A stretch of 64,000 nucleotides of DNA from Branchiostoma floridae (taxonomy: Eukaryota > Chordata > Leptocardii > Amphioxiformes > Branchiostomatidae): contig NC_049985.1 in assembly GCF_000003815.2 (NCBI RefSeq), forward strand, positions 10,534,325 through 10,598,324, in the 5' to 3' direction. Of this stretch, positions 1 to 64,000 are shown one piece after another. The translations under genes were made by a program, and so were the position numbers. Numbering within the stretch: the stretch's first letter is position 1; each line of letters starts with the position of its first letter. The notes below the pieces were generated by a model that did not search any database, was not told the origin of the DNA, and was given only the letters and a program-made list of their open reading frames with translations.

Positions 1-54
1 GTACTAGTATCTTGTGTATTTTTATGCCCTTTCTTGTCCACCAAACACCTCTAG

Positions 55-3000
55 ACGCCCACCCACCTGAATGCGGACTTCAGCCGGCTGGTGACCTACC
101 TGGTGCAGCCGGCGCGCACGGAGCTGCAGAGGGCCCGGGTCCTGTTCCGCTGGGTCTCCGCACAGAACGTCAGCAACATGCGCCTCCCCGACCAGCCGCA
201 GGAAAACACTCCCGAATGGTACCTCAAGCAGATCCAGCAGAAAAAGACTTACCTGTATCCTGTTCTCTTCCTAAACCTGTGCAGGTAAATGTAGCAATCA
301 ATACGTCGATGCAAGTTATACATCCAGGCCATAAGATACACAACACAAAAGTAATTCAAGCAGCTGTATAGCTTTTGTAAACTCATTGAAAGTTCGCAGA
401 CTTATCTACTCCTAACTGTACTGTAACTGCATAAGTTTACAAAAGAGTAGAACTTTGAATTGTGTTGTAGCAATTCATGTTTTCCATGTACTATGAAACA
501 CAAGACGTCCCCCCCTTCCCTTGCTCCTTTTTAGAAATTCCAATAAATAGTCATACAATGCCGTCAACGTCAAGCAAATCTACGAGTCTCTTCAGTCAGT
601 ATGTTACTTTTTTTTGGTTATAATATGAGGTACTGCTTTTTACCTAATTCCAGACATGCAGGCCTAACGTGCAGCTACGTCCGTGGATACGCCAAGAGCG
701 CCCGACTCTTCCCCGGTACCAAGTACGTAGGGACCGAGCCGATGGGCACGTGGACCGTGGTGCGCATAGACGGGTGTTGGGGGTTCGTGGACTCTCACTG
801 GGGATCCTTTTCCGTCATCGACGATGACGACGACAAAGAGTTAGAAGATCTGCAGTCTCAAATCGCTATTGACGAGTTCTACTTCCTTCCTAACCCTCTC
901 CACTACCTGAGTTCACACTGCCCCAGCGATCCGAGCTGGCAGCTCATCGACAACCCCATACCGCTTAGCGACTTTGAGGCCCACGTGAAATGTAACCAGC
1001 GGTTCTTCGCACACAAGCTACGGCTGCTAAGTCACCACAACGGTCTTGTAGAGACAGTGGACGGCACAGTGGACCTCTACATCGGATATCGACCAGAAGA
1101 CGAGGACATCCAGTTCTATTATAACCTGAAGACCAAGGAAGAACGGTCACGATGGAGGGGAATCAAACTGGACAGGTTCGTCACGCAACAGAGAAAGAAG
1201 GGCGCAGCCGTCTTCAACATCACCCCTCCGGAGAAAGGAAGGTTTCTGTTCGAGCTCTTCTTTGGGCTGAAGGGACAAAGTTTCTATCACTACGCGTGCG
1301 AGTACATGATCCTGTGTTCCCAGGCGTTGCCTCAGGAAGAAAACGACCCCATACCGGCATGGAAGGGCATCTGGGGACCCGGGAAGATGGTAGTGGAGAA
1401 AGGAATGGTGGCAGTGTCTCACAAATCTCCATACGTACAGTGTCCGAACGGAAAAGCAGAGATAGTCTTCTCCTCACCCGGAAATCACAACTTTCTCGCG
1501 AAGCTGTACGAGACTTCGATGGACGAAACGCACCTGAAGCGTTACGTGGCACACGAGATCATCGACGACCAAGTGAAGTTTTACGTCAACCTACCAAAAG
1601 CGGGCAAGCACGGTCTTGGTATCTTCACGCAAGAAGGTAACGACGAGAATGCGTACGCCCTGCTGTGTAACTACATCACACAGTGCCAGGCAGATGAATC
1701 TTCTATCAACGAGCAGCCTTTTCCAGCGGTGCCGAGAGGTCGCTTCGGTCCGGTCCTTCCCGACTTCCAAGAACTTGGTCTCTCCGCAGTCGGCAGCGCG
1801 TTCGTAGAGTGTGAAACGGGAGAACTTCAGTTGAGTCTGAAAGGCAGTCACGCGCTGACGTACAGCCACGAACTGTTCTGGGAGACGCTGAACGAGAAGG
1901 TGAACATGAGCGAGTACGTCCAGAGACAAGTCGTGGACGGAAACGTGGAATTCCTCCTCCGTCTTCCCCGTATCGGGATGTACCGTCTCGCCGTGTATGC
2001 TCAGACAGCGGGAAGCACCGGCGCGCCAAGAAACGTCTACAACTACTGCATCAATTGTACGGGCACGCAACTTGATGTAGAGCCTTTCCCAGCGGCCAGC
2101 GCTACTTTTGTGGAACCGGCACTGAGCCACGAGGACACAGAGGAACGGTTCATCCAATCAGAGCACGGTGACATCAAAATAGTCTTCGGCAAAGGAACAC
2201 CAAAAGGCATCGAGCACAAACTAATCTGTCTTATGGACGGCGAGGAAGTAGATGTGTCTTCCTACGCCTTCATCCAAGACAATCCTGACAACGGAGAGGA
2301 AACCGTCGTGCACTTACGTCTTAAAGAAGCTGGCAAGTACAAGCTGTCGCTGTCCACCAAGGACCCAGACCAAGAAGGACGAACCACGTTTTCCAGTTAC
2401 GTCATCCAGACCACGAAGGGTATGGAAGACTGTGTGGAGTTTCCGGAGAGGCTGCTCGGCTGGTGGAGTGACTACCAGATGCACGAACCGCTGTCCCGTT
2501 TCCTCAAGGCGAAGGAGACCTTCACCTTCAAGGGCTGCTTTCCAAGGGCGTCAGAAGTCGCGGTGATGCTGCCGACATCAGAGTGGATCCAGCTGAAGAA
2601 AGGGGATGGCAATGAGTGGGAGGAAGTGGTGACCATGCCGGGGAACAAGTACGTTGGCCAGGCGGTCACCGTCAACGTGCTTCCCGATACAGAAGACGGA
2701 GACTACACGGAGGTCTTGGGATATGTCGTGGAAAAAGGTGTGAATCATATTATCATGTCATATCATATCATATCATATCATATCATATCATATCATATCA
2801 TATCATATCATATCATATCACCAGAGTTTCTAAAGAGAGAGTCTATGAGAATCTACAATGAGAGTCTATGTTGTGTTAGGCGCGTACGCTATACCCTCCA
2901 GTGACTGTCCAGCTTTGACTTGAAGCTTGACTTTTGGCTTTATCATGGAAACAAGGCGTTTTTTTAGTAATTGTCTTTGTTGTGTTCATATCAATTCCTT

Positions 3001-6000
3001 TGTGAATAAATAGAAATTCCTTTGTAACTTTCCCTTCTATATTTTCTTTAACATAAAAAGGCGAAGACACGGGACACGAGGAGGAGGACCAGATAACGCG
3101 TCTAGAAGAAGAAGACACGGAGGAAGACTTGTTTGAGGGACAGATGGAAGAGTACCAGCTCGTCTTGAGACAGCACCGCCGGACCATCGCGGATGAGATG
3201 AACCCGGAGAAGGTCATCCCCAGGTTTGAGGAGAACAGGTTCATTGATGAGGAAGAGGCGCTGGAGCTGACTGAACAACTTCCTGACAACCCGAACGAGG
3301 TCAACAAGCAGCTGCTAAATGTAAGTGGAACCTACAAACGGGGTCTCTATTGACAGGAATGTCCTGTTAATAGTGCAAACATTCTTGACAGGAACATCAT
3401 GTAGATGTTACAAACATTCGTATTGACAGGAAAATCATGTCAATAGGGCCAAACGTTTTTTTTTAGTATTAGGAACATCTTGCCAATATTGTCAAATATT
3501 CTTGTTGACAGAAACATCCTGTCAATAGTGCAAATAGTTTTATTGATAGGAAAGTGTTACCAATATTGTCAATTGTTCTTAGCAGCAGAAGCTGGGTGGT
3601 AATAGTGCTTATTGACAGGGATATCTTGTAAATGTTGCAAAACAATCTTATTGACAGGAACATTCTGCGAATAATGCAAAAAACTCTGACAATTGCCTCA
3701 GCATTCCTAGATTGTTTAGTTTAGTTGATGTTATCCAAAAGCTGTTTGATGACTAAGGTCTTCTCTTGTTATTTTGTAGGTGGTGCAGAGAGAGGGAGAA
3801 GATGCCTTCGTCACACTCCGTGACGTCATGAAAGAAACGGGACAGGACAAAATCATGGAAGTCATCGAGGATGTGGTGATTGTGGTACCCAACAATAAAT
3901 GTAAGCATCATTGCAATCATGAATACAACAAATCCCATATGGTCTAGTGGTTAGGATTTGGCGCTCTCACCGCCAAGGCCCGGGTTCGATTCCCGGTGTG
4001 GGAAAGTATACATTTTTCTACGTTTTATTTATTTCTACGACTATTTCTTTAAATTCACTATTTCTTTAGATTCACTATTTCTTTAGATTCGCTATTTCTT
4101 TACATTCACTATTTCTGTAGATTCATTATTTCTTTATGTGCATGCACCTTATACGCGCCTTATTTTACATGCTTTCTTACTTGATCTCCGTTATACTCTA
4201 GATGACAAGCTGCGGAAGAAGCTTGCTGAGGCGATGCTCGCCAAGAACAAGGGGAGGCTGGAGCAGATCATGGCGGAGTGTCGCGAGCAGGGGATGGACG
4301 AGGAGGACGATGTCTTGAAGGAGGCACAGAGAACTCTGGACCTAATCGAAGCCCGTCAAGGTAAAATTTGAGTTGATGGATAAATAGGAGCTTAGATATA
4401 TTGTGTGGACACAAGTAGATGTTAAGATAGGGTTTTGTGTCGTATCTGATTACAGAAATGGAGACAGTACAAAATCTGTAAGCACCATTGCAGTATGTTG
4501 TGTAACAAATCCCATATAGTCTAGTGGTTAGGATTTGGCGCTCTCACCGCCAAGGCCCGGGTTCGATTCCCGGTGTGGGAAACTGTACATTTTTCCAAGT
4601 TTATACATTTCATCACATTTATCTAGATTGATCATTTGTTATGATTGGCTATTTTTAGATGATTGCACAAAGATATGATTGATTGCATTACTTGTAACTA
4701 TAGGACTCAAAAAGGCCATCAAAACACGGCACAGAGACCAACTCCAAGCTGCAGTCAAAGCCGCCAAACCGTTCAAGAACGAGCTCCGGAAGCACATGAA
4801 CGAAGCAGAAGAAATCCTTGACAAGATCAAACGTCTCGACAAGTTACGTCACGCCATCATGGCCATGAACCAGGCGACCATCGCGGAGATCAAGACGTAC
4901 AACAACCCTCCTCCTGCCGTCTACAAGGTCATGATGGCGACCTTCCTGTTGCTAGGCAACACCATGGCACAGGTCAACGTAAGTAGCCTGGCAGTTTATG
5001 TTTTTGTGTTCTCTTTTAGACTTTTTTTTATTGTACATTGCAACTGAGGTTACGATATGCATTCATTTACACAATTATAGGAGCGATTAAAGAACTGATG
5101 ACTTATAAGTTTTAAAACATAAATAACTTATTGAAATGCAAAAAGGCCATTGAGCTGGGATCGGTTACGGGGGGTATCATACTTACGCTTCGCTTCGTTC
5201 GAGCGACTTGACGGAGTGGTAAACGGATTACAACGATGAAAAAGTTCATTTTGTTTTACACTTTGTGTGTTTTGTTATCATTTTATTCATATGTGTACTT
5301 TGATATTCCCAGCACATAGTCAAGGGTAACACAAATTCAATTTAGAACCCAGCGGCGTCGCCAACATAACGCAGTCCTGCTCTAGATAATGTATTACAAT
5401 GCGGTATGGCAGGAAGGGGTGGTGGTTGTAACCTATGTTTACAAACTTTGTTTGATTATAGATTTTTGATAATGCACTTTCCAAAATAACACTTTATTCT
5501 GGACGTTAAAACTGACTTTAACCCTGTGTCTTACCGTCCACCAGGACTGGGTGTCCCTCCTAGCTCTGATCGGTAAGACGGGACGGCAGAGCCTGAAGCG
5601 GCGGGTGAAGAACTGCGAGCCGGCTAACATCTCATCGGAGACCGCCGAGGAAGCCAAGCAGTGCCTGGGAGACCTCAGTCTGGATGGCGTCCGGGACCAA
5701 AGTTCAGGAGCAGCTACCTTCTATGTCTGGGTAAGCATGAACTCCAAATCAGCCTGTCACTGGCCCCTTTCCACTATACAGTGGCTGTACAGCGACCAAA
5801 ACTTGGGATTGTGTGGACCTTGATTTTACAATTTGAATTATGATGCAAGATGTACATGTAGAAGTATGATTTCGAACGTAGTGTAGAAAAATACGAATTT
5901 GATCTTTCTTCTTTATCTATGAAACTAGTCGAGCAACTGTCAAATCTTTATTCGCTCACCGTTAGCAGCATCTACCAGTCAATACACAAGGAAGAACCCT

Positions 6001-6277
6001 GTCCTTGGTGCTGAACACGATACACATGCTAAACGTGAAAATTGTGCCCTCCTGCGCAACAAGTCCCTGTCGTCGATGTTGATATCTCGTGCAAACTAGA
6101 AATCGTCTCCTGTCACAATAGCTGTATGAATGTAATTATCGCAGTAATGTAGTCACAACCTTGTACTGAATCTCAACCTTGTTTGTCCGCTTTGCTTTGT
6201 AGTCGGTGGGGACGATCAGCGAGGTGGAGGAGATGGCTCTTACCAAGCAAAAGGCAAACTCGAAAGCCACCGGGTGA
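55..6277 (+). CDS. KYL-A: KY/transglutaminase-like pseudo-peptidase with CARD and dynein-stalk-like C-terminus (5' partial)
   Basis: Eight exons fit: 55-284, 654-2737, 3061-3320, 3780-3900, 4202-4360, 4704-4978, 5545-5730, 6203-6277 (TGA). Together they give 1129 residues in one frame; the N-terminal exons lie before the window. Residues 1-130 are the transglutaminase/KY-like domain, with the family's intron inside the Leu-Cys-Arg codons and a conserved VDSHWGS block. The catalytic Cys position is Thr65 and the His of the DHAW motif is Gly, so peptidase activity is unlikely. Five KY-type Ig-like repeats follow, then a short acidic linker, a CARD (about 800-895, split over two exons), helical repeats (900-1000) and a dynein-stalk-like region (about 1000-1120). 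The role is unknown; KY and hillarin relatives act at the cytoskeleton and CARDs mediate signalling assembly. The acceptor at 3060 has a poor pyrimidine tract, so that junction is the least certain. Confidence 0.82.
2753..2820. repeat. (ATATC)n microsatellite
   Basis: About 13 near-perfect five-base units lie in KYL-A intron 2, starting some 15 bases after the donor of the long Ig-repeat exon. Read through, the array stays open in the exon's frame, so intron retention would add a short Ser/Tyr/His/Ile tail before a stop near 2904. Confidence 0.95.
3346..3692. repeat. Degenerate ~39-base minisatellite
   Basis: About eight imperfect units of 37-45 bases (one longer) fill most of KYL-A intron 3. 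Each has a core like TTGACAGGAACATCCTGTCAA followed by TAGTGCAAA and a T-rich end. The core is itself a partial inverted repeat (TTGACAGG against CCTGTCAA), so each unit could form a small hairpin. Confidence 0.85.
3933..4004 (+). tRNA. tRNA-Glu (anticodon CTC), copy 1
   Basis: This 72-base cloverleaf has acceptor stem TCCCATA paired with TGTGGGA and discriminator A, D-arm box A (GGTCTAGTGG), anticodon loop CTCTCAC with CTC at 3966-3968, and a T-arm with box B GGTTCGATTCC. It closely matches animal tRNA-Glu(CTC). It lies on the sense strand in KYL-A intron 4, starting 33 bases after the donor. No 3' CCA is encoded and no tRNA intron is seen. Confidence 0.95.
4039..4137. repeat. 17-base tandem repeat
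   Basis: Five to six copies of a unit like CACTATTTCTTTAGATT lie just downstream of the first tRNA-Glu and before the 4202 exon. The pyrimidine-rich units probably also supply the upstream part of that exon's acceptor region. Confidence 0.85.
4510..4581 (+). tRNA. tRNA-Glu (anticodon CTC), copy 2
   Basis: This 72-base gene in KYL-A intron 5 is identical to copy 1 except at position 9 (A instead of G). Anticodon CTC is at 4543-4545 and both internal promoter boxes are intact. About 30 bases upstream and 20 bases downstream also resemble those of copy 1, so the pair arose by a local duplication that carried flanking intron sequence. Confidence 0.94.
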
Positions 6278-8390
6278 TTTCTATGTAATACAGAAGCAAA
6301 TGTATTAACTATTACAACTAAGGGGACCTTTTGACCCCCTTTTGTATTGCTTATGGGATTAAATGATGCCTGACACGGTGACATGGTTGTATAATACCCG
6401 GAATGGCAGTATATGATATGCTCTGAATAGCGTAACCACGAAAACGTCACATCTGTTAAGAAGGAATGTTTTGGAAGTCTAGAAATAACGCTTCGTGTGA
6501 CCCTTTATCCTTGCAATAGAAAACACTGACAAAGACATGAACCTGTTAGGTTTGTATATTTGAATATGTCACATCTCTAGAAGTTTAACAAGATTTGCGT
6601 TATTTTCTCTTAAATACGTATCTGGCGAAATGTATAAATGTTTGTGTGTACAAAGAAGCATTATTCTAAACACTGTGGGGCTGAAGTAATCAGAAAATGT
6701 GCGTAAAACGTGCTAAAGGGTATACACGTGCCTTGATCAACTCAATGAATACGATCCAATTGCGTTTTGTATAAAATGATGTCATGTGTAAGATTTCTGT
6801 GTAAGATGTAAAAGAAGGAGATATGGTACAGAAATGCAGTATGGCTTTCCGCTCCACGTTGGTAAGAAATGGTTATTTAAACGACATGTTATTCTCTCAA
6901 TACAAATAAACGAGGCTTTTATTAAGCTTATCAGCAAATAGTTTACAGTCTTTTACTTGACAGCTCTGACCAAAAGCCCTTATCGGCGTCTCCTGGTAAC
7001 CTGTTACAGTGTTGTTGTAAGGTTACTGTTCCATTATAATCTCTCTCCAAGGGATGTATTGTTCAGTTTCTTTTCTATATGTGTTATGTTATAAAGTTTA
7101 AACTGGTATCCTAACAAGGCCAAAAGCGGTCATAACATACCCGTGATGGGTTGGTTTTAATCAAATGGAAATATTCCTAACGGACGTGTCGAGTAAAACC
7201 CAACCAGAGTGGAGTAACAATGACGACAAGGGAAACTTGTAAACATGTTTGTACTTTAGGAAAGGACCTTTGTATAGGAAATGCCAACATAAAGGCACTG
7301 TTTTAATTTTGTCGTTATGTCAACAAACGTTGCTACAAACATCACGATCGGAGCATTGTCATAGGCACAGTAAGGAAAAATAGTTTTCGCCATGAGGATG
7401 GGTGGCCTCGGACAAGGAGTTTCACGACTTGATTTCTCTCTGTCAATTTACTTGTTGCCAACTGTGGAGACATCCAGCTACTAAAGTAAGTTTGCTGGCA
7501 TTTATTTAAGTGACTTGTAAAATTGCCACTTACTAACAATGTGAATAGGTGACGGGAAACAAAAGGATGCCGGAAAAGAGTGAAGAAAATATTGGCGAAA
7601 ATGTTTGATGTTTACCTTCGTCTTACGTCTTGTATTGTGTCGTATACTATACTGTTTGCCTAATGTTTTCTTTATGAATGACATCCACTGGATCCTACAC
7701 TAATCTTACGATTCAGCAACATGCCTAAATAGAGTTTATATACGCACACAACGCATATTTACCCATCGTACCTTACATTGATACATTTATAATTGGTACC
7801 TTTAAAAACTTTATTACTATCAACAAAATATATAATTCTTTCAAATTTGACTTTTATCATGAAAAGTTTAAACTGCAAACTTTCAAGCTGACATTCAAAT
7901 AGACCTTTCCGTGCTGTTCTGTTTTTTACTTCAAATTTGTAATCAGACTTGTATTCAAACACTTCCTTAGCAACGGCTATTCAGAAAGCTAAACATTGAA
8001 GATTTAATCAAGACAAAATGTCCGAAAGGCTATCATTAACAACTTCGTCACTCTCTCTTTTTCACATTGAGAGCATGATGAACAGCAGTTGAATAGAATA
8101 ATGAATCACACGTTTTTATTTGGTTATTTGCCCTTTTTTGATTTATATCACATGGAGCTGTGAAAATAAATATCATGACCCGACCATGAGTACAGGAACA
8201 CGTCCCATGTATTTGTAGGACGCTTGAGAGTCGAAAACAAAGTACTAAACGATTATGTTGGAGAATTCAAAGCCCCAACTGCCATTGACGTTACGCACAA
8301 TGTCCTTTAGACTCGCAATTAGCCATATGTCAACTCATTCAACATTCTTGATGTTCATGTAAGTAGCCATACCTTTTCTTTAATTTGCAG
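6278..8390. other. Spacer between KYL-A and KYL-B
   Basis: This AT-rich stretch includes the probable KYL-A 3' untranslated region (a possible AATAAA at 6905-6910) and, towards its end, the KYL-B 5' region. I see no convincing coding sequence; open frames here are short and have no family signature. Confidence 0.7.
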
Positions 8391-8407
8391 TTGAACGCAA
8401 GACCAAC

Positions 8408-11400
8408 ATGGGGTGTGGCACATCGTCTCTCCAACAACAGCAAACACTGGTGGACAAGGTACGGAGGTGGAATCTAGAAGGCGATGTAACGTACATCGTA
8501 ATTTTAAACACTATAATTGACTGGTCGTAACCGTAAGAGTTGGTTAAATTCATACACAAATTTACACATGTTAGCACCCTGCAGGAGAACTTTATCATAT
8601 GTACCTGCATATGCATGTACATGTATATAACGTTACTCGATAAATAACACTTAGGGTGGCTAGCAAGTAGCATATGAAATATTAACAAGGTGCGTTTCTG
8701 TCTTTTTTAAAATCCGCGGATACACAAAGAAGCCTGTTCACGAGTGCTGTATGAAGAAAAGATATGGGCAAAACCTATCCAAGGAATTAGGCTATATATA
8801 GTATTTTGGTAACATTGACCAGGAATAGAATTTCTACAATACTATCACAATCTTTCGTTAGCAACATTTTATACATTTATAGAGAAAAGAAGTATTACCT
8901 GACTGGTTACCTACCGTGCCGGAAGAGGAGAGGGAAGATTGGCCAGCCTACTGTCGAGTGTGTGATCTGGTCGATCATGGGCAGGTGAGAAATACTCCTA
9001 CTTAACATTTCATGGTTAGCAGCTCTGAACAGAGACAGGCAGAAAAGGTGACCGGCGATAGAACGACTGGGAATTTGGAGAATGTTTGAAGTATGTATTG
9101 TATGTTCTTCCAAATGTGTCCTATCCCTAATGTGAGAAGTAGAATGTATACACCATTTTTGCGATACTACCTATCAACGGTTTATCTTAAGCTTAAGCCT
9201 ATTAAAATTTGAGATTGGACGGCGATATTGGTGAACTTGCTTGCCTGTATTTACTTACCTCCAGGTTGAAGCGCCCACTTCGCCAACTCCTGAAGGGATG
9301 CTCACTTACACAGTACTGTGCAGCGATGACGTCATCACACACGTCATATACAAACCTACCACATTTGGGCACTGTGGCAGATTTGACCACCTTGACGACC
9401 ATGCCGCAAAAGTAAGCAAGAGCTTTGTAGAGCATAACAGCCATGATAATTTTCTTAAGCAAAATAGCTTTGAAATGCAGTCTGTCTATGTCGTAGTCCT
9501 TTAAATCTTGATTTCTGAAAGTAGATTTCCATCACAATGTCAACAACAAGATGTTTGAAACCACCCCATAGTAGAAGGCAACATTGTCCATCAACTGCTA
9601 TCCACAGATGACCATACTCACGACTACCTCCTAGCCATGGTTTGAAGAAGGTCTGGAGGCCATTTGTGACAGGGGCTTAATACATTTATATCTACTGATG
9701 ACAGAATCATACTGTCACCCAAGCAACACCAGGACATAGCCAGTTTGATACATATATGATATATTCTGGTTCGTTTACAGGTCCCTTCCTCACTCATCGA
9801 TGACTTCACGGCGTTAGTAACGTATTTGATCGGGCCGGCACGAACAGAGCTGGATCGGGTCCGCGTACTGTACGCCTGGGTCACCTGCCAAGACGTGTCG
9901 GTCAACACGGAAGGCGCAACGGAAGACACACCTGGCTGGTACCTGCACAAGATGAGGGAAAGTGAAAGTTACTACCATCTGTTGTTCTCCACTCTCTGCA
10001 GGTATCCTTGGGACCTTCCGTTACTTCTTATACTTCTTAGTTTTATCGGTCTTCATTTCATTGTACTCCTATCCATTTGCTATGCAACATGATTCATAAT
10101 ACCAACTGAAATGATACACGTTGTACTTAGACTAAAGAAATCATAGCAATGACTTGAAACACCGAATCATTTCATTTTTCACTTGTGTAGACGAAAACGT
10201 TCCTGACTTTTATGATCCTGGAAACAAATCGTTAGAAGAGACGAATAAGTTTATCTATGTTGGTTAGTACAAATGCTAACCCTATCCGTTTCTCACAGCC
10301 ATGCAGGTGTTCGGTGTCAAACCATTCGTGGCTACGCAAAGACTGCTGACAAACCTCCAAACACGCAGTTCGCAGGGACGTCCCCTATCAAGCAGTGGAC
10401 AGCTGTCTGTATTGACGGACGATGGGGCATAGTCGATACTCGCTGGGGCAGTCGTGACTCAGCTGAAGACATGACAACATCGCCATCATCATCTGACGAC
10501 ACAAACCAACACAACACCAACGAGTTTTACTTCTTACCGCACCCCGCGCAGTACCTGAGCACGTGCTTTCCCGAAGACCCGGATTGGCAACTCGTACTGA
10601 GTCCGATCGAAATCTCTGACTTCGAGACTCATGTTCAGTGCTGGCCTCATTTCTTCGCTTTCGGCCTGTCCTTGTTAAGTCACCACCGTGGGGAAGTGCA
10701 AACGACAAATGGACAAGCGAAGATCTACATCGGCTGCAATGAAGAAGACATTCGGGCGATAAACTTTGCCTACAGTCTGACAGAGTCTTCGGGGTCAGAC
10801 CGTTGGGAAGGGGCTTCATTGGACAGATTCGTGCTGCAACAGAAGAAGAGAGACGCTGTCGTTTTCAGCATTCAACCACCGCATAGGGGCGAATATCTTC
10901 TCGAGATCTTCGTGGGAAGCCATGACGACAAGACGTGTTACACCGCTTGCGAATACTTAATTGTATGCGATGAAACTAGCAAGGACGTTTGCCCTCTTCC
11001 CGACTGGCCGGGCGATTGGGGCCCTGGGAGCGAGGCGGTTGCTATGGGACTCGTCCCGATATCCCACCCTGCATCCTGTGTGCGTTGTAAAAGCACGCCG
11101 GCATCAATAGAGTTCTCATTGTCACGCGAACTGGATTTCCTAGCCAAACTGTTCGAAGTCAACACGAAAGAGACACGACTACGACGGTACGTTGCTCACG
11201 AGGTAGCCGATGGTACTGCAACCTTCCACGTGATGCCCCCAAAACAGGGAACGTATGGCCTCGCAATCTACGCTAAGGAACGTGGACAGGCAGGGGCCTT
11301 TGCTGCGATGTGTAGCTACCTGACGATAGCGGAAGACATGGAACAAGATGCAAAGCCGTTCCCGGACGTTCCAAAGGGCTCGTTCGGGCCGGTTCAACCG

Positions 11401-14287
11401 AGCTTTTTGGACCTCGGACTGAGAACAGTGACACATCACAGTGCCTTCGTCGACTGCGAGTCAAGTGAACTGGACCTCAGGCTGAGTATGTCCAGAACTC
11501 TGCAGTTGAGTCACCAGCTTTCGCTGGAAAATGACAATGACTTTGGAAGCTATGTCTTTCGGCAAGTCGTAGACGACGAGGTCCAGTTCTTAGTCCGCTT
11601 CCCGAAGCCGGGAAGATACAGACTGGCCATCTTCGCAGAGGAGGTCTCTCCTGATGAAGACCCTCGGAATGTCTTCAACTACTGTATCAGCTGTACTGGT
11701 TCTGTGTCTCATGATGTACATCCGTTTCCTGATGTGGCTGGCAATCAGTGGGGAGAACGGTATCCTACATGTAAGGACTACGGCATCTTCCCTGCCAGTC
11801 ACCCAAATGCGTACATAGAGACCACTTCTGGTGAGCTGGAGATCAAGTTGGAATCAGAGACGCACATCGATATTCTCCACTTATTCCAGCGGTGGAAGGA
11901 AGGGGCTCAGCCGGAAGATTTCTCGCAATGCGTGAAAGCAATGGATGGCGAGGATGCGGACAGGGTGGGAGTAAGAGTTTCATGTCCCCATGTCGGAGAA
12001 TACAGCCTAGAACTCTTCGCAAGGATGTCCGAAGAGGAGGAACCAATTAACGTGTTTAACTACTTCATTGGCTACAAGGAAGAAGCAGCAGCATCAACTG
12101 AAGATGATGACCAGGCAACAACAGGAGAGAGTCCAGCAGGGCCATCGACAGAATCGCCCGGGGAAGCCAGTGATACGCTTACCCTGCTTGGTTTGTCGAA
12201 AAAGAGCCATCCGGAAACGAACATAATGAACAAAACAGGTGAACTTCTCATCACATTTGGAAAAGCTACACCTCTGGTATTCTCACAAAACCTCAACATG
12301 AAGACAGAAACAGGCACTGAAGAAATGGGCGACTACGTTTTCAGACAGGTGCTCAACGACGAAGTCCACTTTCGCCTGCGTTTTCCTACTGTGGGTGTGT
12401 ACAACTTTTCCGTGTCTGCAGGTGAAGTAGGTGGGACCCTGGAAGAAGTCATCAAGTACACCATCAACTGTACCGCACCTAACCAGAAACTGAGCCCATA
12501 TCCGGATGTAGACGGCGACCAGTGGGGGCTGAAGCAGCCGGATGCCAGTACCATCACGCTAAAGAGTCACCCTGCCGCATACATCAAAGCCTCGCAAAGG
12601 CTTGATATCGTAATAGAGTCAACCGCACCGACACAGTTTCAGCAACGTTTTTACTTGCGGACAAGGAAGGAAGGAACGAAGAAACTCAAGAAGAAAGACG
12701 TTGGTGACTTTGGATGCCATAAGACCCTGGACCAGGGCAAGAAAACGGTAGTTGTGCTTCACTTCCCGAGGGAAGGCGACTACACATTACAGCTATCGGC
12801 CTGCAATTCAGAGAGTCAGAATGTGATCAACTATCTGATCTACTGCGACATGCCAATGGATCCTTGCATACCGTTTCCAACGGTTGAAGACAGAAGATGG
12901 GGCCCGGTCTATTCCAACTGTGAGTCAAACGGCTTCACTTTGAATAGTCATGAGGACCCCTTCATCACCTCCGACAACGAAGAGCCAAGGCTCAGCTTTG
13001 GTGCACCAAAGTCTACGTGGCTTCGTCACACATTGGTGTATTGCTCCGACAAGGGACAGGAAGAAGACGTGTCGTCGTTTGCGTTCACACAGGCTGATCA
13101 TCAAGACACCGGACACGTAGTTGCATGGTTACGTCTGCCGAGTGTCGGCTTCTACAGGCTTACCATACATAGCAGAGCAAAGAATGAGACAGTTCTGGTC
13201 AACTATCTTTTGGACTGCAAAAAGCCGATGAAAGTCTGCCTTCCGTGGCCAGAACAGCCGCATGGCTGGCCCATCGGGTGGCATCTCTTCGAGCCGCGAA
13301 TGAAAGTCATCACAGCAGGAAAGGAGGTCAGATTCAGCGGGATCTTCCCCAACGTGTCGGACGTGGCAGTCATATTGCCAACAGGAGACCGCGTTCAGCT
13401 TAACGAACAAGAAAACAGTAAGTGGAAAGGAACTGTGACAATTCCAGTAGAAGCACAGGCTGGAGACACAGTCACATTAGGGATTGTAGTAGACAAACAA
13501 ACTGGCAAGCACCAAGAGGTTCTGAGGTATATCATTGAAGGAGGAGCAAAGGAGGCACCCCATGTTGAAGAGGGTGCAAAGGAGACATCCCCTGCTGGTG
13601 CTGAAGGTGGCGGTAAAGTGGAAACCCCACCAGAGGTAGAACAGCCAGAGGACTACAGAGCAGTCTTGAAGAGACACAAAAGTTCCATAGCAGAGGTGAT
13701 GATTCCACGCGAGGTCATCAAGAAGTTTGAAGAAGAGGGGATCATCAACGAATCGGAAGCGAGTGAGATGGACACACAGCTGCCTGTCAACACGCTGGAT
13801 GTCAACAAGTCTTTGTTGAAGGTAAGTTATTCCTGGCTTTTGATAAAAAGTTACAGTTGTGTTTATCTTAATATCGTTTAGTACACTTGTGAGAGGTAAA
13901 TGACAAGGTAAAGACATTTCTTGATTCTGCAAACTGAATAGGATCAAACACATGTCATTCTTCACCAGGCGGTGATGACAGAGGGAGAAGACGCGTTCGT
14001 GACTTACCGGGACATGATAGAGGAGACCGGGCAGAAGGAAGTGCTGGAGCTCATCAAGGACGTGGTCGTTGAACCTGCCACTTCCGATACAGGTACAGCA
14101 AATCTAGATACCTATTTTTTCATCACATTCATCTAGTTAGAATAGTAAATGGTAATTCAATCTTAGTATTGTAGGCAATATTACATTAATACTGAAGAAA
14201 TATGATCTTTTAAAAGTATGAGACCGTATTGCTATAGGGTGGGTAAGATACTAACATAAAAAATGGACTTCGTCCCTGGGTGGGCTC

Positions 14288-14338
<51 letters not shown>

Positions 14339-16498
14339 AGAGACAGCACACCGTTTTCATGGGATACTTTCAGACATATAGGTTTGACCAGGGTACGATG
14401 TGTTTCCAGACAATAAAATAAAGAAGAAGATGAAGGAGGCCATGAAGTCCAGAAACAGGGCAAGGCTGAAGAAGCTGATTGAAGAGTACAAATCCAACGC
14501 ACTCGACGAAGAAGATGACGTCTTCAAAGAAGCAGTAGACAGGCTTGAACTTCTCGATGCAAAGCAAGGTACATATCTTAAACAACTCAGCGTATCTTTA
14601 TACTGAATACTTGTCAAAAACAATTGTCAATTTGTCTGCGTATAAATTGTCCTTGCAAACAGGACAGCAGAAAGAATCCTGGCATTGTGCTGTTTGGTCT
14701 TCTTTACTGTAACAGCATCGGATGTTTTCCTATTTTGCTATTCTTCGCAGGTATACTGGACGCCATCAATGAGAGAAAGATACCGGAGCTAGAGCAGACC
14801 ATCGCCGTTGCTAGTGTGTACGAGGAAGTGCTCCAGTCCGACCTTCAGGAGGCGAGGACACTCCTGGAGAGTCTGAGAACCCTGGAGAGGCTGCGTCATG
14901 ACGTCATGAGCATGGACGAGCGGACCCTGTCGGAGATCAAGCGCTACAAAAACCCTCCGCCAGAAGTGCAGACAGTCATGAAGGCCACCCTAAGACTGCT
15001 CGGGGACAGCAAGAAGCAGACAAAGGTATTATAAAGTGTCGCTCATATGGCACCTAAATGTACTTTCAGAACTCTTGTATTAGATTAGCCGTTAACATAA
15101 ATCAGCCAACCAGCTGCGCCGTGTGCCTGCGAAGCTGGTGTGTTACACCGAAGGGCGATTATACCGGCTATATAGATACAGATACAGATCAAGTCTAAAT
15201 TGATGTAGTTTGGTTTTGCCTATAGATAAAAAAGACACTTATAAACAAAAACGTAAAGCTCCAAACTATACGATATTAGAGAGGTTGCTTCATGTAGGAA
15301 TAACTATATCTTCATTCATATTTGTGTATCTGTGTCTAAATTCATATCTGTACTTAACATATGCTATGTCTTTCTATCTATTCATCTATACAGCGCATCC
15401 ACTATCTACATCTAAATGATCGATCTATTCATATGTACTATAGTGCATCTTTCTTTGTACTAACAATACGTGTCGTTTAACAGAACTGGAGGCTAATTCT
15501 AATCCACATGGGCAAGACGGGCCTCCAGAGCCTGAACCACCGTGTGGGGCAGTGCGAGCCGGAGAGCATCTCCCCGGAGACGGCAGCTCAGGTCAAGAAG
15601 ATACTACAGGACCTCAGCCTGGAGAGCGTACGTGACGTCAGTACAGGGGCGGCCACGTACTATGTCTGGGTAAGGCAGAGGCAGACATGTTTTGTCGTTA
15701 ATGACGTATTGTTTCAGTATGGGGAAACCAAACTGTTTGGCAACTAAAAAATGGACTAATCGAAACCTTCGGCTGGGTAATACCCCTGTCACATTTGGTG
15801 AAAATCGATCGGACGACGATTCTGCGGCAACCGCCCGAGCCTCGCTTATCATAACAACTTTATTGCACAACAATTGTACAAGGTACAAAGTATGGCTTAT
15901 ATGTGACAGGGACGGTTTTCAGGTGAAAAATACGCGTAACCCTTGCTCTGTCGATCTTAAATATGGTCGATTTTCCATCGATACGCCCGAAGATCGTGGA
16001 CAGGGGTATTACTACGTACTCCGCAGTTATCTGTTCCAATTGATATGGGCATGGGGCTTTATACACGTGTGACGTCAGCAATGGGTCAAAGGTTGGAAGT
16101 CGATATCACCGTCTTGTAACAAAACTAAACTTTCCGTCGATTTAGTCATCGTGTGGCCTTTTTATAACCATATATTCTGTTTAGCTAAATGCAATTTACT
16201 CTATACAACATGATAATGACCAAAGATTTACTTCCGGACGTTTCGAGTGACGCCCATCACTCTTAAGCTTTTTCGGCGTTACAAGAGTGATAGACGTTAT
16301 TCTAAAAATCCTGCAAGTAATTTCTGATTTTTGTCCATTTGTAGAGATTGAATTGCTTCCAGATATAGTTTACCTGGATGTCTAACCTTCATACTTTTGT
16401 CTTATTGTTGACTTGAACAGGCCATGGGGATGATAAAGGAGGTTGAAGGAATGAAAACAAAGGATGCTTCACCCCGGCCGCCATCTGCTGATTCATGA
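8408..16498 (+). CDS. KYL-B: myristoylation-motif KY-like pseudo-peptidase with eight Ig-like repeats, CARD and dynein-stalk-like C-terminus
   Basis: Ten coding exons: 8408-8458, 8883-8984, 9265-9411, 9781-10001, 10299-13821, 13969-14092, 14410-14568, 14751-15025, 15484-15669, 16421-16498; 1621 residues. An acceptor ending at 8390 implies an upstream non-coding exon. The start MGCGTSS fits an N-myristoylation site. Residues 18-100 form a module with CRVC. The transglutaminase/KY-like domain (about 101-255) has Glu162 at the catalytic Cys position and Lys at the His position; the Asp of VDTRWGS is kept. Eight KY-type Ig-like repeats run to about 1250, an acidic linker with a CARD follows (about 1292-1385), then helical repeats and a dynein-stalk-like region (about 1485-1610). 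Exons 7-9 have the same lengths as in KYL-A (159, 275, 186), so the annotation is mutually supported. It is the longest Ig-repeat tract of the array. Function is unproven; a membrane-tethered scaffold is an inference. Confidence 0.85.
14271..14344 (-). tRNA. tRNA-Asn (anticodon GTT)
   Basis: On the minus strand this reads as a complete 74-base tRNA-Asn: acceptor stem GTCTCTG with its partner ending in GGGAC and discriminator G, box A TGGCGCAATCGG, anticodon loop CTGTTAA with GTT, and box B GGTTCGAGCCC. As far as I can recall it, the vertebrate tRNA-Asn is the same. It lies antisense in KYL-B intron 6, about 65 bases upstream of the next exon. Confidence 0.96.
15095..15192 (-). repeat. Dispersed short repeat, copy 1 (inverted relative to 27841-27955)
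   Basis: A body containing AACACACCAGCTTCGCAGGC on the minus strand, adjoining GATACA/TATCTG repeats, lies in KYL-B intron 8. A second copy sits in the corresponding intron of KYL-C in the opposite orientation. The microsatellite end and compact body suggest a short mobile element of unknown class. Confidence 0.75.
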
Positions 16499-19400
16499 TT
16501 CATGACTTTAATTCGTCCAATTTATGACCATTACACAATTTGTTTATAGCGTGACATGTGGTTGTTTTGCATTTAGTCAAAAGAATACATATTATGTCAT
16601 CGATCCATCTATTCAAGAAGAAGTTTTAAAGTAATTGTGATTATAAGAGCGGGTCGAAAGATAAAGAATGTTCCATTGTGGGGTTTAGTAAGCAATAGCA
16701 CTTTAGAAAGCAGTTTATTGAGAGCGCTTTTGTGTTGATTAATACCCAATGTAACCAGCAACACTGCACAGTGTCAGACATCTGGGGTTCTATAAAGTTC
16801 AGCGTTACAAAGTCTAAGTCTGCTGTTTGTGTACCAATGAGATGTTATTTGCCCATTGAACATTATTCTTATCTCCTTACAATGGTCCGTCACAACGCAA
16901 CATTTACAAGGGGTAAAAAATAATAAATAAACATAAACCATGGAAAAATGTCATAGGTATGTCATAATCCCCATTTTCCTTCAACGAAACTGTTAACCTT
17001 CTTATATAACTTAACAAGAACCAAGCGTAGAAATAACAGAGATGTTCTTTAAATTCAACTGTTCTGTATGTATGTATTGTATGTACATGTTGCCATACAC
17101 TGTATCCTGTACAGGTGTCATGCAATTAAGTTCTTCTTCTAACAAGTACAATATCATATAATATCATATAAGATACTACTTAATACTAAAACCTCAAACA
17201 AGCTTAAGTACATAATTCCAATCAAATGTGACATGAAACATCTACACTTCACGATGGAATCTCCAAGAACACGGTCATACCACAACTCGCCCTGTCAGAA
17301 AATGTAATACTAAATGTTAACTTCATTAAGTACTAGAATTTTTTTCTCGATCATAGTTTGTAAGTCCCACACTTAAGTCCGCATACCAAAGGTCAGCATC
17401 TATCAGTACAACATTTCAGATAGGGTATATGTTGCCTAGAGAACCATCACATGACCATGGCACTTGGGCATGAGTACTGTGGCGTACGTGTTGAATTGCA
17501 GATAACGTGCGTCATGGTGGCAAGTGGCGCTAGCGTCAACAACATATATTTGTTAACCTGCCGACTTCAGGCTCAGTACACAGTTGTCAGGTGTACTGAG
17601 TGGGCGTTCGTTCTGTGGTCGTAGGATGTTTCAGTTAAGGTGTTCAGAGAGCTGTCCATTCACGCACATTCTTCTAGTGAAAAGGAACGGTGACTGACAG
17701 ATAACACTTTTACCATGGGAGTACTTGCGGTATCTCTTTGCTGACGACAACTTGTCCACGTTGCCGACACGGTATGCCCGTGCATTGGAACACAAACCGG
17801 TACATGTACACTGTAACCAGACGGCCCCAGCTACCGAGGATCACCGTTGAAAAGTAAAACTCTCCACGTAAACCAGAACTATCCCACAGAAAAGGTAGGT
17901 CATTGTTATATGAAACGTTCATACTAAGTTAGCGTACAAAAACTCGTCAGTCAATTTGCAAGTCGGATGTCAACCCTCCTGATCACTTGTAGCAGGTTTT
18001 GTTCACTACTTATTTCGGGCTATCTAGAGTAGTCTTGAAATGTCTAGTACGTGCATATACGACAGACACTTACGTTCGCGTACAAAGTATATATATATAT
18101 ATATTATGTATATATATTTTCATGAGAAAATATGAGCCATTTCTTCGAAAAAGCGCCGTAGCAAACCGCCGGTTAGTCGAGTTTTAGCGTGGACATTTCA
18201 GATACGAAAATTCAAAAGTGCTTTCACTTACATTTTCATGTGTACATTACGTGAGTAATTCATTGTGATGCATGGGCATCGTATTCGTCAGTTTGTCTGG
18301 TCTTTAGTGCTCAAAGCGGAACTAACATTACTTTACACAGGGCATTTCCGCTGTTTTGTACGCGCCAGTTGGCGCATATTTACCATGAATTCAGGTGCAC
18401 TGTCCGTAGTCATGTCTGGAAAAAAAGCGAACACGATCCCGAGTCTGTAGGCTTGGTTTCTAATCCCCATTTCACCTACTAACATGGCAATGTTTTCAAA
18501 GGGATTACGCGTTTTAGTACGTATACCGAACCATGTCCATGGTGGTCGAATTGTCTAAAAGGGTTGGCCGTTAGGTGTACTCACGGTCGGTCTCTTAAAG
18601 CGATGCTGTTCTGAATTTGCACGTTGAATTTTCACTGTGTAGACTTCGCGATTTCTGTGTGAAACTGCGTGGTCTACACAGTTTTTTTACACAGATTTAT
18701 GGTACACATTCTTGACCAACTGCCTATTAATTTGCGTTGTCTAAATCCCACCCAGTACTGAGAGCACTTCGGTACAAGTCCGACATAAAGCTAGACACAA
18801 ACTTCAAAACTCAAGGCTAATCGTGGGTTAAACTTTAAGTCTAATGGGGTGTTTACCGTTTCCTACACATGCGCGTAACGTGTTTTCTTACGATGTGGGT
18901 ACCTACGTGACCGCATACCATTAGTCCTGCTGACAGAGCAAATAGCGCTGTTTGATCACCATGGCAACACACAAACATCTGACGATTTCCTGGAAGCGCA
19001 CCTGTGTACCAGAGAAATACCTGGAAATTTGGCGACAAGTATATTGACAACACAAAAAAGACCTTATCAACAAAGTTTTAGAGGACATGCTCCCAAGCCT
19101 GTGCCCTTAAGAAAGGTGTAAAAATGGGTACCTGACTTCGGTGGGCCTAAAATGTAATGGAAAAAAGGTTTGGGCTCCGCCTTCCCATACCGTATCCCAG
19201 ACTTAGTGGAGAACAACATACTAGCCCTACGGTCTCGGTCTCAAAAAAAGGGCTATGGAACTACCTTTCCCTTATCAGGTCCGTTGTTCTTGATATGTGT
19301 TATCGCTAAAACACGTTATCAACTTGAGTGCAGCGCCATATTGTCCGGACTCGTCTGTCCAAAAGTATTTAAAAAAACGCACGGACGTTTAACATTAGAC

Positions 19401-20001
19401 TACGGTGTTATTTCACTGATCATATTAGTTTTGTCGACTAGGGAGTGATATATTACATACACATGCTATAACATACTGTATGTGTTTGTACGACAGGAAT
19501 CACACTTAGCATTGCATTGCTCATATAACAAGGTCACACACAAGGGGGCCCAACATCGACCTTGACCTTCGTCTTCCCCTACACACATACCAAATATCAT
19601 CGTAGTCCAAGAGTTTCTAAAGTTGTGCTGACTACACATATACGGATATCCGGAAACACAGACATACAAACACACACCAAAAACTATGCCTTTATTTTTC
19701 ATTGAGGTAACAAGTTCAGTGTAAATGAAAAGGCGTGCCTGAAACATGTTTTTGTACGCTTTAGTGCTTTCATCATTCATGCGGAGCAAACATCGTTATT
19801 TGTTCAAGTCCACAGCAAAGCTGGCGACAAATGAAGTACGCCTTAATCAAAGGCATGTCTTTTTTCTTTGGACCGCGGGGGCAGTTCGTGTATAACTCTG
19901 GTAAAGAACCTGTATGTTTGTCACAGCAACCTGTATTCTAATAGAAAGTATGCGCATGCTGATAAACGGACAACGTGCCCAATGATAATGTATTTGTACA
20001 G
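16499..20001. other. Spacer between KYL-B and KYL-C
   Basis: This 3.5-kb stretch has no recognisable gene. It holds a short (AT)n run near 18087-18115, an ATATCATATA-type run near 17150-17172 and part of a dispersed repeat near 19530-19690. Promoter and non-coding first exon of KYL-C should lie here, because KYL-C translation starts just inside an exon with an acceptor at 20000-20001. Confidence 0.65.
19530..19690 (+). repeat. Dispersed repeat (family of 46620-46740 and 55190-55395)
   Basis: The words GGGGGCCCA, CGACCTTGACCTTCGT, TACCAAATAT and a final CACAGACATACA block occur here and, in the same order, near 46620-46740. A reverse-oriented relative is near 55190-55395. It is a widespread-looking interspersed element without coding capacity. 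Confidence 0.65.
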
Positions 20002-20023
20002 GTAACCATATCATTGAAACACT

Positions 20024-23000
20024 ATGGGGTGTGGGTCATCGAAAGCCACCGAGACTGTAGTGAACGTACCAACAGTTACAAGAGCTGAATCCACTAAGAA
20101 GGTCAACACGGTAGTTACAGAGTCGCTAGTACAGGTAAGTAACACGAAGTTATAATGAATTTGTATGCATTCATGCTGAAATATTTGACATGTAAATGTA
20201 CTTACATGGCGTTATAACCTTCACAGACACTTGTTTTTTTTTGTTGACGTTCCAAAAGCTTTGTTATAGCAGTATTGTTTGAAGTATTTTCCATATCAAA
20301 AAGGATTTCAAGTTCGCCATTACATTGGCCAGTGTCCTTGCAATGTGTTTGTAGTTCAAAGCCTCAGCGAATGATGAAGAACACAACGACGATGCAAATC
20401 AGGCCAGTAATGAGAGAACTGAGGAAGAACAGCCCTCAAAGGAACCAATACAGCCTATGCAGGTATGGCAACACTTGATAGAAATGTAGAATATTACATC
20501 TATAGAACGGTATATGTTATGACGTTAGGCATTGCAGAGACCAAAAGAGACAATCTACGGATGTTCTTTTAGAGTGAGAAGTGTGTTTACTGTATCAACA
20601 CGTATTTACAGGACCTCGATGCAGCCACTGCCGAGGACCATGACGACTATGCACATCTGTCCAGTGAGACTACGACAGAGGAACCGCTCACAGAAGAACC
20701 ACTTCAAACAGATACGCCTGCTGTACAGGTATGGAGTCCAAGCGGACATCTTCTAGCTGAAAGACATTGTTTAGATGTGGACAATTACAAGTACTAGTAG
20801 AAAGTTACTCTGACATGATAGTGAAATAGTCTTTCTATAAACATTAGAATTTTAGGATGTACACAGGTTTAATCATAACAGTGTTATAGTTTCCGCATTT
20901 CTTAAGCCAAAAATTTCTCAATGCCTTTGTGACGTTTTCTTCAATTACACAAGGATACAGCAAATGCCGAAGAGCAAAGTGGCGATGATCGACAGTCCAG
21001 CGATAAAACGGCTGAAGACAAGACTACCGAAGAACCAGCTCGGAGGATCAAGCAGGTACGACCACTAAATGAATACAATTCTTCCTAAAAATGTTGACAC
21101 CATATCAACACGATGTAATTGCCATTCCAGACACTAGACTGCATTTGCACGAAAATTGAACGTGTTAATGGGTTTTTAGTTGTTTTCCTGTCGTCACAAT
21201 TATGTTTCATACCTCAGGCGGTACACCAGCATGACTGGCTGGCCCCTGTGTCCGGAGCTGAACGTGAAGGCTGGCTCACCACCTGCAGCATGTGTGGGAC
21301 CAAGGATGACGTCATTGTCGTCCCACAGATGACAATGACGTCAGATGGCCTGATGACGTACGATGTTGAATCAGCTGAGGGCGAGATCACCCATGTCGTC
21401 TGCAAGCCGAAGCCGTACTCAGATGAAGAAACATACGCGCAGCTGGACGCGCACGCCGTAAATGTGAGTATATTTGGATATATCACCAGCAATAGCAAAT
21501 CAAAACATGCCTAAATACATCTGATCAAAGATGACTTAGTTATCATAATAAACGACTTCAGTCGGGTTTTAGAATTGAGGGGTCACGTGCATCTAAAAAC
21601 TGCCGTATCACATTCTAGAGGTAATGTTAATACACCTACACGGCAACGGTCATTGATCATGACGATTCATGTACTTAGGCTAATCGGTCTCTGAACGGTG
21701 ACTTCACGACCTTGATGACGTATCTGTTGGAACCCGCCCGGACCGACCTCGAGAAGGCACGAGTCATGTTCCGCTGGGCCACGGCACAGGACCTGGTCAA
21801 CATGGAATTTCCAGGTGAAGCGTAACTTTGCATCTGTAGAAGACATAAATGATGCATTTGATGCAATTGTATCTAAACCATCTATGATAGAATAGACATT
21901 TGGTCCCACAATTGAGCATGGCCCATCGACAAGTGCCCTGTGTCTGCTTTGATCTGTTCGTCTTGTCATTTGAATTCTGCATTCTCAATTTTGCGGTAGT
22001 GTGTCACAGGATGACTCTTGGCCTGACTTTGATTCCATCTTACCTTTTCTTTGTCTTAATGGATATATTGTTTTTCACCGGCAGAGGTTCCAGTGGAGGA
22101 AACACCTGATTGGTATTTGCAGGGAATCAAAGAGGAGAGAAACTCGCATGTCACGCTTCTGGCTAAAATGTGCAGGTGATTCAATAACCCCCCTACGATG
22201 TTTTGATGTTACATATGGAGGTTCTGATCAAAATAGATTACCATGCAAAGGGGAATATCACCCCTCTATCACATTATTTCACTAATAGACACAGTCTTAA
22301 TTCACCTTACTAGTGAAATAATGGTTAAATCAATCTATACAGTGATATTCACCTCGTCCAAGGTCTATGACTAAAGGAATATGGACGTAAATGACGAATT
22401 GACATACCGTTTCAGTATGTTACAAATGTCGGGATTGTTGTTGAGCAAGGCTGCGCTCATGAAACGCCCAGGTGGAGAACGTACCTCATCTGAACCTCCT
22501 TCCGGTGTCTTACCCTCCTAGCTCCGCTCGCGTATTCTCCAAGCAATGGTTGGTTCGCGGGAATTAGAAGTAGCAGGGAATTTTCCCGGGTCGCTCCCCT
22601 CTCCGGTAAACATCCCTGCCACTACTGATAGGGATGACTATGGGTCAGTACCGGTAAGCTGTTTTTCTTGTTGGACACGTCCAGGAACTGAACCTGAAAG
22701 AAAACCAGTAGACCGGATCTTATAATCGAAAATACAGATTATACAGGCATGCGTCATGTATTTTGGAGCTTTCAGAACGAAGAAACGAAGAGCGAAATAG
22801 TGCAGAGTTAACAGTTTTATTACCGAGTTACTACAATCAAACTAGGTTAAAAATAGAAGCAGTTAGTGTTGCTTAAATGACTCGGATAGGACTTTAAAAC
22901 GTCAATCGATGTTGGGTACTCCAACAAACAGCGTCTTCCGAGCGAAATGGACGATTGTCTTGAGTATCGCCCACAAATTTTCCCAGATAAGGTCCAGGTT

Positions 23001-26000
23001 CAGGTCCGGACCTGGACCGAATCCTCTGGACCTGGACCGTTCCTGGACCTGATTTTTTTGTACCGGTACCCACCCCTACCCGCGACCCCAACCTCTTCTT
23101 CGAGAATATGCTCGCTGACCGGCCGTGCCTTTGGTTACCTTTTTTCGAACTCGCCGACATAACGCTCGACACCCGTTTATCCCATTATTTCACTAGTAAG
23201 AGGAATTAAGATTGTGTCTTTTAGTGAAATAATGTGATAGCACCCCTCTATCTCATTATTTCCCTAGTAAGACTACAAAGATTGTGTCTATTAGTGAAAT
23301 AATGTAATATCATTATGTTAACCACTATTACATGTGAAAGTAGTTAACATGTTTTTCATTCCACTGAACCACTATTTAGAACTAAATAAGAATAATGTGA
23401 TAATAGACAGTCGAATATGTGTTTATGTGGGCAATTGACAACAGACTTGGTATACACATGTCGGTAATTTTTCCGTCTAATGTTAGATATATGTACTTTC
23501 GTTTCTTATATCCAGCTTTGCCGGGCTACAACACAAAATAGTTCATGGTTATTCAAAAGGCGTGAAATGTTACCCTGGGACGAAAATGGAGGGCGGGGGT
23601 CACAGAGGGAGCTGGGTTACCGTGCTAACAGACGGTCGCTGGGGCTTCATAGACTCGGCATGGGGATCGCATCACGTCATAGACGATCTGGACAAGACAG
23701 TCAAGGATTTGGAGCAAGTGTATGCCTTCAACGAGTGTTACTTCTTACCCAACCCACGTCACTATCTCAGCGCCCATCTCCCAGACGACGACAGACATCA
23801 ACTTATTCCCGCTCCTGCTCCCTTTAATGACTTCGAGCCGCATGTCAACTGCAGGCCACACTTTTTTGTTCATCACCTGAAACTGCTGAGTCATCATCAT
23901 GGGCTGGTTCCTACCGAGAATGGCAAGGCGGTGATCTACATCGGCTTCAAACCAGAGGACTACAGTACCATCAAGTTCACGTCCCGTATGCAGACCATGG
24001 ATCGGCAGTCCACGTGGAAGAACATCAAACTGGACAGGTTTGTGCAACAAGACAGGAAGAGAGACGCAGTGGTCTTCACAATCAAACCACCTGAGGAAGG
24101 GAGATTTCTACTCGATGTTTTCGTCGGCATGGAAGAAGACAAAGGAACGAAGTATGCCTGCGAGTATGCCATAGACTGTGTAAAAGCAATGGCAGAAGAA
24201 GAAAACAAACCGCTTCCAGAATGGCACGGTACCTGGGGACCCGGTGTCGACGTTATGACAAAAGGTATCATACCAGTGTCGCATCCAACCACTCTTGTTG
24301 AGTGCCCTGAGGGTCGAGCGGCTATCCAGTTCAATCTGCCTGAACAAATGGAATTCATCACAACCTTGTTCGAAACAACAACTGACGAGAAACACCTGAA
24401 GCGGTACGTAGCTCATGAGGTCGTAAATGGTGTGGCCACGTTCAACGTCATCAATCCGTCACTTGGCAACTCAGGATTAACGATATACGCCAAGGGTCAA
24501 GAGAACGAAGGGAAAACTTTCCGGCCTTTGTGCACCTACCTAGCGTCCACAGACAGTCCTAGTGAAGAGGTGCCCTTCCCAAGTGTTGCTAATGGTATGT
24601 TCGGACCTTGCCTCCCTCACTTTTCGGACATTGGGATGTCAACAATGAGCCATAACAGCGCATTCATTGATTGTGACGACGGTGAACTAGAGATCAAGAT
24701 GGGCACCAACAGAATCCTTAGTGTCTCGCAGCACCTGACATGGGAGACGCTCGAGGAAGAAGTCAACATGGACAACTACTGTTACAGTGAGGTACGAGAT
24801 GGTGAGGTGTATTTCTGGCTTCATCTTCCTAGACTGGGCAAATACAAGCTAGCAGTTTATGCAGAAGAGGTTGGACACAAGGGCAGTCTGCGGAACGTGT
24901 ACAACTACTGTATCAACTGCACAGGAACAAGGGAAGGGGTTAAGCCATTTCCACCAATTCATGGAAATCGTTGGGGGAAACAGTTTCCTGAGTGTACAGA
25001 CCTCGGCCTGACAGCAACAAGTCATCCAACAGGTTTCATCGAGGCAGAGGAAAAACTTGAGATCGTTCTTGATTCCACAAAGTCATTGGAGTTTGTTCAT
25101 CACCTAAAGTATTGGGCAACGGAGGAGATTGAGGAACGCATGGAGGATTTCTGCTGTCATAAGGTACTCAACGAAGGAAAGACAACAGCAGTGCTTTTAC
25201 AGTTCCCTCACGAGGGACTTTACATCCTCCAGTTATACGCGAAGGAAACGGGGACAGACGGCGTCTACCATAACGTGGTTAACTATTTGATTTCGTGCAA
25301 GAAGTCGGCAGCAGGTTGCGTGGGATTTCCAGAAGTGTGGAACAAAAGATGGGGACCGCTTTATCTCCACTTTTCATCCATGGGCTTGAGCCTTACAAGT
25401 CACAGAGATCCGATGATTCACTGTAGAACCGGAGCTCTGCAGATTTCACTTGAGAGGTCCAAACCAGTCCAGTTCCTGGTCCACCTGTACCATTGTGAGA
25501 ACGGTCAGCAGACTGATCTCCGTAACAATGTCTTCATCCACGATGATCTTGGCGACACGGGGAAGATGACGGCTAGGGTTCTTATGCCACACGCCGGTGA
25601 CTACAAACTGCAGATATCCGCCAAAGAGGCAGGTGACAATAACTCGTACCCTACGGCAGTCAACTATCTCATACACTGTTCAAACGCCATGCACGGCTTC
25701 CTTGAGTTTCCGGAGTCGTTTTCAAACTGGGGACCGGGCTGCCACGTCCATGAGCCACAGATGAGGGCTCTACCAGCTGGAAGGGAAACGCACTTCAAAG
25801 TCACAATCCCAGATGCTGTTGATGTAGCTATAATATCGCCAGACGGTAATTGGTCACACCTGACGGAACAAGAGGACGGCACATGGGAAGGTGACGCAAA
25901 AATCCCTGGAGAGGGCTTTGTCGGCAAAATCATCAAACTGTCTGCGAAGATCAACGACGGGAAAGACACCTACTGGACGATTCTGCAGTACGCAGTAGGT

Positions 26001-28639
26001 AAGAAAAAAAAACGGTTGTTTAAACCATTATTACAGCTTGACTTTGAAGCATATTCTGTCATTTAAGAAAAAGGAAGGGCGAAGGTGCTTTTTAGGAGTT
26101 TATGAATAGATATATTCGCTATCATTTGATAACGCCGGTCTTCTGTTTCTGTCGTTTACAGGAGAAGAGTCGTCTCCGGTACCTATCATATGGGAAGGCG
26201 AAGACGTCGAAGAAGTTCAAGATGTATCAAAAACTGAAGAGGAGCCAAAGCTTCCAACTGACAGAGAACAAGAGGATTCAAGAGATGAAGAGGGAACAAA
26301 GTCTTCAAGTAACGAAGAAGACGGAACAAGAGATGAACAGGAGGTAAAGTCTCCAACAGACGGAGGACAAGAGGATTCAAGAGATGATGAGCAGCTGAAG
26401 TCTCCAAGTAACGAAGACGACAAATCAAGAGATGAAGAGGAACCAGGGTCTCCGGTAGATGTAGGACAAGGTGATTCAAGAGATGATAAACAGCCAAACA
26501 CTCCAAGTAACGGAGAAGACACAAGAGATGAAGAGAAGTCAAAGCCTGCTACTAATGGGGAACAAAATGACACAACAGTTGATGAGGACCCAGAGTCTTC
26601 AACTAATGAGAGAGAAGATGAGTCAAGAAATAACGAGGATTCGAATCCTTCAAATGGAGGACAAGACGATTCAAGAAATGAAGAGGAGTTGAAGAATCGT
26701 ACTGATGGAGAACATAATGAGTCAATAGACCACGAGGAGGCAGAACCTTCAATGGATGGTGAAGTAACGGATGAAGACGAGACAGAACTTTCACCTGAAA
26801 AACAAGGTGACGTAGGAAATGAAGATGAGCTACATGAGCCAATCGATGGGCAAGAGGAAGACTACAAAATCGTCTTGAGACAACACCAGGCCACAATCGA
26901 GGAAAAGATGAACCCAACGATGGTCATACAGAGGCTCGAACAGGAGGGATTTGTGGACGATGAGGAGGCAGAAGAGTTACTTCAGATGGTACCGCAAAAC
27001 CTCCCGGAAGTGAACAGGAATATCCTGGCGGTACGTGCTATTTCCTCGTCGTTGTTGCAAGTGCCCATCAATGGATGAATTTCAATACCTATATTCCATG
27101 GCATATCTTTTCAAAACTAAGGAGGGCTAAACAGTTTTCTGTACTTGTTATTAAACAATTGACTTGAGCATTTGTATATTTGCACCTTTAGGTTGTTACT
27201 CGTGAAGGAGAGGACGCATTCGTCGTCCTCCGTGACGTTATGGAGGAAACCGGTCAGGTCCAGATTGTAGAGCTGATCCAACACGTGGACGTGGAAGCGC
27301 CGCCCGACGATTCAGGTTTGTCTCTACAATTAATTAGTGATGGTAAAACATTTTGTTTCTTTCTGCTTTATTTTGAAATGAGTAAGCTCCAACTTTAACT
27401 GGCAATGAGATTATAAGGATTTGAAGGTTTCTGAGGGTAGAAATGTTACATAAATCTACTTTTAAAAATGGTGCAAGAGCATACCAGTCGTCTTGTGATA
27501 TAACTTCTCTTAGCTGCACGGGTGAAGAAGAAGCTGCGAGATGCCATGAAAGCCAGGAACAGCAAAAGACTGCGAAACGCCATCGATGAGTATAAGGAAC
27601 TAGGCCTCAGCCCGAAGGAACCCATCTACAAGGAAGCAAAGAAGAGGTTAGGCGTCCTGGAGGGACTCCTGCAGCACCGGCACGCCATTCTGAAGATGGA
27701 GCCAAAGACCGTCTCTGAGATCAGAGGATACAAGCGCCCCCCTGCGGCTGTCCAACAGGTCATGACGGCTACATTCCTCCTTCTTGGTCACAGCAAGAAG
27801 GAGACAAAGGTAGGATTTCTTCAAAAGACGAAAGTGTAATCATGTACATATCTGTATCTGTATCTGTATCTATATAGCCGGTATAACCGCCATTCGGCGT
27901 AACACACCAGCTTCGCAGGCACGCGGCGCGGCAGCAGCTGGTTATATTACACTGAACGATCCGTCACACCTAACTTTTGCACATCTAACTGCAAGCGTTC
28001 TTAGGATATAGATAGCCGTATGGAGATTTATAAAGATAAGGCAAAAGAATACATCTCTGATGTCGATGATGTACATAAGAAGGAACAGAAATGTCTTTGT
28101 GGCATTTTGATCTTAGGTAGCGTCAAAGTGTGCAAGAACGGCAATTTCTTTCATTGAGTGACATTATATTTATATTCTTCTTCACTACAGGAATGGAAAT
28201 CCCTGCAGGCACTTATGGGCAGGACAGGCAGGGAGAGTCTTAAACGACTAGTCAAGAAGTTCCAACCAAATGATGTTCCACACGGCAAAGTAAAAGCGGC
28301 CAAAGCAGAGCTGAAGGATCTGACGAAACAAGACGTCCATGGCGTCAGTGCAGGGGCGGCAACGTTCTTCGTCTGGGTAAGTTTCACACAACCATATTAT
28401 CTTGTCGTTTATGAGAAACAGACTATATCTAAAGGAAGGAACCACCTTCCACTGATAGTACAAAGACTGCCATTCATGGAACTACGAACCGGTCGATAAA
28501 CAATGGTAGGTAGAGGCTGAAAAGTATCTATGATCAAGATAGAGAAACAGAGCCATCAGTAGTTGTTAATGATGTCAATTCTGTTTTGCAGGTAACAGAA
28601 ATGATAGCTGATGTCGAGGAGAGGGGCAAATCGGAGTAA
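20024..28639 (+). CDS. KYL-C: myristoylation-motif KY-like pseudo-peptidase with six Ig-like repeats, long acidic linker, CARD and dynein-stalk-like C-terminus
   Basis: Thirteen coding exons: 20024-20134, 20355-20462, 20612-20728, 20954-21055, 21218-21463, 21679-21814, 22085-22175, 23516-25998, 26162-27030, 27192-27315, 27514-27809, 28191-28376, 28592-28639; 1638 residues. The start MGCGSSK fits N-myristoylation. Residues 38-146 are a Glu/Asp/Thr-rich stretch on three exons, unique to this copy. The CxxC module (CSMC) is at 147-228. The transglutaminase/KY-like domain (229-385) has Arg292 at the catalytic Cys position and Gly at the His position, and carries one extra intron. Six KY-type Ig-like repeats follow. 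An acidic linker with about ten degenerate units of 18-19 residues (1133-1360) precedes the CARD (about 1364-1455). One exon (27514-27809) fuses the two helical exons of the other copies and lacks one helical unit; the dynein-stalk-like region ends the protein. Confidence 0.85.
22272..23304. mobile_element. Non-autonomous DNA element(s) with self-complementary ends
   Basis: KYL-C intron 7 contains three related ~52-base segments, 22272-22323, 23183-23234 and 23254-23304. Each begins CATTATTTC(A/C)CTA and ends TAGTGAAATAATG, so each can form its own hairpin. The first is inverted relative to the other two, and the first pair bounds about 960 bases like terminal inverted repeats. The interior includes GGTCCAGG/GGACCTGG repeats at 22989-23051. 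No transposase frame is visible. Confidence 0.7.
26164..26850 (+). repeat. Coding tandem repeat in KYL-C acidic linker
   Basis: About ten degenerate units of 54-57 bases encode Ser-Arg-Asp-Asp/Glu-Glu, Lys-Ser-Pro-Ser-Asn-Glu and Gly-Gln-Asp-Asp motifs. The frame is preserved throughout, and the composition (Asp, Glu, Ser, Asn) predicts a disordered, highly charged spacer between the Ig-like repeats and the CARD. Confidence 0.8.
27841..27955 (+). repeat. Dispersed short repeat, copy 2
   Basis: (TATCTG)n repeats are followed by a body with AACACACCAGCTTCGCAGGC in KYL-C intron 11. It matches the minus strand of 15095-15192 in the equivalent KYL-B intron. Confidence 0.75.
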
Positions 28640-31574
28640 ACTATCAGCTATAGGCAGCGCATCAGCTATCATCTTTTTTGACGTAGCTCCAATGTTGATT
28701 GTTATGTCACAATCTAATATGACAAATACTATTCTAAGTTAGCCTGTCAATTTGGGCAGTTGTTGTGTAATGTCAGTCATATGTCCAATTCCCATAGTCA
28801 ATTCAAATTTAGCCACTGAGTGATTGTTACCCCCTGGGTGATTGTTTTCTTTTGCTCTAATAATGTTTTGAAGCCTTTGTAACAATCTAAGATAAGTACG
28901 TTGACTTATGTTTGTGTGCCATGAATATATGTCTCACAACAAAAAAGCCAATAATGATAGCTGTAAAATGTAAAACGCAATGGTACCAGATTAGCTACTA
29001 AGTTCATGGGGTCAATAATCCAAATCTACCATTTAAAAAAATGGGACAAATTGTTAGAACATGTTCTAACATTGGAAAAAAACACATTGATATTTGTACA
29101 GTTAAATTCATAATGTTTTCAACATATATCAATACTTTCATACATGTTTGAAATGTCGTTTTTAAATGTTGAAGAAGTTTATTGTGACTGAAATATTGCT
29201 TGATTTAAAACTAAATAGTTTAAACTTATCACAAATATTGTATTCATTTAGAAATCCTCTAAAATCTACTAAATTGATCGCTGTATATAGCAAATTCACT
29301 ATGGAGTACGCTTTTGTTGCATTACTTTCTTTTATGCAAATACAATAAATACGGTGACTTTACTTCATAACTCCGACATAGTGAACATCAGAAACAGAAA
29401 GGAAATCGCCAATATGTAAATGCTATTTTTGTTAGTTTATGCATACCTCACATCGATCCTATAGGCTGGTGTAATATGTGGTATGATATAACAATGAAGG
29501 CTAACATTGTCGATATGGTGTAAAAGGTTAAAATATATAGTCTTGTATTCGTGATACAGCTGATTGCACAAGAGGCACGCCTATATACATGTAGTAAGAA
29601 AGCAATGACAAAGTAGAATGACACATTAGTTGTGACTGAGATTGTAAATTTTGTTTGGCTGGCGTCAGTTTAGAACCCACGACGCTTGTAAAACTAGCTT
29701 TCTAGCCAATCCTTACTTTCCTGTCTTAAGCGTTTTTTCATTGTCTACCTTGTGATGCAGAGATTTAATAAAACGTTGATCTCATAGTCATGATTCTCAG
29801 ATATGCACAACAGCTATACGCTATGATAATGAGAAATAGATGTAGATGTAGGTCATCAGAAGCCTTTTTGGCAGACAATGATTAGTCTGAAGAGCCCACA
29901 CCCTTGTAACTTTGCAGCATTAGCTCGGTGACTCCCGGATAAACCTACGGATGAGAAAACTGTCGTCAGTAGCTAAGGCCTAGCAAACAAAATGTTGTGT
30001 TTCAGCTTACGGTCCTGAAATAACCAGGGTCGGTAGGTAGGAATTTTCTTACATCCTCTTTTATTTGTTCTTTTCTTTAAGATTTCGGCCAGGGAGACCC
30101 GGATATCCAAGAAATACAGTTTATCAATGTAAAACCGAAATGTATCAGGTACTTTCAACACCACAGAAATGCATAGTACAAGCACAAGTACATGGATAAA
30201 CATAACAAAGAAGTACAATGTTTATATTCTAACATCAATTGTTCGAAGCTCTATACTCTTAAACAGGATGCATGTTTTGAATTTCGTTTGTCCCTTTCCA
30301 GCGACCGACAAAAAAGGCTAGGGTCAGCAGGTTTTTGCAAGGGTCGGTCAGGTGATCAGATTGTTTGGAGCAGTTGATATTAGTTTCTATGGTTAAGGTA
30401 TCGAGAAAGCAAAGACAAAGTTTCGCTGTCTCCTGGCAATAAAGTTACAATCATATACATACCATAGACAACAGCAGACAATCTTTTCAACAGGAATTAT
30501 AGACTAATTGTTATCTAACAATCGATGATGATCTACGTTGAGCTGGCCAAGATATGGCTGGATATCGGGTAAAACGCTTTACTATGCAGTATTTCCTCAT
30601 GATAGAAACTATAATTCTATGTGGATTACGTGTGCAGTACATAAAGAGGAGAGGATTACATTGATAAAGGAGAATATCTACCCAGGGGGTAGGAAAGTGT
30701 GGGAAGGTAAGCAGACCCTTCACCGGCCTCAGACAAAGATCAGGCGGTCTCTACAGCCATCACATCGTCATGCTGTACCCGAAGGAAAGGTATGTCATAA
30801 CATATTGCTGGCAACAATATGAATATGGTGTGCCCGTACGCCACTACTGTCACGAGAAATTTGTAAACATATAGATATGACATCTACTTTGTACAGTAGT
30901 CAAATGCGGAGTCTTTAAGCGTATAACTCCGGCGTACAACTCCGAAGTGAAGTGATATCATCTATGTGCTGTAGCTGCATATGAGTACCACACAGATAAA
31001 TTTTGTTCAGCACAACTTGGCACTATTCGATGGAATTATCGGTGTTAGAATTCAGACCCGTACTTCAAATGTCTCCTTACTGAAAGCGATCCTATCAAAC
31101 GATCCTATGCCCCCACCCTCTCTATGATATACACATAAATCATACAGGTCTCGTTGGATCCCATTGAATAGAGTAATGAAGAATAGACCATTTTCATGTA
31201 CAACATTAACTCCACCATTGAGGTAGGCGTTAGGGTTCTTTACATCCAATATAACGCTAATTCACCTTTATCCGCAGGGTAACCTATATTCGTTGTTTGT
31301 AAGACTGCATTAGGGCTATCAGGTCGGACGGCGGTTTCGAACTGCATGATTTGAAAATATAGTACAATTTTAAAGCTCAGTCTGTCGATTTGATATCCCT
31401 AAATATCCTCATTTTAAAGATAAACAACAGATATAGGTCACCCCACGAATAAATGTGAACTAGCGTTACATGTAGTTGATCGACTCCTTGTCGAAAAAAG
31501 ACAACATCTTTAAAATTGTCACATTTTGTCATAGATTACTACCATAAGCGGGAAGCTGGTATTCACCCGCCATC
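28640..31574. other. Spacer between KYL-C and KYL-D
   Basis: This AT-rich spacer has no convincing gene. A possible polyadenylation signal for KYL-C (AATAAA) is at 29767-29772. A repeat-like stretch with GGGTCGGT and GACCGACAAAAAAGGCTAGGG words lies near 29995-30345. An acceptor-like site at 31531-31534 suggests the KYL-D start codon sits in a second exon. Confidence 0.6.
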
Positions 31575-34500
31575 ATGGGAGGTGGAGCTTCAGTTCAATG
31601 GAACAACACCCAGGTAACAAACTCACCTGCTTAAACCTGTCTCCTTAGATAATACGTTTAATCTTTACTGATCTTCAAAGCGCTTATGCGTCAATTGGTC
31701 ACTAGGAAAAACGTTCTGCAATGTGTCTACATAAACCCTACCCTATTGTATCACCAAGACTAGTGTGCTTCATCCTAATTCCACTGACTGCTACTTATTT
31801 ACGTTTTAAATGTTGAGAAAACAACTAACAGGTATATCTCCTCCAAACAATGCCATTGGGGCCATTTTGTATATATTGCTTCCTGCATGTGGATAATAAT
31901 CTATGACTCTCGTTCCAGTGGACGGAGGGTGTTCGGCAGCCCAAGCCTGACCTGGCCACCATGACCCCTGACCCGCCATGGCAAGCGAACGTACCAGCTG
32001 AGCGCATGGAGAAGTGGAGGAAAACTTGCAGAATGTGTGGCGTCTACAATAATGAAAATGTAGGACTTTTCACTTCAAGACAGATTTTTCATGAAAATCC
32101 CCATACTGCCAAGGAAAATGTTGAAAGTTTTCTCTCATTCTCAGAAAATATAGAGTGAACGCTTACCAAATATGATATAAATGCGCACGTCCCTAAATGC
32201 TATTCATCCTCAAATAAAACCACCCTCAAATAAAACTACCCTTTCGTGGCAAAGGTGATAAGATTATGAACTCACCACTTGAACATCTTTCTTTCTTAAA
32301 GGTGATCCTTGAAACTACTGAAGAACCAGGAGGTATGCTAACGCGCCCCTTACATCAAACCATTAAAGGGAAGCCTGCTAAAGTCATCTTCAAACCAAAA
32401 CCTTACATAGACCACACTGCATTCGAACGCCTGGACCAGTTTGCTCTATCGGTAAGCAAGCATCAAATGCACATTACGCTGTATGATTCTAGACAGACCG
32501 AAAAATATGTTGTTGCATATCCATTCCCCCTCCCTTTATACTCTCTATCATGTTAGCTCAAGTTGTTAGCTAGTGGATTACATTATGGAAAAAACACTGT
32601 TCTGTAACTCATGCTCAAGAAATTGGACTCACCTGAATAAAAGGGGGTGTCTACATTAGGGCACATTAGGTTGCCGGGACGGGAAACGATAAAACTTTTG
32701 ACCCATTGCTGACGTCATACGTGCAAGTCTCGTATCCAGAACATTTAGATCCAGTATCTGAAAATCCCAGGCTGCGACTCAAATTTCCTATTGGGATAAT
32801 TGGCCATAATGTGTCACTCCGCTGTTGTTTCCCAGGCACCACGGTCACTCTACGACGACTTCAGGAAGCTGGCGGCCTTCCTCACGAAGCCGGCAGCGAC
32901 AGAGTTGGGGAAGGTTCGAGCCATGTTCTGTTGGGTCGCAGGGCAAGACGTCAACAACATGACCTTTCCAGAGAAAGTTCGAGACGGCTCGCCAGACTGG
33001 TTCTTAAAGGAGATGAAGGAGAAGAAGACGACGGATCTATACTCTGGTCTCTTTAACAAGCTCTGCCGGTACGGTACTGTTGTTTACCTTTATCAATAGC
33101 CTAGATATTATACTTAAAGGTGTCCCTTGGATAAAGGTCGGTAGCAACAGCCAGCTTTCTTGTACATGTATCTACCAAGTGATCTATATGTGGACCGACA
33201 ACCACGATAAGCCCTAAAAATGACAACTTAATCAAAGACACCAGTACACGTTTCTAATGATAATCAATCACTCAATAAATTGACCAATCGTTGTATTATC
33301 TATTGTCTCAGACTCGCAGGAATAAAGTGTCACGTGGTAGACGGGTACGTGAAGACCATACAGCAGCCTCCCGGAACCCGCTTCCAGGACACCACACCGA
33401 ACGGGAAGTGGAACGTCGTACTCATCGACGGCTGTTGGGGAATCATTGACGCCCACTGGGGATCCATTCATACACTTGACACAAACCTTCAAGAACCTGC
33501 CCGGGAAAATACTGGCAACCCCTTTAATGATTTCTACTTTCTGCCTGACCCGCTCCACTACCTCAGCGGGCACTATCCCCAAGACCCCGTCTGGCAGCTG
33601 ATAGATTCGCCGGTACCGCTAGAGAACTTTGAACGTCACCTTCACTGTAGGGAGAATTTCTCCACTAATCAATTGACACTGCTGAGTCACCACAGAGCGG
33701 TAGCGTCAACAAAGGAGGGCGAGGCCAACATCTACATCGGTGTTAACAATGACAAGGTGAAGTTGCACTGCAGTCTAAAGAACGCAACAGGTGAATCGAC
33801 CTGGAAGACCATCAAGTTGAGCAGATTTGTGAAACAAGAAGCAAGGAATGGAGCGGCAGTTTTCACCGTCCGCCCGCCAACAAGCGGAGACTTCATCCTT
33901 GAGTTGTACTCGTCCCCAGATGGAGGCGACAAACAACGGGTTTGTGAGTATCTCATCAGGTGCCTCCGACCGATGAAGGACAACAAGCCTTTCCCGTGCT
34001 GGGGAGGCCGCTGGGGGCCCGGTAGCGAACTGGAGGCATTTCGTCTAACTCCAACAACACACAAAGGCGCTTACGTCGACTGCAGGAAAGGGAAGGCTAC
34101 GATAGAGTTCATCATGGCGCGTGACTTGTCCTTTCGCACGAAGCTTTTTCAAACTTCGTCCGCAGACTCTACTTTCAGCCGCTATGTTGCTCACGAGATT
34201 GTGAACAGCGTCGTCCAATTCAAGATCAGCGCACCGGATGTAGGAATGTTTGGTCTGGGCATCTTTGTCAAGGAACCTGATACCAGCGAGCATTTTCGCC
34301 TTGTTTGTAGTTACATTGTGTCAGCTGAGCAACGCGCAGTCGATCCGTCGCCTTTCCCGTCGGTTGGAAACGGTCTTTTCGGCCCGGTGCAACCTCTGTT
34401 TGCGGTTTTAGGCTTGTCCACTAAAAGTCATCACAACGCTTTTATTGAATGTGACACGGGAGAAGTTGAGATCAGAATCAGCACGAAAGACGTCCTAAAC

Positions 34501-37500
34501 GTAGCACACGATTTATTTTGGGAGGATTCACAAAAGAAATTAGATCTAGAAATCTTCGTGTACAGAGAGGTCTTAGACAGGGAGGTGCGCTTATTGATCC
34601 GCTTGCCACGCCTCGGAAAATATCGCTTAGCCGTCTACGCCGAAGGGCTGGATCACGAAGGTGATCTTCCAATCGTTTACAACTATTGCATCGTTTGCAA
34701 GGATAGGACCACACGAAAAGGGCCTTTTCCACCTGTCAGTGGCACCCAATGGGGACGTAGGTTTCCTGCCGCACAGGAATTGTCACTGGTACCCAAAAGC
34801 CATCCAAAATCCGACATTGATGTTGCCGAAGCTCTTGACATAGAGATGCAATTGGAGAATCCCGTCGACCTCAAGTGTTGCCTGTACATATGGAAAGCTG
34901 GCATCAAACCTGAGTACGCTCAACAGTTCATTAAGCATCACACTAAGAACGGAGGGATGCAAACCGTTGTACAGATGACGTTTCCTCAGGCTGGTAACTA
35001 CAGCTTAGAGCTCTTTGCCGCCTCCACCGGTTCTCACTACCGAAACGTCATGAACTACTACATACGCTGCCACCAGCCGTCGGAGGTCTCCCGTCCCATC
35101 GGCAAAGGCACAGAAATACATGAAGACAAACTCGATAACATCGGATCAAGCGTCTGGGCTACTACTGGGAGCGAAGAGGACAAACCGGAAGACGATTTCC
35201 AAGCTAAGTTGGAAAGAGAGATAGAAGAGGAATCCGACGACACTGAAGACAAAGGAGACGTCGATAAGCCAGAAACAAGAGAATCAGCCGATGATGGGAG
35301 ATTTGACAACACAGTGGAGAAAGAAAATCTCACTACCGTTAAGGAATTTCTGCCTGTAGATTCGGAGGAAGATGGTGTAAATGGCAAAGATCTTGAGAAT
35401 CACACAGTGCAAAGTAAGAGCACAAAAGAAGACAAATTCAGGAAGACATGTACAGAAGGTCCAACTACAACAACAGAAGAAGACGACATCATGAAAAAAG
35501 CAGATCAAACTACAACAGACGAGATAGACAGCATGAATAACGCAGAGCAAACTACAACGGAAGAAGACGACATCGTGAAGACAGCAGGTCAAACTGCAAC
35601 AAAAGAGGTCGAAAATGTATCGACCGAAGAGGAGCACGACCTAGCTGTCAAGAAACACCAAACTACTAGTATCGCCTTAAACCCTGAAATGTATGTCAAA
35701 CAGCTAATCCCCAGGCTAACGGCTGCCATCAGCTCCAAAAACAGAAACCAACTTGAGAAGCTGCTAGAAGAGCTGAAAGGTTTACAAGTCGACAAGGAGG
35801 ACGAACCTATCGTCAGAGAAGCAGAAACCTTGCTGCAGCAGATGGACGTCAGGCAAGGTGGGCCTTTATTTAATGTACTACTTTATTACATCAAGATGCC
35901 AGTGGTGTTAAATGTGGTAGTAAGCAACCCATGGTGCAGACATGCTCGTTAATGCAACGGCTCATGACATGGACAAATATTAGAAGGAAATGGTATTGCT
36001 TAGTATTGCTAAATGCCAGAAGTGCAAGATAAATTCATCTTCAATATTAATAATAATCTTTATTGCAAATTCATGCCCGAGGGCTAATTGCATACAAAGT
36101 AAAGTAGTAGTGGTATACATAAACATAATTAACAAGAAGGGAAATGATATTCATAGAATGATATTCAAATGATATTCATACTTCAATAAGCCCTTGCTAA
36201 TTGCATACGGTCTGTGCTCGTTTGCGACACATATTTTGTTTCAGAATAGCAGATGCACTTACTTTAAATTCCTTTCCAACATTCCTATTAACTTTATTTG
36301 CAGCTCTGCGTGATGCGATCTCTTCCAAACTCAAGGAAACCCTGGAGAAAGCCATAGCCAGTGCCGAGCCGTTTAAACGTGACGTACAGGAGGACATGCA
36401 AGAGGCGAAAATGACTGTCAGCCTCATTGACCTAACGGCCGCCATCAGCGCACAAAACACTAGTCAACTCGAGAAGTTGCTGGAAGAGCTAAAAGATCAA
36501 GAGGTCGACGATGAGGGCGAAACCATCATTAGAGAGGCAAAGATTTTGCTGAAGCGACTGGAAGTCGTGCAAGGTGGGGTTTTGTTTAATTTTTTTTGTT
36601 GCAACCCGTGGTTTAAAATAAAACCGTCAGTATGGCTAATGGGTGGGTACTTGGTATTGGAATGATAGGGTATTACTCAATGCCACCAATAGTTAATGTT
36701 GAATGTTTTTTGTGCAAGATGTTTTGTATCCGTCCGCTGCAGACATTTTGTCTTCTACAACATATAATGTTACATTTTTTCACAAATAGATGCGCACATC
36801 CTTCAATACTATCATTATATTTGATATAATTTTCAGCTCTACGTGATGCTATCACTTCTAAACACATAGAGGACCTGGAGAAGGCCATATACAGTGCCGA
36901 GCCCTTTGCACTGGACCTGGAGGACGACCTTCAAGAGGCGAAACGGATTCTCCATCACATCAAGCGTCTGGAGAAACTGCGTCAGGGTATCCAACAGCTG
37001 AACCTGAAGACTCTAGCGGAGATCAGGGGGTACGCGCGACCTCCTCAGGCGGTCCTGAAGGTCATGACCGCGACGCTTATTCTGCTGGGAAACATCAATG
37101 GCAACGGACAGGTAACAAGAACACTGCACTATGCGTCATGTTATGCCTTCACCAGTCCTCAATGGTTCCAAAGTTTGTGTAAAATTATTAGCATTGCTAT
37201 GTGTACAGTTATGTCTCATGTTATCAATTATAAACGTGCTTCCTTTATTATTAATTTTTACATGAGATTCTTTACGTTAAGCTTAGGGCATAAACGCAAC
37301 AGTTGTACCACTCAATTTCTAACACAACGTCGTCACACAGAGGTAAACATATTGTACTTTCCGTGACTTACACTGTTCACTCCCGTACAGGGCTGGTCGT
37401 CAGTCAAGACTCTGATGGGAGGAAATGGCCGAGGGACTCTGATACGCCGGGTCAACGAACTCAACCCGGTAGGCATCACACTTGCGATGGCATCAGAGGC

Positions 37501-38004
37501 TGAAAAACAGCTGAAGGACCTCACCTTGGACGATGTGACAGCCGTAAGCACGGGAGCGGCAGCTTTCTATATCTGGGTATGTGTTATCTATGTCTTATGT
37601 ATGATTAGAGGTATACACGCTGGTGTCTGTTTATAAGGTTGGTTTAAGTTAAGGGTCCTAGAGACCAATATTTGCGTGTAAAGCGGAGGGGAGTAGAAGA
37701 CCGTGGCAGTTCAGTACCAAGGACAGGTCTGATGTGTCCACAGCACGGACACTATCTAAAATTACTTCAAGATTCAACAGCAACTTAATTGGTTTGATAC
37801 AGTTAAAAGAATAAAATATAAAGAACAATGTATTCTCTGTATCGGCTAAAACGTGTGATAAACAAATGTTAATGTTTCCAGACTTCCGCGTCTGTGTGAA
37901 TGACAAGTTTATCTTTCTTCCAGGCGAAGGGCATGATTGAAGAAGTTCAGAAGGAAGCACATGTACCACCTTTGGGGTTAAAGAGCGCAGTTGCTGTGAC
38001 CTGA
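31575..38004 (+). CDS. KYL-D: KY-like pseudo-peptidase with four Ig-like repeats, CARD lost, dynein-stalk-like C-terminus
   Basis: Nine coding exons: 31575-31613, 31919-32059, 32302-32451, 32836-33068, 33312-35857, 36304-36573, 36837-37111, 37391-37576, 37924-38004; 1306 residues. The start MGGGASV fits N-myristoylation. The CxxC module (CRMC) is on exons 2-3. The transglutaminase/KY-like domain (about 111-265) has Thr176 at the catalytic Cys position, with the next Asp kept, and Gly at the His position; the IIDAHWGS block is conserved. Only four KY-type Ig-like repeats are present and the terminal Ig-like unit of the other copies is missing. A Thr/Glu/Asp-rich linker with repeated TTTEEDDI motifs leads to a 25-residue remnant of the first CARD helices fused directly to helical repeats. 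Exon 6 is an extra helical exon. The dynein-stalk-like region (about 1165-1295) is intact. The donors at 35858 and 36574 are GTGGG-type, less canonical than elsewhere. Confidence 0.84.
36304..36573 (+). repeat. Duplicated helical exon in KYL-D
   Basis: The first half of this exon (ALRDAISSK, AEPFKRDVQ, MQEAK) mirrors the start of the exon at 36837, and its second half (LTAAIS, QLEKLLEELK, EGETIIREAK) mirrors the end of the exon at 33312-35857. Donor context and the following intron bases also resemble those after 35857, so a tandem duplication spanning an intron explains it. Confidence 0.8.
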
Positions 38005-38871
38005 GGCAGGGAAATCTCTTGCGAGAAGACTAGCACTGTATAATGCAAACTATGTTTCAAGTGAAAAGTTCTTGGCAAATACTGATTGTGCACGAAACGT
38101 CGGTTAGCTGTTAGCTGTGCCATGAGAAATGTAATGTATAATGGTGTGAAAAGCACGGATGGTTTATATACATAGTTGGGGTAGGTTTCTGTTTTCGTTG
38201 CGAATCCTGCAAGATCTGTGGTGTAAACTGTCAAAGAGGTACATACCTGGCTTTCCGTGTGTCATGATAAGATCACGTTACGACATTTGGCTGTGTTTGG
38301 TTTGAGTAACTTCGTCATTCGCAATCTGTAAGCACAATGAATGGCAAAACGTATTTATCACTGTCTTTTAGGTCAAGTTTAAAACAAAATTTCTTCTCCC
38401 ACAGAATAATTGTTTTGATATTTCTTAAAAGCCAAGCTACAGTGAGGCTGAGTTGTTTTGACTACACGATGTTTTGAAATGTTGTGTCTCCTAGACTGTA
38501 GTCCAGCCTTGTTAGGCTTTGGTCCACTCCTATCGGTTGACCAAAGCTACCAGGGCAGGACTTCAGGCTATATACATTTGTATATACTTGCCTGGTTGTG
38601 CGAACACTGCGTGCTGGCTGTTATCTCTTATTGAATGATCCTCAACCTACCCAGAGAGCCGACGACAAGTTGTGGCGACTTCGCAAGTGACCCCCTCCCC
38701 CAAGCGGATTATACCAAGTCTATTGGGCGACAGATTCTCAGCACTGTAGCTCTGCACCTTCACCCTCCATTCTCTATTTTCTCCATTCCTAACCTATGTT
38801 GTTAGAATTAAATCCTTTATAGATGAAGATTGTTATGTGTCATTGCACCATTATTTGTTGATAAGTGTTGA

Positions 38872-38877
38872 AATAAA
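38872..38877 (+). other. Probable KYL-D polyadenylation signal
   Basis: AATAAA occurs about 870 bases after the KYL-D stop codon, with T/G-rich sequence after it. No strong earlier signal was noticed in this 3' region. Confidence 0.5.
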
Positions 38878-39006
38878 AGTCTTACCCCTCCGGCCTGTCT
38901 CAGATGGTCCATCTCTGTACCTGATGACCTAGATAGTATAAGTATTTCCATATTAGAGCGCGATCAGAGCTGAATCTGGAGCGCGATGATAAAGCACACA
39001 ATAAAT

Positions 39007-40329
39007 GAGGGTCTGCATGGGGGGGTCTTGGTAACGCTTAACGGTGAATTCAGGAGGCCCGGTAACGCTTAACGGTAAATTCAGGAGGCCCGGTAACGCT
39101 TAACGGTAAATTCAGAAGGAGTTACAAAGCATAACACTAAAGTAACATTGACGTGCATTCCTATCCATACAACGCTAGAGTAGTTATATCAATTGGTCAA
39201 AATATCCAACTATAAATGACATTGTGAGAAGCAAAAGGTGCCCAGAACCCGGAGGAATGACAGGGACAATGTCCATGTCATCTGTACATTGACGGAGGCA
39301 GAGTTCCCGGCCCGCCACAGAGACGGCGACAGCACATATCTTATGGGGGGATTTAACTATTGTTTCAGCACATGGAGCGCCGAAGGCGCGACGCATTCCA
39401 GGGGGGTCCGGGGGTATGCTCCCCCGGGAAAATTTTAAAATCAAGTCCCTATCAAATGCTATTTCCTGCATTTTTCGGCAAATTTTGCCGACCGACTAAG
39501 CTAGGTTGATTTTGACATTTTCATCAAATTACACATGGTTATAGCTTTGGCCTCCACCCCCAGAGCCCCCGACATAGTTTACTATTTCGAGCTCGGAAAG
39601 CACGAGACGTTGCAATATAAGTCGCGTAAAATTTCAAAATCTGGACCGCCTGAAACGCCATTTACTGCATTTTGAAGAACAGATTTTGCTGTAAGACGAA
39701 GCAAAATTAAATCACACTATAGAGAGAAAACGTNNNNNNNNNNNNNNNNNNNNNNNNNNNNNNNNNNNNNNNNNNNNNNNNNNNNNNNNNNNNNNNNNNN
39801 NNNNNNNNNNNNNNNNNNNNNNNNNNNNNNNNNGTGCGAAAACCCACGCCCCAAACATATTTTCGCCATGTCGTCGTGAGCGCCAAAGGCGCAAGCCGTG
39901 CCAAGGGAGGACCGGAGAAACCTCATTTTCTGCATTCTAGGAGTAACGTTACTTTTTGACCGAAAATAAGCAAAGTTTGACACTGAAATCTGTATGAGTG
40001 ATAAATGAGTGAGGGCGACGCTTCCACAACATATTTTACCCTGTCCAGAGCCGAAGGTAGGGAGGCTCGGAGAGTAGGGAGGCTCGGGTTCCATCTGATA
40101 ATCTGGTATTTGAATTCGTGTGTATAACGAGTTACGAAGAATTTCTTGGTAACGCTTAACGGTGAATTCGGGATAACAAATAACGATTAACGTTGAATTA
40201 AAACGACCAATAACGCTTCACGAAGAATATACCGGTAACGTTTAACGGTGAATTAGAGAAGGTCGGTAACGATTAACGGTGAATTAAAATGGCTCATAAC
40301 GCTTAACGGAAAAAGGCATGCAGACCCTG
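39007..40329. mobile_element. hAT-like non-autonomous DNA transposon with subterminal repeats
   Basis: The ends are inverted: GAGGGTCTGCATG on the left and the complement of CAGGGTCTGCATG on the right. They are flanked by the 6-base direct repeat ATAAAT (39001-39006 and 40330-40335). Subterminal arrays of TAACGCTTAACGGTGAATTC-like units lie at 39030-39117 (three copies) and 40147-40310 (about six copies). The interior has GCGCCGAAGGCGC and GGGGGTCCGGGGG motifs and the 100-N gap, so a transposase fragment inside the gap cannot be excluded, but none is visible. Confidence 0.75.
39734..39833. other. Assembly gap (100 N)
   Basis: Exactly 100 unknown bases, a conventional placeholder length, lie inside a repeat-rich transposon. 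The real distance is unknown. Confidence 0.99.
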
Positions 40330-40479
40330 ATAAATGTGCAGCTCTAAAATAGGCGAGCTCTTTCTGAGAAATAAGAGTTACATCTGCCACCTATGTACAT
40401 GTGCAACGTAATACGTTAGCAGTATATTTTATGGACATATAAAAGTAGGACAAATTGTCGCCTCTGGGTGAAATTAGGG

Positions 40480-40677
40480 TGTGACTAAAATTTCGCGCGA
40501 AAAATCCAGCCGACCAATCAGGACTCGTGCTGTGGGAGATGTTTGGGGTCACGGCGGGAGGAGGTCACGAGGACTTCAGCTGGCTCACGTGTCGGGTAGG
40601 ACCACTCTCTTCTCCCCGCGACTTTTATCTCCGTCTTATCTGCAAAATACACAACAAACAAGCTTCTTACAATTAAG
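40480..40677 (+). promoter_or_regulatory. Probable promoter and non-coding first exon of the glucosamine-6-phosphate deaminase gene
   Basis: A GC-rich segment with an E-box CACGTG at 40586-40591 is followed by a sequence ending AATTAAG and a strong donor GTAAGT at 40678. The coding exon 1.9 kb downstream has an acceptor at 42593-42594 and 21 untranslated bases before its ATG, which requires an upstream exon. The exact transcription start is not visible. Confidence 0.5.
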
Positions 40678-41639
40678 GTAAGTCAGTGCAGCTTTAAACT
40701 ACGTGTTAGCAGAGTCAGTACAAGCTACAAATGGTGAATATGCAGTTTTACCTTTTGGCAAATGGAGAGATTTTTCATTGGCAACATGGCGGCCGGATAT
40801 CAGTAATCTAGTGAAGTCTGCTTTTGGTTCTTTGAAACTGATTGACACTTACGGACTGTCACGACAATTATGGAGTAGTGATAGTCTTGGCCACGCTGTG
40901 AATTATTTAGTAGTAGTTTGAAGAGCAAGCCTGTTTAAGAAAATGTCAGTAGCAGTGACGAATAAGTGATCGTTATAATGCCGAAAAAATTATGGTAGGC
41001 CTCCGCTACATAATTTCTTGGTCTCTTGGCTCCTGTCCAAAAATCGTACACACCAAGGTCATGAGAGGGTTCGTAAATGTCTTATTAGGGAAGAGGGAGG
41101 GGAGTAGTTTCAGAAATTGTGGTGTGATTGTGAACAACAGGTGGAGGTTGGCACCAACAAGTATTGACTCTGCATTGAGAGTACGGCAGCACAATATGGT
41201 GCTCATATTTGACCACCTGTGCAAGTAGAACAATGGAAAGGGAAGTGGGGGAAGTTCAGCTCTGCGTGTCAACAGACTGGGGACCTTTTCTGCTACTGGT
41301 GTTTTATATGACTGTGGCGTGACTGGTAGAGTAGTTTATGTTGAATAGTTAGAATAGAAGAGTTAAATCAGTTTCTACTTGTATATCATATAAAATATAA
41401 AGCACAGTGTGAAGACTATCCGACTGCTGCCTACCCCTGTGACAGGGATCCCAGCAGCAGTATAATAAAAAATGGATATGACGATACGAACGACAACGTG
41501 TGTGGGTGAGGATCTAAAGTTTGAGAGTTTGAATCCCAACCATTGTTGCTATTATTGCTTGCTATTGGAAAGGGTAGCAGTCCTTCAGATGGGATGTTCA
41601 GCTCAATGTTGTGTATATGAGACGACCCATACCTCAGGC

Positions 41640-41915
41640 ATATTCTGAAGCCTGCCCAAGGGCGCACCCGGGGTAGTCACGACTTCAAATATCAACACAT
41701 ATTCGCACACACCGACATCTACAAACACTCTTTTTTCCCACGCACAATTCCCGAGTGGAATGCCCTGCCTGGCACGGTTGTAAGCGCTCCCAACGTTGAG
41801 CACTTCCGTGCCAGGCAGGCGGCCTGCCCGCCCTAACCCGGGAGCCTCAGCTCCCCCCCCTACTTTTGCCCCTCGCGGGGTCATTTGGGGGTATATATGC
41901 AGATGCAGATGTTTA
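41640..41915 (+). mobile_element. 3' end fragment of a non-LTR retrotransposon (LINE)
   Basis: The frame 41684-41836 encodes 50 residues and a stop, including YKHSFFPRTIPEWNALP and a following APNVEHFRA. This is the well-known C-terminal motif of many CR1/L2-type and related reverse transcriptases. It is followed by a short untranslated tail ending in GCAGAT repeats. The rest of the element is missing, as expected of a 5'-truncated insertion. Confidence 0.8.
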
Positions 41916-42615
41916 AGAACCAACGTTGTACCACGCTAATCAATTAGAGTATGCATGGATGAGTTGGGTCATCTGCAGCCTATACTTTAGAGGCACAAAA
42001 CTGGTATTTTATACCCTGAGGCAAACAATCAAACAATCATTTCAATGAATGCAATTGTTTGAAGCATAGAAGCCGAGGGTTTGAAGAATACCTGCTGTCA
42101 TCACAGTCTCTACCAGGGAAAGTTGTACCAAGAGTAGTCTGCAGGCTTAGTGTGAGTACTTTTGTCTGGTTATTATGCAGTGCCAAATATTAGCTTTAGA
42201 CAGTCTGAATAGGTAGCTGTGTTGACAAGTGAAATTGAGCCACGTCACACACGCCCAGACATTGTGAGATATTGCACCTGACTTGGGGAACTGAGGTAAT
42301 ATTTTCAGTAGACATGTCGCTGCAACATTCCTTTTTATAAACTTCTCCCTTCTTGTAACTGACACAAATCTGGTACAAAGTTCTGTTGCCACCTCAGGAG
42401 GGAGGAGGTTAGGCAGTACTTTAAGCATTGCCAGGAACCCCCATGCAGACCCTCGTTTTGGACTAGACAGGGTTTTCCACACCATTCCCCTGTCTGGACC
42501 GGACAGGGTTTTCCGAAAAAACAAGTATGATTTCTATGGTATAATTCAACATTCATACTGTGACCTTGTTTTCTGGTATTTCCCTTTGCTACAGTGCTAA
42601 CTGCAGTGGCTCAAG

Positions 42616-45575
42616 ATGCGTTTGGTTATCCTTGATGACTATGACAAGGCCAGTGACTGGGCGGCCAGGTATATCATGAACAGGATCCTCCAGTTCAACC
42701 CTGGTCCTGACAATTACTTTGTCTTGGGGCTACCAACAGGTGAGGCAGTCCTTTGTCAAGAAACATTATCTATCCTTTTTTAGAATTACAATGTACCAGG
42801 AATATTAATCTTTGTTGGCAGAAGTTATTATGACACAGATTTTAAACTGTAATTTCCAACACAGTAGAAATTGGACCAGGGCTCGAAGTTAACTATGTCC
42901 TGATGTCCCGGGGCCACTAAAATTTAGGCCGGGACAACTGAAAAATCTTTTTGGGACACTTTTGGGACAATAGGAAAATAATCAACGAATCAACATCAGA
43001 ATGTCCGATCTCCTCGCGCCCCGCGGTTGTCAGGCGTGCGTACTCTGACTTACAGTTGTTGTAATACATAATTTCTGAAATAGGGTTGGGACAGTCCATC
43101 CTCACTTCGGGACAGTTGAAATTTATTTTTGGGACAATGCTGGGACAGTAGGGAAAAAAGTTAATTTTGAGGCCTGTTGGACTAATTACACTATAAAGTC
43201 AAAAGGTGAAAGACCTACACATTATTATATGTACATTGTATACGTATAGCAACCATTTAATGATTTTGATGCTGTAGGGGCAATGGGTTGTTATCCCCTG
43301 TGACTAGGGTATGGTATTAGAAGATGGACTCCAAGCCTATCCTCCTACATCCTTTTACCCATTTTACGCCTGGATGGAGTGAGCAAAGTCGTGTTAAGTA
43401 CCTTTCCTAAAGACACAATGTCTAGCCAGGAATGCCAGGAATCCAACCTGTGACCGTCTGGTAGCTTAGGCTGAGGCCGCTCATAGCCATTCAACACCAC
43501 AACTTCACAGAAGTTATATAACTTTTCATTGCATGGAAACCAACAAGCTTGTTGTGTGCTAAACAGGGCAGGTAGAATTCCAAACTCACACTTTGTCATC
43601 ATAAATGTGATAACAACTCATATCTAGCTTGCAATAAAATGATATGAGCCAACCAGCTGTAACTTGATATGAGAATGTTATCTTAGGTAAACATAGCCTT
43701 TGGCAATGGAACAACCTTCACATTGTTAATAAGGACAAGTTTGTAGCATGTAAGTACATCTAAACTACAATATGACCTTAAATATGAATGCATAGTGTCA
43801 CCTGATAATGGATGACTGAACTGACAACTGACATATGAATGCAATCATAATAGAATTATGCCATCTAAAACCTTTTACAAATGTACAATTTCTATCAGTC
43901 ATGTTTTCTAACCTTTTTTTTTATTAATATTTTTCATTCTGCATTTTGTAAGTAAAAACCCAGCTTGACTGATAATCTGAAACTGTTTTACGTACTAAAA
44001 GGCATACAAAAAACAAATCAACTGAACAGTACTAGTGATCATGAACTGCAATTATGGGTATTGGGTACATGTATTTATGCTTTGTGAAGCAAAATTGAAT
44101 GCAACACTTGAAAGATCTAAAAAATATGACCAAAAAGAGGTGCAAGAACAAAGTTAAAAACTAGACATTAGCTTTCTTTTGACGCAGCTTAGTTAATAAT
44201 GTGACATGGTGTAGTTCAAAATAATATACATATTTGTAACATGTACATGTAGTTAACTTTTGTTTCTTGTGACTGTACAGGAAGCACTCCAGTTGGAACA
44301 TACAAGAAGCTGATAGAATTCCACAAAGCTGGGCAGCTGTCTTTCAGATATGTCAAGACTTTCAATATGGACGAGTATGTGGGTAAGAAATGTTGTCTTT
44401 TATTTGGAATCCCAGATGTTGTTGCTCAGATTTGCACAAAGTCCATTGTCTGTTGCTTTTGTCAAAAAGAACTAGGGAAATTTTCCTGATACAGTGGACC
44501 TGTGCATAATAATTATAACTTACATGCATGTAGACAGCGTTTATCATGGAATTATATATTAAAGATTTTACACAATATTTCTGTATTCAAAGTATTTAGT
44601 GCTCACCAACAAGCTTTCCATCAACCCTAACCCTAAACCTCTGATCCGTCTTAAGTTGAAATGACCCAAACTTTATGTCATGTGACCACAACAGTAGTGT
44701 GACATCAACAATGGGTCAAAGGTGCCCAGCAGTTGGTATCAGCCCCTTTACGTGTCTTGGTTGATTTATGGTTGATAAACCCTAATATACATGACCCAAT
44801 ATGTATATTGACTTTCTTGTGTACTCAATTGAATTAAGAGATGTCCTCCCACTTGTCTTCTCTATTGTAGGCATTGCCCGTGATCACCCTGAGAGCTACC
44901 ACTCCTTCATGTGGACAAACTTCTTCAAGCACATCGACATCCTGCCCGAGAACGCACACATTCTGGACGGCAATGCAGAGGACTTGGAGGAGGAGTGCAG
45001 ACAGTACGAGGAGAAGATCAAAGAAGCTGGCGGCGTGGAACTTTTTCTTGGTGGTATGTGAGATAGAATTTGAGGTCATACCAATTCATTTCTTTGATTA
45101 TCTCTTTGATATCATAAAGTATAAATGAAACAAGAAGTCACAACAGAAGGCTGCACAAAAACCGAGAACATTAAACCACTGCAAAAATTTCTACATTTAC
45201 AGTACTCCCAGATGCTTTCCCCTTAGGCTGTTAGCTATGTTTGAGAACTGACAAATTAAATCTTTTGTAGTTGTGACTTTGTGGTATCGGTGTCACCAAT
45301 GTCACAAACGTTATTTTAATCTTAGATAGGTATGTTTGGCAAGTGTTTCAATGCATTGTATTCTTGTTTCCTCAGGAATTGGTCCAGACGGTCACATTGC
45401 CTTCAACGAGCCTGGCTCCAGCCTTGTGTCCAGAACGCGGGTGAAGACGCTGGCAAAAGAGACCATCATCGCCAACTCTCGTTTCTTTGGTGGTGATTTA
45501 GGCAAGGTACCCACCATGGCACTGACCGTGGGCGTCGGCACTGTCATGGATTCTAGGGAGGTAGGTTGTTGTTTT

Positions 45576-45638
<63 letters not shown>

Positions 45639-47974
45639 TGATGGAAATAGCAGAGATCAGTTTGTATGACTTAATCGTAAAGAAATAAGCAAGGGCACGC
45701 ATCTATATGTCTTTGTCAAGAGAATTTCAAAGTTCTTTATTCTTAACCAAGGAAACAAACTAAGAACATATAGAACTAGAGTTCAACGAACACATACCTT
45801 TGCCAAATAAACCAGGTTTGTTATGTAGAATGATGTCTGTAGACATAAATGTGTTACTCATTACATTTTATTTTATATGCCTGGAGTTGGTTCATAACAT
45901 TTCGCCATTGCTTATGCAAATTAGATCCCTATGCAGATTAGATTTACATAATAATATTAAATTGTATCAAGCATCATTTGCATAATAAATGTGTATTGAT
46001 ATTTCCTTCTTTCTTAGCTAAAAATGTGACAAGTTTGAAAGTCCTATAAGGAATGCAGTGGATTTACAAACTTTTCTCATTAATTATGCAAATTAGCAGT
46101 CGATTTGCATAATTATAATTCCATCATGTAAGTCTTCCCTTTGGCTATCTACATACCAAAAACCATGACGATCCGTCAACACGTTTATATTTTCTCATTG
46201 ATTATGCAAATGAGGCCGTCATTTGCATAATTAATATGCATTGATATTTCTCTCTTCCTCATCTATATATGACAAGTTTGAAAGTCCTATCATGAAATGC
46301 AGTGGATTTATAAACTTTCCTCATTAATTATGCAAATTAGTTGCTGATTTGCATAATTGGTATTCCATTGTGTACATTGTTACTTGGGCTATCTACATAC
46401 CAAAAACCATGACGATCCATCAACACGTTCTCGAGTTATTCTCGTCCAAAGTTTGAAACGAAATCGGCGACTGCAGTTCCAAACAAGCCGCTAGGGGGTC
46501 CAAACTTAAAGCACTTTCTCTCTGCACCAAGGGCTATCTACCACTCAAAAATCATAACCACAGCATGTCCAGAACACGAGATAAAAAAAATGAGGTTTTG
46601 CTGTAGTACCTTAGCAAGCCGCTAGGGGGCCCATTATCGAACTTGACCTTCGTTTTCCCGACCCCTACCCACCTACCAAATATTATTGGGATCCATCAAA
46701 GGCTTCTTGAGTTATACTGTTAACACACAGACACACAGACTCACAAGCCTAAAACATAACCTTAGCCATTCTGGCAAAGGTAAAAATCAAACATACCTAC
46801 GAAAGAGAACAGTACCTTAATATTCAGAATTTCAACCATCGCCGAGCCATGGCTAGATTAAGAATCAGTGACCATCCCCTACAAATTGAAGTGGGAAGAT
46901 ACAACCAGACTCCTCCGAATAATAGACTCTGTACACTTTGTAACTCCAACCGTATAGAGAATGAAGTCCATTTTATATTAGAGTGTCCTTTATACAATGA
47001 TATGCGCAACTCTTTTATCAGTGCTCTGAATGTAGTAGATACACGATGTAAAGAGTTAACCAACGACAACCTGTTTGTACATATAATGACAACCACAGAC
47101 AACTTTGTACAACACAAACTCTGTGAGTTCGTATACACATGTTTTAAGAAAAGGGAAGAGTCAGGTAAACGTTAGATATAGTGATAGCTTAGTTGCAGAT
47201 GTATTGTTTATTCAATTGTAATACTACATGTTACAGTACTTAGTCTTTATAATTAGTATCCCATTATGGGATTTGCTGCATTTAGCCCACATGGGCAGGA
47301 ACATGCAAATAAAGATCATCATTCTTACACGAACATTTCACTATACACAGGTGAAACCTCTTACCATGTACAATGCCCTTGTACTCTGCAGGTGATGATC
47401 CTGATCACAGGAGCCCACAAGGCCCTGGCCCTGTACAAGGCTATTGAGGAGGGTGTGAGCCACATGTGGACTGTCTCTGCATTCCAACAACACAGAAAGG
47501 TCTCACTCATTTATCTATAACCTTAAACCTACTGTACACCGGCCAATACTGTAACATTGGTTCTGTGCTATTTCATATTAGTTACTTATAGAAAGATGAC
47601 ACATGCAAACTTTGGCTGTATTCACCCCATCCATATAATTTGTGGCAAAGTACAGTTTATCCCAAGACTGTTGTTTCTAAAGATAAGCACTACGTTTTTG
47701 GATTTGAGATCCAACAAGTCAAATATTGTGACATCTGTATCTAAAAAAACAATCAGCTCAATTTAGCTTTTCACCCTGGCATGTTTGATTAAAATGAAAT
47801 TTTGTGTGTTTCAAGGTCATCTTTGTTTGCGACGAGGATGCAACTTTGGAGCTGAAGGTCAAGACAGTGAAGTACTTCAAGGGTCTGATGCACGTCCACA
47901 ATAAGCTGATCGAGCCCATGGAGAATGGACCGGACAAGAAGAAACGAAAAGTGGACGAAGGGTACAAGGATTGA
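42616..47974 (+). CDS. Gnpda: Glucosamine-6-phosphate deaminase (isomerase)
   Basis: Six coding exons: 42616-42739, 44281-44382, 44871-45053, 45376-45560, 47392-47499, 47816-47974; 286 residues. The enzyme converts glucosamine 6-phosphate to fructose 6-phosphate and ammonia, linking amino-sugar catabolism to glycolysis; it is cytosolic and hexameric in the family. The translation follows human GNPDA1/2 closely along its length (human GNPDA1 is 289 residues). Active-site residues fall at the family positions: Asp72 (FNMDEY), Asp141, His143 and Glu148 ([14 protein letters not shown]). As a non-vertebrate copy it is probably co-orthologous to both human paralogues. The C-terminal tail is divergent and carries KKKRKV before the stop. 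All exon phases close; the donor at 47500 (GTCTCA) is the weakest. Confidence 0.95.
42877..43176. mobile_element. hAT-like MITE (CAGGGCTCGAA ends)
   Basis: This 300-base element in the first coding intron of the deaminase gene starts CAGGGCTCGAAGTTAACT and ends with the complement of CAGGCCTCAAAATTAACT. It is bounded by the 6-base direct repeat TTGGAC (42871-42876 and 43177-43182). The interior repeats TTTTGGGACA words on one strand. No coding capacity. Confidence 0.8.
43310..43500. repeat. SINE-like dispersed repeat
   Basis: Contains GAGCAAAGTCGTGTTAAGTACC, CTAAAGACACAATG, AGCCAGGAAT and CCAACCTGTGACC in the order typical of a common interspersed repeat of marine deuterostome genomes. It is recognised by eye only. 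Confidence 0.5.
45576..45632. repeat. (AATC)n microsatellite
   Basis: About 14 tetranucleotide units begin about 15 bases after the donor at 45561 in the fifth coding-exon interval of the deaminase gene. Confidence 0.95.
45820..46780. repeat. Compound interspersed repeat with ~240-base tandem units
   Basis: GACAAGTTTGAAAGTCCTAT recurs at about 46028 and 46265, and CTACATACCAAAAACCATGACG at about 46150 and 46392, giving a period near 240 bases. Units contain ATTATGCAAATTAG/ATTTGCATAATTA inverted words. The 3' part (46620-46740) belongs to the same dispersed family as 19530-19690. Confidence 0.7.
46780..47320 (+). mobile_element. LINE 3' fragment with zinc-finger-like C-terminal coding region
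   Basis: An open frame from 46783 to 47175 encodes [20 protein letters not shown] and then a Cys-x2-Cys...His-x4-Cys cluster ([23 protein letters not shown]). This is typical of the C-terminal tail of non-LTR retrotransposon reverse transcriptases. A short tail with TATCCCATTATGGGATT follows. It is 5'-truncated, lies in a deaminase intron, and has no start of its own. Confidence 0.75.
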
Positions 47975-50900
47975 GTCTCTTTGGTGGTGGTTGCATGTCC
48001 TGTAGTGTACTATTCTAACTTCCAACGTGTTTCAGAAGTGTAGCACTAACATATGCTGTGGTGTTCTAATTCTAAACCACTAGGAATATATACTAATCAT
48101 ACTTACAATGTCAAACTACATAACTGTATACATTGACTGTTCTAACCAAAAATTCTTACATAGGAGGTAAATAGCTTAACAATAACTGCATCCAAACAAC
48201 ACAAAAACAAATTAATTGGAAAACTTTGATGATTATTTTACCTGCAAACATATTTCTTACACAATGTAACAGTTACATTATTTACAAAAATTGATTTCAC
48301 TCATGCAAAGTGTTAGATGTAGCTTCTTGATACATGGACCCTCATTTCCTTGAGAAAAAAAGTCAAGAAAAGAAGCTAAGAGATACCATGTGCACTATTT
48401 TAAGTATTGTTGTTTAAAAAAAAAACATTTTTGCACTGAACTACAGTAGTACTATTAGTTGGAAAAAGAACATATGAAGACACTCCTGCACAAGTTTGAA
48501 GAAATAAATTTTACAGAAATATGCAAAGGTAATGAGAAATGACAAAGTGTTGGAAAGAAAACATGGATTGCAGTGGACTAAATGCTTGGTTTTGAATGGT
48601 ATGTTGCATGAATACCCTGACATCGTGCATAAAAAAATATGGTAAGTGCATGCGTAGAGTTGCATGCTGAAGAGAATAAGGTAAAGAAATGAAATGAGGG
48701 AAGGATGCAAGCATGTACAGGTAGAACTAGTGTATGTTAACAAAACTGTGTCAGCATGTGACATCTATGTTCTCAGTAGCATAGATACTACATATGGTGT
48801 TAGGACTTAAATGACTCAGATGTCAGTATTGTCTGCTACGCTGGATTGATAAACCTGGACCTATGTGGTAATGACCTGACAGGACCAGGCAACTCCCATA
48901 TTTAATCATCCAACATGGTGGACAATACTTACGTATCTATGTGACTGCGAACACCTTTAATATAGAAGTTGTACTATGGTGTGGTGTTGTCTTCTTGTCA
49001 TTAACCTTGTATGCCTAAAAGTCATTAGATTTTTTTACAATAAACTTTGTTTCATGTCTTTTTGTGTTGTCATTGTTCTGTTGTGTTTCATTTTTTCTTC
49101 TTCGTTTCTGTAGCTTGTTTTGTCCATATCATCTGGGAACTAGTAGTGTAACAAACATCATAAAAACAGATGTGTGTTTGTAGTAAGATATGAATACATG
49201 TAATGTTACAGATATATTTTCACCATATGTACATGTATTGCTTCTGTAAAAATGATTAGAGATATGATCCTTTGTCCCTTTTTGGCATACCTATGTACTT
49301 AATTAAGTTTTCCTTTTTCTCTCATAACCATTTCTTTTTTTGCACCAGCATTGCTTAAATGCATTCAGACCATTTTGTATCAGCTGGAAAATGAATAATC
49401 TGTTCACTGATTATTTTTCTTCCCTCTTGCTGCACAACCCCTCAGGACGAAAGATTGAAGACTATATTGTGTCCCATCCCAAGAGGCAGGTAAGACCAAG
49501 GTTATTATTCACAAAGTGCCAAACAGATTGTACCATGTAATTTAGATATGGTGATCAAATTCTACCTCAGGGATAATCCCAGGGATTTAGCACCTTTTAC
49601 CCTGGTCTGGAAGAGAACTGTGTCGATAGCTAGGCACTTAAGGATCTATTAATGCTCTTCCAGTTTCAGTAGGGGTATGAGGTATGGATGTACATGTATT
49701 ACTGGAACATTGCATTAGAAATTTTGTGTTTTCCGCCCTGTGTGTGCATATACATGTACAAGATGATCACATGCCATACATACACCTTGACACACGTCCT
49801 ATACAATAGACTCTATTTCCTGATTGTTAATGTTGCTACCATTTTGATTTTGACGAGATTTTTTGAATTCAACATTTTGTCTTGTTTTCTTTGCAGAGAG
49901 TAGTTGAGTGGCAGTGAACCTGTTGTGCTGTCTTAGACAGCTCTAGCAATGCGGAGCTTGAGCGGGGAAGGAGCTGACTGACATCTGACAAAATACTTAA
50001 GGCCACACCAATTTGATTTGTTGGTTCTCAGATCCAAAGGAATAATGCTAAGAAATATGAAAAGAGCGTGAATGGAATGTTGGCACAGTTCAAGTTAATC
50101 TCTAAGCCTGGTGTGTTAAGCCCTGTATTTCCATCTTTGTCCTCTGCTTGATATTCCCTTGGGCTATCCGAGAACTTATGATATAACTTGTTGTGGCCTT
50201 AGATAAAGCAAAGATGCTGTATTCAATATATACAACATTGTTAGATAAAGCAACATTGTCAGTATTATGTGGAGGTGTAATGACATCTGTATTTTATCAT
50301 TGTAACAAGCACAAATTTGCAGCTACTGTGGTTTGATTTGTGTGCTCAAATTGAAGAGACATAGTAATTTTTAAGATGACACGTATTTTGGTAATTGACC
50401 ACAGCAACCTAGACTAACATAAGGAGATTGGTATATATTGGTTTGATTCATTTTCACAGTGATTACTAAGAACTCACCAAATAGTAATTACTTAAGCAAC
50501 TGGATATGATTTTAGTAACGGTCAGACGCTTCAGGTAGAATCCACTACCTTTCCTCAGTGACACTAAAAGTGTCTTATGTCTGACTCTTACCTCATATCC
50601 AGTTGCTTGAGTAATTACTATTTGGTGTATCTTATTACCTGGATGTCTAACCTTCATTGACATATTACTAAGAGCTATGTCACTCAACTGATTTCAGGGC
50701 ACATGGATTGAACTTGTATTTTCATTCACAGCGTTACACATATTTAGAGTATTTATATTTGGGAAGTCCAAGAGGAAGTGATAAAGGTTATACAAATTAT
50801 ACATTGTTTAAAGGTGTCCTTAGAAAGTGGGAAAGTCTAGCAGAAGAATATACATGTTGGTATTTAGTCCCTTTCCTCAGGAATTGGGTTTACTAGATAA

Positions 50901-51531
50901 TATTTGTAATAACATAAATTTTTGTGGGTGTTTTTTGTGGTATCTCTGAGATCAACATAGGTTCTTTCCACACTTCTTACTGGTGGTGCATGGTAAAGAT
51001 ATGCACCTTTACATGTAACATTATTTTGCACACTCACATGTGACATTATTTAAGTTTTATCCTGCAATGTACTTAGTCACCCATAACTTATAGATTTTAG
51101 ATTGGTAACATATCAGCTCTTTGTGTTGTTTTGATATGAAACAATATGATTCAGAGCTATGTCATCTTGTAGTCTGGTGTTCATTTCTTGTGTGCCCATA
51201 TTTGTGTAAATATATAAGCAATGGACAAACATAGAGTGAGTCTGAGTGAGACTACTAAGGCATTTCTTTGGTGTTTTCATTAATTCAATCTTTCATTTAT
51301 TTACTGGAAAAGTGTGAAGGTCAACTAAAATCCTTGCTTGAATGGAAAATCTTGATGTTTTTCGGTTTCCCCACTATTTTCTGACACCCAAATATCAAGA
51401 AAAACAGGTCAGTAAGAAAGCGTAACGATTTTTCATTTCAACATCTCCAAGATGAGAGATTCCAAATATTTTCAACCTCATTTAGCAGACGACAGCATCC
51501 CATGAGCCTTTGCGACCCTAAACAGTCCAAG
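47975..51531. other. 3' region of the deaminase gene and spacer before CLPB
   Basis: The deaminase 3' untranslated region probably runs to the AATAAA at 49039-49044 followed by T/G-rich sequence. Two small splice-bounded segments downstream (49446-49489, 49897-49917) may be alternative 3' exons. A hairpin repeat lies at 50475-50627. Nothing else gene-like is visible. Confidence 0.6.
50475..50627. mobile_element. Hairpin repeat (MITE-like) with ~50-base inverted arms
   Basis: The left arm starts CACCAAATAGTAATTACTTA and the right arm is its near-exact reverse complement over about 50 bases, with a loop of about 50 bases. Related arm sequence (ATCCAGTTGCTTAA) recurs near 57606, and the adjacent phrase ACCTGGATGTCTAACCTTCAT recurs near 16373, so it is a dispersed family. 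Confidence 0.75.
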
Positions 51532-57921
<6,390 letters not shown>

Positions 57922-58288
57922 TTTAATTTATTAAGCCACACCAAATCTACTCTTTCAGAACCTGAGAAGTATGCCAAGCTTTATGTCTGTGGTAAATTTG
58001 TGTACAAAAGGTTTTACACCCCCTCTCCACAGGAGGGTGCAACTGCTGAGCATCCAAAGATTAGTCTTGCAACATATTCCAACTATAAAATCTATGTTGC
58101 TGTGCAGCGGCTCTGCAATTGCTCTCTAGTGGTAAAGGAGGCAAACAGCGTATTCAGGACCCAAATGACTGTACATTTTTTGGGTTTTGAAGGTGTGGTG
58201 GGTCGTACATAAAATTATGGTTTTACATGTGAAAAATCTTAGCCTGAACAGCCTGTACTACATCTCTGTGTACGACTATGGACATGCC
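57922..58288. other. Convergent 3' region between CLPB and RRP8
   Basis: Only 367 bases separate the two stop codons. On the minus strand AATAAA is at 57932-57927, a possible RRP8 signal a few bases past the CLPB stop. On the plus strand the nearest AATAAA I see for CLPB is at 58456-58461, inside the last RRP8 intron. The two 3' untranslated regions would therefore overlap. Confidence 0.55.
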
Positions 58289-61200
58289 CTATCTCTTCTT
58301 GTACAGACAGGGTCTGAGTTCCAGCCCAGAACTCCCCCTGCTGGTCTTTGGTTCTGAGATCTTTGTGAACTCAAACATGACAAAGTGGCTGTTGGACAGG
58401 TCCTGCAAAGAAACAAAAGAACATTTAGATTCATTTATTTCTTCTGGAGAACACAAATAAAATGCCTCGCAATCTGTTCCAAGTATTGTTTTTGAATATG
58501 TGCATAGTTCAGTCGTTAGAGACCCTGCCTCTGAAACAAGACGTTGGGAATTTGAATCTTGGCTGTTAGCACTCACCCAATGCATTGCAACATGTAAGAT
58601 ACTGGAAACAGTTGCAGTCTTCACACATGACGTTCAACTGTTCCACTGTTCATTGATTTCATTTTAAGCTAAAATTTGTTTAGATCACTTTCTTGTCTAT
58701 ATCTATTTGTCTCTCTCTTTGTGCTTGCTTTTAAGATGTGAAATGTTGGCATCTAAATATGCATTTCAGCATGGTCATCTTATCTTCTTCAATGTGATTT
58801 TGATTTAGAATAGATAAAAGATACAATACCTTTGACGCAATCTTGAATCCAAAGAGAGCAAGTCCCCTGATGAAGCCGTTGACATTTTCAAATCTGCTGG
58901 CGACCTCAGCAATTTTAAGAATGCCACTGTGGGGGAAGTAAGGTTACAAAATCATAGGGCATGTCTTAGCCATTAGTCACAAAAGACTGATAATAGTTAC
59001 TACTAGTCAAGCCTTCAGTAACTTGGTAACAAAAATACAAAGTCTTGTTATGTCACCCACTTTAAGCATTAAGAATTATATGTAATACATTTGAACTTAA
59101 ACTTTACAGTGTCCTTTTGAATTCAAAGTTATCAGTGTTAGGCCACACCACTCCTGTTAATTGATCCTTGGATAAAAAATAAAAGCTAAACTGAAAAAGT
59201 AACCTGAAAAAGACTTGATGGCCAGTTCTAAGAATCTATATAATATAGCCATCCAATTTTTCCTCCCGTCTGCATGCTTGTTTCAATCACATTCTGTTGC
59301 TGAATCAATACCATAAAACAGAATGAAAGGAACAAACTTACCCCAGTTTGAGGACCCTGTTGGCTTCCCTGAGGAAGTCTGAGATGTTAGTTCCCATCAG
59401 TGCCAGGCAGAACACTGCCACATCTACAGTCTCGTCGTCCAGGGGAACCTGTATGGGAGCATACAGTCAAACCTGTCTATAGCGGCCACTCAAGGGACTG
59501 GAGAAATATGGCCACTATAGACAGGTGGCCACTATAGAGAAAATGTTGATCAATTGACCATGAGCAAGCTACACATGATTTCAGTTCCCACCAATCTTTC
59601 TCACCAAGTAACATTGTCTCGATCGGTAAATTCACTGACATATGCATACGTTCTACTGCCAAAATGACCCTGTCAGGAACTCCAAATCCTCGCAAACTAC
59701 AATTTCAAACTCGGTGCAGGGTGACATATGGCTGTAGTATGGTTGCCATAGGCAGTGTTTCTGTACCAACGGGACCGGAAATCGTGTGGCCGTGGCCGCG
59801 TTGGACAGGTGGCCGCTAAGCCTACTTCTTAATCATTACGAATCCGACAAAAAGTGGCCACTATGGCAAGGTGGTTGCTATGCAAAGGTGGCCGCTAATA
59901 CATGTTTGACTGTAGTTTATCAGGGCTCGAAATAATGGGTGCATGTGCACCCAGGTGCACCCAAAAATGAAACTGTGCACCCAATTTTTTTCAGTGGGTG
60001 TACAGGGTGCACCCAAATATTTTGTTAGGTTTTTGTATGGAAAAATATCAAGTACAAAATGTATCATTGTATACATCATACACAAATGTATTCTTGACAT
60101 CTAAGAGTTAGAAAGATAATAGAAATGTCTGTCATGTTACTTGTTTAAGAATCTGATAGCTTGTAACTAAGTTTTGATATTAGTTTTTTTTTTTACATTC
60201 TACTTAAATTTAATCGGTGCACCCAAAAAAAATTCAGTGCACCCAATTTTTTAAGCTGGGTGCACCAGTGCAACTAATCCCAAAAATGAATTTCGAGCAC
60301 TGGTTTATAAACACAGCTCCGTTTTTCTGCCCACACCTACATATATGTACACCATCACAGCCAGATATTCCTAAGTACTGGAAAAATGAAAACATTGTGA
60401 AAATGAATGACATTGAAATTACTAGTAGCACCATTTTGCTTTAAGTTTAAGATCCCCTTGAAAGTGTGGGTTCTCTGCATAAGACACCTGAAGTCTACAT
60501 AAATCAAAGTTCTGTTAACTGTTTACTCATGTTTTTGTCATCATTGAAGACCACAGGTGACTTTGTTCTGGTACAGGTCTAGACCTGCACATCAACAAAT
60601 GTACAAGCATGTTCTGATGTTCCTTTTAGGACACCACATACATACATTGATTCAATTTTCATGTTGATCTAGAAAGACCCAACAAATCATATTTATGCGA
60701 CCCAAGACCTTTGCTGTACATACTTAAAGCACCAACCTTTGTAATGTCACACACAGTGACATGTTTGTTGACAGCCACCAAGTCAAAGGAGTGAACACGG
60801 TTCTTCACACTCCGAGCTACTTTGGCGTCTCCACAACCGAAATCTGCCACTACTTCAGAAGCTGGCCTGCAAAAAATTTGCAAAGTTACAGATACACTAA
60901 CTCAGTCAGCTTTATCTACAACCAGCATATAATCGCAATTAGAACAAGGCAACCTATATCTGCAACAAATGTAAGTTGTTTTAATTGTCAATGTTACATA
61001 TAATTTTGATTATTCTAGAAAGATAAAAAGTCAATGGATGCTATATCTACAGTGCCCCCTAGCATTTGAAGGAGGTATTGCAGCTTGTGAAGTCAAATTC
61101 TGAAGCTGAACTTCTATGCAATATTCTATGTCCTGGATGACAGCTAACACAGTTATAAAAACAAATACAACTGCACAGGTATTGTTTCCCTTTCAAGGTT

Positions 61201-63587
61201 GTTATAAGGGATGACTGTACCTTCTCCTGAGCCAGGTGATGATCTTGTCCACAGGATTTACCGGCCATTTCTGCACCTGTGCTGAGAATCCCTGGTGGTA
61301 CACCTGGAAGGCACCTGGGTCCTTCTGAAACATCCTCCTGGCTTCTTCACCTTAAAGATTAGGAGAAAGACATCACACAAATTTTACTAATATTTCTTTG
61401 TAAGGTTGAAGCAATATAAAAATGATTAATAGATAAGCTGTACAATGATAAAATGACAAACATAATGGTCATGTATTTTGTGATCAAACACAGCTTGTGA
61501 TCACACTACTAGTACATGTATATGCCTTCTACACACCACTCTCATTTGAGAGGAAAATGATGATCAACTGTAAAAATAACATGAAAAGGAAGGGGAAAGT
61601 CTGTAACCTATTGCACACAGTTTTAGTCAATATAGTCAGTTTCGAGTTTTCCTCCCTGTCCTCTGTTTTTTTAAATATGCCCAAGAACCAAGAAAACAAC
61701 TTGTTCAGGCCAAAGGATGCATACATACAAGTCCAACCCACCTGTTGTAGTGTAGAGCATCTCATTGATCTGTCTGAATCTGGCTGACTTCAACCTGGCC
61801 TCCATCTTCTGTCTCAGTATAGAGGAACGGTCCGGCGCTCCTCCTTTGGTATCCTTCTTGAGACTGTCTCCTGACATTTTAGAAGGTGCCTGTTTAGTTG
61901 TAATATTTGCATCATCATCACCACTTTGGTTTTTCATCTTTCTGCCAGTTGCCATTTCTGCTGTGCTTTTATTTTTACTTCCTGCCTTTATGTCTGTATC
62001 TCCTTCCAGCTTGCCAGTTTTCCCACTGTCTTCCTCGTGTGACATGTTCACCAAATGTAAAATATTTGGCTCCGGAAAGGATGGGTGGGACTTTTCAGCA
62101 TCCTGTTTTGGCCGCATGTTCTGCAACACCTTTTGCAGCTTTGCAAAGGGAGAGTTTTTCTTTGTTTTTAGGGGTTTGGTACTCGGAGAGGTTTCTATCT
62201 TTCCCTCCTTTGCATCTTGTTGCGGAGTGTTTCCTCCGATCCCTGTTTTGTTCCCAACTTTAAGAATCACCTCTTTTCCTTGTTCTTTTGGCACTGAAAC
62301 AGCTTTTCCAGTCAGAAAGTCTTTTTTAGTGGAAGGCCTAGACGTTTTTGTACCACCATGGGACTCAGTACTATTTTGTACTGACACACAAATCTTGCTG
62401 TGTTCCTCATTTGGTATTGTGGACTTGTCTCCATCAGCTGGCTTGAATTTGTTCTTATTCCTGTTCTTCTTCTTTTTCTGTTTTTTCCTTCCCTTCTTTG
62501 CAGCCTCCTGACTTCCCTGGCTGTCACTTTGTCCTGTTGTGTCTTCATTGTCATCTGTCTCATTTTCTGCATCCTTTGGTGTCTCAACAGGGGGGACTTC
62601 AGTTGCTCTTCTTTTCCTATTTGTCTCCGGCACTTCAGTTGTATGCGAGGGAGATGTCTTGCTGTCTTTGGCAGTTTCTTTCTTGAAACTTGGTTTCTTC
62701 ACCCTGACAGGTCCTGCATCTGTGGAGTTGTCTGTCTGGTCTACACCATCTCGTTGTTGTGTGCTTGACTTTCTTGCCTTCTTTGTTGATGTTGATGTGA
62801 CTTCCCCAACACTGGACTCTTCCTGTCTTTTTCTCTTCAGTTTTCTCTTCTGTTTTAGTGTTAGCTGTGGCTTGAATGATATTTCTGTACCGCCAGCTGA
62901 CAAATCACTCTGTAAGTGTGGCTTTTTCTTCCTAGTTCTTTTCCTTTTCGGCTTGTGAGGCACGGTACTAGAACCATTGCTCTGCTCGGTGTTAATTGTG
63001 GGGTCTTCTTTCTTCAGTTCTAAAGTTTCCTGTTTTCCCCCTTGCTGAATAACTTCTTGTGATTTGACACTTTTCCTCTTGTGCTGAAATTGTGACAAAT
63101 CACATTTTTAACTGTGTACATTCTTGAACTTTCCTAAGCATCATTTTAGAGAGTGTACATGTCATTATATCATACCTGGACCTATTTCTTTTCTGTATCA
63201 GTGTTGCGACCAATTCCTATTTGACATTTAAAGTACCGCAATACAGAATACCCAGTTTTGTCTTGTATATATGTACAACAAACTTCCTTCTTGATTCACT
63301 AAGCTACATCCTTTAGGAGTCTTACAGAGAGACTCTTTAACCTCATTAGTCACATGGAACCAAGGACGTTAACTTTAATATATCCAGTACATAACGTTAA
63401 TGTCCAGAACATTTTCCACAGATTTTTAAAACTAGAATCTAACATCAACCAATTGATCAATCAATCAGGTAATCAATCACCTTACCTTTGTGAATGAAGA
63501 CAGACCATCTCCAGAGGCAAACAGTGACTCCGCCAGGTGTGCTGCATCATCATCATCACCCCAGTCGGAGGCTCCAAACATGGCCAT
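58289..63587 (-). CDS. RRP8: RRP8, nucleolar rRNA adenine methyltransferase / ribosomal RNA-processing protein 8
   Basis: Seven coding exons on the minus strand, 5' to 3': 63587-63486, 63083-61742, 61350-61221, 60866-60737, 59448-59342, 58926-58830, 58402-58289; 673 residues. RRP8 is an S-adenosylmethionine-dependent methyltransferase acting on large-subunit rRNA in the nucleolus. The first exon (MAMFGASDW...) resembles the human N-terminus. The second encodes a long Lys/Ser/Thr-rich disordered region with several KKRK-type nuclear/nucleolar signals, about 200 residues longer than human. It ends in the conserved [11 protein letters not shown]. Exons 3-7 form the methyltransferase domain: YHQGF..QVQKWP, the SAM-binding VADFGCGD (531-538), [30 protein letters not shown] and the terminal LRPCLYKKR. 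The alternative Met three residues on (63581) is also possible. Confidence 0.95.
58503..58566 (+). repeat. tRNA-derived SINE head or tRNA relic
   Basis: The sequence has a box A-like TAGTTCAGTCGTTAGAG and, 33 bases on, a degraded box B-like GGGAATTTGAATC. The arms do not fold into a complete cloverleaf, so it is called a relic. It sits in the last RRP8 intron. Confidence 0.45.
59464..59912. mobile_element. Tc1/mariner-like MITE
   Basis: The ends are inverted (CAGTCAAACCTGTCTATAGC on the left, the complement of CAGTCAAACATGTATTAGC on the right, continuing GGCCAC) and are flanked by TA dinucleotides at 59462-59463 and 59913-59914. Interior copies of GTGGCCACTATAG are typical of this widespread invertebrate family. 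It lies in RRP8 intron 4, ending 13 bases from the exon 5 acceptor. Confidence 0.8.
59921..60302. mobile_element. hAT-like MITE with GTGCACCC repeats
   Basis: It starts CAGGGCTCGAAAT and ends with the complement of CAGTGCTCGAAATTC, flanked by the 6-base direct repeat GTTTAT (59915-59920 and 60303-60308). Subterminal GTGCACCCAA words recur on both sides. It abuts the Tc1/mariner-like MITE in RRP8 intron 4. Confidence 0.8.
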
Positions 63588-63796
63588 TTTCTGCTCTGAG
63601 ACTGCACAGGTTGACAACAGTTTCACTAATGTGATCTCTTTCCTGAATATCAAAGCAAAACCAAAAAACAATGTTAAATTCGTTGTTTGGTCAACTTCCA
63701 ACAACCACAACCACATTGTGCGGCATACATTTCTGGGGAGCACACAGGTGCATGTTATGTAAAAGACTGGAACTTAAGATACAACCAGAATATTAG

Positions 63797-63911
63797 CTCC
63801 GAAATCTTCCGAGGCGTTGTCGGTCATGTTCGGGTACCTTTCGGTAGCGATTCCGAGCTTCCCGAAATGCCACAGAACATGACTGACAACGCCTCGGAAG
63901 ATTTCGGGGAG
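63797..63911. repeat. Long inverted repeat upstream of RRP8
   Basis: Arms 63797-63831 and 63875-63911 are near-exact reverse complements over about 35 bases (CTCCGAAATCTTCCGAGGCG and onward) with a 43-base loop. The arms contain several CpGs. It lies about 210 bases upstream of the RRP8 start codon, within the presumed promoter, and 15-20 bases before a YY1-like AAGATGGCCGCC at 63928-63939. Confidence 0.85.
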
Positions 63912-64000
63912 CAGTGTCGAAAAGGCAAGATGGCCGCCTGGTAGCTTAAAGAGTGAGAAATGTTTGTCCCAGGTCGGGTTGTGCAGTACTAAGGGGTTTC

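Follow-up and report, generated by a model that had tools for sequence, protein, structure and literature searches.

Tandem amphioxus genes combine a KY-like pseudo-peptidase with a dynein-type head and, in three of four, a CARD

Introduction

Can four neighboring genes of Branchiostoma floridae each encode one protein that unites part of a KY-type cytoskeletal protein, a CARD, and a piece of dynein, and if so, what might such a protein do? A first-pass annotation had described a tandem family of this kind, genes A to D, in the window, by which we mean the whole 64,000-nucleotide stretch that was analyzed (C7:10534325-10598324 of the 513-Mb genome). Among the titles and abstract starts listed from an open-access collection, with few subscription papers and no bioRxiv, we found neither a KY-CARD-dynein-head architecture nor a dynein head outside dynein.

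Results

Four tandem genes share an exon plan

Frame-consistent models on the plus strand bear out four adjacent genes with a common exon plan, which encode 1252, 1621, 1529, and 1306 aa (A, B, C, and D, respectively; Table 1). The models were built from open frames matched between copies, with GT-AG sites picked where the phase fits. Because the sites were chosen to be GT-AG, their presence at 36 of 36 introns is a consistency check only. Independent evidence for the models comes from open frames, phases, and exon lengths that are concordant across copies of 37 to 41% identity. Intron phase agrees wherever copies have a common intron. In A, B, and D, the introns that precede the big exon have phases 0,0,0,2; in A and B, those around the stalk and CARD exons have phases 0,1,1,0,0. 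The recurring exon lengths that the annotation had listed (159, 275, and 186 nt in A and B, the latter two in D, and 186 nt in C) are found in the models as well. Gene C has the 186-nt exon and, in place of the other two lengths, one fused 296-nt exon, and its N-terminal part has one intron fewer and one more than the other copies. In gene D, the lengths are 270, 275, and 186 nt, and the repeat exon is fused to the big exon; exon 2 opens with WTEG, versus WTDG in gene A. The repeats of the acidic spacer in gene C are coding. The weakest junctions are the gene A acceptor at 3061 and the gene D pair 32059/32302, which has a low score. The former affects only the linker ahead of the CARD, and an alternative at 3106 scores higher.

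Table 1. Features of genes A to D in window coordinates (negative positions lie upstream of the window)
Gene	Feature	Position (nt)	Strand	Evidence or remark
A	Exons 1-3, MGSGSSS start	-2554..-2459, -1117..-992, -590..-444	+	Upstream of window
A	Transglutaminase-like domain + KY Ig-like repeats	55..2737 (exons 55-284, 654-2737)	+	Ig-like_KY 5.4e-71
A	CARD	3061..3900 (exons 3061-3320, 3780-3900)	+	Pfam CARD 1.9e-7, 31.4 bits vs cut-off 23.9
A	Stalk repeat exons	4202-4360 (159 nt), 4704-4978 (275 nt)	+	275-nt exon ends with head helix 1
A	Dynein-head exon	5545-5730 (186 nt)	+	Four-copy profile vs PDB
A	Last exon, truncated second coil + stop	6203-6277	+	Gene model
B	Exon 1, MGCGTSS myristoylation-type start	8408..8458	+	Gene model
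B	N-terminal CxxC-bearing stretch + first half of transglutaminase-like domain	8883-8984, 9265-9411, 9781-10001	+	Transglut_core 1.9e-6
B	Single 3523-nt exon	10299..13821	+	Ig-like_KY 4.1e-136, 7 stretches
B	Second CARD exon	13969..14092	+	CARD_2 E 0.12; 47% identity to A
B	Stalk/head exons	14410-14568 (159 nt), 14751-15025 (275 nt), 15484-15669 (186 nt), 16421-16498 (last)	+	Exon lengths + four-copy profile
C	Exon 1, MGCGSSK start	20024..20134	+	Gene model
C	Transglutaminase-like domain + five KY Ig stretches	21218-21463, 21679-21814, 22085-22175, 23516-25998	+	Ig-like_KY 8.1e-109
C	Acidic repetitive spacer + CARD	26162-27030, 27192-27315	+	CARD 2.2e-5, 24.8 bits vs cut-off 23.9
C	Stalk/head exons	27514-27809 (296 nt, fused), 28191-28376 (186 nt), 28592-28639 (last)	+	MT (PF12777) 1.0e-4, 21.9 bits, below cut-off 24
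D	First four exons	31575-31613 (MGGGASV start), 31919-32059, 32302-32451, 32836-33068	+	Gene model
D	Single big exon	33312..35857	+	One open frame: end of transglutaminase-like domain, KY Ig repeats (four stretches), acidic spacer, stalk repeat; no CARD
D	Stalk/head exons	36304-36573 (270 nt), 36837-37111 (275 nt), 37391-37576 (186 nt), 37924-38004 (last)	+	MT 0.0055, below cut-off

The family had been placed at positions 55 to 38004. The right-hand boundary was exact, as gene D ends there. The left-hand one has to be moved: position 55 is exon 4 of gene A, which has three earlier exons and a 5' start at -2554, about 2.6 kb left of the window. A piece-by-piece comparison of the 20 kb upstream of the window gave no convincing further copy. 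Paralogue identity is only 37 to 41%, so the duplications that produced A to D are, by this sequence measure, not recent. A recent local amplification is ruled out by the same figures.

At the DNA level, the KY and CARD/stalk parts, whose possible division between separate genes the annotation had raised, are fused. In gene B, the 3523-nt exon completes the transglutaminase-like domain, continues through the KY Ig repeats (seven stretches), and reaches into the CARD, whose first half lies inside a 1210-aa open frame. In gene D, KY repeats and a stalk repeat occupy one exon (33312-35857), and in a more distant member, gene E (described below), an open frame of 604 aa with KY matches also includes the first half of the CARD. 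The genomic sequence itself thus joins KY to CARD and KY to stalk.

The transglutaminase-like domain has lost two triad residues

Members of the family begin with MGxGxS, followed in order by the transglutaminase-like domain, the KY Ig-like repeats, a CARD (absent in D), short helical repeats, a dynein-type head, and a truncated second coil. Over 84 kb, the three plus frames contain the motif MGxGx[ST] five times; all four A-D starts fit it. An MGxxxS/T-type N terminus, as in N-myristoylation, fits all six members A to F by a pattern that we take to be PROSITE-like, the starts of E and F being unspliced to their genes. By this motif call, A to F are putatively N-myristoylated. From the MGxGxS start, the one feature that bears on the point, we infer that the proteins may be tethered to a membrane.

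Ig-like_KY (Pfam PF23265) is matched by every gene (A, 5.4e-71; B, 4.1e-136; C, 8.1e-109; D, 3.7e-82), with 4, 7, 5, and 4 KY Ig stretches, respectively. Transglut_core (Pfam) is matched in gene B, scanned as a joined copy, at 1.9e-6 and 28.6 bits, above the cut-off of 23; the transglutaminase-like core of A, C, and D was assigned by alignment. A KY paralogue on C18 retains the Cys, His, and Asp of the triad. In an alignment against it, in which the rows of C18, E, and F were joined by eye, Cys and His are gone in six of six members and Asp is retained. The earlier description of a KY-like pseudo-peptidase is upheld. The loss of Cys and His speaks against enzyme status, not against KY ancestry.

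What A to D have in common with KY (kyphoscoliosis peptidase) and hillarin is a transglutaminase-like domain followed by Ig-like_KY repeats. Unlike those proteins, A to F are without the Cys and His and have an MGxGxS start, a CARD (absent in D), and a dynein head. A passage of PMC6078408 says that vertebrate KY retains the putative catalytic residues and binds filamin C at the Z-disc.

A CARD is present in three of the four genes

The annotation had listed a CARD among the domains of the family. The domain is secure in A and C, where Pfam CARD scores above its cut-off, weak in B, and missing from D. In gene B, only CARD_2 is matched (E 0.12), and the sequence is 47% identical to gene A across the domain. 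The family's own CARD profile finds nothing in gene D, which also has no second CARD exon; a CARD in this gene is ruled out by that profile. The domain is thus carried by A, B, and C in the window and by five of the six family members. When these five were scanned at E<=1, CARD was matched in four and CARD_2 in five (best CARD, 1.2e-7), and one of the five CARDs also matched Gag_p24_C (2e-4).

Searched against PDB, the CARD profile gave weak matches (best E 0.085; 18 rows), all to what we take to be CARD-bearing proteins. The first CARD exon half is found at four genomic places, all of them family members. CARDs are abundant in the genome: of 150 scored candidates, 149 matched. This search of the whole genome for the CARD family listed no match inside the window, presumably because an intron splits the CARD in these genes. 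The likeness to CARD proteins such as RIG-I, CARD11, and Apaf-1, which are among the weak PDB matches, lies in the Pfam CARD of A and C. In the parts of the genes that were scanned, Pfam matched none of the further domains of such proteins. Genes A to C, unlike RIG-I, CARD11, and Apaf-1, place the CARD between the KY part and the dynein head.

The C-terminal head is homologous to that of dynein

The dynein-stalk-like domain of the annotation proved by profile to be a dynein-derived microtubule-binding head. Its second coil is short, so that the stalk is incomplete. Single copies fall below the Pfam cut-off for MT (PF12777): C scores 1.0e-4, D 0.0055, and A 0.0086, B has no match, and the best copy reaches 21.9 bits versus a cut-off of 24. 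In A and D, other families, likewise below their cut-offs, outscore MT. When 177,635 PDB sequences were searched with a profile of the four heads, 75 matched at E<=1 (best E 7.6e-9). The best 60 of the 75 are dynein or heavy chain by name or are dynein-length chains matched at the stalk position. Exceptions in labeling are 6rzb_C (149 residues, "MKIAA0325 protein"), which we take to be the mouse dynein head, and a 4583-residue chain labeled radial spoke protein. An eight-copy profile (A to F, C204, and C14) gave 51 PDB matches at E<=0.01 (best, 1.7e-9), all 51 of them dynein by name or by dynein length and stalk position, with the same two exceptions in labeling. The head alignments shown extend from coil 1 to the last head helix. 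Profile searches, which the annotation had named as a check, support a CARD in A and C and recover the dynein part only with multi-copy profiles.

By profile, the head is clearly homologous to the dynein microtubule-binding domain. A resemblance to the dynein stalk by composition only was rejected: the PDB matches are dynein throughout and span the compact head, beyond coiled-coil chance. The shared feature with the dynein heavy chain (PF12777 region) is this alignment from coil 1 to the last helix. Unlike the heavy chain, A to D have no AAA+ match (no AAA family is among the Pfam matches of the parts scanned) and no full second coil, and they carry the head, with its two insertions, at the C terminus.

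When the head is aligned with three dyneins, 4 additional residues follow helix 1 and 3 more (KTG-like) come later; before the last helix, 2 are missing in every member but E. The same insertions are common to two non-KY cassettes (see below) in the same alignment. The last head helix has lost a basic residue that we take to touch tubulin: all six members have D, G, A, or S at this position. The residue names looked for on this point in PMC6629372 were not found there. The aligned axonemal dyneins are also variable at the presumed helix-1 lysine. The net charge of the head core, -1 to +8 in the family versus -1 to +2 in the three dyneins, is not decisive. The residues W, L, S, GAA, and W do not vary among the 13 compared copies of the head exon (186 nt), and the helix-1 motif PP..V..VM.A..LLG is retained in most copies, C14 and C2 excepted. 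Ahead of the head lie helical repeats of about 45 to 53 residues, four of them in gene D when counted by eye. The models terminate 15 to 26 residues past the last head Trp; the second stalk coil is therefore nearly absent, and the antiparallel coil 1/coil 2 stalk is not found. AlphaFold2, given only the 186-nt exon, produced a poor model (mean pLDDT, 60.7) in which just the helix order is usable.

The head recurs in KY and non-KY genes

The contig holds two additional members at a distance of about 2 Mb, E on the minus strand (12.605-12.615 Mb) and F on the plus strand (12.620-12.629 Mb). The head, CARD halves, and KY parts are present in each. Gene E has exons of 159, 275, and 192 nt; gene F has exons of 159 and 186 nt, with the counterpart of the 275-nt exon split in two. 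MGCG[AS]S starts are found upstream of both on the correct strand, not splice-joined. The 54 genome matches of Ig-like_KY, grouped by place, represent about 14 loci, six of which carry the head. At two loci on C4 and at C18:12.31 Mb, the part of the surroundings read gave no match to the family CARD or head profile, and at the other five, genome-wide searches gave no head.

The 186-nt head exon is found at 14 genomic places: the six KY members, six non-KY genes (C204, C10 twice, C5, C2, and C14), one site on C3, and one on C18. The C3 exon looks like an orphan; it is closest to gene C (87% identical), with no other family parts in the 8 kb read at this site. The C18 match is weak (6.2e-4). In the non-KY genes read, the repeat exons recur together with the head exon. 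The C2 gene has a CD20-like tetraspan start, matched at 1e-6 (above cut-off) by a shorter joined piece and at 6.6e-6 (below cut-off) by a longer one, with the exon joint partly guessed. No Pfam family scored above its cut-off when parts of the C204, C14, and C5 genes were scanned; two of their heads matched MT at 0.0025 and 0.011, and the C5 head piece did not. Against PDB, the C204 head alone gave 36 matches at E<=10, the best to dynein (1.8e-4) and one (E 0.16) non-dynein; an upstream piece of this gene gave none. A 13-row head tree, which excludes C5, C10:6088077, and C3, sets ten cassettes apart from three dyneins (100/100) and does not resolve a single KY-branch clade.

In these genes, the head exon of 186 nt comes with helical repeat exons and, in those read that far, with a short last exon. 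The carriers would be the myristoyl-type KY-CARD proteins, the CD20-like tetraspan protein, and coil-rich proteins. We tentatively suggest that the dynein microtubule-binding head may have become a portable C-terminal cassette in about a dozen non-motor genes, where it would give membrane-linked proteins a hold on microtubules, with the KY-CARD branch as a microtubule-anchored signaling scaffold.

Discussion

Our leading proposal for the family, offered with some reserve, is that its members may be membrane-tethered, microtubule-anchored CARD scaffolds. A myristoylated N terminus would anchor the protein to a membrane, a partner would be bound by the dead enzyme together with the Ig repeats, and the C-terminal head would grip microtubules without a motor. 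In dynein, the grip is switched through sliding of the two coils. Because the second coil is almost absent here, the grip would no longer be ATPase-switched and would have one fixed affinity. The CARD, held between two anchors, would recruit or nucleate CARD partners at membrane-microtubule contacts, and gene D, without one, would be a passive tether or competitor. In this manner, as the annotation had put forward, we infer that the cytoskeleton could be linked to CARD signaling. A membrane theme outside the KY branch, the CD20-like start of one cassette gene, was counted in favor of the scaffold, along with the domain order, the fusions in the DNA, the dynein origin of the head, the MGxGxS starts, and two mammalian precedents: NLRP3 transport on microtubules (PMC8907152) and the KY-filamin C interaction (PMC6078408).

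A purely structural role comes close to this proposal in likelihood. These proteins may be structural membrane-cytoskeleton linkers, as has been suggested for KY and hillarin, with the CARD serving as a scaffold-internal contact and having no role in immune or death signaling. The KY part is the largest part of the proteins, gene D manages without a CARD, and the CARD subtype looks confined to the family, judging by its first exon half. Vertebrate KY, according to a passage of PMC6078408, acts at the Z-disc with filamin C. However, the CARD seems to be under selection, because it is retained in five of six paralogues only about 40% identical, and the CARD-rich genome supplies possible partners.

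It is unlikely that the head is a relic fold that has kept its dynein ancestry and binds a ligand other than microtubules. The loss of the presumed basic contact in the last helix, the family-specific insertions that two non-KY cassettes have in common, and the separation of cassettes from dyneins in what is a small tree would fit such a change. Against it stand the residues invariant in 13 copies and the helix-1 motif retained in most, and the axonemal dyneins vary too at the presumed helix-1 lysine position. It is very improbable that the models merge a KY gene with a downstream CARD/stalk gene: the KY and CARD parts are on different exons in A and C and the gene A acceptor ahead of the CARD is weak, but the one-exon or one-frame fusions in B, D, and E speak against this reading, phases agree at common junctions, and the distant members E and F show the same layout.

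Several observations were counted against the scaffold proposal. In the head, these are the insertions and deletion, the lost basic position, the MT scores below cut-off, and the poor AlphaFold2 model; in the CARD, they are the weak domain of gene B, the Gag_p24_C match, and the weak profile in PDB.

If the head binds microtubules, it would follow that the track-gripping tip of dynein can be reused as a microtubule-binding domain like any other. Such a role for part of a motor where there is no motor would be unexpected, and these genes would be a natural experiment on the tip without a motor and without coil sliding. The six paralogues, one of them CARD-less, allow a test of each part. According to a passage of PMC8907152, mammalian NLRP3 complexes move on microtubules by HDAC6-dynein transport and assemble at the centrosome; the KY-CARD branch, if the scaffold proposal is true, would tie a CARD to microtubules directly.

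CARDs in unusual combinations are also a feature of the domain-shuffled innate-immune proteins of amphioxus (PMC2575513, whose main text does not contain "dynein," "transglutaminase," "kyphoscoliosis," or "microtubule"). In lancelets, promiscuous domains in novel combinations are described as spreading preferentially by phase 1-1 exons in PMC4284660, which has no mention of dynein in its main text. The 159-nt exon of A and B is a phase 1-1 exon.

Dynein-head exon in genes outside the KY family

The exon for the dynein-type microtubule-binding head (186 nt) also occurs in genes without a KY part. One of these, on contig C2, opens with a CD20/MS4A-like tetraspan region followed by a coil, an acidic linker, helical repeats and finally the dynein head, in a model whose exon joint is partly guessed. 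On this model, the C2 gene is a second membrane protein with a dynein-head tail, unrelated to the KY family. The exon was found in five further non-KY genes, and in those on C204 and at C10:6088077 a charged coil lies upstream of the head. Repeats in the C5 gene appeared spectrin-like by eye; a Pfam scan of them returned no match.

The orphan-looking head exon on C3 shares 87% protein identity with gene C, one of the four adjacent window genes A to D, and no other part of the KY-CARD-head family was seen in the surrounding 8 kb. The match on C18 is weak and may come from a dynein or from another head cassette.

Features located in the window and genome
Feature	Position	Strand	Remark
C2 gene with dynein head	G000:C2:24251248-24256367 (L049, L040)		exon joint partly guessed
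Head exon, non-KY gene	C204:26137
Head exon, non-KY gene	C10:6185196
Head exon, non-KY gene	C10:6088077
Head exon, non-KY gene	C5:6384009
Head exon, non-KY gene	C14:21209358
Orphan-looking head exon, 186 nt	G000:C3:28262223-28262408 (L052:723-908)
Weak head-exon match	G000:C18:3702918-3703088		6.2e-4, 37% identity
Copy of gene F transglutaminase exon	G000:C7:12614457-12614684	minus	scores against window proteins equal to those of F's exon
tRNA-Glu call	window 3933-4004		intron of gene A
tRNA-Glu call	window 4510-4581		intron of gene A
tRNA-Asn call	window 14270-14345	minus	intron of gene B
Coding tandem repeat, 99-nt units	window 26235-26544		acidic spacer of gene C
Coding tandem repeat, 42-nt units	window 35470-35606		acidic spacer of gene D

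Partial exon copy, CARDs and other window features

The scores of the C7 segment against the window proteins equal those of the transglutaminase exon of F, a family member about 2 Mb away, and the segment is likely a partial, recent duplication of that exon. It falls within the presumed first intron of E, the other member in that region.

Genome-wide, CARD matches were obtained for 149 of the 150 scored candidates (187 candidates in all); the CARD repertoire of this genome is very large.

The likeness between the two tRNA-Glu calls in gene A extends past the tRNA itself, and the pair may be SINE-like. Downstream of genes A to D, open frames judged by eye include exons resembling glucosamine-6-phosphate deaminase (window 44795-45638) and a CLPB-like AAA+ protein (window 55413-57918).
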